Positions 1 through 64,000 of a stretch of DNA of 64,000 bases are shown piece by piece; positions within the stretch are counted from its first letter, which is position 1, and each line of letters starts with the position of its first letter. Position numbers and translations under genes: made by a program. This DNA comes from Desulfovibrio sp. JY (GTDB taxonomy: Bacteria; Desulfobacterota; Desulfovibrionia; Desulfovibrionales; Desulfovibrionaceae), in NCBI GenBank assembly GCA_021730285.1, contig CP082962.1:2418001-2482000 (forward strand), written 5' to 3'. The notes beneath the pieces were generated by a model. The model was given only the letters and a program-made list of their open reading frames with translations. It was not told where the DNA came from and searched no databases.

Positions 1-1484
1 ACATTCTGGCCCTTGACCAGGGCACGACCAGTTCCCGGGCCATCCTTTTCACCCGCGAAGGCGACATCAAGCAGATCGCGCAAAAGGAGTTCACCCAGAT
101 TTATCCCCAGCCGGGTTGGGTGGAGCACAACGCCAACGAAATCTTCGACACCCAGTCCTTCGTCATGGGGGAATGCCTGAGCCAGGCCGATGCCGACGCC
201 TCGGATGTGGCGGCCATCGGCATCACCAACCAGCGCGAGACCACCGTGGTTTGGGAAAAGGCCACCGGGTCCCCCATTTGCAACGCCATCGTCTGGCAGG
301 ACCGCCGCACGGCCGGCTTTTGCGACGAGCTCAAAAAACGCGGCCTGGAAGATACCTTCCGCTCCAAAACCGGCCTGGTCATCGACGCCTATTTCGCCGG
401 CACCAAGATCCGCTGGATGCTCGACAACGTCCCCGGAGCCCGGGCCAAGGCCGAAAAGGGCGAACTGCTCTTCGGCACCATCGATTCCTGGCTCATCTGG
501 AACCTGACCAAGGGCGCGGTCCACGTCACCGACACGTCCAATGCCAGCCGGACCCTGCTCTACAACATCCACACCGGCCAGTGGGACGACGAGCTGCTCG
601 ATATCATGGGCGTGCCCCGTTCCATGTTGCCCCGCGTGAGCCAGTCCTCGGAAGTGGTCGGCGAGGTGCATCCCGAATTCCTGGGCCGGGCCCTGCCCAT
701 CGCCGGCATCGCCGGCGACCAGCAGGCCGCCACCTACGGCAACGCCTGCCTGCACGAGGGCATGGCCAAAAACACCTACGGCACCGGCTGTTTCATGCTC
801 ATGAACACCGGCACGACCCCCCGCCCCAGCACCAACAACCTCCTGACCACCGTGGCCTGGGGCACGCCGTCGGGGCGCTATTACGCCCTGGAAGGCAGCG
901 TGTTCATCGCTGGCGCGGTGGTGCAGTGGCTGCGCGACGGCCTCGGCATCATCAAAAGCGCCCCCGAGGTGGAACAGCTCGCCCTGTCCGTGCCGGACAA
1001 TGGCGGCGTCTTCCTGGTGCCGGCCTTTGTCGGCCTTGGCGCGCCCCATTGGGACCAGTACGCCCGCGGCACCATGGTCGGCATCACCCGCGGCACGACC
1101 AAGGCCCATATCGCCCGGGCGGCCATCGAATCCATCGCCCTGCAGACCTACGACATCATGGGCTGCATGCAAAAGGACGCCGGCATCAAGCTGGAAACCC
1201 TGCGCGCCGACGGTGGGGCCACCCGCAACAACCTGCTCATGCAGTGCCAGGCGAACGTGCTGGGCGTGCCTGTCGAGCGGCCCAGGGTGACCGAGACCAC
1301 GGCCCTTGGCGCGGCCTATCTGGCCGGCCTGGCCGTCGGCTTCTGGCAAAGCGAGGAGGAGATCGCCGCCATGTGGCAGCTTGACCGCCGCTTCGAGCCG
1401 AACAAGTCCCCTGAAGAGCGGGAAAAGCTGATCTACGGCTGGCAGCGGGCCGTGGAACGCTGCCGCAACTGGATCGAATCCTAG
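1..1484 (+). CDS. glpK: Glycerol kinase (5' end cut by window edge)
   Basis: Phosphorylates glycerol with ATP to glycerol-3-phosphate in the cytoplasm, the first step of glycerol use. The reading frame is open from base 3 and 493 codons are visible. Since the family is about 497 residues long, only about four residues are missing. Family motifs seen in order: DQGTTSSR at the N-terminus (phosphate loop), ITNQRET (glycerol contact), [29 protein letters not shown] (catalytic Asp region), [11 protein letters not shown] and [11 protein letters not shown]. The sequence is uninterrupted and GC-rich like a core gene. A perfect terminator hairpin follows 135 bp after the stop. The Fe-ADH gene downstream is convergent, so the two are not co-transcribed. 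Identification is secure. Confidence 0.97.
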
Positions 1485-1618
1485 GAGAGAGGCCTTCCGC
1501 CGTATTGCCCTCGAAATCCCTGCCCACGCATTTCGAGGCTGCGGCGCGGAGTGAACATATTGCCCGGTCCCTGCGGTTTGCCCGAAGACGAACCGGACCG
1601 TAGGGAAAACATGCGCGC

Positions 1619-1651
1619 GGCGGCATGGCTTCGGCCATGCCGCCTTATTTT
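1619..1651 (+). terminator. Rho-independent terminator of glpK
   Basis: A perfect 11-bp stem (1619-1629 with 1634-1644) closes on a TTCG tetraloop and is followed by the T-rich stretch TTATTTT. It lies 135 bp downstream of the glpK stop. Confidence 0.9.
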
Positions 1652-1684
1652 ATGGGGAAGAGGGGAGAAATGGGGAAAGAGGAT

Positions 1685-1725
1685 GCGAGAGGGGAAACCC
1701 TTTAAAAAGGGTTCTCCCCTCTCGC
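1685..1725. repeat. GC-rich inverted repeat around CCCTTTAAAAAGGG
   Basis: The arms 1685-1700 and 1709-1725 are nearly perfect reverse complements (one extra base), with GCGAGAGGGG at the outer left and CCCCTCTCGC at the outer right. It sits between the convergent glpK and ADH genes. It could be a bidirectional terminator or a REP-like element; the role is inferred only. Confidence 0.6.
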
Positions 1726-1836
1726 GCTCTCCCCTTCCTAAATTTTATAATGGGGACATTGTCTGAGCAGGCCACTTTAAAGGCATTTCGTTTGAAAGGC
1801 ATGGGCAAGCGGCCTTTGGTGGTTGCTGTGCCGGCG

Positions 1837-1950
1837 GCTAGTGTGGCGTTCTCTAAAAAATATGACAATATTTTTTAGAGAAAAAATAATTATTTAAATA
1901 TATTATTCTCAAAATTCGTATGCACGAATTTCGAGAACGCGACACTAGCC
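1837..1950. repeat. 114-bp AT-rich element with 18-bp terminal inverted repeats
   Basis: The left end (1837-1854) and right end (1933-1950) are reverse complements with one mismatch: GGCTAGTGTGGCGTTCTC against GAGAACGCGACACTAGCC. The core is very AT-rich and holds a second hairpin (CTCTAAAAAATA near 1850 pairing with TATTTTTTAGAG near 1870). The ADH stop codon (1945-1947) lies inside the right arm, so the last codons of that gene are part of the repeat. MITE-like by architecture. No target duplication was verified. Confidence 0.6.
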
Positions 1951-3102
1951 GATGGCGGCGGTAAGGATGGCCGCCAGTTCCTCGGACGACAGTTCCACGG
2001 GGTTGCCCCGCATGCTGCTGGCCTTGGCCGCCTTTTCCACGACGAGTGGGATGTCGGCCGGGGTCAGGCCGAGCGTCCCCAGGGAGGGGGCCTGGAGGGC
2101 GCGGCAAGTTTCGGCCAGCCAATTGGATCCGTCTTCCGGCGTGGCCTCCGGCGAACCGGTGAGCAGGCGGGCGGCTTCGGCGTAGGCGGCAAGCGCGGGA
2201 GCCTTTGGGGCGCGGTCGCGAAGGGCCTTGATGTTGGCCGCCGTCACGAAGGGCAAAAGGCTCGCGCAGACAAAGCCGTGCGGCGCGCCGAAAATCCCGC
2301 CGATGGGCGCGGCGAATCCGTGCACGGCCCCGAGTTTGGCATTGGCCAGGGCCATGCCGCCCAAAAGGCTGGCCAGGGCCATGTCCTCGCGGGCGTCGAG
2401 GTCGCTGCCATCCGCGAAGGCCCGAGCGAGCCCCCGGGCGGCCCGGGGCAACCCCTCCCGGCACAGGGCGTCGGTCATGGGATTGGCCTTGCCCGAGACG
2501 AAGGACTCCAGGAGCTGGGTCAGGGCGTCGAGGCCCGTTGCCGCCGTGACGGCCGGCGGCATGGTCGCCGAAAGAAGCGGGTCCACCAGGGCGACGTCCG
2601 GGAGCATCATGGCCGAGCGCAGGCTGACCTTGACCCGGGCCTCGGGGACGGTGAGCACGGCGTTGGCCGTGGCCTCGGCTCCGGTGCCGGCTGTGGTCGG
2701 CACGGCGATGATCGGCAATGGCCGCTCGGTCAGGGGGCGGCCCTGGCCGACCACCTCCAGATAGGTGAGGATCTCGGCGGTGTTGGTCGCCAGCTCGGCC
2801 ACGGCCTTGGCCGTATCGAGGGCGCCGCCGCCGCCGATGCCGACCACCACGTCGCAGCCGGCCTCGCGGGCCAGACGCGCGCCGGCCACGGCCGTTTCCA
2901 CGGCGGGTTCCCCGGCCACGGGAAAGACGGTCACGGTCAGGCCGGCCTGGCGCAGGGCCGCAAGCAGTGCCTGGTGCCGGTCCGGGGTCGCGCCCGTGAC
3001 GACGAGCGGGGCGTGGCCGCTTGCCGCGACGAGCGTGGGGAGTTGTCCGGCCGTGTCGCGGCCGAAGACGACCTTGCCCGGGGTTTGGAATGTAAAGTTC
3101 AT
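1945..3102 (-). CDS. Iron-type alcohol dehydrogenase
   Basis: Cytoplasmic NAD(P)-dependent dehydrogenase of the group III (Fe-ADH) family, 385 residues, the normal length. Visible motifs are the nucleotide-binding GIGGGGALDTAKA around residue 95 and the C-terminal metal region with two His residues (AVHGFAAP and GAPHGF). The usual DALTH metal-ligand segment reads DALTQ here, so the canonical His is Gln. I recall the same variant in some Fe-ADH subgroups, so the enzyme is not necessarily dead. With glpK next door a 1,3-propanediol or other short-chain alcohol role is tempting, but the genes are convergent and the substrate is unknown. The 3' end lies inside an inverted-repeat element. Confidence 0.88.
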   Translation of the reverse strand: MNFTFQTPGKVVFGRDTAGQLPTLVAASGHAPLVVTGATPDRHQALLAALRQAGLTVTVFPVAGEPAVETAVAGARLAREAGCDVVVGIGGGGALDTAKAVAELATNTAEILTYLEVVGQGRPLTERPLPIIAVPTTAGTGAEATANAVLTVPEARVKVSLRSAMMLPDVALVDPLLSATMPPAVTAATGLDALTQLLESFVSGKANPMTDALCREGLPRAARGLARAFADGSDLDAREDMALASLLGGMALANAKLGAVHGFAAPIGGIFGAPHGFVCASLLPFVTAANIKALRDRAPKAPALAAYAEAARLLTGSPEATPEDGSNWLAETCRALQAPSLGTLGLTPADIPLVVEKAAKASSMRGNPVELSSEELAAILTAAIG

Positions 3103-3298
3103 AAGCCACTATGGCTCGGCCCGGGCCATGGCGCAAGAGAGCAGGGACCGGTTTCGGCAAGGCGGTGCAGCGGGGAAAAAGGCCGCTCTGCTTGCCGCGC
3201 CGGGAAAAGCGTCGTAAGAATGGCATAACCCTGAAAACGGGCTGTCCAAAAAATCGTATGATAATTTTTAAAATTGCAGCAGGTTAAAGGAGCGGGAA

Positions 3299-3667
3299 AT
3301 GTCGAAGACACTGCTTGTCGCCAAAAACGTTGCGCAGGGAAACATTCTGGCGGACACGATAAAGGGGCAGACCTATGAGGTCGATGTCGTGCATTCCGTC
3401 GAAGAGGCGGTGGCGATTTTCAAAAGAGAGCCCTTCGACGCGATCGTGCTGGATGTTTCCTTCGAAGCGGATGCCGAAGCCGCGGTCAAGCGCGTCAGGG
3501 AAAGCGCCGCCGCCGCGTCGGAGAAGAGAACCCCTCTGATCGTCGTGACCAAGAGCTTTAGCGAAAGCTCCTTTCTGCTCGATTCGGGCGAAGTGGACGT
3601 CTTGCTGGAATACCCGGCCCATGTGGAGCAGTTGCGGCAGGTGGTCGAACAATTCGTCGGCTGTTGA
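3299..3667 (+). CDS. Degenerate response-regulator receiver protein
   Basis: A 122-residue single-domain protein with CheY-like spacing: a beta strand ending at TLLVAKN, a buried DAIVLDV strand carrying Asp52 at the phospho-acceptor position, and a later LIVVTKS strand with the switch Thr. The acidic pair after strand 1 is absent, and the conserved Lys near the end is replaced (VLLEYPAH). It is therefore probably a pseudo-receiver that binds partners without normal phosphorylation. A good AAAGGAG ribosome site precedes the ATG. It lies 183 bp upstream of cheV in the same direction, suggesting a chemotaxis or signalling role. Fold assignment is moderately sure, function is not. Confidence 0.7.
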   Translation: MSKTLLVAKNVAQGNILADTIKGQTYEVDVVHSVEEAVAIFKREPFDAIVLDVSFEADAEAAVKRVRESAAAASEKRTPLIVVTKSFSESSFLLDSGEVDVLLEYPAHVEQLRQVVEQFVGC

Positions 3668-3850
3668 GACGACATCCCGCAAGGCCTTGACACGCGACTT
3701 TCCTTGATGTGATCGTCAAAGCGGCCGTAGAGGAGGCGTCCTCCCCGCAGCTGCGCCCACGGCACGTTTTCATGCGTTCACGCCTATCCGGTTCGTCAGG
3801 CGGACCCGGCATCATAACTGTGTTTCCTTTCACCTTGCGAAGGACGGTCA

Positions 3851-4840
3851 ATGAGCAGCGAGCAGCACTTGGCGCTTACCGAAGTGGGCACGAACGAAGT
3901 CGAAATCATGTGTTTTTATATCGACATCCATTCCGGAGAATCCGTCTACAGAGCCTATTACGGCATCAACGTGGCCAAGGTGCTCAAGATCACCAGGCTT
4001 CCCGAGCAGGTCATGCGTCCGCCGCTCGCCAGCCACGCCTCGGTGTACGGCGCCTTTCACTTCAAGGACCGGGACAAGGTGGTGCCGGTGGTGGCCCTGG
4101 CCCGTTATCTGGAGCAACCTCAGGTCGAAAGCGACACGCAAAAGTTGATCATCACCGAATTCAATCAGGTGATGACCGCCTTTCTGGTCTCCGGCATCAC
4201 CCGTATCTACCGCTTGAGCTGGGCCGATGTGGAAAAACCGGACAAATACATCAATGAATACTCCCACAATGCCTTTACGGGGCTGGTGAACCTGGAAGGG
4301 CATATCGTCTTCATCCTTGACCTGGAAAAGGTCGTCATCGAATTGAACCCGGATTCCGGCAAGGATTTTTTCGGCGTCGCCAACGCCATCAAGGCCGACC
4401 ACAGCATCCATGTGCTGCACGTGGACGATCAGGCCATCGTGCGGCGCATGGTCAAGCGCGCCCTGGAGCAGGACGAATCGTTCACCGTGGAGTCGGCCGA
4501 CAGCGGCCAGGAAGCCCTGGCCATGCTCCAGGACAAGCTGACCGAGGCCAAGGAAAAGGGCTGCGCCGTGACGGATCTGGTCAATGTGGTGGTTTCCGAC
4601 GTGGAGATGCCGGTCATGGATGGCTATACCCTGTGCCGCTCCATCAAGGACAACCCGGAACTGGCCCGCCTGCCGGTGTACCTGTTTTCCTCGCTTATTA
4701 CCGAGGAAACCCTGCACAAGGGCCAGTCCGTGAAGGCCGACGGCCAGTTTCCCAAGCCCCAGACCGAGGTGATGGCCCGGGAAATCCTGGCTGACCTGGC
4801 CCGCAAGTGCATCGAGGGCCCGGTTGCCGGCGCGGCCTGA
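3851..4840 (+). CDS. cheV: Chemotaxis coupling protein CheV (CheW-REC fusion)
   Basis: Couples chemoreceptors to CheA and can be phosphorylated for adaptation. 329 residues. Residues of about 15-165 form a CheW-like domain (CFYIDIHSGE, YYGINVAKVLKI, LEGHIVFILDLEK). Residues of about 185-320 form a receiver domain with the acidic VDDQ, phospho-Asp250 in VVVSDVEMPVMDGY, a SS switch in YLFSSL and the conserved Lys in FPKPQ. The order and length are those of CheV. It is preceded by the degenerate receiver gene, possibly co-transcribed. An IS3-type remnant abuts its 3' end. Confidence 0.92.
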   Translation: MSSEQHLALTEVGTNEVEIMCFYIDIHSGESVYRAYYGINVAKVLKITRLPEQVMRPPLASHASVYGAFHFKDRDKVVPVVALARYLEQPQVESDTQKLIITEFNQVMTAFLVSGITRIYRLSWADVEKPDKYINEYSHNAFTGLVNLEGHIVFILDLEKVVIELNPDSGKDFFGVANAIKADHSIHVLHVDDQAIVRRMVKRALEQDESFTVESADSGQEALAMLQDKLTEAKEKGCAVTDLVNVVVSDVEMPVMDGYTLCRSIKDNPELARLPVYLFSSLITEETLHKGQSVKADGQFPKPQTEVMAREILADLARKCIEGPVAGAA

Positions 4841-4848
4841 GGCCGCCA

Positions 4849-4960
4849 ACTCCTCGGACAGGTTTGGCCTTGAACTCCGCTGGGAACTTCCGTCGCGTGG
4901 ACATCGAAAACCGTCCTCATCGCTTGAGGACTATAGCGTAACGGACTGTCCAAATCCCAG
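4849..4960 (-). pseudogene. Remnant of an IS3-type transposase OrfA start
   Basis: On the minus strand an ATG at 4902-4904 starts MSTRRKFPAEFKAK, the typical N-terminus of an OrfA transposase (HTH subunit). Similarity stops after about 14 residues and the frame runs on antisense to cheV. The sequence upstream (to about 4960) could be the element's left end. This is debris only, with no functional product. Confidence 0.6.
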
Positions 4961-5225
4961 GAGACTCCCGGCAACTCTTTTGGGGAAGATTACAGAGCCT
5001 CAGGAGCGGAGGTTCATCTTTTTGCGTTTATCGTTCGGACAAGCATCCGGGCTTCGCTCCAGGACAGTGGCCTGAGCGCTCGTCTCCAAACCAACCCTCT
5101 CATGCTCCAGGCTCGCTTGCCCTCCCCTCAACCGCGCTCCAGTCCGGGCGGTTTTCCCCGAGCCTTCGCAGGATCCGGCCCCCGATCGCAACAACCCATA
5201 TAGTGGCAGCCCAACCGATCTTCCT
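4961..5225. other. Intergenic stretch without a recognised gene
   Basis: An 83-codon minus-strand frame (5000-5251) runs through here, but it has no ribosome site, overlaps the end of the AraC gene and has no fold I recognise. I regard it as decayed mobile DNA. Confidence 0.4.
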
Positions 5226-6116
5226 TCAAAATATGACCGCGTTGCTTGCACGCCATCTGGCAGCGTCCGCAGCAGGGGATGTCTTGAAAAAGCGTTTGTA
5301 TTCCCGGCTGAACTGCGACGGGCTTACATAGCCTACACGAGAGGCCGCCAGCGCTACGCCAATACCGTCGGCTACCAGCAACATACGGGCCTTATGCAGC
5401 CGAAGGGCTTTCATGTACTGCATCGGTGATGTGGCTGTTACAGCTTTGAAATGGCGATGCAGGGTTGCCGGGCTCATGCCCGCCTGGCTGGCCAGCTCGT
5501 CGATTTCCAAGGGCGTGGTGTAATTCGCGTGCATGTGACGGAGAAGATCGGCGATGCGCGCGAAATCGCCATGACGGGAGGCCAGGGCTCGCAACAGCCC
5601 GCCCTGCGCGTCAAGAAGGACGCGATATAACAACTCCCTGGCCAAGGCCGGGGCAAGAACGCGGCTGTCCATGGGCGAAGCCAGGGCCCGCACGAAGCGG
5701 GTTGCAGCTTCGCGAACCTCCGCGGTCAGGGGTGTCGGCGCGATGCCGCCCTTGGGCAAGGGAAACGCGCGAGGTTCGTTGTCGCCCATGGCCAACAGCA
5801 GCTCGGCGACCATGGCGGCGTCAACATCCAGGCGCATGGAAATCATCGGCTCCCGCGGGCTGGCGATGACCTCGCATTCGGCGGGAAGCGGCACGGCCAA
5901 AACCAGATAGTTGTCGGCATCGTATCCGTAGACTTCAGGCCCGAGATACCCACGCTTGCGCCCCTGCCCCAAAATGACCACGCCGGGCTGGTAGATGGCC
6001 GGGGCGCGGGGCTGCGACCGGCTATGACGCAAAAAGGTGACCCCTGGCAACGCGCTCGGGGACTCGCCTTCCCGAACGGCCAGGCTCGCCATGATATTCT
6101 TCAATTCTTCTGGCAT
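5226..6116 (-). CDS. AraC-family transcriptional regulator
   Basis: 296 residues from the chosen ATG. The N-terminal half resembles the AraC_N cupin domain (QPGVVILGQGRKRGYLG, then PLPAECEVIASP). The C-terminal 100 residues hold two helix-turn-helix units (IDELASQAGMSPATLHRHF and VALAASRVGYVSPSQFSREYKRFF). The frame stays open to 6389 with other ATGs at 6245 and 6260, but the start at 6116 gives the usual family length and none of the alternatives has a clear ribosome site. It is divergent from the NmrA-like oxidoreductase at 6404, the normal layout for a regulator controlling its neighbour; the inducer is unknown. Confidence 0.85.
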   Translation of the reverse strand: MPEELKNIMASLAVREGESPSALPGVTFLRHSRSQPRAPAIYQPGVVILGQGRKRGYLGPEVYGYDADNYLVLAVPLPAECEVIASPREPMISMRLDVDAAMVAELLLAMGDNEPRAFPLPKGGIAPTPLTAEVREAATRFVRALASPMDSRVLAPALARELLYRVLLDAQGGLLRALASRHGDFARIADLLRHMHANYTTPLEIDELASQAGMSPATLHRHFKAVTATSPMQYMKALRLHKARMLLVADGIGVALAASRVGYVSPSQFSREYKRFFKTSPAADAARWRASNAVIF

Positions 6117-6403
6117 ATTCTGTTGTTGTCTGGTCCGCTCATAGCATGGTGGCTTTGCCATACAATCCGATAGCAGTTTGTCGACCTGAGAGGAATAGGC
6201 ATGAGATTGCCGTAATCCGGCATCGTCAACCACCCCAGGCGCCATTATCTGCTCGGACATGAAAACACGATCCGAAAATGGCTTCCTGTCGACGGCAGAT
6301 CTTCTCCGTCCCGGCGGGGAGTGGGAAGCGCGGGAGGCGCTGGCAAACGTCCGAGCCGGCGCCATGAACCGCACGAACATCGGGCACACCCGGAGCGATC
6401 CTC

Positions 6404-7309
6404 ATGGCGAAGCGTAATTATGTTGTTACAGGGGCGACCAGCCGGACGGGCAGCATTGTGTCGAGGGCCTTGCTGGAGGGGGGAGCCCAGGTGCGCGTGC
6501 TCGGCCGCAGCGCCGAACGCCTGGAGCCGCTTGCGCGGTTGGGAGCCGAAGTCCGTATCGTCGAACCCTTGGACGCCGAGGCCCTCACCGCGGCCTTTGT
6601 CGGGGCCGATGCGGCCTATGTCATGTTGCAACCCAATTATATCCCTGACCATCCGGACTTTCGGGGATACCAGGATACACTCGTGGACAACCTCGGCATG
6701 GCCCTGGAGCGATCCGGCGTATCCCATGCGGTGGGGCTCAGCAGCTGGGGCGCGGAGATGCCCGCAGGAAACGGTCCCGTGGCTGGGTTGCACCGACTGG
6801 AAGAGCGCCTTGGGCAAATTGCGGGACTCAATTTCCTGGCCCTGCGCGCTGGTTATTTCATGGAAAACCTCTTTTCCCTCCATCTCGAAGGCGGCGCGCT
6901 GGCAGGCCCGTTTCGGCCCGAAATCAAGCTTCCGTTCGTGGCCACGCGCGATGTGGGCGAGGCGGCGGCCAATGTCTTGCAGTCCTTGGATTTTACAGGA
7001 AAAACATATCGGGAGATTAAAGGACCGCACCCACGCAGCATGCTTGAAACAGCGGCCATGCTTGGAAAAGCGCTTGGAGGTCCCCTGGTGCCCTACGTCA
7101 TGGAGTCGCTGGAAACGTTTCGGCAACAGTTGGTCCAGGCCGGCTGTTCCGAAAGTATTACCACGTTGATGCTCGAGGTGGTTGAAGGCATCAATTCCGG
7201 CCGGCTGCACGCGCTGTGGCCCCATTCGCCCGAAGACGCCAAGCGGATGGACCTGGAAACATTCATCCGGGAACAATGGGTCGCGCGGCTCAAGCCCGAG
7301 ATGCAATAA
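6404..7309 (+). CDS. NmrA-like NAD(P)-binding oxidoreductase (atypical SDR)
   Basis: 301 residues. The Rossmann fingerprint VVTGATSRTGS lies near the N-terminus, followed by RVLGRSAERLEPL and an acidic strand end. It keeps the atypical-SDR layout (VGLSSWGAE, then LRAGYFMENL around residue 150) without the classical YxxxK catalytic pair, as in NmrA/QOR2-type proteins that sense NAD(P) or reduce quinones. Divergent from the AraC gene, so probably its target. The product's substrate cannot be told from sequence. Confidence 0.82.
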   Translation: MAKRNYVVTGATSRTGSIVSRALLEGGAQVRVLGRSAERLEPLARLGAEVRIVEPLDAEALTAAFVGADAAYVMLQPNYIPDHPDFRGYQDTLVDNLGMALERSGVSHAVGLSSWGAEMPAGNGPVAGLHRLEERLGQIAGLNFLALRAGYFMENLFSLHLEGGALAGPFRPEIKLPFVATRDVGEAAANVLQSLDFTGKTYREIKGPHPRSMLETAAMLGKALGGPLVPYVMESLETFRQQLVQAGCSESITTLMLEVVEGINSGRLHALWPHSPEDAKRMDLETFIREQWVARLKPEMQ

Positions 7310-7325
7310 CGCTTGTTTGATGCCC

Positions 7326-7352
7326 CCCGGGGGTGGTCGGCCCACCCCCGGG
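7326..7352 (+). terminator. Strong GC hairpin after the oxidoreductase gene
   Basis: An 11-bp perfect stem (CCCGGGGGTGG at 7326-7336 with its complement at 7342-7352, 5-base loop) starts 17 bp after the stop codon. No T-run follows, so it may act as an RNA-stabilising 3' end rather than a classical terminator. The rest of the gap up to 7625 shows nothing recognisable. Confidence 0.5.
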
Positions 7353-7625
7353 AGTGCAAGGGAAACGCATCGTCCCGATGGAGATGGCCCTGGCCAAGGC
7401 GTCGTATCAGGCGATTGCAGCGGCCGCGATGCGGCGCACGACGCCACCGAGGAACGGGCCGGAGAGCATGCCCCGGCGTTCGATCTTTTTAGGACAGGCT
7501 GCAAGGCGCTTGCTGCGGAACCATCAACCGGGGGCGCTTACGCAGTTTTCGGGATATTTTCCCAGAAAGCTGTGTTGATCGAAACACTAATGGACCGAGG
7601 GAACATTTCTGATCACGATGAGCCT

Positions 7626-9020
7626 TTATCCACAACTTTTAAATTGCGCCTGGACCTTCGTTATCTCCATTGCGCATTGCTTTTTGAAATCCCCTTCCGC
7701 GTCATCCTGCCCCATGCATTGGAGCAACCCCATACTCCACAAACAATCACCGCAAGGTACCGTCTCGCCGTAGCAATCATTTTCGAAATCGATGGAATCG
7801 ATATCCTCACACGGATAGACGTTGCAGCCTGGGCAATGGGGATATCTTCCCCGCAAAACATCGGATCGAAACTGTTTGTATTCCTGGCTATTCCACACAT
7901 CCAGTATGGATTCGCGCGACAAATCTCCAAAAACGCGTTGCGCAACCTGCTTTCTTCGTCCATACAGATTACAGCTAAAGCTTCTCCACAGAAAATGGCA
8001 CGGGGAAACCTTTCCGTCCCAGGCAATAAACATCCCGCCCTGCTTGACGCCGACACATGCATGCGCGGTCAAGGGGCGCAGGGCAGGAAGGACAAGACGA
8101 AGACCGACGCTGGCGGCAATCTCCTCTGCCTCTTGAAATACTTCCTCCGCTTGATGCAGTTCCTCCCCCTCAATAAGATTTCCTATATGAAAAGGAATAT
8201 CATTTTGGCATGCCTGGGTGGATATGGACTGGACCAATTCTATCAATTTTATTTCATCAGGCGTCTTCTTGTATTTCCAGAGCACCTTGAAATACTGACT
8301 GAGATCGATTCCCTGTTGCCGCGCTCTTGCAAGCCAATTCCTATAAAATATCTCCCCGGATTCCGTATTCATCCCAAATATTGGTTGATCCGCCATGGCG
8401 CTGCCAAACGGCAAAATATGGGAGACGATGAGGTGCGTTACGCCTCGTGAGGCGAGCCACCGCACCAACGAAGGCAGTTCATGCAGGTTCTCGCGCATGA
8501 CGACGAATTCCGCGCCGACTTCCAGCGCGCTTCCAATGCGCTCCTTGCGCACGTTGGCCAGGACATCAAGAGCGCGTTCCACACGTCCCAGACTCCCACC
8601 GCTTCGCACAGCGCGGAACAATTTCGGAGAAGTCGCATCCACGGAGAGAAATATTTTGTCCAACCCGACCCGGGCGAGCGAACGTGCCCTCGTCGCGTCG
8701 AGCAGATGCCCGTTGGATTGAAATCCAACCCAGCTTGCGGCGGGCATGGATTGTTTGGCGACCCGGATAAAGTCCTCAAGGTTGGGATGCAGGAGCGGTT
8801 CGCCAATACCGTTCAAGATGAGGGCATCGAGAAAGGGGAAGGCCGGCCCAAGCGATTCGAAAACCGCTGGAGTCATGTCCCCCTCAGGACTTTTCGTCGG
8901 ACCGGAATACTTCACGCACATCGGACAATGCAAATTGCATCTGGAAGTTACTTCCACAAAGAGACGTGATGGCTGCGGCAGAAGGGCGCATTCCATGTCG
9001 GACGGCGAAATACCAATCAT
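7626..9020 (-). CDS. Radical SAM/SPASM protein, possible metalloenzyme maturase
   Basis: 464 residues. The radical-SAM cluster motif CNLHCPMC lies near residue 35, followed by the SAM-binding GIGEPLLHP. The C-terminal third is rich in Cys: CVGVKQGG, SPCHFLW, the SPASM-like CPGCNVYPCED, then CYGETVPCGDCLWSMGLLQC. The terminal CGDCLWSxGxxxC is what I remember from radical SAM proteins that mature metal enzymes, which makes that the favoured role. I chose the ATG at 9020 because GAGG stands 9 bases upstream; the frame is open further upstream without a ribosome site. It stands alone, with no obvious target peptide or enzyme next to it. The precise reaction is unknown. Confidence 0.82.
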   Translation of the reverse strand: MIGISPSDMECALLPQPSRLFVEVTSRCNLHCPMCVKYSGPTKSPEGDMTPAVFESLGPAFPFLDALILNGIGEPLLHPNLEDFIRVAKQSMPAASWVGFQSNGHLLDATRARSLARVGLDKIFLSVDATSPKLFRAVRSGGSLGRVERALDVLANVRKERIGSALEVGAEFVVMRENLHELPSLVRWLASRGVTHLIVSHILPFGSAMADQPIFGMNTESGEIFYRNWLARARQQGIDLSQYFKVLWKYKKTPDEIKLIELVQSISTQACQNDIPFHIGNLIEGEELHQAEEVFQEAEEIAASVGLRLVLPALRPLTAHACVGVKQGGMFIAWDGKVSPCHFLWRSFSCNLYGRRKQVAQRVFGDLSRESILDVWNSQEYKQFRSDVLRGRYPHCPGCNVYPCEDIDSIDFENDCYGETVPCGDCLWSMGLLQCMGQDDAEGDFKKQCAMEITKVQAQFKSCG

Positions 9021-9434
9021 GTTCCATCCTCGAGTGAAGCCTTGCGGTCGAAAGCAAGGGACTACCGGACCCAAGAACCATGCAATGCGGCAGCGATCGT
9101 CAAGCAGGACGAAGAAGCCCTTGAAGGGCTTGGGCAAAACCAATGCTCCCGTCCGGCGCAAGTGAGGCATCCTCCCCTTTTATGCGCGCTATAGCATACC
9201 GAGAGACAGCTTGAAAAGCGGGATCACCTCGCCACAATCCATTGGAAATAAAGACAATTGCATGGCAAACGCACGGCGCTACGTCAATCGAACGGAGGCG
9301 CTTTCCGTGGCTTTTCGGGGGGCAACACGCGCAAGGTCCTGCAACATCCATGGCGCTGCGGGAGTGCCGCGTCCGCCTGTTCCTTGCCGTACGATGCAAA
9401 GAGTCACGCCGGATGCCGCACCCATGATGCGGTA

Positions 9435-10547
9435 TCAATCTCTGGATATCCCGCCGGAGGGATTGCTGGTCACATGACAAACCCCCGCCGGGGTTTGGAC
9501 CGCGCAGGGAAAATACTTCTTCTTGAACCAGAGCGACACGTTCACAAGACCGATAAGGACAGGCACTTCGACCAAAGGTCCGATGACCGCCGCGAAGGCT
9601 TGTCCCGAGTTCAGACCGAAAACGGCCACGGCCACGGCAATGGCCAGCTCGAAGTTGTTGGAGGCCGCGGTGAAGGAGAGCGTCGCCGCCTGCTCGTAGG
9701 TCGCACGCGCCCGGATCGACAGAAAGAAAGAGACCAGGAACATGACCAGAAAATAGATGAGGAGCGGCACCGCCACCCGGATGACATCCATGGGCAGCGC
9801 CACGATGACTTCGCCCTTGAGGGAAAACATCACCAGAATGGTAAAAAGAAGTGCGATCAGGGTGATCGGGCTGATTTTGGGAATGAAGACGGTTTCGTAC
9901 CACTCTTTTCCCCTGGTCATGATGCCGACGATCCTGGAAATGACTCCGGCCAGAAAAGGAATGCCGAGGTAGATGAAGACACTCTCGGCAATCTGCCCCA
10001 TGGAAATGTCCACTTGCGCGCCCGTAAGCCCAAGCCAGGAGGGCAGGACCGTGATAAAGACATATGCGTAGACCGAGAAAAAGAGGACCTGGAAGATGGA
10101 ATTGAAGGCGACCAGGCCGGCGCAGTACTCGCTGTCCCCGGAGGCCAAGTCGTTCCAGACAATCACCATGGCGATGCAGCGGGCGAGGCCAATCATGATG
10201 AGGCCAACCATGTATTCCGGATAACCATGCAGGAAGAGGATCGCCAACAGAAACATGAGAACGGGACCGATGATCCAGTTCTGGACGAGCGACAGTCCAA
10301 GCACCCGCCAGTTGCGAAAAACCCGTCCCAGGAGTTCGTAACGCACCTTGGCCAGCGGCGGGTACATCATCAGGATGAGCCCCAGGGCGATGGGGATGTT
10401 CGTGGTTCCGACCTGGAAAAAGCCAACGACATTCCTGATCCAGGGCATAAGATAGCCAACAGAGACGCCGACAAACATGGCAAGGAAAATCCACAAGGTG
10501 AGGAATCGGTCAAGGAAGGCGAGACGCCTAGTGATGGATTCGGTCAT
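9435..10547 (-). CDS. acr3: Arsenite efflux permease, ACR3 type
   Basis: Exports arsenite across the inner membrane. About 370 residues with ten hydrophobic segments. ACR3 signatures are seen: a lone Cys in [18 protein letters not shown] (TM4, the arsenite-thiol site of the family) and the [17 protein letters not shown] helix. The start was taken at 10547, where GGAGG is well placed; the longer frame lacks a ribosome site. It is the last gene of the minus-strand arsenic cluster, 76 bp after the CcdA-like gene. Confidence 0.94.
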
Positions 10548-10623
10548 GGGATGCCTCCGGTCCGTTTCAAGGTGACATCGCGTGGAAGCCATTTCCCTTC
10601 AGGGTACATCGCTCCAGTGACAA

Positions 10624-11331
10624 TCAGACCCCGAAAAAGGGCTTCGAAATAAAATACAACCCCAGGAGTGCGATCAACACCCCGGCGCTTTTGCGAAACC
10701 AGACACCGCCGTGCCGCATGGCTCCATTTTCCAACCACCGCTGCACCAGTGCCGTGGAACTTCCGGCAACCACAATGGGAAGACAGTGCCCCACGGCAAA
10801 CAGCACGATGAGGATCACCCCGGTCAGAATCTTTTCCTGGATGGTGATGATTGCCAAAATAGGCGCTATAAAGCCGAATGTACACGAACCCGATAGTACT
10901 CCATAGGCCAGACCGAGAAGCAGCGCGCCGGCAAGCCCCTTGACCTTGAGCCGTCCCAGCATACCACTGGAGATGGAGCATTTGGCCACCCCCAGCATAT
11001 CGAGGGCTACCCAAAGAAGAATCGCGCCGACGAGAATCGTCCAGTACGACCCGACATCGCCAAGCATGCGTCCGAGCAGGGTACAAATCACCCCAATGGC
11101 CGCAATGGTCACGAACAGCCCGAAAGAGAACGCCACGGCATACTTGGCGGCTTCCCGCCCCTGTATGATTTTACCCTGCCCCGCGACATAGCCGACAATG
11201 AGGGGGATGGACGCCAGATGGCACGGACTGAAAAGGACGCTGACGACGCCCCAGAGAAAGCAACCAACAGCAGCAATGGCCAGGCTGCCTGTCATCCAGC
11301 CATTAATGGCAAGAAACAACTGGTCAAGCAT
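10624..11331 (-). CDS. CcdA/DsbD-like thiol-disulfide membrane transporter
   Basis: 235 residues, six hydrophobic segments. The family's paired membrane cysteines are visible in FSPCHLASIPL (TM1) and LSGSCTFGFIAP (TM4), which shuttle electrons from the cytoplasm outward. The upstream gene (11 bp away) encodes an exported thioredoxin with CIPC, so the pair would deliver reducing power to the periplasm. Inside an arsenic operon this may serve reduction or protection of thiols. Confidence 0.85.
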   Translation of the reverse strand: MLDQLFLAINGWMTGSLAIAAVGCFLWGVVSVLFSPCHLASIPLIVGYVAGQGKIIQGREAAKYAVAFSFGLFVTIAAIGVICTLLGRMLGDVGSYWTILVGAILLWVALDMLGVAKCSISSGMLGRLKVKGLAGALLLGLAYGVLSGSCTFGFIAPILAIITIQEKILTGVILIVLFAVGHCLPIVVAGSSTALVQRWLENGAMRHGGVWFRKSAGVLIALLGLYFISKPFFGV

Positions 11332-11342
11332 GGCATGCCATC

Positions 11343-11705
11343 CTAGTTGGCCAACAACTTGTCCAGCATTTCGGCGAACGGCTTTTCGTCCAGAAAGCCT
11401 TCGTGCCGATAGACTTCCTTTCCCGCCTTATCAAAAAACAGCTGCGTGGGAATTGCCCGGATTCCAAATTTTGCAGCCTGCTCCGGCGCTTCCCGGACAT
11501 CGATGAAAACGATAGCCGCTTTTCCCTGGTACTTTTTTTCCATGGCATCCAGGACCGGGACCATCATCTTGCAGGGGATGCATGTCTTGGCCCCGAGATC
11601 GACGACGGTCACCATGTCCTTGACGGGGACATCCTGCGTTGATGCGGCAGAGACAATTGAAGCACAGGATACCATAACGATAAACAAGAAAGTCATGATT
11701 TTCAT
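11343..11705 (-). CDS. Exported thioredoxin-fold protein (CIPC)
   Basis: 120 residues from the chosen ATG. An N-terminal signal peptide (MKIMTFLFIVMVSCASIVSA) is followed by a thioredoxin fold with the active site TCIPCKMMVPVL and the cis-Pro segment IRAIPTQLFF. GGAGG stands 8 bases upstream of the ATG at 11705, and the earlier in-frame ATG (11717) would clip it. It precedes the CcdA-like gene by 11 bp, its likely reductant. It is periplasmic; the partner substrate is unknown. Confidence 0.87.
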   Translation of the reverse strand: MKIMTFLFIVMVSCASIVSAASTQDVPVKDMVTVVDLGAKTCIPCKMMVPVLDAMEKKYQGKAAIVFIDVREAPEQAAKFGIRAIPTQLFFDKAGKEVYRHEGFLDEKPFAEMLDKLLAN

Positions 11706-11802
11706 GATGTCCTCCACTCTTTTGTGTTCATGTACCTATGCACTAAACATACCATTTTATACTGGCCATAAAACCAGCACAAAGATACCTTAACGCTACT
11801 CA

Positions 11803-11823
11803 TGCGTTTAATAATTAAACGCA
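11803..11823. promoter_or_regulatory. Perfect 21-bp palindrome upstream of the exported thioredoxin
   Basis: TGCGTTTAAT-A-ATTAAACGCA, centred about 108 bp upstream of the start codon at 11705. On the minus strand a plausible promoter (TTTGTG, 16-base spacer, TATAAA) lies between it and the gene. This looks like an operator or activator site for a second, internal promoter of the arsenic cluster. The binding protein is unknown; the sequence is not the TTGGCAAAA type seen upstream of arsR. Confidence 0.55.
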
Positions 11824-11885
11824 CACCAGTTACACTACGGAAATAAAATATACATATCGGGGGACATGCATGTTTTACATAAAGC

Positions 11886-11918
11886 TTTGGCCACCAATCC
11901 TCTTGACCGGTGGCCAAA
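11886..11918 (-). terminator. Stem-loop splitting the arsenic cluster
   Basis: Ten-base arms TTTGGCCACC (11886-11895) and GGTGGCCAAA (11909-11918) pair perfectly around a 13-base loop. It lies 41 bp after the stop of the small CXXC protein, in transcript direction. The T-run after the stem is weak, so partial termination or RNA processing between the two halves of the cluster is more likely than a hard stop. Confidence 0.55.
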
Positions 11919-11958
11919 CATCACACAGCAAGGCCAATCGAGGGAGCGAGAACCATGC

Positions 11959-12192
11959 CTAGGGCTTGAGCCACGAGAGCAGCTCGCTTCTTGAGGGAAC
12001 CTTGCCCACCACCTTGACTTCCCCGTCAATGACGACCGCCGGCGTGGAGAAAACGCCATACCCGGCGATTTGTTGAAAATCGGAAACCTTTTCCACTGTC
12101 GCGGTCACGCCAGTCTCACTGACGACTTCGCGGACCAGCTTCTCCGCTTCCTTGCACTTCGCGCAGCCAGGACCAAGCACCTTTATTTCCAT
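11959..12192 (-). CDS. Mini-thioredoxin (redox-active disulfide protein 2 type)
   Basis: 77 residues, no signal peptide. The active site GPGCAKCKEAEKLV (CAKC) starts at residue 7, and the cis-Pro stretch is FSTPAVVIDGEV. The length and motifs match the small cytoplasmic thioredoxin-like proteins often found next to DUF318/ArsP permeases. GGAGG precedes the ATG at 12192. It sits 32 bp after the permease gene, so it is co-transcribed and may pass thiols or electrons to the permease or to arsenic-reducing chemistry. Confidence 0.85.
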   Translation of the reverse strand: MEIKVLGPGCAKCKEAEKLVREVVSETGVTATVEKVSDFQQIAGYGVFSTPAVVIDGEVKVVGKVPSRSELLSWLKP

Positions 12193-12224
12193 GATTTCCT
12201 CCAAAGGACAGCTTCATTTCGCTT

Positions 12225-13313
12225 TTATATGACCGCATTGAAAAGATACCCCACGAGGAGGATGCCGAGTCCCACAACACCGGCAAAAACAAGGATCAGG
12301 CGGGGCTTGAGCACCTTGCGCAGGATCACCATCTCGGGCAGCGACAAGGCGATGACCGACATCATGAAGGCCAGGACGGTTCCAAGCGCGGCCCCCTTCC
12401 CGAGCAGCGCTTCGACCACGGGCACGATCCCGGCCGCATTGGAATACATGGGCACGCCGACGAGGACGGCGGCCGGCACCGACCACCACGCGCCCTTCCC
12501 CATGATCGAGGCCATGAATCCTTCGGGCACGTAGCCGTGGATTCCGGCGCCAACCGCAATACCGGCCACGACATAGATCCAGACCTTGCCGACGATATCC
12601 TTGACCGCGTGCAGGCCGGCCTCGATGCGATCCGTCCAGGTCTGTTCGTCCGCTGGGACGACGGAAGGATCGGTCCGGATTTTCATGACCCAGTCTTCGA
12701 CATAGGGCTCCAGGTTGAGCTTTCCGAGCACCCACCCCGCGAGTACGGCCACGAACAATCCCGTGCCGAGGTACAGGGCCGCCACCTTCCAACCCAGAAG
12801 GCCGTAGAGCAGGACCAGGGCGATTTCATTGACCATGGGCGCGGAAATCAGAAAGGAGAACGTCACCCCCATCGGCACGCCCGCCGTGACGAAACCGATG
12901 AAAAGCGGCACGGCGGAACAGGAGCAAAAGGGCGTGACGATGCCGAGCAGCGCCGCCATGACGTTGCCGACGGACTCCCGTTTCCCGGCAAGGATTTTTC
13001 GCGTCCGCTCGGGCGTAAAGAAGGTCCGGATGATGCCTACCCCAAAAACCACGAGGGTGAGCAACATAAGCACCTTGGGCGTGTCGTAAAAGAAGAACTC
13101 CAGAGAATCGCCAAGATGGCTTCCCTGGACCACACCGAGCACCTTGTAGGTGATCAGGCGGGAAAACCCGGGCAGCAGGCCATAGACCAGCCACCAGGCG
13201 ACCAGGACCGGCATGAGCAGCAAAAGATAGCGGACAAGCTTCCCGTTGCCCGTCCCGGTCCCCTCGGACACGGCTTCCTTCACGCAGCAGGTCTTGCATT
13301 CAATTGGTTCCAT
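12225..13313 (-). CDS. ArsP/DUF318-type permease
   Basis: 362 residues with eight or so membrane segments and a Cys-rich N-terminal tail (CKTCC). The family's diagnostic TPFCSCSAVPLFIGF lies in the first half, and PMYSNAAGIVPV in the second repeat. Characterised relatives (ArsP) export trivalent organoarsenicals; others are only known as UPF0718. It is embedded between arsR/DGC and thioredoxin genes, supporting a metalloid export role. The large loop around residues 195-235 is soluble. Confidence 0.85.
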   Translation of the reverse strand: MEPIECKTCCVKEAVSEGTGTGNGKLVRYLLLLMPVLVAWWLVYGLLPGFSRLITYKVLGVVQGSHLGDSLEFFFYDTPKVLMLLTLVVFGVGIIRTFFTPERTRKILAGKRESVGNVMAALLGIVTPFCSCSAVPLFIGFVTAGVPMGVTFSFLISAPMVNEIALVLLYGLLGWKVAALYLGTGLFVAVLAGWVLGKLNLEPYVEDWVMKIRTDPSVVPADEQTWTDRIEAGLHAVKDIVGKVWIYVVAGIAVGAGIHGYVPEGFMASIMGKGAWWSVPAAVLVGVPMYSNAAGIVPVVEALLGKGAALGTVLAFMMSVIALSLPEMVILRKVLKPRLILVFAGVVGLGILLVGYLFNAVI

Positions 13314-13390
13314 TCCAAATCTCCCGGTTCACTGGGCAGCGCCTTGGCCGCCGAAACGGCCTCCCGCGTCATGCCCCCTGTCGCATCCGA

Positions 13391-13777
13391 CTATTCGCAC
13401 GGATTGGCAAAATGGGGGGCGACAGCCATGGCCACCGACAGCACCCGCTCTTCGGTCACAGGGCTTTCGCCTTTGGCAAATCCCAGATCGGCAAGCTGGA
13501 CGTGGGCAAATTCCGTGAAACCCGCCTGCTCCAGGGTCTTGCGGGCGCAATTCAAGGGACAGCCGTCAATGGCGACCACCTTGGCGGCGACTTCGGTGGT
13601 CTTCATGATCCCGCTGACGCGCCCGCCGATCCCAGCCAGGCAAAACATCTTCGCCACACCGTCCGCCGTGAGCTTGCGCGCGGCCTGATCGGCCAGGGCG
13701 CCGACATCGGCCCCGCCGGAGCAGGCGAAAACGAGTTTGGGGGCGGCGGAGCAGCAGCAACTCTTGTTCTCGGACAT
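13391..13777 (-). CDS. DGC-domain putative zinc-binding protein
   Basis: 128 residues beginning MSENKSCCCSAAPK. It keeps the core seen in the putative zinc-binding (DGC) family: FACSGGADVG near the N-terminus, FCLAGIGG in the middle and the name-giving DGCPLNCARKTLE. All three segments carry Cys that could hold a metal. The start at 13777 has GGAGA upstream; the open frame continues upstream without a ribosome site. It is the second gene of the arsenic cluster, with its own inverted repeat 63 bp upstream. The biochemical role of the family is not known to me. Confidence 0.8.
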   Translation of the reverse strand: MSENKSCCCSAAPKLVFACSGGADVGALADQAARKLTADGVAKMFCLAGIGGRVSGIMKTTEVAAKVVAIDGCPLNCARKTLEQAGFTEFAHVQLADLGFAKGESPVTEERVLSVAMAVAPHFANPCE

Positions 13778-13839
13778 GATGGTCTCCAGGTTTTGGTCGG
13801 CATCGGCATACGAGGCGCAATCCCGACGGTATTTGTATG

Positions 13840-13857
13840 TTTTGCCAATCAGCAAAA
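13840..13857. promoter_or_regulatory. Inverted repeat TTTTGC-N6-GCAAAA before the DGC gene
   Basis: Perfect 6-bp arms around CAATCA. On the minus strand it reads ATTGGCAAAA, a block shared with the operator before arsR, so the same ArsR protein may bind both sites. It lies between the arsR stop and the DGC start. Confidence 0.5.
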
Positions 13858-13874
13858 TATAATGACAAAAAAAT

Positions 13875-14186
13875 TTAGGCGCTCTCGCCCTGACGGGTAC
13901 AAGACGCCTGCGCCGCGACATGTTGCATGCAGCTGAAGAGCTTCAAGACGCAGGGGGTCAGCAGCCGATAGTACACCTGCGTGCCCCGTTTTTCGGAATC
14001 GACAATCCCTGCTTCACGCAGCACGCTTAAATGCTTCGACATCGTCGACATATCGACTCCCGCCAGCTCGGTCAGTTCGCAAACGCACCGCTGCCCGTGC
14101 GACAGCGCATCGACGACAAGCATGCGCGTTTCATGGGCTAATGCCTTGAAAATTTTAACTTGCTGTGAAAAGCGGCGCGATTTCAT
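13875..14186 (-). CDS. arsR: ArsR-family metalloregulator
   Basis: 103 residues. Winged helix with the family's arsenite-type ligand motif RCVCELTEL in the recognition-helix approach, then MSTMSKHLSVLREAGIV and the wing KRGTQVYYRL. A C-terminal Cys-rich tail (CVLKLFSCMQH, QASC) may add ligands. The start at 14186 is preceded by TTGGAG; the longer open frame upstream covers the promoter. It is the first gene of the cluster. Expected to repress the operon until As(III) or Sb(III) binds. Confidence 0.9.
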   Translation of the reverse strand: MKSRRFSQQVKIFKALAHETRMLVVDALSHGQRCVCELTELAGVDMSTMSKHLSVLREAGIVDSEKRGTQVYYRLLTPCVLKLFSCMQHVAAQASCTRQGESA

Positions 14187-14209
14187 TGCGAACTCCAAGC
14201 ATTGACTAA

Positions 14210-14242
14210 TTGGCAAAATAGCCAAGTACCGAGGAATGTCAA
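14210..14242 (-). promoter_or_regulatory. arsR promoter with overlapping operator
   Basis: On the minus strand a consensus -35 TTGACA (14237-14242) and -10 TATTTT (14215-14220) are 16 bp apart. A perfect inverted repeat TTGGC-N6-GCCAA (14210-14225) covers the -10 box. Repressor binding here would block polymerase, as expected for autoregulated arsR. Confidence 0.75.
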
Positions 14243-14389
14243 GCCCAATTGATAAATACAAAATGTGCTCAACCGCATACTTGCCCCAGAAAAGGTTCAA
14301 ACGACTCCTGGCCGAGCGAGACATCGAGATCGAGGTTCATGAGAAGGGAGTCGCCGCAAAAAAAGGGAGGCGCGCCCGCCAGACGCCAG

Positions 14390-14644
14390 CAGGTGGCGCT
14401 TGCGCAGCGACGCGGACTGTCGCAGCGCAGGGCGTGTGGACAACGTCTTTATCGAGCGGCTGTGGCGCTCAGTGAAATGGGAGTGCGGCTACCTGCGGGA
14501 ACTCGAAACCGGCAGCCAGGCCCGTCAGGCGCTTGGCGATTGGTTCCACTTCTACAATGAGCAGCGACCGCATACGGCTTTTGACGGTCGCCGGCCCATG
14601 GACGTATGCCGGGATGGCCACTCGGCCTCAAAGGCGGCATGAGC
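14390..14644 (+). pseudogene. C-terminal fragment of an IS3-family transposase (OrfB)
   Basis: About 80 residues of the integrase core end: RVDNVFIERLWRSVKWE, then a FYNEQRPHTAFDGRRP block that carries the third acidic region and the typical C-terminus. The N-terminal two thirds, including the first catalytic Asp residues, are missing. The element's right end probably runs to about 14705. Confidence 0.8.
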
Positions 14645-14709
14645 ACTCACCGGACTAGAGCTGAACTGCGCCGCCAACCTGTCCAACCGACTCGGACCAC
14701 CTCAGCCAG

Positions 14710-14900
14710 GGGAAAACGCCCAGGAGGGGGCAGGAGGGAGAGAATCCGAGGGGTATCCGGGAAGATGGGGAACGCAGGCCCGGGACCGGGGGGCTAGGAA
14801 AAGTTCAAAGAGAAAATACTGTCATTTTAGCATGTTGAAAATTCAGGTGGCTGCATTTATTTGTTTTCAGCACCAGAACCATCATCAACGATGCTTTTAA
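14710..14900. repeat. R repeat, diverged copy R0
   Basis: The GC-rich part (CCCAGGAGGGGG, then GAGAGAAT..GAGGGGTATCCGGG) lines up with the starts of the copies at 37.6 and 60.9 kb. The following part (CATTTTAGCA, GGCTGCATTTATTTG, TTTTCAGCA) lines up with the middle of the copies at 37.7 and 63.3 kb. It lies upstream of the HTH gene at 15088, as the R1 copy does for its paralogue at 38218. Confidence 0.5.
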
Positions 14901-15018
14901 AGAACATTTGATGACTTCTGGCAGCCCTCTCGGTAAGGAACTTGAATCAAAAACTGGCAATTTTTTCGCTCAATCTTCAAAAATGAACTCCCTTTAACGA
15001 ACCAAGCTCCATGCCAAG

Positions 15019-15046
15019 TTGACAGCAAAGGGATTTAAGTTATCTT
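15019..15046 (+). promoter_or_regulatory. Promoter of the small HTH gene
   Basis: TTGACA (15019-15024), a 16-base spacer and TATCTT (15041-15046) lie about 40 bp before the start codon at 15088, where AAGGAG provides the ribosome site. Confidence 0.6.
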
Positions 15047-15087
15047 CCACAAGAAAATCCGAAGAACAAAAACAAGGAGACTCATCC

Positions 15088-15405
15088 ATGCCTATCGCAT
15101 CGAAATTTGACGCGATGAAACTTCGCACCATGATCACCGAAGGTAAAACTGCTCAGCAAATTATGGATGCCTTCGATATTCCCAAAACCACCCTGAAAAA
15201 CCATCTCACGAAGCTTATGACGCTGGATGAGAAGTTCTATAAGATCGCAGGGATGGATGCTCGTGTGGCATCTGGCAGTGTGAAGCTCTCGAAGAATGGT
15301 CTCCGTCTGTCCCCGACGCTCCTGGCCAACTACGGCTTCAGCCAGGGCGACGAGTTCAAGGTCTCCTGCCTGGAAGAGGGGAAGATTGTCCTGGAGAAGA
15401 AGTAG
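15088..15405 (+). CDS. Small HTH/beta-hairpin protein (copy 1)
   Basis: 105 residues. Residues of about 10-53 look like a helix-turn-helix (ITEGKTAQQIMDAFDIPKTT, then LKNHLTKLM). The end (LRLSPTLLANYGFSQGDEF, KIVLEKK) resembles an AbrB-like swapped-hairpin DNA-binding tail, a resemblance by eye only. It differs from the copy at 38218 at 8 of 105 positions, and a distant relative lies at 49048. The ATG at 15088 has AAGGAG; an earlier in-frame ATG covers the promoter. An R repeat precedes it and a conserved hairpin follows. Likely a DNA-binding regulator of the island; target unknown. Confidence 0.75.
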   Translation: MPIASKFDAMKLRTMITEGKTAQQIMDAFDIPKTTLKNHLTKLMTLDEKFYKIAGMDARVASGSVKLSKNGLRLSPTLLANYGFSQGDEFKVSCLEEGKIVLEKK

Positions 15406-15433
15406 CTGGTTTTTTTGGAATAGTTGTGAAATG

Positions 15434-15468
15434 GCCCACGTCGTCCAGGGAAATTGGTTGGCGTGGGC
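15434..15468 (+). terminator. Conserved hairpin downstream of HTH copy 1
   Basis: GCCCACG (15434-15440) pairs with CGTGGGC (15462-15468). The loop begins TCGTCCAG and ends TTGGTTGG. Related hairpins occur at 38564, 40539 and 62366, each shortly after a plus-strand gene. Confidence 0.55.
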
Positions 15469-15506
15469 GTTCTGTATGTTGCGTGTGGTTTGATGATGGA
15501 GGCCAA

Positions 15507-16061
15507 ATGGACAAAAAACTTGTATGCCCATGTGGTTTAACTTGCTGTGACTGCATGTTCTACAAAGACGAAATTTATGACGCTGCTTTAAAGCTGAAGA
15601 ATCTTATCGTTGATTCTAGACTAGATTTTTTTCTTAAAGCTTGTAGCGATGAAAAGACCCTTGCTGCTATGGGGGAACACTTAGACCTCGGTAGAGGGTC
15701 AACACAAATTGAATTATCAGAAAAGTATGGTATTTTTAAAGAAATTCCAACGTTTATGAACGTCCTCGAAGGAATTATAAAAATACAATGTAAAACGCCA
15801 TGTCGTGAATCAAGAGGCTGTTCAGCTGGTGGGGACACAATAAAATGTACGGCATTGAAGTGCTTGGAATCAAAAAAATATGATGGATGCTGGCAGTGTG
15901 GCGAGTATGAGGACTGTGAAAAGCTCAAATTTCTTAAGATGAGTTATGGTTTTGTCATTAACGAGAATTTAACAACCATCAAGGAAGAGGGTGAGGAAAA
16001 AGTTAGATCACATGGTTCTCAATATTATGCATGGCAAAGAAAACTTTCCAGTACAAGGTAG
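15507..16061 (+). CDS. Cysteine-rich protein, DUF3795-like
   Basis: 184 residues, cytoplasmic. It opens with PCGLTCCDCMFYKDE, resembling the CGLxCxxC start of DUF3795 proteins, and has a second Cys set (CKTPCRESRGCSAGG, CTALKCLESK, CWQCGEYEDCEKL). These could bind zinc or an Fe-S cluster. GGAGG precedes the ATG at 15507. AT-rich and unlike its GC-rich neighbours, so probably horizontally acquired together with the HTH gene upstream. No function can be assigned. Confidence 0.72.
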   Translation: MDKKLVCPCGLTCCDCMFYKDEIYDAALKLKNLIVDSRLDFFLKACSDEKTLAAMGEHLDLGRGSTQIELSEKYGIFKEIPTFMNVLEGIIKIQCKTPCRESRGCSAGGDTIKCTALKCLESKKYDGCWQCGEYEDCEKLKFLKMSYGFVINENLTTIKEEGEEKVRSHGSQYYAWQRKLSSTR

Positions 16062-16224
16062 ATGTGGGCGTTTTTGTAGGGAGTTGAAGGCAGGATCGTA
16101 TGTATTTTGTCATCATGAACCCGATAGCACGACAGATAATGAATCCATGTAGCCAGGCCAATGGGTAATTTTTCTATCCTTCACCGTGGTAATTGAACAA
16201 AATCTATTATTATAGTCTTTCCCA

Positions 16225-16640
16225 GAGAGTGTCCCGAAAATTGGGTAACGCCCCTGGTTGATGGTTCACCCGAGATAGTCTTTGAGCCTTTCCTGGAAGA
16301 AGATCGACAGCTGGGCCATGATCTCTTGTCAGTTCCTCGTTCGCATCGTCCAGCGCTTCTCGGCTTCGGCCACCGCCAGATAGAGTGCCTTGATCAGGGC
16401 AATCTCGGTCGGGAAGACGCGTTTCCCCTGCACGGGTTTTCTGACTCGGCTGTTGAGACTCTCAATGGGATTGGTGGTGTAAATCAGCCGTCGTACCGCT
16501 TCGGGATAATTGAAAAACGTCGCCAGTTCTGGCCAGTGCCGTTTCCAGTCCTTCCACCCAGAGTCGATTCGGACCTTGCGCTTTGAACTCCCGTTTGACC
16601 ACGCCTGAGGCGTATCAGCGCGGATGTTTCGCGGTCGGGA
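16225..16640 (-). pseudogene. IS256-family (Mutator) transposase remnant with nonsense codon
   Basis: The minus strand encodes the conserved C-terminal block (WPELATFFNYPEAVRRLIYT, TNPIESLNSRVRK, FPTEIALIKALYLA). After MRTRN a TGA replaces the Trp codon expected there. The next codons (QEIMAQLSIFFQERLKDYLG) continue the family sequence in the same frame, so this is a point nonsense mutation. The N-terminal catalytic part is missing. GAGAGTGTCCCGAAAATT at 16224 looks like the element's terminal repeat. Confidence 0.82.
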
Positions 16641-16644
16641 CATG

Positions 16645-17022
16645 TCACTGGTCACATGGCGGCGAGGCGGACGCATCCCCGTCTTTGCCGCTTTTTTTAA
16701 ATTCCTCGGTGTAGGCGGTCAGGATGGCGCGTATCATGGTGCCGAACCTGGGTTTGAGTTCCTCACACCGCGTGGAGTTGTGCATTTCTATGCCCTTTCT
16801 TTCACTTCGGATAAGCCCCGCCTCGCGCAGGACCCGGAAATGCTGGGAGAGCGTGGACTTGGGCACAACGCGATTTGGCAGCCGGAGAAAATCGGAGCAG
16901 GTCTTTGGGGCGGTGGATTGCATGATTTCCTTGAGTATTTGAACGCGGATCGGGTCGGATAATGCATGGAGGATGCCCTCGACGGTCACGTCTTCGATGG
17001 CGGGATGATAGAGCGGCTTCAT
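16645..17022 (-). CDS. ArsR-type winged-helix regulator
   Basis: 125 residues. The helix-turn-helix is seen in LHALSDPIRVQILKEIM and KSTLSQHFRVLREAGLIRSE, with the wing ERKGIEMHN. No Cys pair in the recognition region, so it is not an arsenic-type sensor. A ribosome site (GGAAG) precedes the ATG at 17022. It is divergent from the Tat MBL-fold hydrolase at 17323, the probable target, with an inverted repeat between them. Confidence 0.85.
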   Translation of the reverse strand: MKPLYHPAIEDVTVEGILHALSDPIRVQILKEIMQSTAPKTCSDFLRLPNRVVPKSTLSQHFRVLREAGLIRSERKGIEMHNSTRCEELKPRFGTMIRAILTAYTEEFKKSGKDGDASASPPCDQ

Positions 17023-17109
17023 TGCTTCCTTTCCTTAAGCAGCCAGGTGTTCGCCCCGGTGCTCATCCTTGTGGGACGCCGCCACTTGGTGCTTGATGCA
17101 GCTTCGGGG

Positions 17110-17145
17110 TTGACATAGCCCTTGGTAGTTCACAAGATCTGAACT
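17110..17145 (+). promoter_or_regulatory. Candidate promoter/operator between regulator and MBL hydrolase
   Basis: TTGACA (17110-17115) with a weak -10 CAAGAT 17 bases on, overlapped by the perfect inverted repeat AGTTCA-N7-TGAACT (17127-17145). This fits a site for the divergently encoded ArsR-type regulator. The rest of 17023-17322 shows no gene. Confidence 0.5.
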
Positions 17146-17322
17146 ATTGAACATCTGGCGGCCGCAATCGAGATCTCCGGCGAGTTGTCCAGCCGAAAGG
17201 ATACGCCTCCGCATTTGATCCGATCTGGACAATGACGTGTGAACGCGAGCGGATGCAAGCAACCGCCTGGCAGGTGAAAGCTATCTGACCCAGGCAATAA
17301 GCGCAAATGCGAGGAGGGGACC

Positions 17323-18312
17323 ATGAACAGGCGCCATTTCATCGGACAATCGGTCGTGCTGGCGACGGCCCTGGCCCATGGGGACAGCTTGGTCGCCAAG
17401 GCCCAGACGCAAGGCCCCCAATTGGGGATCGCTCACAAACAGGCGGGGTATTATTGGCATAAGGTCGGCGGCGTGGATGTCATCGCACTGTCCGACGGCA
17501 CCCTTCGCAGTACGGCCAAGCTTCTCAGCGCCACCCCCGATCAGGTGGAGGCGCTGCTTAAGGCGTCGTATGTCCCGTCGCCACGCGTCACCTCGGTGAA
17601 TGCCTTTCTCATCATCCAAGGGGAGCGCCGCATTCTTGTCGACGCCGGGACAGGGACGCTGCTTGGGCCAACCCTCAACAAACTGCCGGGAAGCCTTGGG
17701 GCCGCGGGGTTTAAGCCCGAGCAGATTACGGACATCCTGCTCACCCACATCCATGCCGACCATTCGGGCGGGTTGACCGTCGATGGCAAGAAGGTCTTTC
17801 CCTCAGCCACCGTGCATGTGAATCGGGTGGAGGTCGATTTCTGGCTGGACCCTGCCAACATGGACAAGGTCGGAGCGTATTTCAGGCCCATGTTCGCGTG
17901 CGCCAAGGCGTCGTTGGCCCCGTATGCTGCCGCCGGGAAAGTCGCGCCTTTCGAGGCCGGGGCAACGGTTTTCCCTGGGATTTCCACCCAGGCTGCGCCG
18001 GGTCACACGCCGGGGCACAGCTTTTACACCCTGGAGAGCCAGGGCGAGCGGCTGGTTTTTATTGGCGACATTGTCCATGCGGCCGAGGTCCAGTTTCCTC
18101 GTCCCGACGTGGCCATCGAGTACGACCTCGATCCCGATGCTGCGGTCAAACAACGGGAGCAGGCTTTTTTCGAGGCGGCACGCCAAGGGCACCTTGTGGC
18201 CGGAGCGCACATTTCCTTCCCTGGCATCGGGCATGTGGGCAAGGCCAATCCAGGATACCGCTGGCTGGCTGTGCCGTACGTCAACGATGCTCAGGGGCTG
18301 CAACAGACATGA
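17323..18312 (+). CDS. Tat-exported metallo-beta-lactamase-fold hydrolase
   Basis: 329 residues. It starts MNRRHFIGQSVVLATA, a twin-arginine signal. The mature part has the MBL metal motif THIHADHSGG (His142, His144, Asp146, His147), a later APGHTPGHSFY giving another His ligand, and FIGDIVH for the bridging Asp. The layout resembles quorum-quenching or alkyl-sulfatase-like family members, but the substrate cannot be told. GGAGG precedes the ATG. It is probably controlled by the divergent ArsR-type regulator. Confidence 0.88.
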   Translation: MNRRHFIGQSVVLATALAHGDSLVAKAQTQGPQLGIAHKQAGYYWHKVGGVDVIALSDGTLRSTAKLLSATPDQVEALLKASYVPSPRVTSVNAFLIIQGERRILVDAGTGTLLGPTLNKLPGSLGAAGFKPEQITDILLTHIHADHSGGLTVDGKKVFPSATVHVNRVEVDFWLDPANMDKVGAYFRPMFACAKASLAPYAAAGKVAPFEAGATVFPGISTQAAPGHTPGHSFYTLESQGERLVFIGDIVHAAEVQFPRPDVAIEYDLDPDAAVKQREQAFFEAARQGHLVAGAHISFPGIGHVGKANPGYRWLAVPYVNDAQGLQQT

Positions 18313-18726
18313 TTATTGTAGTGGATACGAGTTTGGAACCTCGCCTTTTAATGGACGAACCGCCCACGAATCCCCAGACCGCTGCAACGAGAACTTGAGC
18401 ATGGCGGGGGCTGGCTCCCGGTGGGGCAATTGATGCGACAACCGACTTCGTCGGATTGTTTTGTCCTATTTTTAAGTCTGTTAAGTTGTCGGCAACCATC
18501 CGTTGCGCAGGATCCCGCAAATGGCCAGTGTCCAATGACGTGTCGCACGCTTTCCGCGTCAAACCAGCTGATATTGGCGCCAATATATTGATTCCAAGGC
18601 GGATCTGGCACATAAAAAACTACAGGACTAGAAGAATTGCCCACTCGTCCTCACTCTGCTAGGATCGGCAATGCACACCACAGGCTCCAGATAGGCCCCG
18701 GTTGTTTTGGAACCAGGAGGATGACA
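18313..18726. other. Gene-free gap with a weak terminator
   Basis: CAACCGAC-TTC-GTCGGATTG followed by TTTTG (about 18437-18462) could end the MBL transcript. A minus-strand frame of 98 codons runs through the gap but has no ribosome site or recognised motif. Confidence 0.4.
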
Positions 18727-19383
18727 ATGCACATCACGACCACAAACCAGCCTGCATTAGCTCTTGGTTTTGGAAATTATACTTGTAATTGGGGAACCCA
18801 TTTCTGTGGTCTCTATGAGACGGAAGCTGAACGCGACGAAATCATCATGGGGTTTCTCGCTCAGGGGGCACAAGCCGAAGATCTCCAGTTCTATGCTCCG
18901 GCAGAGCGAACAATTGAAGATTTTAAAAGTGCATTTTCAAAACATTGTCCGCTGTGCGGGCAATATCTGGCCGACTCAAATACGATGCTGATTCAATCTG
19001 CCAAGGATCTCTACTATCCAGGCGGGACATTCTCGCCATGGACCATGGAAGATGCTTTGAATGATATTTTTGAAGAAAGCCAAATGCACGGGAAACGTAA
19101 TGTTCGAGCCACGGCTGAGATGGCCTGGGCACTTGAAGCTATCCCAGGAGTCGACCATCTTATGGCGTATGAGTCGAGGCTCAACTACTTTATTACAGGC
19201 AAGCCCTGGATCAGCATCTGCTTGTATAATGTAACGAAATTCGACGGCAAGACGATTATGCAGGTTTTACAGACACATCCCTTTACCATAAGCCAAGGGG
19301 TGATCACCGCGAATCCTTTCTTCCAGGATCCGGACCTCTGGCTTGCCAAAAATGCCCCCGAGTTTCTCCGCCGTGACGAATAA
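18727..19383 (+). CDS. MEDS-domain sensor protein
   Basis: 219 residues. The whole protein fits the MEDS (methanogen/methylotroph DcmR sensory) domain: the early NWGTHFCGLYETEAERDEII, the middle RATAEMAWALEAIPG and the C-terminal VLQTHPFTISQGVITANPFF. These domains are thought to bind small molecules, often beside histidine kinases. AGGAGG stands before the ATG. Its last 41 bp overlap the start of the hybrid kinase gene in another frame, so the two are translationally linked and probably form one signalling pair. Confidence 0.85.
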   Translation: MHITTTNQPALALGFGNYTCNWGTHFCGLYETEAERDEIIMGFLAQGAQAEDLQFYAPAERTIEDFKSAFSKHCPLCGQYLADSNTMLIQSAKDLYYPGGTFSPWTMEDALNDIFEESQMHGKRNVRATAEMAWALEAIPGVDHLMAYESRLNYFITGKPWISICLYNVTKFDGKTIMQVLQTHPFTISQGVITANPFFQDPDLWLAKNAPEFLRRDE

Positions 19384-21916
19384 CCGGGACGTCGCGCACG
19401 ATCTGTTCTTGCTCCTGCTCAACCTGTCACAATTCTCAGACAGGGAGCTGGTCATCAGGGTTTTTACCGAAGCCGTGGGAGCCCTTTGGCCAGCGCTTTC
19501 CTTTTCTTATGCTGCGGCCCTGTCGCCCGGCCTGCCCACCGCCCTGAACCTGGATACCGTGAAAAACAACTATGGCGCCTTCATGATCGAAGGGGAGATC
19601 GATGTCCTGCCTCCCCAGGAACGGAAGCTTCTGGGCAACGCCGTGAGCTTGCTCGCGCTGCTGTTGGAGCGTTTGGAGCAGCAGCGGCAACTTCAGGACA
19701 GCAAGCAAACGCTGCAAAATGAGGTTGCTGTCCGTACGAAGGAACTGTCAGCACGTAACCGTGAGCTGGAAAATGAAGTTGTCCATCGCATTCTGGTTGA
19801 GGAAACTCTCCACAAGAGTGAGGAACAACTTTCCTTCGTCCTCGAGGGCAGTCAGCTTGGTTTTTGGGATTGGAATCTGAAAACAGACGAAGTCCGTCGC
19901 AACGAGCGGTGGGCCGTGATGCTCGGGTTTACGTTGGAAGACATAGAATTTACGACCAAACAGTGGAGTGATTTCGTTCACCCGGACGATATCGACCATG
20001 CCTGGCGCTCCATCCGGGACAACCTTGAAGGCCGGAGCGCTTTGCACCGGGCTGAATACAGGATGCGCACCAAGGACGGCAGCTACCGCTGGATACTCGA
20101 TCAGGCAAAAGTGGTGGAGCGGGATGCGGCTGGGCGCCCACTACGCATGAGCGGAACCCACACGGACATAACCGAGCGCAAGCTGGCCGAGGCGCGCCTG
20201 CGTCGCAACTCCGCTATTAACAAGGCCCAGGCGGATATCGCAAGCGCGCTCACCCGACCGGAGCCCTCGATCATGAGCATCGCCGAGGTGGTCCATCGGT
20301 GCGCCTTGGAGATTACCGAAAGCACCCACGGATTCGTCTCGTCCATTGACCCGAGTACGCAAGAAAGCGTGGCTACTCCAGGTGCCGGCCTGCGACAAAC
20401 CGAAGTGTGTCTTGTTGGACAAGATTCGCGAATATGCTTCCCCAAATATCCGGAAGGCTTTGCTGGATTCCGGGGAGGGACTCTGAATCGTACGCAGCCT
20501 TTTTACACCAACGCCCCAGACAGCCACCCGGCCAGTTCCGGCCTGCCACCCGGGCATATCCCCATCAAGCGGCTCATGGTTGTGCCCGCCGTTTATCAAG
20601 GAGAACTTCTCGGCGAAATCGCTTTGGCAAATTCGAAACGAGACTACATTGAGGAAGACTTGGCTGCCATTCAAGTCTTTGCCAACCTTTTCGCTGTGGC
20701 AGTATACAGGATGCGGGCCCTTGAAGAACTCATCAAGGCGAAAGACTCCGCCGAAGCAGCCAGTAAGGCCAAGTCTGAATTCCTGGCCAACATGAGCCAT
20801 GAAATACGCACGCCGCTCAACGGCATCCTCGGCATGCTCCACCTTATGGGAACCACCCCGCTCGATGGCGAACAGAAGGAATATCTCCTCGCAGCGATAA
20901 GGTCCTCCAATCGCCTCACACGCCTCTTGTCCGACATCCTCGATTTGTCCAGGATCGAGGCAGGGAAAATGGTCCTCCATGAAGAAGAGTTCGAAGTCGC
21001 AGGCCAGCGGGAAACCATTATCGACCTTTTTGCCATGGAGGCAAAAGAAAAAGGGATTGTACTGGATTTTTCAATTGATGAACGTATCCCGTCACGACTT
21101 GTCGGGGACAAATCCCGTCTGCAACAAATCCTCTTCAACTTGATCGGAAACGCCATAAAATTCACTGACGCCGGCAAAGTACAGATCGAGATGATGTCTC
21201 TTGGTTTGCAACATGGCGCACTACGCGTCCTTTTCATTGTCCAGGATACAGGAATTGGTATTGCGGACGATCTGCTCGAGGCTATTTTCGAGCCCTTCAC
21301 CCAGGCGGAAAATTCCTACACACGTCGTTTCCAAGGGGCGGGGTTGGGGCTTTCCATTGTCCGAAAACTGATCGGTATGATGCATGGAGCACTGACTATC
21401 GACAGCACAGAGGGCCTGGGCACGACTGTTTATTGTTCCCTGCCCTTCAAACTCCCCGCTTCACTGCGGAGGAAGCATGATGAGCATGCGGAGAAAGCGT
21501 ATAGCCTCCAGCAGGATCAGCCCTTGCGCATCCTTTTCGCCGAAGACGATGCGGTGAACTTGATGGCCGGCAAGTGGTTGCTCGAGAAGTCCGGTTACAC
21601 CGTAGGCACAGCCGTGGATGGCCAGGAAGCCCTCACAAAGCTTTCAGACCAAGAATTCGACTTGGTCCTCATGGACATCCAGATGCCTGGCATGGACGGT
21701 GTGGCGGCCACCAGAGCGATACGCGAAGGGAGGGCAGGCCAGGATAAGGCAAGCATCCCGATCATTGCCATGACTGCCTACTCCATGCTTGGTGATAGGG
21801 AAAAATTCTTGGTTGCCGGGATGGACGACTACATCTCAAAGCCAGTCAGCATGGTCGAGTTACATACTGTCCTCAGCAAGGTGATTGGCGGGAAGAAAGG
21901 GTTTGCACCCGCATAA
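19343..21916 (+). CDS. Hybrid sensor histidine kinase (PAS-GAF-HisKA-HATPase-REC)
   Basis: 857 residues, no membrane segment, so cytosolic. Residues of about 105-165 are a coiled coil; about 155-280 a PAS/PAC domain ending GTHTDITERK; about 300-460 a GAF-like domain; then the dimer domain with phospho-His486 in NMSHEIRTPLNG. The ATPase has FNLIGNAIKFT, DTGIGI and GAGLGLSIV. The C-terminal receiver has the acidic FAEDD, Asp778 in LVLMDIQMPGMDG and Lys in YISKPV. The overlap with the MEDS gene upstream suggests that protein supplies the input. No separate output regulator is adjacent; the signal is unknown. Confidence 0.92.
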   Translation: MPKMPPSFSAVTNNRDVAHDLFLLLLNLSQFSDRELVIRVFTEAVGALWPALSFSYAAALSPGLPTALNLDTVKNNYGAFMIEGEIDVLPPQERKLLGNAVSLLALLLERLEQQRQLQDSKQTLQNEVAVRTKELSARNRELENEVVHRILVEETLHKSEEQLSFVLEGSQLGFWDWNLKTDEVRRNERWAVMLGFTLEDIEFTTKQWSDFVHPDDIDHAWRSIRDNLEGRSALHRAEYRMRTKDGSYRWILDQAKVVERDAAGRPLRMSGTHTDITERKLAEARLRRNSAINKAQADIASALTRPEPSIMSIAEVVHRCALEITESTHGFVSSIDPSTQESVATPGAGLRQTEVCLVGQDSRICFPKYPEGFAGFRGGTLNRTQPFYTNAPDSHPASSGLPPGHIPIKRLMVVPAVYQGELLGEIALANSKRDYIEEDLAAIQVFANLFAVAVYRMRALEELIKAKDSAEAASKAKSEFLANMSHEIRTPLNGILGMLHLMGTTPLDGEQKEYLLAAIRSSNRLTRLLSDILDLSRIEAGKMVLHEEEFEVAGQRETIIDLFAMEAKEKGIVLDFSIDERIPSRLVGDKSRLQQILFNLIGNAIKFTDAGKVQIEMMSLGLQHGALRVLFIVQDTGIGIADDLLEAIFEPFTQAENSYTRRFQGAGLGLSIVRKLIGMMHGALTIDSTEGLGTTVYCSLPFKLPASLRRKHDEHAEKAYSLQQDQPLRILFAEDDAVNLMAGKWLLEKSGYTVGTAVDGQEALTKLSDQEFDLVLMDIQMPGMDGVAATRAIREGRAGQDKASIPIIAMTAYSMLGDREKFLVAGMDDYISKPVSMVELHTVLSKVIGGKKGFAPA

Positions 21917-21950
21917 ATTCAAACACGAGAGTGTATTATATCTTCAGAAA

Positions 21951-22058
21951 AAGTGCGGGAGGTGCCGCGATAGTCGCGGTGCCGATAGTCGCGGCATTCC
22001 CAAGGGGCAACCTCCTGACCAAAAAACTCTAGACCGCCACACTCCCGCACTTTCCGCG
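21951..22058. repeat. Inverted repeat between convergent genes
   Basis: AAAGTGCGGGAG near 21951 and its complement CTCCCGCACTTT near 22050 bracket about 85 bp, which itself contains GATAGTCGCGGTGCC / GATAGTCGCGGCAT as a short tandem repeat. It lies between the kinase and RND stop codons and may act as a bidirectional transcription end. Confidence 0.45.
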
Positions 22059-22132
22059 ACTGCAACCGCTTTCTTGAGCGCATTCAGCCAGGCGGTCCTG
22101 CCTGGACTGCTATGCCCGCACCACTTCTCAAC

Positions 22133-25100
22133 CTACTGATTCCCCGATTTATTGATGCGAAAAACCATCGTATACAGGGCTGGGGTAAAAAGCAGGGTCA
22201 GGATCGTTGCGACAAATAATCCGCCCATGATGGCCACGGCCATGGGCCCCCAGAAGACGTTGCGCGACAGGGGAATCATGGCCAGGATCGCGGCCAGGGC
22301 CGTCAGCACCACGGGACGCGTCCGCCTGATGGTCGCGTCGATCACGGCTTCAAAAGCCCCCATGCCTTCCTGAATGTCCTTTCCGATCTGGTCCACCAAA
22401 ATGACGGTGTTGCGCATGATCATGCCGGCCAAGGCGAGAACGCCGAGCATGGCCACGAATCCAAAGGGTTGGCGGAAGAGCAGCAAGGCACCCACGGCAC
22501 CGATCAGCCCCAGGGGGGCCGTGGTCAGCACCAGGAAGAGACTCGGGAAGCTTTGCACCTGAAACATCAGCAAAAGGAGCATGACCCCGCCGGCCACGGG
22601 CAACAGGTCGACAATGGACTGGTTGGCCTTGCCGCTTTCCTCGTAAGCGCCGCCGATTTCGATCCGGTAGTCCGGTGGGAGCGCTTTCTCGATGGGCTTG
22701 AGCTTGGGCGCAATCTGCATGGTGACATCCGGCGCCTGCACGCCCTTTTTGACTTCCGACCTGACCGTGATGGTCAAATCGCGGTCTTGCCGCCAGAGGA
22801 TGGGTTCCTCGTACACATATTCCAGCCTGGCCACCTGGGAGAGGGGAATGATTTTCCCGTTGCGGATGCTGATGGTCAAATCCGCCAGGGCTTCCGGCCG
22901 CAGTCGCTCCTCTGGAACGGCCCGGGCCACGACATTGACCAGCTCGATGCCGTCTCGGACCTGGGTGATGGTGACGCCGGACAGGAGCGCCTGGAGGGCC
23001 TCGGCGATGTCCTGGGGCGTGAGCCCCAAAATCCTGGCCCGATCCTGGTCCACCACCAGCCGGATCGCCCTGGCCTGCTCGTTCCAATCCAGGTTGACGT
23101 CCATGGTGTTGGGATTGGCGCGCATGATGCCACGGACCTGATACGCTATTTCCCGCACACGATTCGGGTCGGGACCGATGACGCGAAATTGCACGGGATA
23201 ACCGACAGGCGGCCCCAGAAACAACGTCGTCACGCGCACCCTGGCCTCGGGGAGTCCGCCCCGGGCGGCAAAGGCTTCGACGCGGGCCTTGACGCGGTCA
23301 CGGGCGGCCGCGTCCGCCGTATTGAGAACGGTCACGCCATAGCTTATGTCGGGGAGCTCCGGAGCCATGGGCAAAAACCAGCGGGGCGCGCCCGAACCGA
23401 TGTAGCTGGTGTAGGTCTTGACTTCCTGATCCGCCTTGCAAAAGGCTTCCATTTTTTCCACGGCCCTGGCCGTCGCATTGAAAGCGGACCCGGCGGGCAG
23501 CCGCACTTCGACCAGAAGCTCCGGACGGGTGGAGGACGGGAAGAACTGGCGCGATACGAAGGAAAAACCGACAATGGAGGCGAGAAAGAGAAGCGAGGTC
23601 AGGCAGACAACCGTCTTGCGATGCGCAACGCACCAGCCAACGAGACGACGCAACCAGAGGTAGACCGGCGTCCGATAGATGGCGTGCGGATCTCCATGGC
23701 CGACGCCATGGAAATCCGGCAGCAATTTAAGACCAAGGTACGGCGTGAAAATAACAGCCACCAGCCAGGACGTCACCAGAGCGATGGCCACCACCCAGAA
23801 GATGCCGCCCGCGTATTCGCCGGAGGAGGATTTCGCGAACCCGACGGGTAAAAACCCCGCCGCCGTGACCAGCGTGCCGGTGAGCATGGGAAAGGCCGTG
23901 GCGGTCCAGGCGAACGTGGCGGCCTTGACCCGGTCGAACCCCTGCTCCATTTTGACCACCATCATTTCCACCGAAATGATGGCGTCGTCGACCAAAAGCC
24001 CCAGGGCGATAATGAGCGCGCCCAGGGAGATGCGTTCCAGACTTATGCCGAGCACGCTCATGATGGTCATGACCATGGCCAGCACCAGCGGCACGGCGAG
24101 CGCCACGACAATGCCCGTGCGCCAGCCCAGCGACAGGAAACTCACGGCCAGCACGATGACCAGCGCTTCGGCGAAGGACCGGATGAACTCGAACACGGAT
24201 TCGTCCACGACTTGCGGCTGGTCGGCCACCCGGCTGATCTCGAAGCCCAGCGGCAGATCCTTCTTGATGCGGTCCATGGCGGCGTCCAGGTTGCGCCCCA
24301 GTTCCAGGATGTTGCCGCCCTTGGCCATGACCACGCCCAGGGCGATGCCGGGCTTGCCTTCATGGCGGGTGACGAACGTCGGGGGGTCCTGCGGGCCCCG
24401 GTGAAAGGTCGCGATGTCTCCTAAACGAAACACCTTGCCGCCGCTTTCGACAGGCACCTCGGCCAGGGCGTCGACGCCTTTGAGCGCGCCGTCCACGCGG
24501 ATATAGACGGCGTCGGTGGCAGTCTCCAGATCGCCGGCCGGCGTCACCTCGTTTTGCTTGGCAATGGAGTCGAAGACGGTTTGGGGCGCGATCCCCAACG
24601 TGGCCAGCTTGGCGTTGTCGATCTCCACGAAAATGCATTCGGTTTGATCGCCGTAAAACCGCACCTTGGTCACGGAGGGAACCCGAAGCAGGGCCTGGCG
24701 GATGCTTTCGGCCTCATCCTTGAGTTGCCGCATGGTGAAGTCCGGGCCGGTCAAGACATACAACACCGAATCCACGTCACCGAACTCGTCGTTGAAAAAA
24801 GGGCCGAGGACGCCGGAGGGAAGATTGGACCGGATATCCCCCACCCGTTTTCGGACCTGGTACCAACATTCCCGCACCTCGGATGTCGGCGTCGATTCCA
24901 GGATCTCAAGCTTCATGACCACGCTGCCGGGCCTGGAATAGGTTTGTACCTTGTCGAAGTAGGGGACTTCCTGAAGTTTTTTCTCAATAGGATCGGCCAC
25001 CAGACGCTGCATCTCGTCCGCCGTGGCTCCTGGCCAAGCCGCGCTGATGATCATCTGTTTCACGGTGAAATCGGGATCTTCGGCTCTCCCGAGATGGATA

Positions 25101-25195
25101 TACGACCAGGCCCCGGACAGGGAGACAAGGATGATGAGGAACAGGGTGAGCGGCCGGTGGGTGACGGCCCACTCGGACAGGTTGATCCCTTTCAC
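22133..25195 (-). CDS. RND efflux permease, TriC-like
   Basis: Proton-driven inner-membrane pump of the HAE/RND class, 1020 residues, 12 membrane helices and two large periplasmic loops. The start (MKGINLSEWAVTHRPLTLFL, then LGRAEDPDFTVKQM) and the WYQVRKRVGDIR segment match what I remember of Pseudomonas TriC/MexK-type pumps rather than AcrB. The proton-relay pair is visible as LLVDDAII near residue 400. The ATG overlaps the adaptor's TGA by four bases, giving coupled translation. No outer-membrane factor is encoded here, so it probably borrows a TolC-like channel. Confidence 0.92.
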   Translation of the reverse strand: MKGINLSEWAVTHRPLTLFLIILVSLSGAWSYIHLGRAEDPDFTVKQMIISAAWPGATADEMQRLVADPIEKKLQEVPYFDKVQTYSRPGSVVMKLEILESTPTSEVRECWYQVRKRVGDIRSNLPSGVLGPFFNDEFGDVDSVLYVLTGPDFTMRQLKDEAESIRQALLRVPSVTKVRFYGDQTECIFVEIDNAKLATLGIAPQTVFDSIAKQNEVTPAGDLETATDAVYIRVDGALKGVDALAEVPVESGGKVFRLGDIATFHRGPQDPPTFVTRHEGKPGIALGVVMAKGGNILELGRNLDAAMDRIKKDLPLGFEISRVADQPQVVDESVFEFIRSFAEALVIVLAVSFLSLGWRTGIVVALAVPLVLAMVMTIMSVLGISLERISLGALIIALGLLVDDAIISVEMMVVKMEQGFDRVKAATFAWTATAFPMLTGTLVTAAGFLPVGFAKSSSGEYAGGIFWVVAIALVTSWLVAVIFTPYLGLKLLPDFHGVGHGDPHAIYRTPVYLWLRRLVGWCVAHRKTVVCLTSLLFLASIVGFSFVSRQFFPSSTRPELLVEVRLPAGSAFNATARAVEKMEAFCKADQEVKTYTSYIGSGAPRWFLPMAPELPDISYGVTVLNTADAAARDRVKARVEAFAARGGLPEARVRVTTLFLGPPVGYPVQFRVIGPDPNRVREIAYQVRGIMRANPNTMDVNLDWNEQARAIRLVVDQDRARILGLTPQDIAEALQALLSGVTITQVRDGIELVNVVARAVPEERLRPEALADLTISIRNGKIIPLSQVARLEYVYEEPILWRQDRDLTITVRSEVKKGVQAPDVTMQIAPKLKPIEKALPPDYRIEIGGAYEESGKANQSIVDLLPVAGGVMLLLLMFQVQSFPSLFLVLTTAPLGLIGAVGALLLFRQPFGFVAMLGVLALAGMIMRNTVILVDQIGKDIQEGMGAFEAVIDATIRRTRPVVLTALAAILAMIPLSRNVFWGPMAVAIMGGLFVATILTLLFTPALYTMVFRINKSGNQ

Positions 25196-26322
25196 CGGAT
25201 GTCCTCCTTCTCCCCGTCGGCCAAACGGACGGTCAGCCCCTTGTCGAGTTTATGGACGCCGGCCGTGACGATGGTGTCGCCGGCCGCGAGCTGGTCGCTT
25301 CGCACATAGGCGTCGCCCTCGGTGTAGTGGTCCACTGTGACCGGGACGAAGGTCAGCTGTCCGGTCTGGGCGTTGACGCGCCAGACGCCCGGGCCGCTGC
25401 CCTGGTTGAGCAGGGCGCTGGCCGGGATGCGGGCGGTCGGAGTGTCGGAGGTTTCGGAGAGGTGGAGGGTGGCCGTCATTCCCAAGTGCACGGAGGCATC
25501 GGCGTCAGACAGCGAATACCGCACGGCATAGGTTCTGGTGGCCGGGTCGGCCGACGGGGCGGTTTCGCGCAACACGGCCCGGTAACGGGCGTCATGGCTT
25601 GACCAAAGGGAAATTTCCGCCTTCGTCCCCTTGATGTCCTGGAGGCGTCGTTCAGGGATGTCGACCAGGACTTCCAACGCTCCCTTCTGGGCCACGGTGA
25701 CGACACTCTGGCCGAGAGCCACGACTTGGCCGGCCTCGGCGCTCGTCTTGGTGACCACGCCGTCCGTGCTGGAAAGCAGTTTGGCATAACCAAGTTGACT
25801 TATGGCCAGCTTGAGGGCGCTGTCGGCTCTCTCCACACGCGACCGGGCTTCATCGGCCGACAGGTGTTTGAGGTCGTATTCGGACTTGCTGACCACCTGC
25901 TTGGACAGCAATGTGGCATAGCGCTTTTCATCACTCGAGGTCTGATCCCTGTTGGAGATGGCGGCCTTCAGTTCCGCCTGGGCGCTCTCCACGGAGAGGC
26001 GGAGATCTTTTTCGTCCAAGGTCGCCAGCACCTGGCCTTCCCTGACATGGTCCCCAACATCCACCAGACGTTTCTCGATGCGTCCGCCTACCCGAAAGGA
26101 TTCCTGCACTTCGTGGCGCGCCACAATGACGCCGGAGTACGTTCGTCTTTCCGTCCCTCTGTCCAAGGCGATCCGCATGGTGTTGACCACAGGTCGGAAG
26201 GGAGTGCTGGACTCGGCCTCGTGACAACCGGCGAGACAAAGGCTCAGTGCCGCAATGAAAAGCAGTGCACCGCAATGAAGCACTTTGTATTTTGCCAGCG
26301 AAAATTCACCCTGTAAGAACAT
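25192..26322 (-). CDS. RND periplasmic adaptor (membrane fusion lipoprotein)
   Basis: 376 residues. The lipobox LCLAGC places the lipid-modified Cys at 33. Then come the barrel-lipoyl part (VGGRIEKRLVDVGDHVREGQ), a coiled-coil hairpin with Asp/Glu-Lys-rich heptads (residues of about 110-185) and the second lipoyl half (AEAGQVVALGQSVVTVA). It bridges the RND permease to an outer-membrane channel. It is the middle gene of tetR-adaptor-permease and overlaps the permease by four bases. Confidence 0.92.
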   Translation of the reverse strand: MFLQGEFSLAKYKVLHCGALLFIAALSLCLAGCHEAESSTPFRPVVNTMRIALDRGTERRTYSGVIVARHEVQESFRVGGRIEKRLVDVGDHVREGQVLATLDEKDLRLSVESAQAELKAAISNRDQTSSDEKRYATLLSKQVVSKSEYDLKHLSADEARSRVERADSALKLAISQLGYAKLLSSTDGVVTKTSAEAGQVVALGQSVVTVAQKGALEVLVDIPERRLQDIKGTKAEISLWSSHDARYRAVLRETAPSADPATRTYAVRYSLSDADASVHLGMTATLHLSETSDTPTARIPASALLNQGSGPGVWRVNAQTGQLTFVPVTVDHYTEGDAYVRSDQLAAGDTIVTAGVHKLDKGLTVRLADGEKEDIR

Positions 26323-26360
26323 AAAACAACCTTCCTCGTTCTTGAGTCGCGAGCGATTTA

Positions 26361-26993
26361 TTATTTGCTGACTGAGCTAAGTCCATGTAAGATCAGGTCA
26401 AGTAATTGATTAAGCGATTCATCGACATGGCCTTTTTCATTAATGCTCTCTTCGTCATTAATTTCGTGCTCAAGAAGTAATGGATAAATAAACACAGCCA
26501 AAGAGTTATGGACGGCTTCTGCCATTTTTACGCTATCTACTTTTCGAAATTCTCCAGAAGAGATGCCTTGTTCAATTATAATTCGCAGCAAATCTCTTAT
26601 GCGATTGCTGTGACTTTGAATGACTTCCCAGTGCTCATTCATCGCAACAGCGACCATGTCATACAAGCATTTTTCATGAATGATATTATTTTTAACTGTT
26701 TTGTGATATTCTAGAATGATACGTTTCAAGCGTTCTGTTGAAGAACCATCCTTGACTAATGACTCCCAGCATTGAGATTCGATACTATGGACGAGTCGAT
26801 TGCATATTGCTTCATTAATGCTCGCCTTAGAGGGAAAATATCTGTAGATGTTTGCCTGGCTCATTCCAAGCGCTTTGGCGATATCGGTAACTGTTGTTTT
26901 GGCGTATCCCACTTGACGAAATAAACTTTCGGCAGTCTCGATGATGTGGAGTTTTGTTGTCTCCACATCAGATATGGTTGCTTTTCGCCTCAT
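26361..26993 (-). CDS. TetR-family repressor of the efflux operon
   Basis: 210 residues. The N-terminal helix-turn-helix reads TVTDIAKALGMSQANIYRYFPSKASI, a standard TetR signature. The C-terminal part is all-helical with a ligand pocket that cannot be predicted. It is the first gene of the operon, 38 bp before the adaptor gene, so it probably controls itself and the pump. AT-richer than its neighbours. No clear palindrome was found in the 100 bp upstream. Confidence 0.9.
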   Translation of the reverse strand: MRRKATISDVETTKLHIIETAESLFRQVGYAKTTVTDIAKALGMSQANIYRYFPSKASINEAICNRLVHSIESQCWESLVKDGSSTERLKRIILEYHKTVKNNIIHEKCLYDMVAVAMNEHWEVIQSHSNRIRDLLRIIIEQGISSGEFRKVDSVKMAEAVHNSLAVFIYPLLLEHEINDEESINEKGHVDESLNQLLDLILHGLSSVSK

Positions 26994-27093
26994 GTGTCGG
27001 CCCCCGTTTGTTTGAGAGAGATTCTGGGCGCTTCCAAGCTCTGCTCAAAAATAATGATAAATTTTATTTTTTATAATTTTTCATGTCAAGCAC

Positions 27094-27132
27094 AAAAAAA
27101 GGTGGCCCTCCTGAGAAGTAGAGCCACCTTTT
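27094..27132 (-). terminator. Terminator of the AdeAB-like operon
   Basis: AAAGGTGGC (27099-27107) pairs with GCCACCTTT (27124-27132). On the minus strand the stem is followed by a run of T. It lies about 50 bp beyond the stop of the second RND permease. Confidence 0.85.
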
Positions 27133-27184
27133 CATGGGATTTTAGCCCATTAGCGGAGGGTTACACAAATTTCGTTACAGACCC

Positions 27185-30100
27185 TTATTTTAGGGAAGGC
27201 CGGCTGGTCCCGCTCTGGTCCCGCTTTTGAACCGGACAGGGGGAGGACCGGCGCGAGAACCGCCACGCCGCGAAGCGCTCTTGCAGGGCCATCACGAAGA
27301 CGAAGAACACGGGCACGAAGAAAATGGCGAGCACAGTCGCGGTGACCATGCCGCCGAATACGCCGGTACCGATAGCGTGCTGGGTTTCGGCGCTGGCCCC
27401 GCTGGCGAGCATCAGCGGCACCACGCCCAGGCCGAAGGCCAGCGACGTCATCAGAATCGGGCGCAGTCGCAGCCGGGCCGCGGTTACCGCCGCTTCCGCC
27501 AGTCTCTTGCCTTGCTGGCGCAACTGCTTGGCGAGCTCGATGATGAGAATGGCGTTTTTCGCCGACAGGCCGATAACGGTGATCATGCCGACCTTGAAGA
27601 ACACGTCGTTGGGCATGCCGCGCAGCGCCACCGCCCCCACGGCACCCAGCAGCCCCAACGGCACCACCATCATGACCGATAGCGGGATCGACCAGCTCTC
27701 GTACAGAGCGGCCAGCACCAGAAACACCACCAGGATCGACAGCGCCATCAGCAGCGGCGCTTGCGTGGCGGACTGGCGCTCCTGCAGGGATTGTCCTGTC
27801 CAGGCCACCGCGAAGCCAGGCGGCAACTGTTTTGCCAGTCGCTCCATCTCGGCCATCGCCTCGCCGCTGGAGACACCGGGAGCTGCATTGCCGGAGATGC
27901 GCGCCGCCGGGAAGCCCTGGTAGCGCACCAGTTGCAGCGGTGTCTCGCTCCATACCGGGGTCACCACCTCGGACAGCGGCATCATGCCGCCGTTGGCGTT
28001 ACGCACATAGAGCTTGAGCACGTCGTCGATCTGCATGCGTGCCGACGCTTCGGCTTGAATGATGACCTGCTGCATGCGTCCGGCATTGGGGAAGTCGTTG
28101 ACGTAGTATGACCCCATCGCGATGGACAGCGTGTCGCTGATGCTGGTGAACGACACGCCCAACGCCTCGGCCTTGTCCCGGTCGATGTCCAGGCGGATGC
28201 TGGAGCCGGCCGGAAGGCTGTCGGCATAGACGCCGCTGACGAGTCGGCTCTTCTTCGCCAGTTCAAGCAGCTTGGTCTCTGCCGCCTGGAGCGCGGCATG
28301 GCCCTGGTTGGCCCGGTCCTGCAGGCGCATGGTGAAGCCGGAGCTGTTGCCAAGCTCGTCGATGGCCGGCGGCAGCAGGGTAATCACTGTCCCTTCCCTG
28401 GTGCCGGACAGGGCAGCCTGGGCCAGGGCTACTTCGCCTTGGGCCGTGGCGCCGTTGCGCTCGCCCCAGTCCTTGAGCATGGTGAAGGCCATGGCCGCGT
28501 TTGGGCCGGAGCCGGAGAAGCCAAAGCCGACGACGGTCATATTGGATCGGATCGATGGACGCGAGGCCGCGTGCCGCTCGTAGGCCTTGACCACTTCCAG
28601 CGTGCGCTCGACGGTGGCATCGGCGGGCAACTGGATGGAAGCCAAGAAATAGCCCTGGTCTTCCTCCGGCAGGAAGGACGATGGCAGATGGCGGAAAGAA
28701 ACCATGAGGGCTGCACAGAGTGCGGCGAACACCAGCATCATCCGTCCTGATCGTGTCACCAGCTTGCCCAAGCGTGTTTCATAGCCCAAGGTCATGCGCT
28801 CGAAGCGGCGGTTGAACCAGCCGAGAAACCCGCGCTTCTCGTGGTGCCCCGCAACGTGGGGCCTGAGCAACGTCGCGCAGAGAGCGGGCGTTAAGGTCAG
28901 CGCGAGGAAGGCCGAAAACAGGATCGACACCGCCATGGACAGCGTGAACTGTTTGTAGATCGCGCCGACCGTGCCGCTGGCCAGGGCCATGGGGATGAAC
29001 ACGGCAGTCAAAACCAGGGTGATGCCGATCACCGCGCCGGTGATCTCCCGCATCGCCTGGATCGTCGCGTCTCGTGGCGACAAACCCTTCTCGGCCATGA
29101 TGCGTTCGACATTCTCGACGACGACGATGGCATCGTCGACGATGATGCCGATTGCGAGCACCATGCCGAACATGGTCAGTACGTTGATTGAGAAGCCCGA
29201 TGCAAGCATCACCGCGAAGGTTCCCAGCAGTGCGATTGGCGCAACGATCGCCGGGATCAACGTATAGCGAATGTTTTGCAGGAAAAGGAACATGACCAGA
29301 AACACCAGCACCATCGCCTCGATCAGCGTGTGGATGACCTTCACAATGGAGATCTTGACGAACGGCGCGGTATTAAACGGGATCGAATAGCTCATGCCAG
29401 CCGGCATGGTGCCACTCAGCTCGGCCATCCGCGCCTCGACTTCCTCGGCGGTCCTGACCGCATTGGCTCCAGGTGCGAGCTGTATGGCCGCGGCGGTGGC
29501 GGTTTTGCCGTCTTCGCGGTTGATGAAACCGTAGGACTGTGAGCCGAGTTCGACCCGGGCCACGTCGCCAAGCACCACCTTGGATCCGTCGGGGTTGGCG
29601 CGCAGCACGATGGCGGCGAACTGTTCGGGTGTGGACAGCTGGCCCTGCACCGTGAGCGATACCGTCACGCGCTGCCCTGGAAGCGCCGGCATGGCCCCGA
29701 CGCTGCCGGGCGCGATCTGAACATTCTGCTGGCTGACGGCCGCGGACAGATCGTTCATCGACAGGCCAAAGGCAATCAGCTTGGCCGGATCGACCCAAAT
29801 CCGCATCGCCTGCTCCGCGCCGAACAGCTGCACACGGCCTACGCCTTCGATGCGGCGCAGTTCGTCGACGATGTTGCGCGCCATGTAGTCGTTCAGCACC
29901 GCCTCATCGAAGCGCCCGTCGTCGGATCTGAGGCCGACGAGCATCAGGAAGCCGGACGCGGAGGTCTCCACGGTCAGACCGTTTTGGCGCACTATCTGCG
30001 GCAAACGTGGCTCGATGGCCTTGAGCTTGTTTTGCACGTCGATCTGCGCCATGTCCGGGTCGGTGCCCGGTTTGAAGGTGGCGCTGATGGACGCCGCACC

Positions 30101-30355
30101 CGAGGAATCGGACGATGATTCGAAGTACAACAGATTCTTGACACTGGAGAGCTCGCGCTCAATGAGGCTGATCACCCCGTCGTTCATGGTCTGCGGCGTG
30201 GCTCCGGGGTAGGTCGCGGAAATGGTGACGGTGGACGGCGCCACCGAAGGAAACCGGGCAATGGGTAGATTGGGAATAGCGATCACGCCCAGCAGGATGA
30301 TAAACAGGGCGACGACCCAGGCGAACACCGGGCGATGGATGAAGAACTGAGGCAT
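27185..30355 (-). CDS. RND multidrug efflux permease, AdeB-like
   Basis: 1056 residues, 12 membrane helices, full-length HAE1 pump. The N-terminal half follows the remembered AdeB sequence closely: IARFPSVAPSTV, ISATYPGATPQT, NVLTMFGMVLAIGIIVDDAI with the proton-relay Asp pair, and YKQFTLSMAVSILFSA. Expected to export aminoglycosides, dyes and other drugs with the adaptor encoded 20 bp upstream. No AdeC-type channel gene is present. The divergent two-component genes have the AdeRS layout. Pump and regulators look transferred as a unit from a beta- or gammaproteobacterium; that origin is inference. Confidence 0.92.
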   Translation of the reverse strand: MPQFFIHRPVFAWVVALFIILLGVIAIPNLPIARFPSVAPSTVTISATYPGATPQTMNDGVISLIERELSSVKNLLYFESSSDSSGAASISATFKPGTDPDMAQIDVQNKLKAIEPRLPQIVRQNGLTVETSASGFLMLVGLRSDDGRFDEAVLNDYMARNIVDELRRIEGVGRVQLFGAEQAMRIWVDPAKLIAFGLSMNDLSAAVSQQNVQIAPGSVGAMPALPGQRVTVSLTVQGQLSTPEQFAAIVLRANPDGSKVVLGDVARVELGSQSYGFINREDGKTATAAAIQLAPGANAVRTAEEVEARMAELSGTMPAGMSYSIPFNTAPFVKISIVKVIHTLIEAMVLVFLVMFLFLQNIRYTLIPAIVAPIALLGTFAVMLASGFSINVLTMFGMVLAIGIIVDDAIVVVENVERIMAEKGLSPRDATIQAMREITGAVIGITLVLTAVFIPMALASGTVGAIYKQFTLSMAVSILFSAFLALTLTPALCATLLRPHVAGHHEKRGFLGWFNRRFERMTLGYETRLGKLVTRSGRMMLVFAALCAALMVSFRHLPSSFLPEEDQGYFLASIQLPADATVERTLEVVKAYERHAASRPSIRSNMTVVGFGFSGSGPNAAMAFTMLKDWGERNGATAQGEVALAQAALSGTREGTVITLLPPAIDELGNSSGFTMRLQDRANQGHAALQAAETKLLELAKKSRLVSGVYADSLPAGSSIRLDIDRDKAEALGVSFTSISDTLSIAMGSYYVNDFPNAGRMQQVIIQAEASARMQIDDVLKLYVRNANGGMMPLSEVVTPVWSETPLQLVRYQGFPAARISGNAAPGVSSGEAMAEMERLAKQLPPGFAVAWTGQSLQERQSATQAPLLMALSILVVFLVLAALYESWSIPLSVMMVVPLGLLGAVGAVALRGMPNDVFFKVGMITVIGLSAKNAILIIELAKQLRQQGKRLAEAAVTAARLRLRPILMTSLAFGLGVVPLMLASGASAETQHAIGTGVFGGMVTATVLAIFFVPVFFVFVMALQERFAAWRFSRRSSPCPVQKRDQSGTSRPSLK

Positions 30356-30375
30356 GACGACCTGCTCCCGAGCGT

Positions 30376-31533
30376 TCAGTGCGAAAGTGCCGCAGTTGTA
30401 GGTTCAGGTGTCTGCCACTCGTGCGCTTGCACCTTGATGCCGTTGGACAGGCGCGCCATCCCCTCGACCACGATGGTTTGCCCGGCGGCGAGGCCGGACT
30501 GGACGCGATAGTGCCGATTGAGCAGCTCGCCCAGTTTGACCGGGGTGAGTTTCGCCCGGTTCTGCGCATCGAGGATCCAGATTTGCGGCGCACCGTCGTT
30601 TCGTATCACCGCTTGCTGCGGCACCATCAGCGCTGCGGCATAGCTGGTACGCGGCACGCGTGCGCGCACGAACATGCCCGGCAGGAGCAGGCGTTGCGGG
30701 TTGTCCACCAGCACGCGCAGCAGTACGTCGCCGGTGCCGGCATCGACGTTTATGCCCGAGAACAGGATGCGCCCGGTGACATCATACGCCTCGCCATCGC
30801 TTCGCAAGATGGCCACGGGCAGCCCCTCCTCGGCGTTTGCTTGTCGCGTTGCCAGCGCTTGGCGCAGCGATTCGAGCGAGGACGCCGGGCGGCGTACATC
30901 GACGTAGACCTGGTCGATCTGATGGATACGTGCCATGGGACTGCTGTCGCCGCGACCGACCAGCGCGCCCTCGCTCACCAGCGCCTGCTCGATGCGCCCG
31001 GAAATAGGCGCTTCCACCGTGGCGAACTTCAGATCAAGCTGGCGTCGCTTCAGCGTGGCGCGGGCCTGCGCCACGTCGGCGGCCGCCTGGTCGCGCAGGG
31101 AGACCGCGTCGTCGTAGACCTGGTGGCTGACCGCGCCAACCTCGACTAAAGTCCGCAGCCGTCTGGTTTGCAGCTGAGCTCGCGCCAACGCGACCTCGGC
31201 TCGTTGCAGGGCTGCTCTCGTGGCGTCGACATCGGCCTTGAATGGTGCCGGGTTGATCTGGAACAGTGGCTGGCCGGCCCGCACCTCGGTGCCCTGTTCG
31301 AACAGGCGGCGCTGGACGATGCCGCTGACCTGCGGCCGGATCTCGGCGATGCGTACCGCGGCGACGCGCCCTGGCAGAACCTCACTCAGTTCCAACCGCG
31401 ACGGCGTGACGGTCATAACGGATACCAGTGGTGGGGGGAGCGTCTCCTCCGGTTCGGCCTGACTGCAGCCGGCCAATAGCAAAACCGCTAGGGCAAACAA
31501 GCCGCCATGGCGGCACAGTCGTTTGATCTTCAT
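30376..31533 (-). CDS. RND adaptor lipoprotein, AdeA-like
   Basis: 385 residues. The lipobox LLLAGC puts the acylated Cys at 23. The lipoyl half AEIRPQVSGIVQRRLFEQG, the helical hairpin, then TVEAPISGRIEQALVSEGALVG and LLLPGMFVRARVP are standard for MFP adaptors and close to AdeA. The start at 31533 has AAGGA; the longer frame reaching 31653 lies in the regulatory region. First gene of the minus-strand pump operon, divergent from the response regulator. Confidence 0.92.
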   Translation of the reverse strand: MKIKRLCRHGGLFALAVLLLAGCSQAEPEETLPPPLVSVMTVTPSRLELSEVLPGRVAAVRIAEIRPQVSGIVQRRLFEQGTEVRAGQPLFQINPAPFKADVDATRAALQRAEVALARAQLQTRRLRTLVEVGAVSHQVYDDAVSLRDQAAADVAQARATLKRRQLDLKFATVEAPISGRIEQALVSEGALVGRGDSSPMARIHQIDQVYVDVRRPASSLESLRQALATRQANAEEGLPVAILRSDGEAYDVTGRILFSGINVDAGTGDVLLRVLVDNPQRLLLPGMFVRARVPRTSYAAALMVPQQAVIRNDGAPQIWILDAQNRAKLTPVKLGELLNRHYRVQSGLAAGQTIVVEGMARLSNGIKVQAHEWQTPEPTTAALSH

Positions 31534-31590
31534 GGTGGATTCCTTCAGGAGCAGGCAGCCCTGTGCCCGCAAAGATGGCGTCTCCTTGCC

Positions 31591-31637
31591 TTGACTCGAT
31601 GGATTTTCGATGGATATGAGATGTAAATTCGATGGAG
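31591..31637 (+). promoter_or_regulatory. Phased direct repeats and promoter between pump and regulator
   Basis: TCGATGGA occurs at 31596, 31607 and 31629, that is 11 and 22 bp apart, so all copies face the same side of the helix. They overlap a possible promoter (TTGACT at 31591, 18-base spacer, TATGAG at 31615). Direct repeats in the divergent intergenic region are the known binding mode of AdeR, so this is the likely regulator box. Confidence 0.65.
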
Positions 31638-31651
31638 TAGAAAAAATTGCC

Positions 31652-32389
31652 ATGCTTGAACGGAAATCCCACTCCGAGTGGCCCGAAGGTACCGAATCCC
31701 TGGTGCTGATCGCCGAGGACGAGTCCGAGATCGCCGAAATCCTCGCCGCCTATCTGGCGCGCGGCGGCATGCGCACTGTGCATGCCGCAGACGGCCTCCG
31801 GGCGCTCGAGCTGCACCAGGCCCTTAAGCCCGACCTCGTACTGCTCGACGTGCAGATGCCGGGCAGGGACGGGTGGCAGGTGCTTTCCGAGATCCGCCAT
31901 CGGGGTGACACGCCCGTCATCATGCTGACGGCGCACGACCAGGACATCGACAAACTGATGGGGCTGCGCATCGGCGCCGACGACTATATCGTCAAGCCGT
32001 TCAATCCGGCTGAAGTCGTGGCCAGGACGCAGGCGGTGCTGCGCCGCTCCATGACGCGCGGCAATTGCCAAAATCGGCGCATCCTGCGCGTAGCGCCTTT
32101 TCTAATCGACCTGGAGAACCACGAAGCCAGCGTACGGGTCTTGGGCCAGCGCCAGATCCTGACGCTGACGTTGACGGAGTTTAAGCTGCTGGCCCATCTG
32201 GCGGGTGCGCCCAAGCGGGTGTTCAGCCGCACCGAACTGCTGGTCGCCTGCCTGCCGGAGGGGGATGCCCTGGAGCGCACGGTGGACAGCCACATCAGCA
32301 AGCTTCGCAAGAAGCTGGAGGATCTCGGCGTCCAGGGAATCCCGGTTGGCGTGCGCGGGGTCGGCTACAAGTTGCGGGGCAACGAATGA
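31652..32389 (+). CDS. OmpR-type response regulator, AdeR-like
   Basis: 245 residues from the chosen start. The receiver has the acidic LIAEDE, phospho-Asp66 in LVLLDVQMPGRDGW, TAHDQDIDKLMGLRIGADD and the Lys in IVKPF. The C-terminal winged helix carries LTLTEFKLLAHL and DALERTVDSHISKLRKKLE. The upstream ATG (31610) lies inside the direct repeats, so the ATG at 31652 with GGAG upstream is preferred. It overlaps the sensor gene by four bases and probably activates the divergent pump operon. Confidence 0.92.
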   Translation: MLERKSHSEWPEGTESLVLIAEDESEIAEILAAYLARGGMRTVHAADGLRALELHQALKPDLVLLDVQMPGRDGWQVLSEIRHRGDTPVIMLTAHDQDIDKLMGLRIGADDYIVKPFNPAEVVARTQAVLRRSMTRGNCQNRRILRVAPFLIDLENHEASVRVLGQRQILTLTLTEFKLLAHLAGAPKRVFSRTELLVACLPEGDALERTVDSHISKLRKKLEDLGVQGIPVGVRGVGYKLRGNE

Positions 32390-33477
32390 AATTGGTCGGG
32401 CTGAGTCGCCAGATCATGCTGGCGATGATGGCGATCGCGCTGGGCGTCGCGTTGCTCGTCATCCTGACGTCGTACGCGTTCTACTATCTGTGGCAAATCT
32501 ATTGGCCTGATAATTCCTTGGACTACAGCTGGATACCTGCGGGGCCGGAGTGGATATGGATCATCGGCGCGACGCTGGCCGGTCTGGCGTTGTCTATTCT
32601 CGTGGCAGTCAACCTGTCGCGCCGCATTCTGGTTCCGCTGAACTCGGTGGCGGCCAGCATCCGCCGCGTGGCTCAGGGGGATCTCGACGCGCGTGCCGTG
32701 CCGGGCGATCGCTCTCTGGGCGAAGCCGCCCAATTGGCGGACGACTTCAATGCGCTGGCGAATCAGTTGCAGCGCATGACCGAGGAACAGGCGTTCTGGA
32801 ACGCCGCGATCGCTCACGAACTGCGCACCCCTGTGACAATCCTGCGCGGCCGCCTGCAAGGCCTGGCCGAAGGCGTTTTCACGCCCAGCACATCCCAGTT
32901 CCTCAGCTTGCTGACGCAGGTTGAGGGCTTGACGCGATTGATCGAGGATCTGCGCGTGGTGAGTCTGGTGGAAAGCGGCCATCTGGATTTGCAGTTGCGA
33001 GAGGCGCAGCTTGACGCTGAAATCAACGCCGTGGTGGACATGGTTGGTGACGCGCTGCAGTCGGCGGGCCAGCGTGCGATCCTGGACCTGGACGCACGGT
33101 CCGTATGCTGCGATCCGGTGCGTATCCGGCAGGCGCTGCTGGCGCTCCTGAATAACGTGTGCCGGTATGCCGTGGCGGGGCACGTGCGAATCCAGTCTCA
33201 CGTGAAGGATGGCTGGTGTGAACTCAGCGTCGAGGATGACGGGCCAGGCATGCCAGAAGACTTAATTCCTTATTTGTTTACGGCGTTCAGACGCGCGCAA
33301 GGCGCGCGCTCGGGCGGCAGCGGCCTGGGGTTGGCCGTGGTGGCCGCCATCGCGCGTGCGCATGGGGGACGCGCTACATGCAGCACGGCCGCCAGCGGCG
33401 GCTCGGTTTTCACGCTGACCTGGCCCATCGACCCAGTCCATGGCCTGCCAGGGCCAGATCGTGGCGAACACGAATGA
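32386..33477 (+). CDS. Membrane sensor histidine kinase, AdeS-like
   Basis: 363 residues. Two membrane helices (about 10-32 and 56-78) flank a very short periplasmic loop (WPDNSLDYSWIPAGPEW). A HAMP region follows, then the dimer domain with phospho-His144 in AIAHELRTPVTIL. The ATPase shows NNVCRYA (N box), DDGPGM and SGGSGLGLAVV. The short sensor loop suggests sensing within or at the membrane. Partner of the response regulator it overlaps. The stop codon lies in the first bases of a terminator stem. Confidence 0.92.
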   Translation: MKLVGLSRQIMLAMMAIALGVALLVILTSYAFYYLWQIYWPDNSLDYSWIPAGPEWIWIIGATLAGLALSILVAVNLSRRILVPLNSVAASIRRVAQGDLDARAVPGDRSLGEAAQLADDFNALANQLQRMTEEQAFWNAAIAHELRTPVTILRGRLQGLAEGVFTPSTSQFLSLLTQVEGLTRLIEDLRVVSLVESGHLDLQLREAQLDAEINAVVDMVGDALQSAGQRAILDLDARSVCCDPVRIRQALLALLNNVCRYAVAGHVRIQSHVKDGWCELSVEDDGPGMPEDLIPYLFTAFRRAQGARSGGSGLGLAVVAAIARAHGGRATCSTAASGGSVFTLTWPIDPVHGLPGPDRGEHE

Positions 33478-33585
33478 TCCTGTTGGCGAAATGCCAACGG
33501 GATCTTCTTCTTTTTATCGGCCTGAGATTCGGACTTTGGCGCAGCTTTGGTCAGCCGTTGGCGGTGGTGGCCAACTGAAGCTGGC
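33476..33585 (+). repeat. Terminator-bearing direct repeat, left copy
   Basis: GATCCTGTTGGC pairs with GCCAACGGGATC around a 5-base loop, followed by TTCTTCTTTTT: a terminator for the sensor gene. The following 70 bp (GCCTGAGATTCGGACTTTGG, GTTGGCGGTGG..CCAACT) match the sequence at 41083-41190 in the same orientation. The two copies bracket 7.6 kb. Confidence 0.7.
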
Positions 33586-33737
33586 GATTCTACTTTTCCT
33601 GCTGATTTTGCAAAGATTTTGCTTCGGATGGGGTTTGGATGGCCCCATCTTGGCGCAAGTATGCGGCCTTACGCGGCAGGAGTGTATCTCCTGGGCCGGA
33701 TGATCACGAACCAGACAATGATTGGGTAAGTTCCTTG

Positions 33738-33968
33738 TCATTGAAGACTTTGAAAATGCTCGACAACATGATCCACAAATAGACGGATGCGCTTCGGCAT
33801 CCGGTCATTAGGCAGCGTCAGGTTGATATCAACCTTGGCCAAAGGCCAGTCGGGAAGAAGTTGAACAAAATCACCATTTTTATCAAATAGTTTGGCGAGT
33901 TGGGGAATGACTGTGGTCACACCCTGGCCGGCAAGGACCCTGTCAAGGTTGCTTTGGCTGCAAACAAG
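33738..33968 (-). pseudogene. C-terminal fragment of a LysR-type regulator
   Basis: About 75 codons of the LysR effector domain end: SNLDRVLAGQGVTTVIPQLA, then FVQLLPDWPLAKVDINLTLP and RIRLFVDHVVEHF. The DNA-binding domain and most of the effector domain are missing. The fragment is joined head to head with the truncated flavoprotein gene at about 33970, so one deletion removed both 5' ends. Confidence 0.75.
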
Positions 33969-33973
33969 GCGAT

Positions 33974-34381
33974 ATGCGTTGCATTATAAATGATGATATG
34001 CAAAAAATTTATGACGCACTTGCGCATGCAGATGTCCTTGTTTTAGGATCGCCCATTTACATGGGACAGATGAGCTCCCAGACGAAGATATTCACCGACA
34101 GGTTGTTCGCGCAGTACAATCCGCGATTTTCTCCCCATTTTAGGGGGCAAAATGTTGCGAAAAAGATAGTCCTTGTATTTAGTCAGGGAAATCCTGACCC
34201 ATGTAAATTTCAAGCGTATTATGATTACACAAGAAACATATTTAAGATGCTGGAATTTGAGGTGGAGGGTGTGCATGTCGTCGCCGGTACGCGGAATGAA
34301 CAGGCACAAGAAAGAAAAAATTTGTGCACTGCCATGAAAGGCGTTGGTTCATCATTAGTGCTAGAACAATTTTTGGAATAA
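33974..34381 (+). pseudogene. Truncated NAD(P)H-dependent FMN reductase / flavodoxin-like protein
   Basis: 135 codons of the C-terminal two thirds of an iron-sulfur-flavoprotein/FMN-reductase type fold: CIINDDMQKIYDALAHADV, LVLGSPIYMGQMSSQTKIF, then a helical end. The N-terminal strand and phosphate loop (usually GSPRKxGN) are absent, so FMN binding should be lost. No ribosome site precedes the first ATG. It abuts the LysR fragment on the other strand, which in intact loci is typically the divergent regulator. Confidence 0.72.
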
Positions 34382-34764
34382 TGCAAAGTTGACCCTCAGA
34401 TCTTTTTCCAGATCAGACGGCAAAAACAACGTCCCAGTGTTACTCAGGAAGCTGCCGTTTCAATCCGAACACGACAGCCGCCCATCCAGCGCCACGGATA
34501 ATCCCGATGACGCCGATGCGCACTCGGTCGAATAGGGCTGTCACCAATCCCAAACTCCGTATCGTCACCGGACATACGATGTTTCGTATCCGGCGATCCC
34601 GAAATGATGTCCGGAGCCCGGCCCTTGAACAGAATGGGGGCGGATGTCTGAACCCTATCGCACGCGCCAGAAGCAAGAAAAGGGGGGGCCATCGCTGACC
34701 ACCCCTTTGTCGGTGAACCATGTTCTCAAGTTCCAGATGATATGAAAAGGCCCGCGCAGGTCAC
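34382..34764. other. Gap without a recognisable gene
   Basis: GATCTTTTTCCAGATC near 34400 may be a weak transcription end. A 93-codon minus-strand frame (34440-34721) has a hydrophobic end but no ribosome site and no family I recognise. It could be the tail of a decayed transporter. Confidence 0.35.
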
Positions 34765-35712
34765 TCAAAGCATATCGACCCAGGTGATGATCGACGCATT
34801 CACATCGTCCTTCCGATCCTGCATGATCCAATGGCCAGCGGCTTCCCACAGATCGACCTTTGATTTCGGGTGAGAAAACCATGTACGCATCCGATCGGCT
34901 TGTCCTTTACCTCTACAAAGATGATAGAATGGGATGCTGATGGTTTTGCAGAATACCTCGCTTTGCTTTCCAAGTCCGACTTGATTGGGGCCAAAAAACA
35001 AAGGGCCAAAGGATTCACGTACAGGATAGACCGGTGTGCCCTGAAGACGTCTGGCATGCCACCGTTTTAAAGCAGGGTCTGTGGCTTTGTCGTAGAATCC
35101 AGCAAACAAGGCGGACCCTACATCGGCTGGATTATCGCGTTGTAGATCATCAACTGCCTTTTGAAATGTGGGAGCGAGTTTGTCGGAAAATCCGAGCGAA
35201 CCATCAACCGAGACGACCCCCTCAATCAGGTCCGGTCGTTTGTTCGCTAGGCGGGCAGCGATTTGCCCTCCCATCGAGTGTCCCACCAGCACAAATGTCT
35301 CGCTTGAAAACTTGGTTTCGATGAGAGTTTCGATGTCTGCGACATAGTCATCCGGCATGTAAGTTCCAGACTGCATTACCTCAGATCTACCGTGTCCGCG
35401 TAGATCTATCGCAACAACGCGATAACGGCTTTCAAATGCTGGGAGTTGCCAACTCCAATCGTGAGAATCACAACTCCAACCGTGAAGAAGCATCATATTT
35501 CTGCCTTTTCCGGTGTCGGTATAAAAGAGTTTAGCAATTCGTTTGCTTGCGGCGAAGGCCTGTATTGGAGTAGTTGTAGCGGTGGCTAACCCCATCAGCG
35601 TCATAATGTCGCGTAGGGGCTTGGCCATAATTGACGAGGCTGCGGTCAGGCCTAGCAGTTTCATTAGGCCGCGCCGGGACATGGTCGTGTTTTGTGTTTT
35701 CAATGCGGACAT
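34765..35712 (-). CDS. Tat-exported alpha/beta hydrolase
   Basis: 315 residues from the ATG at 35712. The N-terminus carries MSRRGLMKLLGLTAASSIMA, a twin-arginine signal. The hydrolase fold shows the oxyanion segment LLHGWSCDSHDW, the strand VVAIDLRGHGRS, the nucleophile elbow GHSMGG (Ser146) and a late His in EAAGHWIMQD, so the catalytic triad is complete. The substrate is unknown; relatives include haloperoxidases and esterases. Which of several ATGs is used is unsure. Its promoter region is interrupted by the IS2-like element, which may alter its expression. Confidence 0.85.
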   Translation of the reverse strand: MSALKTQNTTMSRRGLMKLLGLTAASSIMAKPLRDIMTLMGLATATTTPIQAFAASKRIAKLFYTDTGKGRNMMLLHGWSCDSHDWSWQLPAFESRYRVVAIDLRGHGRSEVMQSGTYMPDDYVADIETLIETKFSSETFVLVGHSMGGQIAARLANKRPDLIEGVVSVDGSLGFSDKLAPTFQKAVDDLQRDNPADVGSALFAGFYDKATDPALKRWHARRLQGTPVYPVRESFGPLFFGPNQVGLGKQSEVFCKTISIPFYHLCRGKGQADRMRTWFSHPKSKVDLWEAAGHWIMQDRKDDVNASIITWVDML

Positions 35713-35841
35713 CCTTTGAAAGTTTCTCGCCGGCATCAACGTCGGCAACCGTTAATGAAGTGGGCTGATGCGCATTAAATATGTTATACTCATAGCGTCA
35801 ATTACGCACCTTAAGGTTAGTAGATATTGGAGTTGCCCCCG

Positions 35842-36684
35842 TTAAACCGGACACCCCGCAGTTGCTGACAAGCGGATAAACTCCCTGGGTGAGAGCATCC
35901 GCAGCCCTTTGTGGGGGTGCATTTCATTGTAGTCCTCGAACCATGCCGCAAGCTGGCTCAGGACGGTCTGGGCGTCCGGGCGATCGTTGACGTACACGTA
36001 ATCGCGTTTGAAGGTCTTTACGAAGGCCTCGGCCATGCCGTTGCTCTCCGGGCTTCTGACCGGGGTGAACCTGCTCACTAGGCCCAGCCAGGACGCGAAT
36101 TGCACAGTCTCCTTGGCCGCGAAGCAGGAGCCATTGTCGGTTAGCCATTCCACCCGATGCGGCGCATGGCTCATGCCGAATCGTTTCTCCACGCATTCCA
36201 GCATCAGGTCGCGCACCATCGAACCTGAGATGCCGCACGTCGAGGCAGCAAACCCCATGATCTCGCGGTCGCAGCAGTCCAGAGCAAAGACCACACGCAC
36301 TTTCTCGCCGTTCCAACAGCCGACCTCGAACGCGTCCGAACTCCAACGCAGGTTGCGTCGCAGGGTGATGACCTTGCCTTCATGCGACCGCTCGGGCCTG
36401 TTGCCCGTGTGCCTGGCCAAAAGCAGGCCGTGAAGCCGCATGATCCGGTACACGCGTTTGTGGTTTACCCGGGCTTCCCCCAGTTGCACGAGACGCCGGT
36501 TCAGTAGCGCGCACACCCGCCGGTAGCCGTAGGTCAGCCGCCCGTCGACGATCTCACGGATCAAAGGTAGCAGGACTTCGTCCTGGGCCTTGGAATAACG
36601 GGGAGAGCGGTTCCTTGGTCCGGGCACCAGTCGTTCGGACAACTGCGAACGGGCCACGTCGAACGCCTCTGCCACCCGCTTCAC
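35842..36684 (-). CDS. IS3-family transposase OrfB (IS2 group)
   Basis: 280 residues, GTG start overlapping the OrfA stop (GTGA). Integrase core: WSSDAFEVGCWNGEKVRVVF (first Asp region), WLTDNGSCF (second Asp) and SPESNGMAEAFVKTFKRDY (Glu), so the DDE triad is complete. A run of eight A at about 36727-36734 near the OrfA 3' end could allow frameshifting to an OrfAB fusion, the active form in IS2. Confidence 0.93.
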   Translation of the reverse strand: MKRVAEAFDVARSQLSERLVPGPRNRSPRYSKAQDEVLLPLIREIVDGRLTYGYRRVCALLNRRLVQLGEARVNHKRVYRIMRLHGLLLARHTGNRPERSHEGKVITLRRNLRWSSDAFEVGCWNGEKVRVVFALDCCDREIMGFAASTCGISGSMVRDLMLECVEKRFGMSHAPHRVEWLTDNGSCFAAKETVQFASWLGLVSRFTPVRSPESNGMAEAFVKTFKRDYVYVNDRPDAQTVLSQLAAWFEDYNEMHPHKGLRMLSPREFIRLSATAGCPV

Positions 36685-37079
36685 AGGGAATCCTCCTCGA
36701 AGGGCAACGGCGTGCGCGAGATCAGTTTTTTTTCGCGCGCGATTTTGATGCCTTCCTTGAGGATTTCCACTTCCATCGTCTTCTTGCCCAGGAGTCGTTC
36801 CAACTCCCGGACCCGCTTCTTGAGCGCGCGATTCTCAGAGGCGCTGACCACCTCTTCGTCTGCCTGAACCGCGACCTTGCCGCCCTCGCTCATGAGTTTC
36901 CTCCAGCGGAAGAGGAGACTTGGCGCAACGCCATATTGGCGGGCCACGTAGGAAACGCTCATCCCTGGCCGGGACGACTCCTCCACGATCCGCAGTTTTT
37001 CCGCCAACGGCCAACGACGGCGCTCGACCATGTTGACCACCTCGACCGTGGGAATCTCGTTAGCACTCTGTCTGGACAT
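36681..37079 (-). CDS. IS3-family transposase OrfA (IS2 group)
   Basis: About 132 residues from the ATG at 37079 (MSRQSANEIPT). The helix-turn-helix binds the element's ends: WPLAEKLRIVEESSRPGMSV, then SYVARQYGVAPSLLFRWRKL. A leucine-zipper-like stretch follows (ALKKRVRELERLLGKKTMEV). An open frame extends 9 codons upstream into the terminal repeat. Confidence 0.9.
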   Translation of the reverse strand: MSRQSANEIPTVEVVNMVERRRWPLAEKLRIVEESSRPGMSVSYVARQYGVAPSLLFRWRKLMSEGGKVAVQADEEVVSASENRALKKRVRELERLLGKKTMEVEILKEGIKIAREKKLISRTPLPFEEDSL

Positions 37080-37159
37080 ACCTCTAGACCTATCTCCTAG
37101 GTTCAAGAGGGTGTCCGGTCCAAATGGGGGCTACTCCAGATATACAGGAGGATATTGCC

Positions 37160-37552
37160 ATGCCAGAAAAAGTGAACCCTGTTTTTTTCGCGGACTGCGC
37201 GGCGCGGTCATTCTTCGACCAAGTTGCAAACAAATGGTCTGTGATGATTTTGACTATCCTAGAAGAGAAGCCGGCTCGATTTAACGAGTTCATGCGCAGG
37301 CTTGAGGGCATTACGCATAAGGCGTTGACGCAGGCATTGAGGCGACTGGAAAGAAATGGGTTGATTATGCGCAGGGTGATTGCAACTTCTCCTGTCGCCG
37401 TCGAGTATTCAATCACCGAGCTTGGCATAACGCTGCAGATACCTTTAGAAGCTGTCTACACTTGGGCGATAAAGCACCTTGCCCAAATTGAAGAAGCACG
37501 TAAGCACTATGACATTAAAGTGGAACATCACGCAGTGTCTGGCGGCCGGTGA
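37160..37552 (+). CDS. HxlR-family transcriptional regulator
   Basis: 130 residues. The winged helix starts at NKWSVMILTILEEKPARFNEF and has ITHKALTQALRRLERNGLI and the wing ATSPVAVEYSI. A Cys near the N-terminus (FADCAARSF) is at the position used for redox or aldehyde sensing in relatives. GGAGG precedes the ATG at 37160, only 22 bp beyond the IS2-like element. Before the insertion it was probably divergent from the Tat hydrolase and regulated it. Confidence 0.88.
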   Translation: MPEKVNPVFFADCAARSFFDQVANKWSVMILTILEEKPARFNEFMRRLEGITHKALTQALRRLERNGLIMRRVIATSPVAVEYSITELGITLQIPLEAVYTWAIKHLAQIEEARKHYDIKVEHHAVSGGR

Positions 37553-37565
37553 AATCTTACGTTGG

Positions 37566-38140
37566 GAGTATACTGCGATTTCCTGAGCTTTTGGCCCAGG
37601 GGGAGTCCAATAGGGGAGCTTTAAGAAAACGTCCCAGGAGGAGCCCGGTAGAGAGCAGGAGAGGAGTGCCCGAGGGAAAAGCCCAAGCCCAAATTCCCCC
37701 GGGGGAGGAGCTTCAGCTGCTTACTTGGGTAACGTATTGAGATTCTAGCTAGTTCTGGAGTGCAGGAAGCTGCATCTCCTGATTTTCAGCAGATGGGGCA
37801 GTGAAATTGGTCTGCTCAGAGCAGAATCAGCTATACAAGGGCTAGTTTGCTTTTTCCCTTGAATCTCGCTGAAGTAGCTCGATTTTGGTGGAATCATCGA
37901 GAAAAAGTCGCATCCGGTCGCAGAGTCCTGCGAATTTTCAGTTCCAATCAGTGCCAATACGCCGGAAACAGCCCCATCACCGGTCCTGGGAGAGGGTAGG
38001 GCAGACATAGTGACGTATCTAGCTGTAATTCCGACTATTTCAAATACGCGTTTTTTCGCGTTTTTGACTCAGCAGTATTTTCCCCTTTTCGAAGGAATTG
38101 CATCTTTTGCCGTTAAAAATGATTAATCAGCTTTCACACG
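37566..38140 (+). repeat. R repeat, long copy R1
   Basis: Non-coding. The second 460 bp (about 37670-38130) line up almost end to end with 63220-63680. The GC-rich first 130 bp line up with 60868-61008. It includes the palindromes TGCAGGAAGCTGCA (37761-37774) and CGCAG-AGTC-CTGCG (37919-37932) and the tail ACGCGTTTTTTCGCG. It ends just before the promoter of the HTH gene at 38218. Frames running through it have no ribosome sites and are not conserved between copies. Confidence 0.85.
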
Positions 38141-38147
38141 GCTTCTG

Positions 38148-38175
38148 TTGACATCCTTTGTTTTTGCTATACGCT
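38148..38175 (+). promoter_or_regulatory. Promoter of HTH copy 2
   Basis: TTGACA (38148-38153), a 16-base spacer and TACGCT (38170-38175), placed like the promoter of the paralogue at 15019. GAAGGAG lies before the start codon. Confidence 0.5.
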
Positions 38176-38217
38176 CAAATCTGAAACTACGACATAAAAA
38201 ACGAAGGAGACTCACCC

Positions 38218-38535
38218 ATGCCTATCGCATCTAAATTCGACGCGATGAAACTTCGCACGATGATCACCGAAGGAAAGACCGCTCAACAAATTATGGATGT
38301 CTTCGATATTCCCAAAACCACCCTGAAAAATCATCTCACGAAACTTATGACGCTTGATGAGAAGTTCTACAAGATCGAAGGGATGGATGCTCGTGTGGCA
38401 TCTGGAAGCGTGAAGTTCTCTGGTACTGGTCTCCGTCTGTCCCCGACGCTCCTGGCCAACTACGGCTTCAAGCAGGGCGACGAGTTCAAGGTCTCCTGCA
38501 TGGAAGAGGGGAGAATTGTTCTGGAGAAGAAGTAG
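38218..38535 (+). CDS. Small HTH/beta-hairpin protein (copy 2)
   Basis: 105 residues, identical to the protein at 15088 at 97 positions. N-terminal helix-turn-helix (ITEGKTAQQIMDVFDIPKTT) and a C-terminal hairpin-like stretch (LRLSPTLLANYGFKQGDEF). The differences are mostly conservative, suggesting both copies are under selection. An R repeat and promoter stand immediately upstream, and the conserved hairpin downstream, the same order as for copy 1. It may regulate the accessory genes or bind the repeated DNA itself; neither is shown. Confidence 0.75.
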   Translation: MPIASKFDAMKLRTMITEGKTAQQIMDVFDIPKTTLKNHLTKLMTLDEKFYKIEGMDARVASGSVKFSGTGLRLSPTLLANYGFKQGDEFKVSCMEEGRIVLEKK

Positions 38536-38563
38536 CTAGAATTTCAGATAGTTCTGTGAAATG

Positions 38564-38600
38564 GCCTACGTCGTCCAGAAAAATTGGTTGGCGTGGGTCT
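38564..38600 (+). terminator. Conserved hairpin downstream of HTH copy 2
   Basis: GCCTACG pairs, with G-T wobbles, with CGTGGGT, followed by CTTTATTTG. Nearly the same sequence as at 15434, including the loop start TCGTCCAG. Confidence 0.55.
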
Positions 38601-38749
38601 TTATTTGTTTGCGGGAAGAGTATATGATAGCAAATATTACAAATATGTAAAGATTGATTGCCCTGTAGGTTGGCGTGCTCTTGACGTGAGGATGCTATTC
38701 TAATTCTGTAACCATGACAAGAGCAAACACTTTCGGGTTCGGTCTATAA

Positions 38750-39226
38750 ATGAGTTACGAATCATCAGCGTTGGTTAGTTCAGTGGAATGTTTAAAGTGC
38801 GGGAAATGTTGTTCCTGCTTAACGTTTTGGTATAGCTCTGCCGAAGGTATGGATAAGCGGATTGAGTTTCTTGATAGCGAAATCGTAACGTATTATAAAA
38901 CAAATATTTTCATAAAAGAGGTCGAACAGCTTATAGTTAAGATTAATATTCCGTGTAAATATTACCATGATAATGATGCCGGTGCTAAGCATTGTATTAT
39001 ATGGGAATCGCCAAAGCGTCCACTAATGTGTCGAGTTTACCCTTCGAATCAATTTATAGATTATATTAACAAGCAACTTTTTGTTAATAAATCCTACATC
39101 GAAAAGGCAAAGATTGTTTTGTCACAAATTTGTCCAGCAGTAGAATGCTTGACTACTGACGATATACTAGCTGAGCAACGTCGCGTTAAAGAAAAGTGGG
39201 ATTTGAATAGCTTTAAGAGGGATTGA
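38750..39226 (+). CDS. YkgJ-type CxxCxxCC metal-cluster protein
   Basis: 158 residues, cytoplasmic. The N-terminal CLKCGKCCSCLTFW is the CxxCxxCC signature of the YkgJ/zinc-or-iron-chelating family. A further Cys set is in KHCIIWESPKRPLMCRVYP, the usual partner motif. The family is thought to hold an Fe-S cluster or metal and has been linked to protein modification, but the reaction is unknown. AT-rich. The stop codon touches the start of the next membrane-protein gene, indicating an operon with the following two genes. Confidence 0.78.
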   Translation: MSYESSALVSSVECLKCGKCCSCLTFWYSSAEGMDKRIEFLDSEIVTYYKTNIFIKEVEQLIVKINIPCKYYHDNDAGAKHCIIWESPKRPLMCRVYPSNQFIDYINKQLFVNKSYIEKAKIVLSQICPAVECLTTDDILAEQRRVKEKWDLNSFKRD

Positions 39227-39228
39227 TA

Positions 39229-40272
39229 ATGTTAAGCTCTGTCGTCGTTTTTGTCAAGGGATTCCGATATGCCATAAAGGTTTATCGGTCAATATTTTAC
39301 TCGTATTTAATTTTAGTCTTCGGCTTTATTTTATGCAATACTTTGTTAAAAGATAAATTTGAACAATTATGCACTGCATTGTTTACTCATGAATTCATTC
39401 CGTCTGTCAATGCGTCTTTTATCGAAGAATTTATTTTTTTTGGAACAATTGGGCTTGTTACGATCTACGTCACGACAAAAAAACCTGAGGATGAAGAGCT
39501 CCGTAATCGTATTCGATCTGTGACAAATGCTAACTCTATTAGCGATAATGCTAAATCTTATTTCGAGAATAAATCCAGAGAGATCCTTGCCTATAATAAA
39601 CAGACGATAGTAACTGTTAGACTCAAAGAGTTTCGAGAAGATGAAAAGGCTATCCGTGTGTCTATAGATTTTGACAATACTATTTCGAATATGTGTAAAG
39701 ATGTGCCTTATACAAACTTTTCCTCAACAGCTATAGTAAAACCAGCGTTAAAAGTTGATAATTCATGGGGACATGTCACACTCCTCACGATTGAAGATAA
39801 GAAAAACAGTTCACAGAAACAAGTTGTCGTTGAAGGGGATGTTGTCCTTTTGGAAGAGGAAGGTTATTATTGGTCCAATAATTTTCAGATAGCAGCAGAT
39901 AGTGAAGCTAGGTTTAGACTCTGCTACGAGTTTTGGACTGAAATACAAGAGGATGAAAGCGCCATAGCCGTTGATAAGAATTGGATATTTACTGTGGTCT
40001 CTCGGTATACTGACAATTTTACATATAATATTGTAAATAAGATTGATAAATTTGAAAATATTGCGTGCGTAATAAGTTATCCTACCCATAAAAATGATGA
40101 ATCTCCTAAATTTGCAAAACGTGATGTTGCAATTTCATTTAATGAAACACAGAATATCGTAAATGAGATATCTCTCTATCCTCAAGATAGATTCAAAATA
40201 TTTATTAAATTTCCGTTGAAAACATCTCAACCTTTGAACGTACTCCAAGGAGAAGAAGATGAGCAAGCCTAA
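39229..40272 (+). CDS. Membrane-anchored protein of unknown family
   Basis: About 347 residues. Two hydrophobic segments near the N-terminus (SYLILVFGFILCNTLL and FIFFGTIGLVTIYVTT) are followed by a large soluble part, probably cytoplasmic, rich in beta strands. I recognise no domain. The ATG at 39229 is preferred; a TTG at 39223 overlaps the previous stop. The end overlaps the poly-glycine peptide gene by 14 bases, so all three genes from 38750 look translationally coupled. Confidence 0.65.
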   Translation: MLSSVVVFVKGFRYAIKVYRSIFYSYLILVFGFILCNTLLKDKFEQLCTALFTHEFIPSVNASFIEEFIFFGTIGLVTIYVTTKKPEDEELRNRIRSVTNANSISDNAKSYFENKSREILAYNKQTIVTVRLKEFREDEKAIRVSIDFDNTISNMCKDVPYTNFSSTAIVKPALKVDNSWGHVTLLTIEDKKNSSQKQVVVEGDVVLLEEEGYYWSNNFQIAADSEARFRLCYEFWTEIQEDESAIAVDKNWIFTVVSRYTDNFTYNIVNKIDKFENIACVISYPTHKNDESPKFAKRDVAISFNETQNIVNEISLYPQDRFKIFIKFPLKTSQPLNVLQGEEDEQA

Positions 40273-40477
40273 ATTTTCTTTCTTTGCTGCTGATTGTAGT
40301 CGCATCGGTGGTGGCGGCGGTGGCGGTGGCGGTGGCGGCGGTGGCGGTGGCGGCGAGGATGGAAGTGGCAAGGGGGATAAAAAGCAACATAACTTTCTGA
40401 ACCATGCAGCTATATATAAATTGGGCGGCGGTGGTGGCGGTGGTGGCGGTGGTGGCGGTGGTGGCCGCACTATTTAA
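40259..40477 (+). CDS. Poly-glycine peptide
   Basis: 72 residues: a leader MSKPKFSFFAADCSRI, 16 consecutive Gly (17-32), a charged linker with HNFLNHAAIYKL, 14 Gly (56-69) and the end RTI. AAGGAG lies just before the ATG, inside the end of the upstream gene, so it is translationally coupled. The short leader with one Cys plus long Gly tracts recalls ribosomally made modified peptides, but no radical SAM or other modifying enzyme is adjacent except the Cys-cluster protein two genes upstream. The DNA of the tracts is a GGT/GGC triplet repeat, so length can vary without frameshift. The antisense poly-proline frame is a shadow. Confidence 0.65.
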   Translation: MSKPKFSFFAADCSRIGGGGGGGGGGGGGGGGEDGSGKGDKKQHNFLNHAAIYKLGGGGGGGGGGGGGGRTI

Positions 40478-40538
40478 GGCAAAAAAACTGTTAGTTATTT
40501 TGTATGTTTTAAATTTTGGCTATGTACCATGAATGGAT

Positions 40539-40571
40539 GCCCACGCCTCCGGAGAAAAGGGTGGCGTGGGC
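40539..40571 (+). terminator. Hairpin after the poly-glycine gene
   Basis: GCCCACGCC (40539-40547) pairs perfectly with GGCGTGGGC (40563-40571). Same family as the hairpins at 15434, 38564 and 62366. Confidence 0.65.
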
Positions 40572-40679
40572 TGTTGATTGGATGGAACTACCCGAAAAAC
40601 TAATTTTCTAATAGGTCAAATTTGAAGCTATAGTGCATCAATTATAATCAAATGTGACATAGGCTTGCAATAATGGATT

Positions 40680-40870
40680 AAATCTTATGATTATTTTAGT
40701 GCAGCTTCCTGAATCGCCATGTGCTCCCTCTTAAGATTTCATGATAATATATTGAAATAATTAATTATAAATCAAATGCTCTTCCCCCCAACGCCCGTTT
40801 CTCCTCCCCCCGTGAAAAAAAACCAACAAACCCCTTGACCTCCCCAGCCCAAATCCGTACTTACCCCGAG
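40680..40870 (+). repeat. Decayed R-related sequence
   Basis: TGCAGCTTCCTGAA (40700-40713) is one half-site short of the R palindrome. TGAAATAATTAA and AACGCCCGTTTCTCCT..CCCGTGAAAAAA match the sequence just before copy R3 (63092-63165). No gene is seen in 40572-41412 apart from the tRNA fragment and terminator repeat. Confidence 0.5.
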
Positions 40871-40990
40871 CCAACGACGCGCCAACGAAGCCAACGGTTT
40901 TGGCCCCCAACTTTTTCTTGGGAACGAAAGATTTGGGGTTGACTTCGGGACGAGTTTGGGGTATTTAGCCTGTTCCCTGATTCTGTTTAT

Positions 40991-41027
40991 AGGACCGTAG
41001 CTCAGGGGGAGAGCGCTTGCTTGACAC
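40991..41027 (+). pseudogene. Truncated tRNA-Val (GAC anticodon) fragment
   Basis: Acceptor strand AGGACCG, TA, D-arm GCTC-AGGGGGA-GAGC, G, anticodon stem CTTGC and loop TTGACAC (anticodon GAC) are in perfect register for a tRNA. The 3' half is missing: the anticodon stem is not closed in place and no T-loop GTTCRA is found. This is the 5' half of a tRNA-Val gene, as left by integration or deletion events at tRNA genes. Confidence 0.7.
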
Positions 41028-41082
41028 ACCACAAGCGTGATTTAACCCCCTAAAATCCTTCCAAAAGCCCCTGTGAAAAAGT

Positions 41083-41190
41083 GATCTCGTTGGCGGAGAG
41101 CCAACGGGATCTTCTTCTTTTATTCAGCCTGGAATTCGTACTTTGGTCAGTCGTTGGCGTGAGATGCCAACTGGGGCTGGTTGCCAAAAT
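41083..41190 (+). repeat. Terminator-bearing direct repeat, right copy
   Basis: GATCTCGTTGGC pairs with GCCAACGGGATC, followed by TTCTTCTTTTA, 56 bp beyond the tRNA fragment. The next 75 bp (GCCTGGAATTCGTACTTTGG, GTCGTTGGCGTGAG..CCAACTGGGGCTGG) match those at 33516-33585. Probably the original transcription terminator of the tRNA locus. Confidence 0.7.
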
Positions 41191-41412
41191 CGCTTTCATA
41201 TCTGCATAGACCCACTGATTTTGCGTAGTTTTTTATTTAAAAAGGATTGGTAACCATTGCGACGGAGTCGTTTATTTGCATTTATGCCAAACTTTCTTCG
41301 GTAAATCTGTAGGAACACTCGCTTTGCTCCTCCCCTCCCCACTCAAATAAGGGCAAAACAAAACCAATTATATCAAACTATTCTGAAAGGCTAGATATTA
41401 TAATTTCGAAAG

Positions 41413-42552
41413 CTAGTTTGAACATTTATTGTTTGATTTTAAAATGGTGTTTCGCGGAGCCAATAAATACATTCCATATGTGAAACAACCTGCTGGTGAT
41501 AGTATTATGAATTTTTTTGAATTAATTGTATTACCGTAGACGGTTGAATAAAACAACGGTAAAATAACGACTGAAGAACGTGAAGCCATGCCGGCTATCG
41601 ATGAATAGAAATATAATTCCTCACCAGAGTTTTCATAATAGGGTCGTTCCCAGTTTGGGTAGGGGAATTCACGTATGTCTTTCCACTCCTTTCCAACTAT
41701 AGAGAACCAATTGTGCGCTAAATGCAGTTCTTTTTCATAATCATAGATCATTTTAAGTAATGCTTTATTTGTTTGTCGTTTAAATTTTCCGTCAATCTTT
41801 GAGCAATAATATCCTTTATTGATAAGTAGTGCCTGGATGTCTTTAATAGTTAGTCCTTTCAATTTAGCCATAAAATTATAGATGGCCTCAAGGAATTTTT
41901 TTGAGTACATTGGTGCTTGTTTGTTTAATGATTTAATTGATATTAAATTATTGTATATTCCTCTTAGTATAGCGTCGCTGTTTTTGTTTGCTGCTATATA
42001 GATGATTCCAATCTGGGCCATAGTGAAGAAATCATCAGTCGGATAATATTGTTTTTTAATTAGATTGTCATATCGGTAGTTGAAAGTGTTAAAGTATGGG
42101 GTAAAGTATTGGATAAAATGATCAAGAGAAATTTTGGTGTCAAGTCGCCATATCCCGTCGGTTTTAGTTTTGTATCCAAATTTTTTCAATAAAATCTGTA
42201 TCCTTTTTATAGAATCAAGTGGACGACCAAGCAAAAAAGATAGTGTTATATCATCAAACACCCCAGTTTGATATACAGGTGCCGAACATTGGAACTTTCT
42301 TAATAGATTGATATCTTCCCCTTGGGTCTTGCATTCATCGCTATGGTTGTGAAGATATTCGGTCATTTGTTTATCTACAATAGAAATAATGTTACGAGGG
42401 AGATTGGTACACTGGTTGGTCTCACTGTGCAGCTCAGTATCGCTACGCATACAAAGAGTGTCGTCGGCAAAAGGTATATATCCACTATCACAGTAAGCCT
42501 TGTTGTTAAATAAAAATATAAATGCCGTTATAAATATGCAATATCGAAACAT
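41413..42552 (-). CDS. Secreted protein with two peptidoglycan-binding-like repeats
   Basis: 379 residues. A signal peptide (MFRYCIFITAFIFLFNNKAYC) leads into a Cys-containing region. Two segments resemble PG_binding_1 units: IQILLKKFGYKTKTDGIWRL near residue 120 and IQALLINKGYYCSKIDGKFK near residue 240, both with the GY..xxDG core. The C-terminal 100 residues are unassigned and contain a short hydrophobic stretch. Last gene of a four-gene minus-strand operon of envelope proteins. Very AT-rich. Could bind cell wall; no enzymatic motif seen. Confidence 0.65.
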   Translation of the reverse strand: MFRYCIFITAFIFLFNNKAYCDSGYIPFADDTLCMRSDTELHSETNQCTNLPRNIISIVDKQMTEYLHNHSDECKTQGEDINLLRKFQCSAPVYQTGVFDDITLSFLLGRPLDSIKRIQILLKKFGYKTKTDGIWRLDTKISLDHFIQYFTPYFNTFNYRYDNLIKKQYYPTDDFFTMAQIGIIYIAANKNSDAILRGIYNNLISIKSLNKQAPMYSKKFLEAIYNFMAKLKGLTIKDIQALLINKGYYCSKIDGKFKRQTNKALLKMIYDYEKELHLAHNWFSIVGKEWKDIREFPYPNWERPYYENSGEELYFYSSIAGMASRSSVVILPLFYSTVYGNTINSKKFIILSPAGCFTYGMYLLAPRNTILKSNNKCSN

Positions 42553-42652
42553 TATGCCCTCCTGATGTATAGAAAATATTTCGACAAAAACTTAGTATTG
42601 TAACTTCGTGTTTTTATTTATATTTATCAGAGTTATAAATAAATATTATGCG

Positions 42653-43759
42653 TTATTCTGACTCGCAGAGCCCGGAAAATAAGTTAAGACCGGCTGTGTT
42701 TTGTTTGTAAAGTTTATAGTATTTATTGTTGCAAAAAAAATTTATTGACTGATGTAGATTTTGAGGTCCACTAAATGTTGCAAAAGCTACATACTCGTAT
42801 GCTTTCTGTGAAAATGGATTTGCTTCAATTGCGAGGTTTGTTTCGTTTTCGGTGTTTTTTTTATTTAAACGTGATTTCGCTGCTATCAAATAAAGCATTG
42901 CATCTTGTCGCATGGAATTGCCATCAGTTTGCTCATCTATAAACTTGCTCATGTATTTAGTGCATTGTTCGAAATCGCCTCTAAAGTAGCTGATTAAACC
43001 GGAAATAAAATAAATAACTTTGTCGTCAAATCGAGATATATCTTCAATATTTATGAATCCAATAACACTTTTTGTCTTCACCTTCATCCAATTTCCACTT
43101 CGACTTATAAAACGATATGGTGGTTCAAGTTTGCCAACCATGACAGTTTTTGTTTCTGAATAAATTGGCGTTTCCCATAATTTTTCGTAGTGTTTAAGCA
43201 TATCGTTCGATATAAAAATCAATGGTAATGAGTAGTATCTATTCGGAAGGCCGATGCATATTTTTTCTAAAGCAGTTTTTTTATAAATTTTGATGCACCA
43301 ATCTTCACGGTGTTGATTTCTGTAGTCGCTGAAATTGCCATCTTTCAGTTTCGCAAAAAACGGTATGGCTAAATAAGATTGCAGTATAACTCCATCTTTA
43401 AATTTGTAGAATGAACCATAGAGGACAAATTGGTAAAGATTTCTAGGATTTTGAGCCACCTCTATGGCGCCTGCTAAGTCATTTATACATGGCTCTTCGT
43501 AGTTTGGTTTGATCCTGCCGTGACCAAATTCGTTTACTTTTTCCGTCTTTTGTTTTTGAAAACTAGAAAGTATCTTGAGTTGTAATATGGTGGCGATTTT
43601 ATTTGAAAGTATCTTTGCCGTCTCTTTTGGCAAGTCGTTTTTAGGAGAAAATCTATCGATAAATAAAGTTATTTCATCGTTGTAGCACCAGGCATGATTT
43701 ACTGATTGGTGTAATGCCAAAAGGAACAATGATAAAAACAATATTATTTTACATAGCAT
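42653..43759 (-). CDS. Secreted SH3-like/TPR-like protein
   Basis: 368 residues with a signal peptide (MLCKIILFLSLFLLALHQSV). The N-terminal 190 residues are unassigned. About 200-240 looks like a bacterial SH3 domain (IYSETKTVMVGKLEPPYRF, then GNWMKVKTKSVIGFINIEDI). The C-terminal 120 residues are helical with TPR-like spacing (GLISYFRGDFEQCTKYMSKF). Predicted to bind peptidoglycan or another periplasmic partner. Third gene of the operon, 6 bp after the previous one. I know no named family for the whole protein. Confidence 0.65.
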   Translation of the reverse strand: MLCKIILFLSLFLLALHQSVNHAWCYNDEITLFIDRFSPKNDLPKETAKILSNKIATILQLKILSSFQKQKTEKVNEFGHGRIKPNYEEPCINDLAGAIEVAQNPRNLYQFVLYGSFYKFKDGVILQSYLAIPFFAKLKDGNFSDYRNQHREDWCIKIYKKTALEKICIGLPNRYYSLPLIFISNDMLKHYEKLWETPIYSETKTVMVGKLEPPYRFISRSGNWMKVKTKSVIGFINIEDISRFDDKVIYFISGLISYFRGDFEQCTKYMSKFIDEQTDGNSMRQDAMLYLIAAKSRLNKKNTENETNLAIEANPFSQKAYEYVAFATFSGPQNLHQSINFFCNNKYYKLYKQNTAGLNLFSGLCESE

Positions 43760-43765
43760 CTTTGC

Positions 43766-44404
43766 TCATCTCGCTTTTTTCAAGGCGTCATTTATCTTGT
43801 TGACAAGATTAACTAGGTGTTTGTTTTTGCTTTTTAAACGCAATTTGGCATTACATAGATAGTCATAGGAACGTTTGAGAAGATTTTGTTTTATCTCTTG
43901 ATCGTCGGCATCGAGAGATAGCAAATAAGTGGTTAGCGATAGATATGTATATATTGCCCCTGGCGCTGTTTCCCCATTGGAGGGGAAAGTAAACTCCAAT
44001 TTGTGAAAGTTTTCGTAGTTATCTTTGTCTAAATATGTATAGATTTCAGCAATTAAATCGTTTTTAGAAACATTTTTATTTACTATCAATTCTAAGATTG
44101 CTAGTTCTTTAAATTTTTGATTGATATCATTTTGTGATAAGAATAAAGTTGGACTTGTTTCTACGGTTATTTTTAGCGATGTCAGGTATTTGTAAGTTTC
44201 TTTTTGTTCTGTTGTTAAACTTTCTGAAAGATTTATTATCTCATTGCTTATTAATGATAAAACATTCTGTACACTAAGATTGCTTTCATTGCCAATTAGG
44301 TTTAAATAAAATTGAATAGCTGTTTTTTTTGAGCCGCTGTGTGCTTTGACTGGGTAAAGAGCTAGAAATATTAAAAATATAATTATTAATCTATGAATGC
44401 GCAT
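43766..44404 (-). CDS. Secreted helical protein of unknown family
   Basis: 212 residues. An N-terminal signal or anchor (LIIIFLIFLALYPVKAHS) is followed by an all-helical, Asn/Lys/Leu-rich body without motifs I recognise. It starts inside the 3' end of the zinc-ribbon gene (19-bp overlap) and ends 6 bp before the SH3 gene, so it is certainly part of the same transcript. Confidence 0.6.
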   Translation of the reverse strand: MRIHRLIIIFLIFLALYPVKAHSGSKKTAIQFYLNLIGNESNLSVQNVLSLISNEIINLSESLTTEQKETYKYLTSLKITVETSPTLFLSQNDINQKFKELAILELIVNKNVSKNDLIAEIYTYLDKDNYENFHKLEFTFPSNGETAPGAIYTYLSLTTYLLSLDADDQEIKQNLLKRSYDYLCNAKLRLKSKNKHLVNLVNKINDALKKAR

Positions 44405-44892
44405 TCTTGTGTCTCTACTTTTTGTAGTTTAGTGTTTTTGAATGTAATGATATCAATTTTTGCAGTTGGAGTTGTCATGTTGTTGTATGGAGTATTGTTT
44501 TTTTCAGTCTTGCAATTGAAGATTTTTGTAGCTTCTTTTGGAAGCTCGATGGCTGTATCTGTGCAATAAATTTTATTATTGTCTCCAGCAAGAAAAACGT
44601 CGGTAATGATAACATTGTCTGTGCCATCGTTTTTGACAAGGAAAGCTATAGTGCTGTCTTGTTTTTTTTGTGAATAGCATTTAATATTGATGCTTTTTTT
44701 GTAAAAAAAGTTCAAAACAAGTGGAGATGTTGAGACAAATATTGTTATGTATAAAGCTAGGACTGTCGGTATTCCTTGTGTGAAGAACCATAAGCGAAAC
44801 CGCCACCCTTGCCAACTCCCACATTCACTACATTTTTTTGCGTTTGTGGAAATTGGTTTCCCGCAAATATTGCATGTCCTGTTGGTGGACAT
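44386..44892 (-). CDS. Zinc-ribbon membrane protein
   Basis: 168 residues. The N-terminal zinc ribbon CNICGKPISTNAKKCSECG (two CxxC pairs) is followed by one membrane helix (VLALYITIFVSTSPLVLNFF) and a periplasmic beta-rich domain with four Cys. First gene of the four-gene operon. Such zinc-ribbon/single-helix proteins commonly anchor complexes at the membrane; here the other three members are exported, so a trans-envelope complex is possible but unproven. Confidence 0.65.
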   Translation of the reverse strand: MSTNRTCNICGKPISTNAKKCSECGSWQGWRFRLWFFTQGIPTVLALYITIFVSTSPLVLNFFYKKSINIKCYSQKKQDSTIAFLVKNDGTDNVIITDVFLAGDNNKIYCTDTAIELPKEATKIFNCKTEKNNTPYNNMTTPTAKIDIITFKNTKLQKVETQECAFID

Positions 44893-45956
44893 AACACCTC
44901 TTTGGGCTTGTTGAATTTTCGAAAAACAATATTGAAATAGAGAGCAATTCCCTTGGCTCTGTATAACGACTTCTTGCGGAGTATGGATAATACTAGCCGG
45001 AAGTAAATAGTTTACTATTCTGGTTGGTTAGCCGTAAAAAATAGAATCCAAGACCATCGAAAGCTCTCAGACTGGCACTATCGCATTGATTTGGCATATC
45101 ATGAGGCGGTTCAATCATGCCACCGGCCCTGTCGCTATTTAGCTATTTATATCTGACAATACTCTTGTCGCAAGAGGTAGTCAATATTTATAATTAGCTA
45201 GGGCTCTGCTTTAAAATTTTTGATACCAGTTGGCTACGTGGTTCATTGGTTTAGCTTCAGCGTCCTTGATGGTGTAGCGGTCCCCGATTTTGTGAACAAC
45301 TACCTATTGGAGAGGAAAGATTCACAGTGGTTTTTTGTAAATGTCCCGACGACGCTTCTGCACCCAACGCTCACCTTCGGCTTCTCCGCTAACTTCTTCT
45401 TGAAGTTATCCCGAAGCATTTTAATATCATCGAGAAGAATGGCGAGAATGCGATGAGTTGCAACGCATTCCTGTGTAAGGGGCTTACCATCTGCATTGGT
45501 AAAAGCTGTCCTGATCAAAAACGTGGGAAACCGCGTTTTTGGTCCTTCCCCATGGTCAAAATCGCAGAATCCTGCCATCGGGACCAGTCAAATTGACTGA
45601 AAATCAGCTTTTTCTATGAAATTCCCTGTGATTTCACTCCTGGATAGCTGACATGGACGTGAAAAACACAGGGTCCTGTGACTTTTGACCTCCGAAAAAA
45701 CGTGTAAAAAGCATTTTTTCAGTCTGTGCAGCTTCCTGCATTTTTTATCACTCTGTTTTTATAAGATTTTATTCGATAACGGCAGCTCCACCGTTGTTCC
45801 CGTTCCATCCCCAATGGGACAGCTTCCGCCCCAACGGCCAGCAGCGACACTGGCACCGATCCCGGGCGCTGACGGAGAACCCGCACACTTCTGTTAAAAA
45901 GTGGTGGACCTCCGGGGCAGGGACGTCCACCTGAATCGACGGGGTAAACCAAGATT
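44893..45956. other. Kilobase without a secure gene
   Basis: A 92-codon minus-strand frame (45300-45578) is open and not extreme in composition but has no ribosome site, so it is listed only here. The 45580-45760 part is R-related (separate entry). The remainder up to 45956 contains short hairpins (GGACCTCCGGGGCAGGGACGTCC near 45905) and nothing I recognise. Confidence 0.4.
45583..45760 (-). repeat. R-related sequence with both palindromes
   Basis: Contains an exact TGCAGCTTCCTGCA (45727-45740), the reverse complement of the R1/R3 palindrome, and CACAGGGTCCTGTG (45667-45680), matching CGCAG-AGTC-CTGCG of R with a paired change on both arms. The rest is too diverged for an end-to-end match. 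Confidence 0.55.
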
Positions 45957-46232
45957 TTACACGAGATTGTTGTCAAATAAAGCAATCTTTACAAGCATAT
46001 CCAACCCGAAGATCTTGACAATCCTTGCTTCACCTACAGTCCAATCTCGTTCCATGGCGAGCTTTCTTTGCTTCTTGATCATGTCAATATTTTCTTTGAA
46101 CTGTTCTGGGCTGTATAAGACACGATAATGCGCGTAGATTTCTTTGTTGCATTTTTCACATAAGAAGTTGCAATGGCATCTATAATTCGGATAAAACAAA
46201 TGGGTTTCATCCCATAGGCATTTCTTCTGCAT
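45957..46232 (-). CDS. Small zinc-finger-like protein, paralogue A
   Basis: 91 residues from the ATG at 46232, which has AGGA upstream. It begins MQKKCLWDETHLF and has CHCNFLCEKCNKE, giving enough Cys/His for one zinc site. The start KKCLWDE(T/S)H is shared with the next gene upstream (46329-46790), showing common descent. Located just downstream of the integrase, as small accessory genes often are in mobile elements. Function unknown. Confidence 0.62.
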   Translation of the reverse strand: MQKKCLWDETHLFYPNYRCHCNFLCEKCNKEIYAHYRVLYSPEQFKENIDMIKKQRKLAMERDWTVGEARIVKIFGLDMLVKIALFDNNLV

Positions 46233-46263
46233 GGTACTATCCTTATTTTGTCTTTGAAAAATG

Positions 46264-46300
46264 AAAGACGAGGAGTCTGTGCTAGAGCCCACTCGTCTTT
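46264..46300 (-). terminator. Terminator between the two zinc-finger-like genes
   Basis: AAAGACGAG (46264-46272) pairs with CTCGTCTTT (46292-46300). A T-rich tail follows on the minus strand. A near twin lies at 46828-46863. Confidence 0.75.
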
Positions 46301-46328
46301 CCTTGTTGCTTGTTTTGACTTAGTTCTT

Positions 46329-46790
46329 TTATTTTACCTTTTGTATTGCTTTTTCTAAATCAGCGACCATGTCGCCACCTTCTTTCTTTATATTAGTAAG
46401 AATTGCTTCAATTTCTTTTACGCTATAATATTCTTTCAACGGCAAATAGAATTTCTTGTAGCAATCGCTGCAAAGATATCTAAAGTCTTCATCTTTTCCT
46501 GTGTGGAAAATATCTCCGCACATGAGGCACGTTTTCTCCACACCCTGAATCTGTTTGGATATTAAATCGTACTGGTTTTTGAACTCCGAGTTGTCGTCAA
46601 TCATGCCGTTCAGCTGGTGCAGCATTTTAAACAGCTTAATGTTCTTCACGAAGTCATACCAGGAGTAGGTTTTGCTGTATGATTTTGTAAAAATGTCGTA
46701 GTAGCATTTTGGACAAAGAACTTTGTACTCTTCATTTTCTTTCACTTCAAATTCGTGGGATTCATCCCACAAGCATTTCTTAGTAGACAT
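46329..46790 (-). CDS. Zinc-finger-like protein, paralogue B
   Basis: 153 residues. It has MSTKKCLWDESHEF and VLCPKCYYD at the N-terminus, and a second set CLMCGDIF and YLCSDCYKKFY around residues 90-115. This looks like two zinc knuckles, each followed by a helical segment. It shares the KKCLWDE start with paralogue A. Lies 78 bp beyond the integrase stop with a terminator between, so separately transcribed. Function unknown; a nucleic-acid-binding accessory factor is possible. Confidence 0.65.
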   Translation of the reverse strand: MSTKKCLWDESHEFEVKENEEYKVLCPKCYYDIFTKSYSKTYSWYDFVKNIKLFKMLHQLNGMIDDNSEFKNQYDLISKQIQGVEKTCLMCGDIFHTGKDEDFRYLCSDCYKKFYLPLKEYYSVKEIEAILTNIKKEGGDMVADLEKAIQKVK

Positions 46791-46827
46791 AGAATACCTC
46801 TTCTTTTGTTTGGGTTAGACAAATAAG

Positions 46828-46863
46828 AAAGACGAGGAATCTCCGACAAGGTTCCTCGTCCTT
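46828..46863 (-). terminator. Integrase terminator
   Basis: AAAGACGAGGAA pairs with TTCCTCGTCCTT (one mismatch) with a T-rich tail on the minus strand, 6 bp beyond the integrase stop. The stem start is the same as in the terminator at 46264. Confidence 0.75.
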
Positions 46864-46868
46864 CACGT

Positions 46869-47993
46869 TTAAGCCACTTCCAATGCGGGTAACAGTTTGA
46901 CTGCTCGTTCCTTTTCGCCCTCCATGTAGTGGTAATAGGTGTCTGCCGTCATCTTCACCGTGGCATGCCCCATCATCTTGGATACAGCAGCCAGGTCAGC
47001 ACCTTTGCTGAGCAGGGTGGTCGCAAACAGGTGCCGAAGATCATACATCCGAGTAGGGTAGGTGATTCCGGCGCGCTGACAGGCATGCTTGAACGCTTTT
47101 CGGATCGTCGTCAGCTTCCGTCCCATGTACTCGATGACATATTCGGACTGGCTCGATGCCTTCTCCTCCTCCAGACGCTTCAGGAAGGCGGGATTGATCG
47201 GGACCGTCCGATAGGTCTTGGTTTTGGTGGCGTAGATACGCACAGTGCCAGCGGTGAAATCGATGTTCTCCCAACGTAGTGACAGGAGCTCCGATTCCCC
47301 TGGTCGAGTGCCCAGGTTGAAGCACACCTCCATCGCCCATCTCAGGTGTGGTTCGGCACAGGCCATGATCTTCTTGGCGTCGTCCAGGGTCAGCTTCAAG
47401 TCCCAGGGCTGGACCTTGGGCTTTCTCCAGTTTTTCAGCGGGTTGACTTTGGTCAAACCATTTTCGATGCCGAAGTTGAAGATGAAACTCAAATAATCAC
47501 AGTACTTATTCACCGTGTACTGCGATCTGGTCTTCTTGGTGGTGCCGCTGACGCCTTTGAAGTGCAGGATGAACGGAACCATGTCGCCCTGGTAGGTCAG
47601 GGAGTCGACTGGTTTGTCACCGATCACAGGTACGAACTGGTTCTCCAGCAATCGTTCGATGTTGCGGATGTGCTTATCCGTCCGTCCTGATGCACGCATG
47701 TGATCCAGGTAACGGTGGCCAAGCTCGAGCAGGGTGATCCCGACAGGTTTCTGTCCGAGGACTTCTCCCGTGGGCGCATCCGTCATGCTGACGGTCTTGA
47801 CCACCTGGACGGATGCCGTAGCTGTCGCAGGATCTGGAATTTCCAGACCATGCTCGATAGCATCTTGAACCGCTTTGTCGAAGACCTGTGCTTTGGCTTG
47901 AGCAAGATCACCACGACCAAAGGATTTGTCGTGTCTTTTGCCGTTGACATGCCAATAGACCATCCAACGGCTATCACGTTGATAGACACCCAT
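46869..47993 (-). CDS. int: Phage-type tyrosine recombinase/integrase
   Basis: 374 residues. The N-terminal 60 residues (MGVYQRDSRWMVYWHVNGKR) look like an arm-binding AP2-like domain. A core-binding helical region spans about 85-190, and the catalytic domain follows with Arg in LGTRPGESELLSLRW, the HxxR box as YDLRHLFATTLL, the second His in MMGH and the Tyr in TADTYYHY. All catalytic residues are present. It presumably integrates and excises the surrounding island. The tRNA-Val fragment 5.9 kb away is a candidate remnant of an attachment locus, but no att core was matched. Confidence 0.93.
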   Translation of the reverse strand: MGVYQRDSRWMVYWHVNGKRHDKSFGRGDLAQAKAQVFDKAVQDAIEHGLEIPDPATATASVQVVKTVSMTDAPTGEVLGQKPVGITLLELGHRYLDHMRASGRTDKHIRNIERLLENQFVPVIGDKPVDSLTYQGDMVPFILHFKGVSGTTKKTRSQYTVNKYCDYLSFIFNFGIENGLTKVNPLKNWRKPKVQPWDLKLTLDDAKKIMACAEPHLRWAMEVCFNLGTRPGESELLSLRWENIDFTAGTVRIYATKTKTYRTVPINPAFLKRLEEEKASSQSEYVIEYMGRKLTTIRKAFKHACQRAGITYPTRMYDLRHLFATTLLSKGADLAAVSKMMGHATVKMTADTYYHYMEGEKERAVKLLPALEVA

Positions 47994-48098
47994 AAATAAC
48001 CTCTTCTGTTTCAGGTTGATGTTCGAATTGAATGCGTAAGAGAAATCCAGGAGAGAAAGGGATTCAAATAAAGGGGAGGTAAATCCCCTTGTTAAAGC

Positions 48099-48656
48099 TT
48101 AGATCGATTTTAGCAAAATTTCTTCGACTTCTTCCTCCTTCACGCCTAGGTATCTTCGTGTGATGCTCGGGCTGCTATGATTGAGCCTTTTTGCTATAAC
48201 TTCCCACGAAGTGCCGTGAGTCTTTCTTTGATGGTAACAGAAGGTCTTCCTCAAGGTGTGAGCCCCGGCATTGATATGTAAATTGATCGCATCGCACCAT
48301 TGCTGCACATACATTGTTACTGCGTATGTGGTTAAAGGACTGTTCTTACCCTTTCGACTCTTGAACAGAAACAGTTCATCCTTGGGCTCGATGGTCTTCA
48401 AGTACTCATCAAGTGCCTCCTTGATTTCCTTGTTGATCATGAAAACGTTCTCTTTGCCCGTCTTTTTTTCACGAATGACAATGCGATCACCGACATTGAC
48501 GTGTTTTACATCCGATATTCTGAGTACAAGGATGTCCTGTACCCGGAGTCCAGTGTTGATCCCCATGATGAACAACAATTTGTTGCGAGGTTGATCCGAC
48601 AAGAGCTTTTTTATGCTCCTGATGTCACGTGCGCTAGTTATTGGCTCGACCTTCAT
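48099..48656 (-). CDS. Short tyrosine recombinase (catalytic domain only)
   Basis: 185 residues from the ATG at 48656, which has GGAGG upstream. Only the catalytic domain is present: Arg in NTGLRVQDILVLR, the His-Arg box as GAHTLRKTFCYH, a second His in LNHSSPSITRRYLGV with the nucleophile Tyr. The core-binding domain is missing, as in small plasmid or phage resolvase-like integrases. Same direction as the larger integrase 105 bp downstream; it may resolve multimers or help in excision. Confidence 0.88.
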   Translation of the reverse strand: MKVEPITSARDIRSIKKLLSDQPRNKLLFIMGINTGLRVQDILVLRISDVKHVNVGDRIVIREKKTGKENVFMINKEIKEALDEYLKTIEPKDELFLFKSRKGKNSPLTTYAVTMYVQQWCDAINLHINAGAHTLRKTFCYHQRKTHGTSWEVIAKRLNHSSPSITRRYLGVKEEEVEEILLKSI

Positions 48657-48989
48657 AAAATCCTCCAATTGGGTTTTTCAATTTTAGGAGGCCGGAAAGA
48701 AACATTGAAAATTGCCCCCTTCACACTGGGCCTTGAAAAGTGCAAGATAACCGCTTATAGTTCTTGCAGTTCTTGATTTTGCTCGGGCCAATTTACGTTA
48801 TTGGGTAAAACCGTTCTTTGCCCTAGTTCATTAAAACGTATTTCTGAATTATTATATCTGTAGTTTTGTGGCTAAAATCGCAAATAACTTGCGAAGAATC
48901 GTGCGCTGTCTATCTGACAGATTTTGTCTAAGATTACGTCAGTATAGGCGAAGTCTTTTCATTCCCAAAAAAGTACAGTGGCATTATTC
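48657..48989. other. Intergenic region, no gene seen
   Basis: AT-rich. Contains the short IR TTTTTCAATTTT..GAAAATTG near 48675-48712 and otherwise nothing recognised. Confidence 0.4.
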
Positions 48990-48994
48990 GCGTT

Positions 48995-49036
48995 AAAAAA
49001 GAAGAAATGCCACGCAGACGAATCCGCATGACATTT
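48995..49036 (-). terminator. Terminator of the HTH-family gene at 49048
   Basis: AAATG..CAC..GCAGACGAATCCGC..CATTT forms a long imperfect stem (49005-49036). AAAAAAGAAG on the plus strand gives the T-rich tail on the minus strand. Confidence 0.75.
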
Positions 49037-49047
49037 CAGTTGGAGTG

Positions 49048-49425
49048 TTATGGGAGAATCTTGGTCAAGATGATTTTCCCGTCGCTGACCTCGAGCGAAA
49101 ACTCGTCGTTTTCGTTGACTTCGAGATCACCGAGATCGTGGGCCTTGAGGTTAATCTTCAGGATGCCCTGTTTCACCTTCGGCCGCTTCGAGTCCTTCAG
49201 GTACAATCCCTTCACGTCGTAGAGCACGCGATCCGTGCTGATGAGTTTCAGAAGGTACTGCTTGAGCGTCTGCTTGTGCTTGATGTTCATGCGCTCCATT
49301 ATCGTAGGAGCATCCAGACCTTCTTTGACAAGGCTACGAAGAGTCTTCGGATCGTACTTCGATTCGATCTTCTTCTTCGCCTTCCCGTCCGAAACGTCAG
49401 TTGAATTACCATTCTTGACTCCCAT
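49048..49425 (-). CDS. HTH/beta-hairpin protein (divergent copy 3)
   Basis: 125 residues. A basic N-terminal tail is followed by LRSLVKEGLDAPTIMERMNI and TLKQYLLKLISTDRVLY, which line up with the helix-turn-helix of the proteins at 15088 and 38218. The C-terminal LKAHDLGDLEVNENDEFSLE and GKIILTKIL line up with their hairpin tail. Identity is low but the order and spacing are the same. It stands alone between the recombinases and the replication gene and could be the element's own regulator, of which the shorter copies are satellites. Confidence 0.68.
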   Translation of the reverse strand: MGVKNGNSTDVSDGKAKKKIESKYDPKTLRSLVKEGLDAPTIMERMNIKHKQTLKQYLLKLISTDRVLYDVKGLYLKDSKRPKVKQGILKINLKAHDLGDLEVNENDEFSLEVSDGKIILTKILP

Positions 49426-49731
49426 AACGGCTCCGTTTGCATAGAAATGTTATTTTACAGTATATATCTCTACGAATTGCTGAAAAACGCGGAAAAACGC
49501 GCATTTTCGGGGTTAAAATGCATCAAATTTCTCGTGTTTCTGGGGTGGAATTCGTAAATTGGCAGGAGGAGCCCGTTTCCGGGGTTTTTGCTGTCGGGGG
49601 ACACAAACCATAGGACGAGCCCCGAACGCGCAGGAGAAGGGATTTTACAGGGGGTGTCCCAGGACCGGTTTCGTGGCTGGAGCAGGAGATGGGCAGATTG
49701 TCGCAAGGATTTTGCCGTTCGAACAAGAAAA

Positions 49732-49754
49732 AGGCCCTCACTGAGTGAAGGCCT
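49732..49754 (-). terminator. Near-perfect palindromic terminator
   Basis: AGGCCCTCACTGAGTGAAGGCCT forms an almost perfect hairpin. On the minus strand it ends in a T-run. No minus-strand gene that it would serve is visible between here and 50700, so an RNA transcript from this region is possible. Confidence 0.55.
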
Positions 49755-49908
49755 GTGTAAAGAACCTACTTTGCATTTTACAGAGTCACGATCCATCCGA
49801 ATTTCTTCAGATGGACACATGGCTCTAAGAGTCGAAAGGAACCGTTACCGGCCCTAGCACTCTGTTGCAACCGTACAAGTGGTTTTCCCACATACGGCTA
49901 CGTCAATC

Positions 49909-50055
49909 GGTATTCGATGTATCAAGGTTGTCTAGAAAGTTTAAGCAGCTTTTAATGATGCTGAGCTACTCGGAAACAGCGGGGTTAAGTTTTTATAAGT
50001 GGCAATATTTCTATAGATCATTTCAAATTTTAATTTACCTGATACATCGAATACC
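49909..50055. repeat. 147-bp element with perfect 16-bp inverted ends
   Basis: GGTATTCGATGTATCA (49909-49924) recurs as its exact reverse complement at 50040-50055. The interior is AT-rich, without a gene. Candidates are a MITE, an integrase arm-site pair or part of a replication origin. Confidence 0.65.
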
Positions 50056-50709
50056 AATCGATTGTCTCTTACAAACTTCAGTCGCCCTTGTGGAAATCAA
50101 GCTCTCCGTCTCCATAAGAATTTTCCCATAAGGGTTTCCTTTGGTCAATTTCAATCCGTTGAAGCCATCCCATGTCTAATCGCATCCATATTCCAAAGCA
50201 TGATTCCACTTGATCTGTCATGCTGTGCGAAGATCAATATTTTGATCAACGAACTTCGGTTTGCCATGAACCTCGTCCGGCAATATGGGCCACCACGACT
50301 TCTGCATCTTTGATACATACGGGCTAGCTTCCGTCGCAACCTCTCCCTTGTCTGGATTGCTCCATAACAAGTAGGTCGTTCTTGGGGAGATATGATTCGA
50401 GGAGCATCGCTGCGATCAATCCCATAGTATCCCAAGAAACGTGTATTTTTTGACTTGCTGTCTCTTCAAGAGGGGACAGCTCCCAGCGAATTTGCTAGGA
50501 CTGGATTTAAAATCTACAAAGCGCCCATGGCGTTGAGTAAATTGCAAAGTTACTTTTCTATAGTTTATTTGCCAGGTATTAATATCTCTACGAGTTGCAG
50601 CAATAGTGACGGAGTCGAAGAAGCGGATCGGTCTGCCTCTCGCTGACAAACGAACCGGGGAGTGGTTGAGGGCGGAAATTCGCTGTGCTAAAAACCTGCT
50701 GGAATCACT

Positions 50710-52716
50710 ATGGACTCCACCTGGGACGAAATTTGCCGACTGGTCCAGCAGGCCGATCAACTTGACGCTGACGGTCGTCTCAGGATTTTTGCGTATCTGG
50801 CCCAGACACTTTCCCTCATCCCTCTCCGTGACCGATTTCCGACTCAGGCCGAGATCGAGGAGCACGGTTCGCTGGCCAAAGCGGCCAAGAAGTACAAAGC
50901 TCCGATCGAGAAAGGTTGGAATCGGTGGTGTCACGAGAAGCGCCCCTTTGACCGAACGGATTGCAGCACCGACCGTGCGGGCATCGCTTGTGGCCCAGCC
51001 AGTGGTGTCCTGGTGCTCGATGTCGATAATCCCCATCTGTTTGACGTATGGATGCAAGAGCATCATCCAGATGATTCGCTGCCCGTGACCTTGAAGGTGA
51101 GAACTGGCGGCCACGGTGAGCGATTTCATTACTATTTCCAGTATCCATCCGGGGATGAACAATATTTTTGCCGTTCAGTAAAGGGAATCTTCGACATCCG
51201 TGGCATCGGTGGCCAAGTTCTTTGTCCTGGTTCGTTGCATCCAGAGACACGAAAGCCCTATATCTTTGCTGAAATGGCTCCCATTGCGCCCGCGCCGTTA
51301 TGGCTCTTGGAAATGAGCAAAAAGTCCAATGGCGGCAAGAAAGATGACGACGAACAAAGCCATCTCGACAGTATAAGCAAGAAACAGATTCTGGAGATTG
51401 CTCCTGTAGATAGTTTTTTGTCTAATTTGGATCTGTCAGATGACACTAAACAGAAAATCCTCACAACTTTTCCTCATGGGCAAAGGTCTGAACCATCTTG
51501 GTCCGTTCTTTTGGGGTTGCTCAATGCCAATGTTGATGAATCGACAATAAAAGCTATTTATCAAAGCTATCCCATTGGAGAAAAAGCAAGAGAAAATCCA
51601 AAGTGGTTTGAGCGTGAAATTGAACGAGCGAAACAAATTATTGCCCAAAATCCTATAGGGGTAAATATGCAACTCGGTTTCTCTTCTGGAGCGAGCAGTT
51701 CTTCTTCTGATTCTGAGTATGGAATTGTCAATGCGTTTGAAGTCTTAACGGCGCAAACAAGCTTTGAGTTTCTTATAGATAATTTTTGGCCAAAAGATGA
51801 ACCGTTGCTGATCACTGGGTATGGTGGGGCTGGCAAGTCAGTCCTGACATTACAAATTGCCATGGATCTTGTTTTCCCTCCAGTCAATGGGTTCTTGGAC
51901 AAATTTAAAGTGCTTCATGGCGGACATCGTGTTCTTTTTGTGCAATCTGAAAATTCTTTGGTTGGAATGCGACGGAGGCTTGAACTTATACGCAGCGCTT
52001 ACGCTATCCCAGATGATGTTATTCAGCAGAAGCTTTTCTTTCTCGGTAGAAGAAATGACATTAGGGCTTCTGGCGATATTGATAGTAAACAATTTCAAGA
52101 TATAATCAAAAAGCAGCATGGCGTGATAGGATTCGATATTCTCATCGTAGACCCGCTTATAAGTTTTCATGATAAAGATGAAAATTCAAATGACGAGATG
52201 CGTAGGCTTTTAGACAATTTTTCAGAATTTTGTGAAAGTCTCAAAATCTCGCCGTTGATCATACATCACCATGGGAAATTTAAGCAAGAAAGAGGCGTTG
52301 GTGGTGGGCGAGGTGCAAGTGCTATCGGTGATTGGTCTCCTAACACCTGGGAACTCGAATATAAAGAAAAAGACAAGAAATTCAAATTCATCCACAAAAA
52401 AGCAAGAAACTTTATGTTGAACGATGATGCTGTGCTTGAGATGCAAAATTTGAGATTTACCCCATCAACTTCTTCAGGTCAATCTAGTGGGAAAAATGAT
52501 ACTACTTACTATGTTATAAAAGCTTTACAAAATTTGAATGGAGTTGCTCAAACTCAAACGGTGCTGAAGAATGAAGTCGTTAATGTTTACAAAGCAGAAA
52601 ATCCTGCTGGAAGTATTACCGCTGTGACGGCTGTTAAGTACATCACAGATGCCGTTAATAAAAGCGCTGTTAAGGCCATCCCTGGAACAAGAGGATCGAT
52701 ATCCTATCAGCTTTAA
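50710..52716 (+). CDS. Primase-polymerase/helicase replication protein
   Basis: 668 residues. Residues of about 50-200 are an archaeo-eukaryotic-type prim-pol domain: catalytic LDVDN (Asp104, Asp106), then GGHGERFHYYF (His140). Residues of about 340-580 are a RepA/RecA-like hexameric helicase: Walker A GYGGAGKS (370-377), Walker B DILIVDPLISF and a RepA-like IIHHHGKFKQERG. The C-terminus is unassigned. This fusion is typical of satellite phages and integrative plasmids and would start the element's replication. GC content drops from the prim-pol to the helicase half, hinting at a mosaic origin. The iteron-like repeats follow directly. Confidence 0.88.
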   Translation: MDSTWDEICRLVQQADQLDADGRLRIFAYLAQTLSLIPLRDRFPTQAEIEEHGSLAKAAKKYKAPIEKGWNRWCHEKRPFDRTDCSTDRAGIACGPASGVLVLDVDNPHLFDVWMQEHHPDDSLPVTLKVRTGGHGERFHYYFQYPSGDEQYFCRSVKGIFDIRGIGGQVLCPGSLHPETRKPYIFAEMAPIAPAPLWLLEMSKKSNGGKKDDDEQSHLDSISKKQILEIAPVDSFLSNLDLSDDTKQKILTTFPHGQRSEPSWSVLLGLLNANVDESTIKAIYQSYPIGEKARENPKWFEREIERAKQIIAQNPIGVNMQLGFSSGASSSSSDSEYGIVNAFEVLTAQTSFEFLIDNFWPKDEPLLITGYGGAGKSVLTLQIAMDLVFPPVNGFLDKFKVLHGGHRVLFVQSENSLVGMRRRLELIRSAYAIPDDVIQQKLFFLGRRNDIRASGDIDSKQFQDIIKKQHGVIGFDILIVDPLISFHDKDENSNDEMRRLLDNFSEFCESLKISPLIIHHHGKFKQERGVGGGRGASAIGDWSPNTWELEYKEKDKKFKFIHKKARNFMLNDDAVLEMQNLRFTPSTSSGQSSGKNDTTYYVIKALQNLNGVAQTQTVLKNEVVNVYKAENPAGSITAVTAVKYITDAVNKSAVKAIPGTRGSISYQL

Positions 52717-52754
52717 CCCATTATACTGACAATCCACCTGCAAGATTTGTTGGG

Positions 52755-52900
52755 TTGCAACGGTTGCAACTTTCGACAAAATTTCAACTTGCAACAAAAA
52801 ATCTAAAGATTTTAATTTGTTACTGCTGTTTTTCAGCTGCAACTGCAAGTTTGCGGTTTGCAACTGTAACCCATTAAAATCTTTCAGGTTCAACTGCAAA
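52755..52900 (+). repeat. Iteron-like TTGCAAC repeats
   Basis: TTGCAAC occurs exactly at 52755, 52764, 52789 and 52858, with CTGCAAC at 52837 and a partial copy at 52894, inside about 145 AT-rich bp. This starts 39 bp after the replication gene. Short direct repeats beside a rep gene are the usual form of an origin; the unequal spacing (9, 25, 69) is less regular than in classical iterons. Confidence 0.6.
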
Positions 52901-52917
52901 AATTTGGTTATATATTA

Positions 52918-52944
52918 GAGGGGGGTTGCTAAACGCACCCCCTC
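52918..52944. terminator. GC hairpin GAGGGGG / CCCCCTC
   Basis: GAGGGGG (52918-52924) and CCCCCTC (52938-52944) pair around a loop containing TTGCTAAACGCA. No T-run on either side; a structural element of the possible origin or a weak terminator. Confidence 0.45.
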
Positions 52945-53795
52945 CTGTCTCACAATAGTTTAGCAATGTTGAAGAAGCAGAAACTTTTCCTGCTAAAGGA
53001 ACGAAAGAAACTTTCAGCAACTTTTAAAACAAACTTTGCTTATCTTTCTCCAATTTGAAAAGAGTTTTTTTAAAGATATGGAATTTGCTAAGTTTAAAAA
53101 GTTTTGCAAAAATCTGTGTAAAAATGCTTTCGCTTGCAAATGAGACAGAGCAGACAATTGCCGTCAATGTCTGTGTAACTACTGAATCTATATCTAAACC
53201 ATATAGCGTGCAGGAGCTTGTCCTTAAAAACTTTTCAACCTATGGAAATTAATCATTGGTTATAAAATTTGTAATTGATCTATTCGCTGTGGTTGGCGAC
53301 GTGGGTTGATAGAGCTTTTGCTGTCGATGGAGATGTTATAGATATTATTTGCACACTGTTTTTTATGTCAAATGCGAGGGAAGAGGGGTAGCCGAGCCTT
53401 TTCTGTTTATTCTCTTTTTCTCTGCCTCAGGTAATGACGTATGCTGACCGGGGAGGACCAGGCCTGTCTCGTGGACGATCCAGGGGAAGCTGGGGAGTGG
53501 TCGCAGCTGGCCACGCAGATGGGGATGATGTCTGAGCCAGCCTATGGGGAGCCCATGCTGATGACTACTAGTGACGATGCCGCCGGGTAGAAAGTGGGGC
53601 GCTTCTGCCAATCTGCTTAAATCGCTCCGTTATCCTGAGACAATTTCTCGATCTGGGTGTCGACTGCCCCTGGTCCTGGTCACAGTGATTTGGTCTGAAT
53701 TTCCATCAAATTTTCTCGGTTTTTAGCGTCACTGCGAAAAGTGCAGGAACCTGCATTTTATAAAATACTAATTTTACAAGTTTTTATTGAAACAA
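52945..53795. other. Gene-free stretch with an R-related tail
   Basis: No frame here has a ribosome site. About 53640-53790 is R-related: GGTCCTGGTCACAGTGATTT, TTGGTCTGAATTTC and the palindrome variant TGCAGGAACCTGCA (53742-53755). A frame of 65 codons at 53055 starts with TTG without a ribosome site and was not accepted. Confidence 0.4.
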
Positions 53796-53823
53796 AAAGG
53801 GCAGCCGTTGCTGACTGCCCTTT
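53796..53823 (-). terminator. Terminator of the TGT-like gene
   Basis: AAAGGGCAG pairs with CTGCCCTTT around a 10-base loop; T-rich on the minus strand beyond the stem. Confidence 0.85.
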
Positions 53824-53847
53824 CCCCACTGGGTATTTCATCCCAGC

Positions 53848-54744
53848 TTATTCATCGAAGAAGAAGCCGTGGACGTTCTCGTGACGCTCCGTGATGTAGC
53901 GTTCCATCTCCTTGAAGAATAAGATGTTTACCAACCCTCGATAATACTCTTTGTTACTGCCCAGGAGATGATCAACGGTGAGGCCGAGATTCTTTTCGAT
54001 GTAATGGTCGAACTGCTCCTGATAAATGTAATCCCAATAGTTGCTTCCCCTGCTGGCGTCATGCTCCACCTGGCGTTTGGGGAAGTAGAGAACTTCCATG
54101 GGATTCCAGTCAACAAGCTCCGAGTTCCACCACATGACCTGCCCGTACTTAACATATTGTGCCCAGGAGCTTGAATCACAGCTCCAGATAGGCAACTTGT
54201 CCAACAGTTCTATTTCCGTGACACCGAACAGGTGGACCTTGATGTTATTTTCGTAGAACTTGTTGACAACGCGCTTCAGTTTCTTGAACGGCCGGCCACC
54301 TTCGCACTGGCCAATTGCGACCAAGTCATAGCCGAGGTCAATGAAGCGGTCCGGTTCATCATTGTCGAGGTTGTGGACAACGGGGACGGGATCAAGGTTC
54401 GCTTCTTCAAGTTCGATCTGGTTGAACATGTTGACGTCGTAACCGTGCAACGTGAAATCTTCATCCAGGTTGAAAATGAAATCGTAATACTTCGACGAGA
54501 ATTCGCTGAAGTTGGCATACCCGCGAAGGATATCCTTAGGTCGCTTTGCCCAGGAACTTTTATTTAAGGTATAAGCACCAGAATCAAGTATAAGACTACA
54601 GATGTTTTTACGATACAGCTCCTGAAACTCTTGGAAATGCTGCTCGATAGCATAGGAGAGCAGAACATTCAGTGGCCAGTCGGGGTACAGTGCGTGAAAC
54701 GCCAGGACTTGCTTGACCGTGGGGGAAGATATGTGGAGTAGCAT
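53848..54744 (-). CDS. TGT/DpdA-like TIM-barrel protein
   Basis: 298 residues. It has LILDSGAYTL (Asp54), resembling the DSGG/DSGAF segment of tRNA-guanine transglycosylases and phage DpdA-like proteins. Later come GQCEGGRPFKKLKRVV, KVHLFGVTEIELLDKL and IWSCDSSSWAQYVKYG, where Asp190 is at the nucleophile-like position. The zinc site of bacterial TGT is absent. Relatives insert 7-deazaguanine bases into DNA or RNA or act on other nucleic acids. No preQ0 genes are nearby, so it would rely on the host. AAGGAG precedes the ATG. The assignment rests on motif spacing only. Confidence 0.6.
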   Translation of the reverse strand: MLLHISSPTVKQVLAFHALYPDWPLNVLLSYAIEQHFQEFQELYRKNICSLILDSGAYTLNKSSWAKRPKDILRGYANFSEFSSKYYDFIFNLDEDFTLHGYDVNMFNQIELEEANLDPVPVVHNLDNDEPDRFIDLGYDLVAIGQCEGGRPFKKLKRVVNKFYENNIKVHLFGVTEIELLDKLPIWSCDSSSWAQYVKYGQVMWWNSELVDWNPMEVLYFPKRQVEHDASRGSNYWDYIYQEQFDHYIEKNLGLTVDHLLGSNKEYYRGLVNILFFKEMERYITERHENVHGFFFDE

Positions 54745-54806
54745 AATATTCTCCTTGAGTCAGCGCCCCCCAACCTTTCGGTCAAGGGGCGCATTGTTGT
54801 TACCGG

Positions 54807-55997
54807 TTATTCAGCAGCGGAAGCTGTCTCAGGCGTATCCGTCGCGGTGGGCGGGATCATGGAAGACCCGGTTTCGGACGGCGTATCCATGGTGGTCGAT
54901 TCAACCCTCTGATTGCTGGAGGACTTCAGTCGAGACTTCAGAGCTTCCAGATCCTGGATAAGGGCGTCGATACGGTCGACGTTGATGTCTCCCTTGATCG
55001 TGGGCTCCTTAAGGAGCTTGCTCACAGTGTCGCGGATTTCCTGAGCCTGCTCCATCAGGTTCTTGGGAGGAGTGGAAGCTCCGCCAGTGTGGGAAGCGTC
55101 GGGACGCTTGTTGAATTTAATGATATTTTCAAGGTACTTCGTGGGAGAGCCGCCGGATTCCTTAGCGACCTTCATCGCGTCGAAGTCCTTCTTGTTCAGT
55201 TCGAAGCCGCTTTCCATGAACTTGCGGACAAGCTCCTTGGGAAAGTTCGTGAACCCATGATGGCGCAGCTTAGCCATACCCATACCGACGCCGATTTCAA
55301 AACGCATCGCTTCGACGTCCTGGCAGTCATTCAGGTTCACTCCGAGCTTCTCGGTGAAATCACGGATGGGAGCAGTGGGGTTCAGCCCTTCCATCTGCTT
55401 CAGGATCGGGCTGAGAGCCGCCAACTTCTCGATCCCGAGCGGCAAGTAATCCAGAACATCTGCCATTCGAGCGATATCCATGTACTTCTGACAGGTACGC
55501 TTGCTCAACGTGCGCCGATCCAGGTTTTCCTTCATCCAAGTCGAAAAACCGCTTTTGAGGTTGGCGCTGTCGGTCAAGTACTGGACTCGCAGAAGTGCCC
55601 GACCGATCGTGTAAGCGCGGTTCCCGTTGTGAGCGTGGACCTTGTTCAAGGTGTCGACCAGTTCGCGGTTGTTTTCAACGATGAGGGTTTTGAGCTCATC
55701 GAGGTCCATCTTGTCGATCTTATCACGGGCGAGCTTGACCAACTGCTCTTCGACTTCCGGGGAGACAGAGGAAATCACCTCGCCCTGTTCGTTGTATTGG
55801 AGGTCACCCGGCAGGCCGACGCCGCCGGTCATGCCCATGAACATGTTAATGCGTTCATTACGGACCTCGTTGTTGAGGTCGTCAATCGAAAAGGGCGTGC
55901 TGTCGGTCGTTTTGAAGGGATTGACCGGACCACCGGGGAGACCAGGGCCACCGGTCCCTCCAGTATTACCTACAGATTGATGCGTGTTGGTTTCCAT
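54807..55997 (-). CDS. DUF3102-like protein with Gly/Pro-rich start
   Basis: 396 residues from the ATG at 55997 (CAGGAG upstream). The N-terminal GGTGGPGLPGGP is collagen-like. A central region (IGRALLRVQYLTDSANLKSG, then STWMKENLDRRTLSKRTCQKYMDIARM) matches the pattern of DUF3102 proteins of phages and plasmids: a helical domain with an HTH-like end. The C-terminus has a coiled coil and a Ser/Thr/Pro-rich tail. Lies 62 bp upstream of the TGT-like gene and probably shares its transcript. Possibly a DNA-binding partition- or copy-control protein. Confidence 0.6.
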   Translation of the reverse strand: METNTHQSVGNTGGTGGPGLPGGPVNPFKTTDSTPFSIDDLNNEVRNERINMFMGMTGGVGLPGDLQYNEQGEVISSVSPEVEEQLVKLARDKIDKMDLDELKTLIVENNRELVDTLNKVHAHNGNRAYTIGRALLRVQYLTDSANLKSGFSTWMKENLDRRTLSKRTCQKYMDIARMADVLDYLPLGIEKLAALSPILKQMEGLNPTAPIRDFTEKLGVNLNDCQDVEAMRFEIGVGMGMAKLRHHGFTNFPKELVRKFMESGFELNKKDFDAMKVAKESGGSPTKYLENIIKFNKRPDASHTGGASTPPKNLMEQAQEIRDTVSKLLKEPTIKGDINVDRIDALIQDLEALKSRLKSSSNQRVESTTMDTPSETGSSMIPPTATDTPETASAAE

Positions 55998-56434
55998 ACA
56001 ATGCTCCTGTGTATTTTGGACATCGGATTTGAGTCTAGAGGAGCCTAATTTTCTCGATGTCACGTTGCCGTTGTATCTGGCTTCCTCCGTTCGCATGCCA
56101 GACATATAGCGAGCATCATGCCAATGACTGGATGGAACGATAACATCCTAATATAGTTTATTTATTTTGTTAGAAAAGTCACCTTCTGCTTGGCAATTTT
56201 ATAAATGCAGGAATAATATATTGCGATTTTCGGAATATACTGCGAAAATTAACTCGGGAGTTGGCTTGGTATGGAATTGGGTTCGACTTGGAGGTTGACA
56301 ATCGGGTAATTCCCATCCCCGAAATTGGCAGTTGGCGATTTGTCAATCTTTGTTGCTTAATCTGCTTAAATTGAAGATTTTTTTGCAGAGTGTTTTTTCG
56401 TTATAATCTTTTTCATATTGACGGGGTTATCGTG
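55998..56434. other. Divergent intergenic region
   Basis: AT-rich promoter region between the DUF3102-like gene and the sigma-54 activator. I looked for -24/-12 elements: TGGCAATTTTATAAATGC at 56197 has GG and GC but the spacing is wrong. No clear operator found. Confidence 0.35.
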
Positions 56435-58189
56435 ATGAATAATAAAGAATGGTTCGTTCTCCCCGGTTTAATGGAAGTATTTACGTATTATCTTCAGATA
56501 GCAAAGGCATATTTAACAAATGATGACCCTGTAATGAACAGGCCGTTATTAATTATTGGTGATTCAGGAGTCGGGAAGGGGATGTTTATTGAAGCTGCAA
56601 AGCAAATTTTTTTGAATAAAAATCCATCGAAAGAAGTGATCAGATTAAATTGTGCTTCCTTTGAGAAGAACCTTATAGATTCTGAGCTGTTTGGGTATGT
56701 TAAGGGCGCGTTCACAGGGGCAGTAAATGATGAAAAAGGTATTGTTGAAGCAGCCAAGGGAGGTCTTCTAATACTAGATGGAATTGGAGAAATTCCGAAA
56801 GAGTTGCAGGCTAAGCTTTTGATTTTTATTGAAGAAAATGAGTATCGTAAAGTTGGTTCGAGCAAAATTAATCATTCTTTTGTTAAGATAATAGGTACAA
56901 CAAATAGACAGAAAAAAGATTTTAGGAATGACTTTTGGTATAGATTTTTTCCAGTATTTATCCCTCCTTTGTATGAAAGAAGACTGGATTTGATTTATTA
57001 TATATTGCTGAAATATAAATACATAGCTTCTAAGCTGACTCCGTTATTTGTAATGCGTTTACTTTCTCATAACTGGCCTGGGAATGTTAGGGAATTAGAA
57101 AGGGTGATTTCATTTATCAGGTTAAATTGCCTTCAGCATGAGGAGGCTGAACTCGGGGAATTCTCTTGGTGGTGCAGTCCAGAATTTCCTATGTCTGATG
57201 AAGATTCAGCTTTGGAGACTGAAAAGTTTATGTTTGATGAGGAAATAACCGTGGAACTTAATAATAGGATGATAACTTTCCCAGAAGATGAACGGCAAAC
57301 AGCTTTTGCCAATTCAATTCTTAATAATTTTGCTGCGCAATTGGAAAAGAGTGATTTTGATCTCTTGGGCTTCAATAAAAAAATTAGAGAATACGGATTG
57401 CAGTTTCCGTATTATTTTGATTCGGAAAAAGAAGCTTTGAAGCATGATAAGTGCATAGCTGTAAGTACTTATGCCAAAAAGCATCCGACTTTTCAGGTTG
57501 ATGATCAAGGAGAAAGAAAACAATTTAAAAGAACTATATTTTCGTGTAAGATGCCATTTTATAATCACAAAAAAGAAAAATTTGAAATGGGTTTTTGGGA
57601 TAATTATTATGAAAAACTGGCAGATGTGATTGAACTTGAAACAGATAGCATAGAAGATTTGGATGGTTTCTACGAAGTCGTTGATAATAGCCGTATTGAA
57701 AATATCGGTAACATGTTAAAATGTCTGTGTTTATTTTTTTTGAAAAACGAGAAAAATTCTGAGAATATATTTGGAAGTAAAAAAGTATATATAAATTCAA
57801 CGTATAGGAGAAATCGTTCTTTTGCCTCTCAGGCTGAAGTTGTTAAAAAATTTCTTTTTGACGCGCTTGATTTTGCGACGGAATCATCTGCTTATAGGCC
57901 ATCAGTCGAGGGTGATGATTATGCTGCGAATTGGAGATCGTATGTCGATGTCTTGACAAATTATGACGATAAAATGTTCGATGTTGAGCTGTTGCCTTCT
58001 GACTTCAAGCGCGTTGATGAAATAAATGAGGACTTTGTCATCAAGACAGAGCGGCAGCTTTTGGGCGAGTATTATACTTTTTTGAAGGATCAATTTAAAA
58101 CTGATAAAAAAGCAAGTGAAGCTGCTGGGCTTAATGAATCAACATTTAGATTTAGGATGAAAAAATATAGCCAAGTAAAAAATGACTGA
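56435..58189 (+). CDS. Stand-alone sigma-54 activator with long unknown middle
   Basis: 584 residues from the ATG at 56435. Residues of about 1-235 are an AAA+ domain of the enhancer-binding type: Walker A GDSGVGKG (42-49), GAFTGA (91-96, the loop that contacts sigma-54), Walker B GGLLILDGIGE, and HNWPGNVRELERVISF. There is no N-terminal sensor domain. Residues of about 250-540 match nothing I know. The C-terminal DKKASEAAGLNESTFRFRMKKY is a Fis-like helix-turn-helix. It is unusual as cargo of an integrative element and probably turns on host or element RpoN promoters. Ribosome site weak; start uncertain. Confidence 0.8.
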   Translation: MNNKEWFVLPGLMEVFTYYLQIAKAYLTNDDPVMNRPLLIIGDSGVGKGMFIEAAKQIFLNKNPSKEVIRLNCASFEKNLIDSELFGYVKGAFTGAVNDEKGIVEAAKGGLLILDGIGEIPKELQAKLLIFIEENEYRKVGSSKINHSFVKIIGTTNRQKKDFRNDFWYRFFPVFIPPLYERRLDLIYYILLKYKYIASKLTPLFVMRLLSHNWPGNVRELERVISFIRLNCLQHEEAELGEFSWWCSPEFPMSDEDSALETEKFMFDEEITVELNNRMITFPEDERQTAFANSILNNFAAQLEKSDFDLLGFNKKIREYGLQFPYYFDSEKEALKHDKCIAVSTYAKKHPTFQVDDQGERKQFKRTIFSCKMPFYNHKKEKFEMGFWDNYYEKLADVIELETDSIEDLDGFYEVVDNSRIENIGNMLKCLCLFFLKNEKNSENIFGSKKVYINSTYRRNRSFASQAEVVKKFLFDALDFATESSAYRPSVEGDDYAANWRSYVDVLTNYDDKMFDVELLPSDFKRVDEINEDFVIKTERQLLGEYYTFLKDQFKTDKKASEAAGLNESTFRFRMKKYSQVKND

Positions 58190-58515
58190 AATTGTGATAA
58201 AAAATCAACATTGCCAGTATGTTAATGGGAATAGTATACTGTTTTTGTGGATTTATTGTGTTATTTGCTCTTGATTAAAACTGTACTCCATCTCGTTCTT
58301 TTGTGATTTCTTACTTCCCACTTCAGCCCCAGTTTTCGACTGCGGGTGCTCAAAGTCCTGGGGTAAGACTTTTCCGTTTACCACTAACTGGCAAAAAATA
58401 GCTATTTTCTGGAAATTTTCCACCACTTATCTCAAAGCGCATCGTGGCGATTCCATCTGAAAATCGTATAGAATTGCTGCGTGACATGTCGAACCCCTCT
58501 GGACGCAATTTGCCG
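58190..58515. other. Intergenic, no gene seen
   Basis: CCCCAGTTTTCGACTGCGGG near 58328 and CCTGGGG at 58357 may fold into a transcription end for the activator gene. Otherwise nothing recognised. Confidence 0.35.
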
Positions 58516-58839
58516 TTATTCTTCGTCAAAATGGATTTTACTAAGTACCTCCTTCAGGCCCGGAGTCGTTTTCGGCAATTTCGATGTATCGATGGGACCA
58601 CGGGGAAGATCAGCCCCTATAATGTGCGCGTATGCATCACCAAAACCAGCGATATTAGCGTCTACTGTTTTTCTATAAATAGTAAAGCTGTCTGGGATGA
58701 ACTCCCCGTTGATATCATACGCCACATTTTCAATGACAATCTCCGCTCCAGAGATCGCTATTGCTTCGCGGATATTTTCGAGTTGCGAGTTCGGATAAAT
58801 CGCAAGGAAGAGTTCGCTACGGGCAGGCTTGTTTTTCAT
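58516..58839 (-). CDS. Hypothetical protein, 107 residues
   Basis: Mixed alpha/beta composition with SELFLAIYPNSQLENIREAI and SGAEIVIENVAYDINGEF. No signal peptide or membrane helix. ATG at 58839 or GTG at 58848; neither has a strong ribosome site. It follows a secreted-protein gene by about 30 bp on the same strand and probably ends that short operon. I recognise no family. Confidence 0.5.
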   Translation of the reverse strand: MKNKPARSELFLAIYPNSQLENIREAIAISGAEIVIENVAYDINGEFIPDSFTIYRKTVDANIAGFGDAYAHIIGADLPRGPIDTSKLPKTTPGLKEVLSKIHFDEE

Positions 58840-58867
58840 AGATTTCACTTCAGCGTTATTTTTGCCG

Positions 58868-59377
58868 TTAAAACTGGTCCTTCTTCGCTCCAGCTTTCTC
58901 TTTCAAGCACGTCTCGTACTCTCTCTCCGTTATCTTGTACGTATACGTAATCTCAGAAGCAGAAGAATCCACGTCAATAAAGAAAACCAATTTTACACGT
59001 TTCCAATTCCAAGTCCCTATATATTGCTCCAAAGAATCTTCTACAGAAGTACATTCTCCATACTTTTGCTTGAACATATTAAAAACTTGTCCAGGATTGC
59101 AGGAAGAAAAAGTCATATTTACTTTGTAAATTCTTCCGTTGAAGCCTTCGTAAGTTAAAGTGTCTAGTTTGCACTCACCGATGGTCATCTCGTCACCGGA
59201 TTTCTTGAAAACATCGATCTTCTCATCCCTTGAGTATTGCTTGGTCATTCCAGGAATCGCAGAGTAGTAGGTGTCCCATTCGATTCCACGAAAGTTCAAC
59301 GGTTCCGTGCTTCTTTGAGCAAAACAGGGTAACGGCAACACCAGTAGGATAAGCAAACAAACAACAACTCTGTTCAT
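58868..59377 (-). CDS. Secreted protein of unknown family
   Basis: 169 residues. Signal peptide MNRVVVCLLILLVLPLPCFA. The mature part has LNFRGIEWDTYYSAIPGM, a pattern (F.G..W.....I) I recall from small exported Desulfovibrio proteins, and paired Cys (ECKLDTLTY, SSCNPGQ, YGECTSVED). Periplasmic, probably with disulfides. The previous gene ends 1 bp before its start, so they are coupled. Confidence 0.65.
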   Translation of the reverse strand: MNRVVVCLLILLVLPLPCFAQRSTEPLNFRGIEWDTYYSAIPGMTKQYSRDEKIDVFKKSGDEMTIGECKLDTLTYEGFNGRIYKVNMTFSSCNPGQVFNMFKQKYGECTSVEDSLEQYIGTWNWKRVKLVFFIDVDSSASEITYTYKITEREYETCLKEKAGAKKDQF

Positions 59378-59378
59378 T

Positions 59379-59681
59379 TTAGTTCAGCCTCCGAACCAGA
59401 ATCTTCCTTCCAACACCGCTGACGAGTAAATAGTAGTGGCGTCTGTCCTTGATGATCGTGCATAAGGGACTGTTGAGGTCTTTGTCGTAGCTGAAAGCGC
59501 TTCCTAGAGTTTCAAAGACTTCGCCAGTCGCCATTTTGACAATCGTTCCTGTCTGTATCCCATCCTTTTCCTTGAACGTATTCAGGCATTGGCTGTACTT
59601 GATTTTGTCGTCAGTCAGTCCCGTGGCAGGGGAGAGGAGGGCAAGCGCGACAGCGACGGCACCGATCAACCTGGTTTTCAT
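59379..59681 (-). CDS. Small secreted protein
   Basis: 100 residues with signal peptide MKTRLIGAVAVALALLSPATG. The mature part is 78 residues, beta-rich, with two Cys (YSQCLNTF and SPLCTIIKD) that may form a disulfide. First gene of a three-gene minus-strand operon, divergent from the XRE regulator. No family recognised. Confidence 0.62.
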   Translation of the reverse strand: MKTRLIGAVAVALALLSPATGLTDDKIKYSQCLNTFKEKDGIQTGTIVKMATGEVFETLGSAFSYDKDLNSPLCTIIKDRRHYYLLVSGVGRKILVRRLN

Positions 59682-59749
59682 GGCAAACCTCGTGCTTTTC
59701 CTGGTTAAGATTGTTTTCGGCTAGAGCTATTAATAACTTTAGTTGCTAT

Positions 59750-59761
59750 AATTTGCAAATT
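59750..59761. promoter_or_regulatory. Palindrome AATTTGCAAATT in the XRE intergenic region
   Basis: A perfect 12-bp palindrome, next to a TATAAT-like box (59747-59752), in the 147 bp between the divergent secreted-protein and XRE genes. A candidate operator for the XRE repressor. Confidence 0.45.
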
Positions 59762-59828
59762 AACCAGCCGATCATTTGTTATGTAACCAGAATCATTGCC
59801 ATATCCTCTACGCTAGCGGAGGAATGGC

Positions 59829-60152
59829 ATGGACAGCGTACAAGACCTTTTCGGGAAGAAAATCAAATCGATACGTCGAGCCAGAGACATCACCCAGGAA
59901 AAACTGGCTGACCTGTCCGGTCTATCCCTCCAGTACATTGGAGAGATTGAACGGGGCCGGCGCAATCCGTCCCTGACCAGCATCGAGCAGCTGTCCAAGG
60001 CCCTGGACATCCCCATGGCGGAACTGTTCAGTTTGGAAGAGTTCCGGTTGGCACCGGATGAGCTCAAAGCGATCCTGATCCGGCAGATTGAATCAGCGGA
60101 TGATGATCGGTTGCGTACCTTTTTCAGCATGGCCCAGACCCTGTTCCGGTAG
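59829..60152 (+). CDS. XRE-family repressor-like protein
   Basis: 107 residues. Helix-turn-helix of the Cro/CI type: IKSIRRARDITQEKLADLSG, then LSLQYIGEIERGRRNPSLTS and LSKALDIPMAELF. The C-terminal 40 residues are helical, maybe for dimerisation. GGAGG precedes the ATG. Divergent from the small secreted-protein operon, with a palindrome between, and convergent with the DUF6573-like gene. Might control element maintenance or the neighbouring operon. Confidence 0.87.
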   Translation: MDSVQDLFGKKIKSIRRARDITQEKLADLSGLSLQYIGEIERGRRNPSLTSIEQLSKALDIPMAELFSLEEFRLAPDELKAILIRQIESADDDRLRTFFSMAQTLFR

Positions 60153-60157
60153 CGGGA

Positions 60158-60550
60158 TCAGTCATCCTCGGGCAGCATGATCGTCAGGACAGGTTCCGCA
60201 GTGTCACCGGGACCGATGTGGGCGATGACTTGGACGGTTTCTGTCCTGCCTGGTGCCATCAGGAACGCGACTTTGAAGTACGCTCGGTCGGTCCCTTTGC
60301 TGGTCCGGGCCGCGATCATCGCCAGTGTCAGGAGATCATGGAGCCGGCCAGTCGTGCTTTGCCCCTGAGATTTTAATTCTTCAGGAACAAAAGCGACATA
60401 GCCGTGGAAGAGATGATCGGTAATAGCGACAGGGACTTTGAAACCGTGGGCTTTGGCCTCGTCAGTGACGTCTATGAGAACACCGTCAACGATGGCCTGT
60501 GCCCTGGTGTAGCTGTAGATGAGGTTTTCAAAAACTTTGCCGTTACTCAT
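60158..60550 (-). CDS. DUF6573-like protein
   Basis: 130 residues from the ATG at 60550 (GGAGG upstream). FENLIYSYTRAQAIVDGVLI and DVTDEAKAHGFKVPVAIT match the opening of a protein family common on phages and plasmids (DUF6573 as I remember it), and DLLTLAMIAARTSKGTDRAYF its middle. Function unknown. Overlaps the upstream gene by 8 bases, so they form a pair. Confidence 0.68.
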   Translation of the reverse strand: MSNGKVFENLIYSYTRAQAIVDGVLIDVTDEAKAHGFKVPVAITDHLFHGYVAFVPEELKSQGQSTTGRLHDLLTLAMIAARTSKGTDRAYFKVAFLMAPGRTETVQVIAHIGPGDTAEPVLTIMLPEDD

Positions 60551-60764
60551 CTGAGCTACCTCCATTTCGCATGTCTAAAAGAGTATCGAGACGTTGACGG
60601 AAATTTTTACACAGTGTGATGCCGACTTCCGAGTATGAGCGCGTTAACTCCCCATAAAGTTCGACGGAAGTGGAATCCATAATCTGGAAGAGCTGCTCTA
60701 TAGGACGAAATGCGGTAATTATCTCGTCCTTCAATGTGAGTTTATCGGGCTGTTTCTGGTCCAT
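60543..60764 (-). CDS. Small helical protein
   Basis: 73 residues, all-helical, with no motif recognised. AAGGA precedes the ATG and the stop overlaps the DUF6573-like start, so both are translated from one transcript. Probably an accessory protein of the mobile element. Confidence 0.55.
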   Translation of the reverse strand: MDQKQPDKLTLKDEIITAFRPIEQLFQIMDSTSVELYGELTRSYSEVGITLCKNFRQRLDTLLDMRNGGSSDE

Positions 60765-60865
60765 GAGGTATCCTTTTGCTGTTTAGGACCAAGGATACCC
60801 TGCGACGGAAATGCGGTCACGGGAACTTGTGTGGTTTTGGAAACAGCCCTATGGAAAAAGGACAT

Positions 60866-61010
60866 TGGGCTGAGACTGCGATTTCCTGGGATTTTGGCCC
60901 AGGGGGAGTTCAATGGGGGGGGCTCTAGGAAAAAGTCCCAGGAGGGGCCCGGTAGAGAGCGGGAGAGGGGTGTCCGGGGGGAAAAGTCCTTCTGGGGGAG
61001 GAGGGTAGAT
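60866..61010 (+). repeat. R repeat, GC-rich half only (R2a)
   Basis: Matches the first 130 bp of R1: CTGCGATTTCCTG, TTTTGGCCCAGGGGGAGT, GTCCCAGGAGGGGCCCGGT, AGAGAGCGGGAGAGGGGTG. It ends in GGAGGAGGG, which serves as ribosome site of the next gene, so repeat and gene touch directly. Confidence 0.75.
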
Positions 61011-61011
61011 T

Positions 61012-61302
61012 TTGTTGGTATTAAAACGCAGTAAGGCGTTATTTATATTGAACGTTGTACTTATTCATGTGACACCGATAGTTTTTCTGTTGATGATACT
61101 GGTTACACCCAGAAGTCTAGTTGTGCCGACGCTTGTTTCTGGACTATTTTGGCTGGCGATGTTCCTCTTGCTCTTTTATACAGAACAAAACAGACACAGA
61201 ATATCACTGTGGTGTATAACATCATTGTTGAGCTCTTTGATACTGGCAAACCCAGGAATGCTTACAATGATAACGTGGACGATTAATGGTTTTGCTCCGT
61301 AG
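61012..61302 (+). CDS. Small membrane protein
   Basis: 96 residues starting with TTG; the GGAGGAGGG ribosome site lies 8-16 bases upstream and decides the start. Three hydrophobic segments (LFILNVVLIHVTPIVFLLMI, a middle one to LLLFYT, and SLLSSLILANPGMLTMITW). AT-rich. Its 5' end is directly joined to an R copy. No family recognised. Confidence 0.55.
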   Translation: MLVLKRSKALFILNVVLIHVTPIVFLLMILVTPRSLVVPTLVSGLFWLAMFLLLFYTEQNRHRISLWCITSLLSSLILANPGMLTMITWTINGFAP

Positions 61303-61339
61303 GATCCTTTGGTGGTAAATAGTAAAGCCCAAAAGATCT

Positions 61340-61560
61340 TCATGTGAGTACGCAAGAGGAAGGTCAAGGAAAAAGCCCAACACCAAATACCCTCTGGGGA
61401 GGGCTTCGGCTGTTTTCTCGAAGAAAGTATCGCTATTTTAGCTAGTTCAGGAGATGTAGGGTGCTGCATTTTCTGATTTTCAGCAGATTGTGCAGTGAAA
61501 TCGGTCTGTTTTGAGGTGATCAGCAATAAACTTTCTTTGCTGATCTATAAGCCAGGGGTA
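61340..61560 (+). repeat. R repeat, middle part (R2b)
   Basis: Matches 63220-63370 and 37670-37830: AAAGCCCAA, GGGGAGGGCTTCGGCT, GTATCGCTATTTTAGCTAGT, TTTTCAGCAGAT, CAGTGAAATCGGTCTG. Its palindrome is degenerate (TGTAGGGTGCTGCA, 61455-61468). It lacks the 3' half of R and precedes the membrane gene at 61642. Confidence 0.75.
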
Positions 61561-61641
61561 ATGACACTATTTTCGAGATATTCATTAGGTAAAACATATC
61601 GGTTTTGATGCCGAAATTGCGCAGGTATTGGAGTAGGATAA

Positions 61642-62304
61642 ATGAACAAAAAGAAAACAATATTTATTCTGAATCTGTTGTTATTGTACTTCTCTTCGTT
61701 TTTGATTTATTTTTGTTTCAATTTTTCTATTAAAATCGGACTTACCGTTAAATTGTCTGCTGTGATTGGAGTCACAATTTTGTGGGCTGTATTCGCTTAT
61801 ATGCTTCGATTTACTTCCCCTGTAAGATCGGTCAATCGGATGTTGGTTATTCCGTCTTCTATGATTCATGCTTTGTTTCTGACGATTATAATGTATTTGT
61901 ATCTTTTTAGTTCATCTCAGAGATTTCAGACAGTAATATTCACTTTGAGTGTTCCATTATATTTTCTGGGGCTTGCCGTGATGGTAGGGTTCGTTGTTGC
62001 CATGTTCTATTCGTCTTTCAAGCGAGGACAGGTCAAGAAAAATTGGATTATTGTACCAGCCGCCTTATGCTTTCTCCCGATCATTCAGTTCAATAATATA
62101 TTTGTGCTAGTAATGTTCCCTTTGTTCGCTTTGCTGGTCTTAGCTGTTATATTGCTAGTGTACTGCTATATTATGCTGGAGCCAATTGGAAGAGTGAATA
62201 TCCTGGTGAGGTCAATGGAAGCTTTTGTGGCGATTTCTTCGGCTTTTGCTGCATATATCGCTGCTTATTGGGTTATCCTAAGAAATATCTCGAGGGCACC
62301 GTGA
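61642..62304 (+). CDS. Polytopic membrane protein of unknown family
   Basis: 220 residues with seven hydrophobic segments and few charged residues, so almost wholly in the membrane. No motif recognised. GGAGTAGG precedes the ATG. Preceded by R2b and followed by a hairpin of the shared family at 62366. Confidence 0.65.
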   Translation: MNKKKTIFILNLLLLYFSSFLIYFCFNFSIKIGLTVKLSAVIGVTILWAVFAYMLRFTSPVRSVNRMLVIPSSMIHALFLTIIMYLYLFSSSQRFQTVIFTLSVPLYFLGLAVMVGFVVAMFYSSFKRGQVKKNWIIVPAALCFLPIIQFNNIFVLVMFPLFALLVLAVILLVYCYIMLEPIGRVNILVRSMEAFVAISSAFAAYIAAYWVILRNISRAP

Positions 62305-62365
62305 ATTGATCTGGATATTGCCAACTTTTTGAACAAGCTAGTTTTGCAGGGTATTGTGTGTATTG

Positions 62366-62404
62366 GCCACGTCATCCAGTGAATAGGAGTGCGTGGGTTT
62401 TTGG
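62366..62404 (+). terminator. Hairpin of the shared family, copy 4
   Basis: GGCCACGTCATCCAG and GTGCGTGGGTTTTT repeat the pattern of the hairpins at 15434 and 38564. CCACG pairs with CGTGG and a T-run follows, so it can end transcription. Confidence 0.5.
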
Positions 62405-62419
62405 AGATGGAGTGCTTAG

Positions 62420-63034
62420 ATGAGTTTGAAAATTATATTCTTACTATGTTTTTCACTTTGTCTCCCTGTTTTTATTATTCTTTTGTATATATATTCTGTC
62501 TACACAAATAAGAGCGATTTAAAGTTAAAGGAGATGCTTGCTGAAGCGAATTCAGCAGGCAGAAATATTGACGAAGTTTTTGTTTTAGAAAAAAACTTTG
62601 CTGCTATTTGTTTTATGTGCATAGGGCCAATGTTTTTAGTTGTATTTTTATCGGCTTTGTTGTTTTTTGATCATACCATTATGAAAACAATCATGTACAT
62701 ATTTGCATTCGTAATGTTTGCGCTTGGATCTGTGTCAGCTTTTTGTGACTATTTTCTTTCGATGATTGTTATTTCAAAGCGTCGTATGTATGTTAGATGT
62801 CTTCAGACGTTATATAGGCCGGTTGTTGTTGTGCTTGATGGGAGGTATCGTTACGAGGATATTCGTACTAGCATGTTTGGGCTCTACATGGCACGATATG
62901 CCGCCAGTATTTCCATGCCTTCAGGATCATACGTTGTTATAAACGTGAATAATAAAAAGCAATTACGTGATGTGCTTAATCGTATAAACTCTACTTCAGG
63001 GGGGGCCGCGGTTGAAGGTGCTGTACCTATATGA
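62420..63034 (+). CDS. Membrane protein, paralogue of the one at 63786
   Basis: 204 residues. Helices at about 1-28, 62-85 and 92-118, then a soluble C-terminal part of 85 residues with a beta-rich PH-like feel (YRYEDIRTSMFGLYMARYAA, then SIPSGSYVVIN-type strand). Its first 75 residues line up with the truncated protein at 63786 (YSVYTNKS against FSVYLNKT; AAICFMCIGPMF against AFCFTCLAPV). An R copy separates the two. Function unknown. Confidence 0.65.
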   Translation: MSLKIIFLLCFSLCLPVFIILLYIYSVYTNKSDLKLKEMLAEANSAGRNIDEVFVLEKNFAAICFMCIGPMFLVVFLSALLFFDHTIMKTIMYIFAFVMFALGSVSAFCDYFLSMIVISKRRMYVRCLQTLYRPVVVVLDGRYRYEDIRTSMFGLYMARYAASISMPSGSYVVINVNNKKQLRDVLNRINSTSGGAAVEGAVPI

Positions 63035-63089
63035 GAAGTGTGATCTTCGTGCAATAGACATTAACCGTACTGGCATTTCTAATTAACAT

Positions 63090-63690
63090 GCTGAAATAAT
63101 TAACTACTCATCTTCCACCATCACCGTTAACGCCCGTTTCGCCTTCCTCCGTGAAAAAACCCTTGAGGAGTACAAAACTGTCCAGGGGAGGGCAGTAGGA
63201 TGCGAAATAAGGGGTTGTCCGGGGGAAAAGCCCAAGCCCAAATTTCCCCCGGGGAGGGCTTCGGCTACGTTTTCAGTGAAAGTAATGCTATTTTAGCTAG
63301 TTTTGGGATGCAGGAAGCTGCATCTCCTGACTTTCAGCAGATAGGGCAGTGAAATCGGTCTGGTTGGAGCAAAATCAGCAAGTTAACGGCCAGCGAAGTC
63401 TTTCCCTGGAATCTCGGTGAAATAGCTCGATTTTGCTGAAATTAGCGAGAAAATGGGGTGCTGGGTCGCAGAGTCCTGCGATTTTTCAGTCCTGATCAGT
63501 GCCAATATCACAGAAACAGCCCCATTCCTGGTCCAGGAGAAGGGTAGGGTAGGTAAAGTGACGTATCTAACCGTAATAGCATAAGTTTCAAGATACGTTT
63601 TTTTTCGCGTTTTTGACTCACCAGTATTTGCCCCTATTCGGAGATATCGCATTTTTTGCCGTTGAAAATGATTAATCAAAAACGATCTAA
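63090..63690 (+). repeat. R repeat, long copy R3
   Basis: About 460 bp (63220-63680) match R1 nearly end to end, including TGCAGGAAGCTGCA (63309-63322), CGCAG-AGTC-CTGCG (63467-63480), GTGACGTATCTA, the TTTTTTCGCGTTTTTGACTCA block and GATTAATCA at the end. The first part (63092-63165) also matches 40740-40830. Non-coding. Confidence 0.85.
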
Positions 63691-63785
63691 AGGTGACAGG
63701 AAAACATGATAATATATCTGAAAACTCCGCTTTCAGCTAAAAGATTTGCAAACGACATTAAGAGTAGAAAGTGGTAGGTTTTTAA

Positions 63786-64000
63786 ATGAACGTAAATTTG
63801 CATTATTTAGCTGTGTTTGTTATTGTAGTTTTTATTTATGCTTTGTTATTGTTTTTATTCTCTGTGTACTTAAATAAAACAAATGATGCAATGAAACAAG
63901 TAGAAGGCCGGATTAAGTTAAAGAGAGTAAATGACGACAAAAGTTTTGTGTTAAAAAAAAGTATTTTTGCGTTCTGCTTTACTTGCTTAGCTCCAGTTAT
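63786..64000 (+). CDS. Membrane protein, 3' end beyond window
   Basis: 71 codons visible. One N-terminal helix (YLAVFVIVVFIYALLLFLF), a basic loop (MKQVEGRIKLKRVNDDKS) and the start of a second helix. Related to the protein at 62420 by eye. It lies directly downstream of R3. Ribosome site weak (GTGGTAGG). Confidence 0.6.
   Translation, partial: MNVNLHYLAVFVIVVFIYALLLFLFSVYLNKTNDAMKQVEGRIKLKRVNDDKSFVLKKSIFAFCFTCLAPV

Follow-up and report, generated by a model that had tools for sequence, protein, structure and literature searches.

A repeated unit of non-coding R and gene M as the probable cargo-insertion zone of integrative elements at tRNA-Val in Desulfovibrio sp. JY

The window, that is the whole stretch of 64,000 nucleotides of Desulfovibrio sp. 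JY analysed here (contig CP082962.1, positions 2,418,001 to 2,482,000), carries several copies of a non-coding sequence of about 600 bases, R. R is half of a larger unit, U, in which it is followed by a gene, M, and then by a terminator hairpin, h. We propose, with a probability of about 0.6, that U is the cargo-insertion zone of integrative elements of ~30 kb arranged in tandem at a tRNA-Val gene, and that homologous recombination among copies of U assembled this zone and rearranged it.

The unit formed by R, M and hairpin h

Five copies of R, all on the same strand, are found in the window (coordinates within R in brackets):

14706 to 14872, + strand: R0, partial and diverged, R[53-224] (nhmmer, 72.9 bits)
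37568 to 38186, + strand: R1, full, R[1-589] (profile match)
60873 to 60989, + strand: R2a, R[3-117], left direct repeat flanking a 3.4-kb insertion (profile match)
61358 to 61532, + strand: R2b, R[96-272] (profile match)
63175 to 63678, + strand: R3, R[60-532], core R proper starting at ~63212 (profile match)

R1 (37568-38186) and R3 (~63175-63678) share 79% identity across 464 alignment columns. An extra copy beyond the window end (JY genome 2482406-2483043) is ~95% identical to R1 (99.3% across 411 columns, 94.8% overall). The left end of R3 (~63092-63211) is not core R but part of the preceding 204-aa cassette, which in a relative recurs with the remainder of R missing. All R copies of the JY genome lie within 86 kb, mostly in the islands stacked at the tRNA-Val gene. 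R was identified in 11 of the 247 genomes of the family that were searched, all 11 from the genus Solidesulfovibrio. A plasmid search gave no match to the R core.

The genes at 15088 and 38218, which the first-pass annotation took for different cargo genes, are two copies of one gene, M (92% identity), a complete HTH-type gene of 105-106 aa. M follows the full R1 and the partial R0, and the remaining partial R copies of the window precede true cargo. The earlier note asked whether the copies always precede different genes at an equal distance. They do not: M recurs as the next gene, and the distance varies because R stops at different points (R117, R272, R532, R589). The components of the unit are as follows:

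15088 to 15405, + strand: M gene (105 aa), first copy (sequence comparison)
15432 to 15475, + strand: terminator hairpin h behind the first M, ends approximate
37761 to 37774, + strand: hairpin H1 of R, TGCAG-N4-CTGCA, with compensatory changes across copies
37919 to 37932, + strand: hairpin H2 of R, CGCAG-N4-CTGCG, with compensatory changes
38042 to 38070, + strand: hairpin H3, terminator-like, which closes the R core; recurrent cassette junction
38148 to 38175, + strand: promoter-like TTGACA-16-TACGCT upstream of M (sequence; conserved)
38218 to 38535, + strand: M gene, second copy, with a predicted HTH-type N-terminal part and C-terminal beta-rich part (low-confidence model)
38563 to 38604, + strand: terminator hairpin h behind the second M, ends approximate

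R probably corresponds to the control region of M (a terminator-like hairpin, then a promoter), with two further conserved small hairpins. The motif TTGACA-16-TACGCT is one that we take to be promoter-like. A related hairpin is present behind the genes at 15088, 38218 and 61642. The cassette of R, gene and hairpin described earlier is to this extent real, and its fuller form is R-M-h. The hairpin behind M is different in other species.

RNAalifold, applied to an alignment of 27 of 38 copies covering at least 330 positions, predicted only three small hairpins in R, with 21 pairs, 8 of which show two-sided changes. The covariation score, the number of paired cells and the number of cells showing two-sided changes were all above 500/500 shuffles. 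The count of pairs with two-sided changes was reached by 102/500 shuffles and that of pair types by 282/500. A large structured RNA is therefore unsupported, since shuffles match the pair counts and Rfam gave no family at five R loci; the hairpins themselves are conserved. A G-quadruplex acts as a recombination trigger at Neisseria pilE. For block A of R such a role is too weak to claim: 21/24 copies pass G4Hunter 1.2, yet 55% of mononucleotide shuffles also pass, and four G3+ runs are present in 13/24 copies versus 17% of shuffles.

Searches with M revealed neither a viral-contig relative nor a phage match. A different genus of the family (G098) has M pieces in array-like order but no match to R beside them, and a contig labelled as a Bacteroidales MAG (L110) apparently carries M.

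Cargo arrays and the islands that carry them

The islands are composed of a series of partial R copies each with cargo, followed by one full U; several of them have, in addition, a further series of cargo, M 3' end and hairpin. Cassettes on the left of U are thus an R piece plus a gene, those on the right a gene plus an M tail and hairpin. Downstream of the M gene at JY genome 2518475, for example, three M tails follow on the same strand (M[326-475], M[253-480] and M[316-480]). Most M tails end at h; their starts vary widely, and the R pieces differ. The window includes the following cargo and neighbouring genes:

38750 to 40272, + strand: cargo past the U of R1, a CxxCxxCC protein and an uncharacterized protein of 347-349 aa
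59829 to 60152, + strand: HTH_3 regulator, convergent to the DUF6573 gene, element backbone
60158 to 60550, - strand: DUF6573 protein, flanking the R zone on the left
60543 to 60764, - strand: 73-aa backbone protein, divergent from R
61012 to 61302, + strand: cargo reading frame of 96 aa without a Pfam family
61642 to 62304, + strand: 220-aa cargo protein without a Pfam or PADLOC family
62331 to 62402, + strand: hairpin-only tail, M[399-472] (20 bits)
62420 to 63034, + strand: 204-aa cargo protein, whose cassette also lies behind an M tail in genome G005
63786 to 64000, + strand: cargo, 191-aa gene exiting the window, with its end at JY genome 2482361; full-length cassette common to genome G013

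Cargo sits on both strands and may span several genes. It is partly defence-like in JY (CARF, 5mC methylase) and includes chemotaxis, c-di-GMP and flagellin genes in relatives. A literature search on DUF6573 found no paper. The genes and boundary of the island itself are:

40745 to 41146, + strand: repeat at the island boundary, containing a 5' tRNA-Val fragment
46869 to 47993, - strand: tyrosine integrase of the island
48099 to 48656, - strand: 185-aa small tyrosine recombinase, XerA/integron-integrase-like
49048 to 49425, - strand: distant M paralogue adjoining both recombinases
50710 to 52716, + strand: Prim-Pol/AAA replication-type protein of the island

An intact tRNA-Val (GAC) gene lies at one island end, beside thrS (L066:16972-17046). 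The boundary repeats, at ~41.0 and ~71.4 kb, carry 5' tRNA fragments, and in the JY genome each of the two units between boundaries has one integrase. An intact tRNA at one end, fragments elsewhere and an integrase per unit characterize tandem tDNA integrative elements, and all three are present here.

Proposed exchange between copies of the unit and competing explanations

In the mechanism that we favour, incoming DNA carrying cargo and a stretch of U would recombine with the resident U by a single crossover, and the cargo would therefore be flanked by two copies of this stretch. A stretch inside R would add a partial R and cargo to the left of the intact R-M, and one in the M tail and h would add cargo and an M 3' end to the right of the intact M. 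Further crossovers, as well as gene conversion, among copies of U in tandem or incoming islands would later reshuffle the cassettes, and the terminators h and H3 would render the junctions transcriptionally harmless.

Several observations are consistent with such a process. The sister island G005a is unfilled: its 73-aa gene, R and M are uninterrupted. Compared with it, JY has 60990-64403 (3.4 kb) inserted between two copies of R[1-117]. Neighbouring U segments overlap in U coordinates in 56 of 57 cases, leaving out 5 hairpin-only segments (permutation mean 48.9; 0.0005 of 10000 permutations reach 56). With these segments included the count is 57/62, reached by 0.022 of 5000 permutations. The overlap could alternatively stem from tandem duplication of whole units followed by decay. 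R copies are also mosaic: 66 of 351 pairs, which are non-independent, hold an identical tract reached by at most 1/400 column-aware simulations. The ends of these tracts are variable.

Cassettes also occur in different arrangements between species. The response-regulator cassette is found at full length with 97% identity in G006a and G002a. It precedes the GGDEF gene with no intervening R in G013b and G001a; an R copy lies between the two genes in G006a and is absent from G001a and G013b (a between-species comparison). In G006a and G001b the GGDEF cassette, which has a different left neighbour in each, meets R at approximately the same base. The EAL/HDOD and "79-aa" cassettes differ in order between species, and the 204-aa cassette, located in the R zone in JY, lies behind an M tail in G005. 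The comparison comprises one genome per species, and some of these matches may reflect orthologous islands rather than movement. Together, mosaic R copies, U overlap and reordered cassettes support the earlier suggestion that R is a homologous exchange block.

The explanation that survives best next to homologous exchange, although we consider it unlikely, is a passive history in which U was duplicated with the islands and decayed, cargo landed randomly in a tolerant zone, and the R and M pieces are relics with no role in acquisition. The variable length and many end points of the pieces, together with the stacking of islands with their remnants, agree with this. So does the flank test on hybrid R copies, whose halves track the adjacent cassettes no better than chance (difference -0.023; 1567/2000 permutations reach it), a result which also speaks against a strong form of homologous shuffling. 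Against it stand the order of overlaps (56/57), the long identical tracts between otherwise diverged R copies (66/351 pairs) and the cassettes that recur with the same junctions and different neighbours.

Where the junctions fall bears on a second alternative. They are somewhat clustered at ~R96-R128 (8/38 independent ends, 0.022; 6/16 starts, 0.0038), the positions being local-alignment ends and hence approximate. Generic homologous recombination would not predict this clustering, and some homologies are short (~20 positions for R2a and R2b). In an integron-like, site-specific system, which we regard as improbable, units of a gene plus site would be moved at the post-M hairpin, H3 and the G-rich TCCGGGGG in R by the XerA-like recombinase of 185 aa, perhaps aided by M or the M paralogue. 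R and the M tail would then be dedicated, structured sites, with covarying hairpins and a G-rich junction at ~R96-R128, of an integron analogue born within the elements. The recombinase, together with M or its paralogue, would capture and reorder genes to the left and right of a master unit, a scenario equally doubtful. Besides the clustering and the covarying hairpins, two features point this way: in the two longest right-hand arrays the M tails end at h and start 11-56 bases after the cargo stop codon, and the recombinase adjoins the M paralogue in several islands. It matches the XerA/integron-integrase family with 81 bits, under the cut-off of 220. However, no IntI-type integrase was detected with TIGR02249 (31 bits for the 185-aa and 68 bits for the 374-aa protein, versus a curated cut-off of 265), M-tail starts and mosaic tract ends vary, and the post-M hairpin is a different one in other species (G003, for instance).

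A third possibility is that R is a mobile leader, an expression cassette giving a promoter or regulation to each incoming gene. Every R copy in the window (5/5) is followed by a plus-strand gene, as first described, and full R holds the promoter-like TTGACA element and a terminator-like hairpin. This pattern is not maintained elsewhere. Among 76 merged R copies in the fetched stretches (excluding 8 weaker matches that score 25-35 bits, some of them on the opposite strand), M comes next in 25, another same-strand gene in 25, an opposite-strand gene in 25 and no feature in 1. These counts rest on crude gene calls from a simple custom finder, with errors in places in AT-rich cargo; the sole "opposite" call in JY, after R2a, is an artefact. 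For 66 of the 76 copies the fetched stretch also holds a full M, and all 66 share its strand. In addition, the response-regulator and GGDEF cassettes meet R at or just behind H3, skipping the promoter-like sequence that precedes M. The mobile-promoter reading is thus unsupported, because a convergent gene often follows R in relatives, and we judge it very improbable. The related proviso that R might lie mostly within or downstream of genes applies in part, about one third of the copies not preceding a gene on their own strand.

Finally, we hold it extremely unlikely that R derives from an IS or MITE and transposes by itself: its copies are numerous and bear three small hairpins but keep a single orientation per island and are confined to one 86-kb region of the JY genome, and neither an Rfam family (five loci) nor, in the window, an inverted repeat of at least 60 bp was found. 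These results give no sign of the IS remnant named in the earlier caveat.

Comparison with known systems

Integrons contain arrays of a gene plus a repeated hairpin-bearing sequence, the repeats lying in one orientation. The U arrays share this organization. However, their repeat pieces differ in both length and starting point, the integron cut-off is reached by no integrase, and the cargo occupies both strands and is sometimes several genes long.

With the tandem tRNA islands treated in the Islander paper (PMC4383910) the elements share islands at tDNA with displaced fragments; according to the available passages of that source, which contain no description of R, M or cassette arrays, the highest number of islands (19) is that of the Desulfovibrio magneticus RS-1 genome. 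In P2-like phages and P4-like satellites, as presented in the available part of PMC9122126, hotspots likewise hold changing accessory genes at a fixed place in a mobile element. Here, in contrast, the cargo forms arrays in which pieces of a resident regulatory unit stand between the genes, and the cargo of relatives is made up of chemotaxis, c-di-GMP and flagellin genes. The orphan cdiA-CT/cdiI and rhs-CT modules are, in the portion of PMC4927057 at hand, same-orientation tandem arrays downstream of a resident gene with displaced 3' fragments able to recombine with it. The M tails are likewise displaced 3' fragments on the same strand downstream of M. However, the resident gene encodes a 105-aa DNA-binding-type protein and no toxin. 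Rather than an exchangeable C-terminal toxin and immunity gene, M is complete and HTH-like, the 3' fragment stands behind unfused cargo, and there is an extra upstream array with non-coding R pieces.

R or M arrays were not found described in the single literature collection searched. From them one can read how accessory genes are collected and reshuffled by a mobile island, in arrays that lie to either side of a single small regulator-type gene; the genes gathered are defence-type in some species and belong to chemotaxis and c-di-GMP signalling in others. If exchange at U were shown in culture, it would offer a non-integron system for direct tests of gene capture into ordered arrays. The U arrays are a variant, itself new, of the known accessory-gene hotspots.

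Spread of R and the resident unit

The non-coding repeat R is real and more extensive than the first-pass annotation described. A whole-genome search with R1, a full copy, located five R places in Desulfovibrio sp. JY, all on the plus strand (2455566-2483043). A profile built from copies of this genome and of its relatives, applied to the fetched stretches, added two more: the partial copy R0 and one at ~2518037. R is present in 11 of the 14 genomes of the genus and, family-wide, in 11 of 247, all belonging to Solidesulfovibrio (two candidates scored per genome).

Window features are as follows:
14263-14642: transposase-like reading frame (by eye), ~60 bases left of R0
14706-14872: R0
35842-37079: transposase-like reading frame (by eye) left of R1, from which a 130-142 aa gene separates it
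37568-38186, plus strand: R1
40259-40477: 72-aa frame closing the cargo behind the unit U1, with two long glycine runs (GGC/GGT repeats)
45558-45776, minus strand: weak R-like match
49048-49425: distant paralogue of M

A full R is followed after ~32 bases by M, an HTH-type gene of 105-106 aa, with the terminator hairpin h behind it; together they form the unit U. The genes at 15088 and 38218, previously read as cargo, are both M. In an alignment of 12 M copies, identity to the copy at 38218 is 56-98% for the other 11. In all 66 cases where the stretch holding an R copy also contains a full M, the two share a strand. Past R (76 copies), the next feature is M, another same-strand gene or an opposite-strand gene in 25 cases each, and in one case there is none. 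The weak R-like match and a similar one in a relative (G005a 62186-62402), both covering R[158-340] at 30-34 bits, lie near Zn-ribbon genes on the strand opposite to M; they were excluded from the copy counts.

Three small hairpins (H1, H2, H3) with compensatory changes are common to the R copies. Because H3 is terminator-like and is followed, ahead of M, by a conserved TTGACA promoter-like element, R is most simply read, from its sequence, as a putative control region for M, together with conserved small hairpins. Two cassettes are joined to R at H3 or immediately past it, and the putative terminators H3 and h would most simply provide safe landing points. Outside the R matches, an H3-like motif (AAATACG...CGTTTTTGAC) also precedes the type I restriction-like genes that open the next island on its left side (L007:19690-19730, genome ~2489699).

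Array structure and probable exchange between copies

Left of M, arrays consist of partial R plus cargo; right of M, of cargo plus the M 3' end and h. After the M at 100475 (window-based), cargo alternates with M[326-475], M[253-480] and M[316-480], and G005a carries a row of four such tails. All seven M tails of these two arrays end at h and start 11-56 bases past the cargo stop codon. Many islands have three genes left of R: a divergent one of 73-75 aa, a DUF6573 gene and a convergent HTH_3 gene. Insertions at the transposase-like frames left of R0 and R1 may have severed the left parts of their arrays.

G005a offers an unfilled counterpart, with the 73-aa gene, R and M uninterrupted (26410-25262). 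Identity between this stretch and the JY genome is 92% on the left side, ending at 60989, and 84% on the right side, starting at 64372; the extra 3.4 kb of JY (60990-64403) lies between two copies of R[1-117].

Such arrays could arise if a resident U undergoes a single crossover with a molecule in which cargo is attached to part of a U, in which case neighbouring segments should overlap. With R and M taken as one coordinate system, 57 of 62 neighbouring pairs overlap (reached by 0.022 of 5000 permutations), or 56 of 57 without hairpin-only segments (0.0005 of 10000 permutations). Tandem duplication with decay could also produce this overlap.

Sequence exchange was examined between R copies. 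Across 411 alignment columns, R1 and the copy past the window reach 99.3% identity, against 94.8% overall. In 66 of 351 R pairs, which are not independent, the identical tract was reached by at most 1 in 400 simulations with column-specific conservation; tract ends vary. Some joints recur. The '79-aa' cassette is preceded by an R ending at R119 in G006a, G002a and G013b, and the response-regulator cassette by one stopping at R470-477 in these three and G001a. The GGDEF cassette is joined at ~R480 in G006a and also in G001b (extrapolated from a match ending at R444), and lies directly behind the response regulator in G001a and G013b. A 204-aa cassette (88% identity across 860 bases) occupies the R zone in the window and a position behind an M tail in G005a. 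A formal test of R halves travelling with neighbouring cassettes failed.

Islands and cargo

The islands that hold the U units form a stack upstream of an intact tRNA-Val (GAC) gene, which is located at 109.0 kb (window-based); boundary repeats carrying its 5' part are at ~41.0 and 71.4 kb. R0 (14.7 kb) is further left than the first clear boundary, in an island without defined limits. The gene beside the tRNA, which we take to be thrS, adjoins the translation-gene order infC-rpmI-rplT-pheST. The island backbone includes a tyrosine integrase, a 185-aa XerA-like recombinase, the distant M paralogue, a Prim-Pol protein and a sigma-54-type ATPase. This paralogue (~50 bits; also L008:10839-11219) adjoins two tyrosine recombinases in several islands, and related matches occur in further family genomes. 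An M at 63% identity on a contig labelled Bacteroidales MAG (L110:1163-1474) may reflect transfer or a misassigned contig.

JY cargo includes a CARF protein, an ORC-CDC6-like ATPase, an HD-CE protein, a 5mC methylase and a GHKL-type ATPase; in G006 and other relatives it includes CheW, MCP, flagellin, response-regulator, histidine-kinase, GGDEF and EAL/HDOD proteins. One G006 island carries two flagellin-like genes with an R piece between them (L040:13108-18016; Pfam for the first gene), and comparable genes are present in further islands. Two species (L062 of G001, L065 of G009) share, between a full U and the next R, a 7.4-kb chemotaxis cassette at 96.8% identity, which suggests recent transfer.

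Comparison with known systems

PMC4383910 gives 19 tDNA islands for D. magneticus RS-1, more than for any other genome. U arrays lack one tested defining feature of CDI/Rhs orphan arrays and one of integrons. They resemble the former (PMC4927057) in displaced 3' ends, and integrons in layout. U arrays probably work like an accessory-gene hotspot with exchange through a repeated resident unit.
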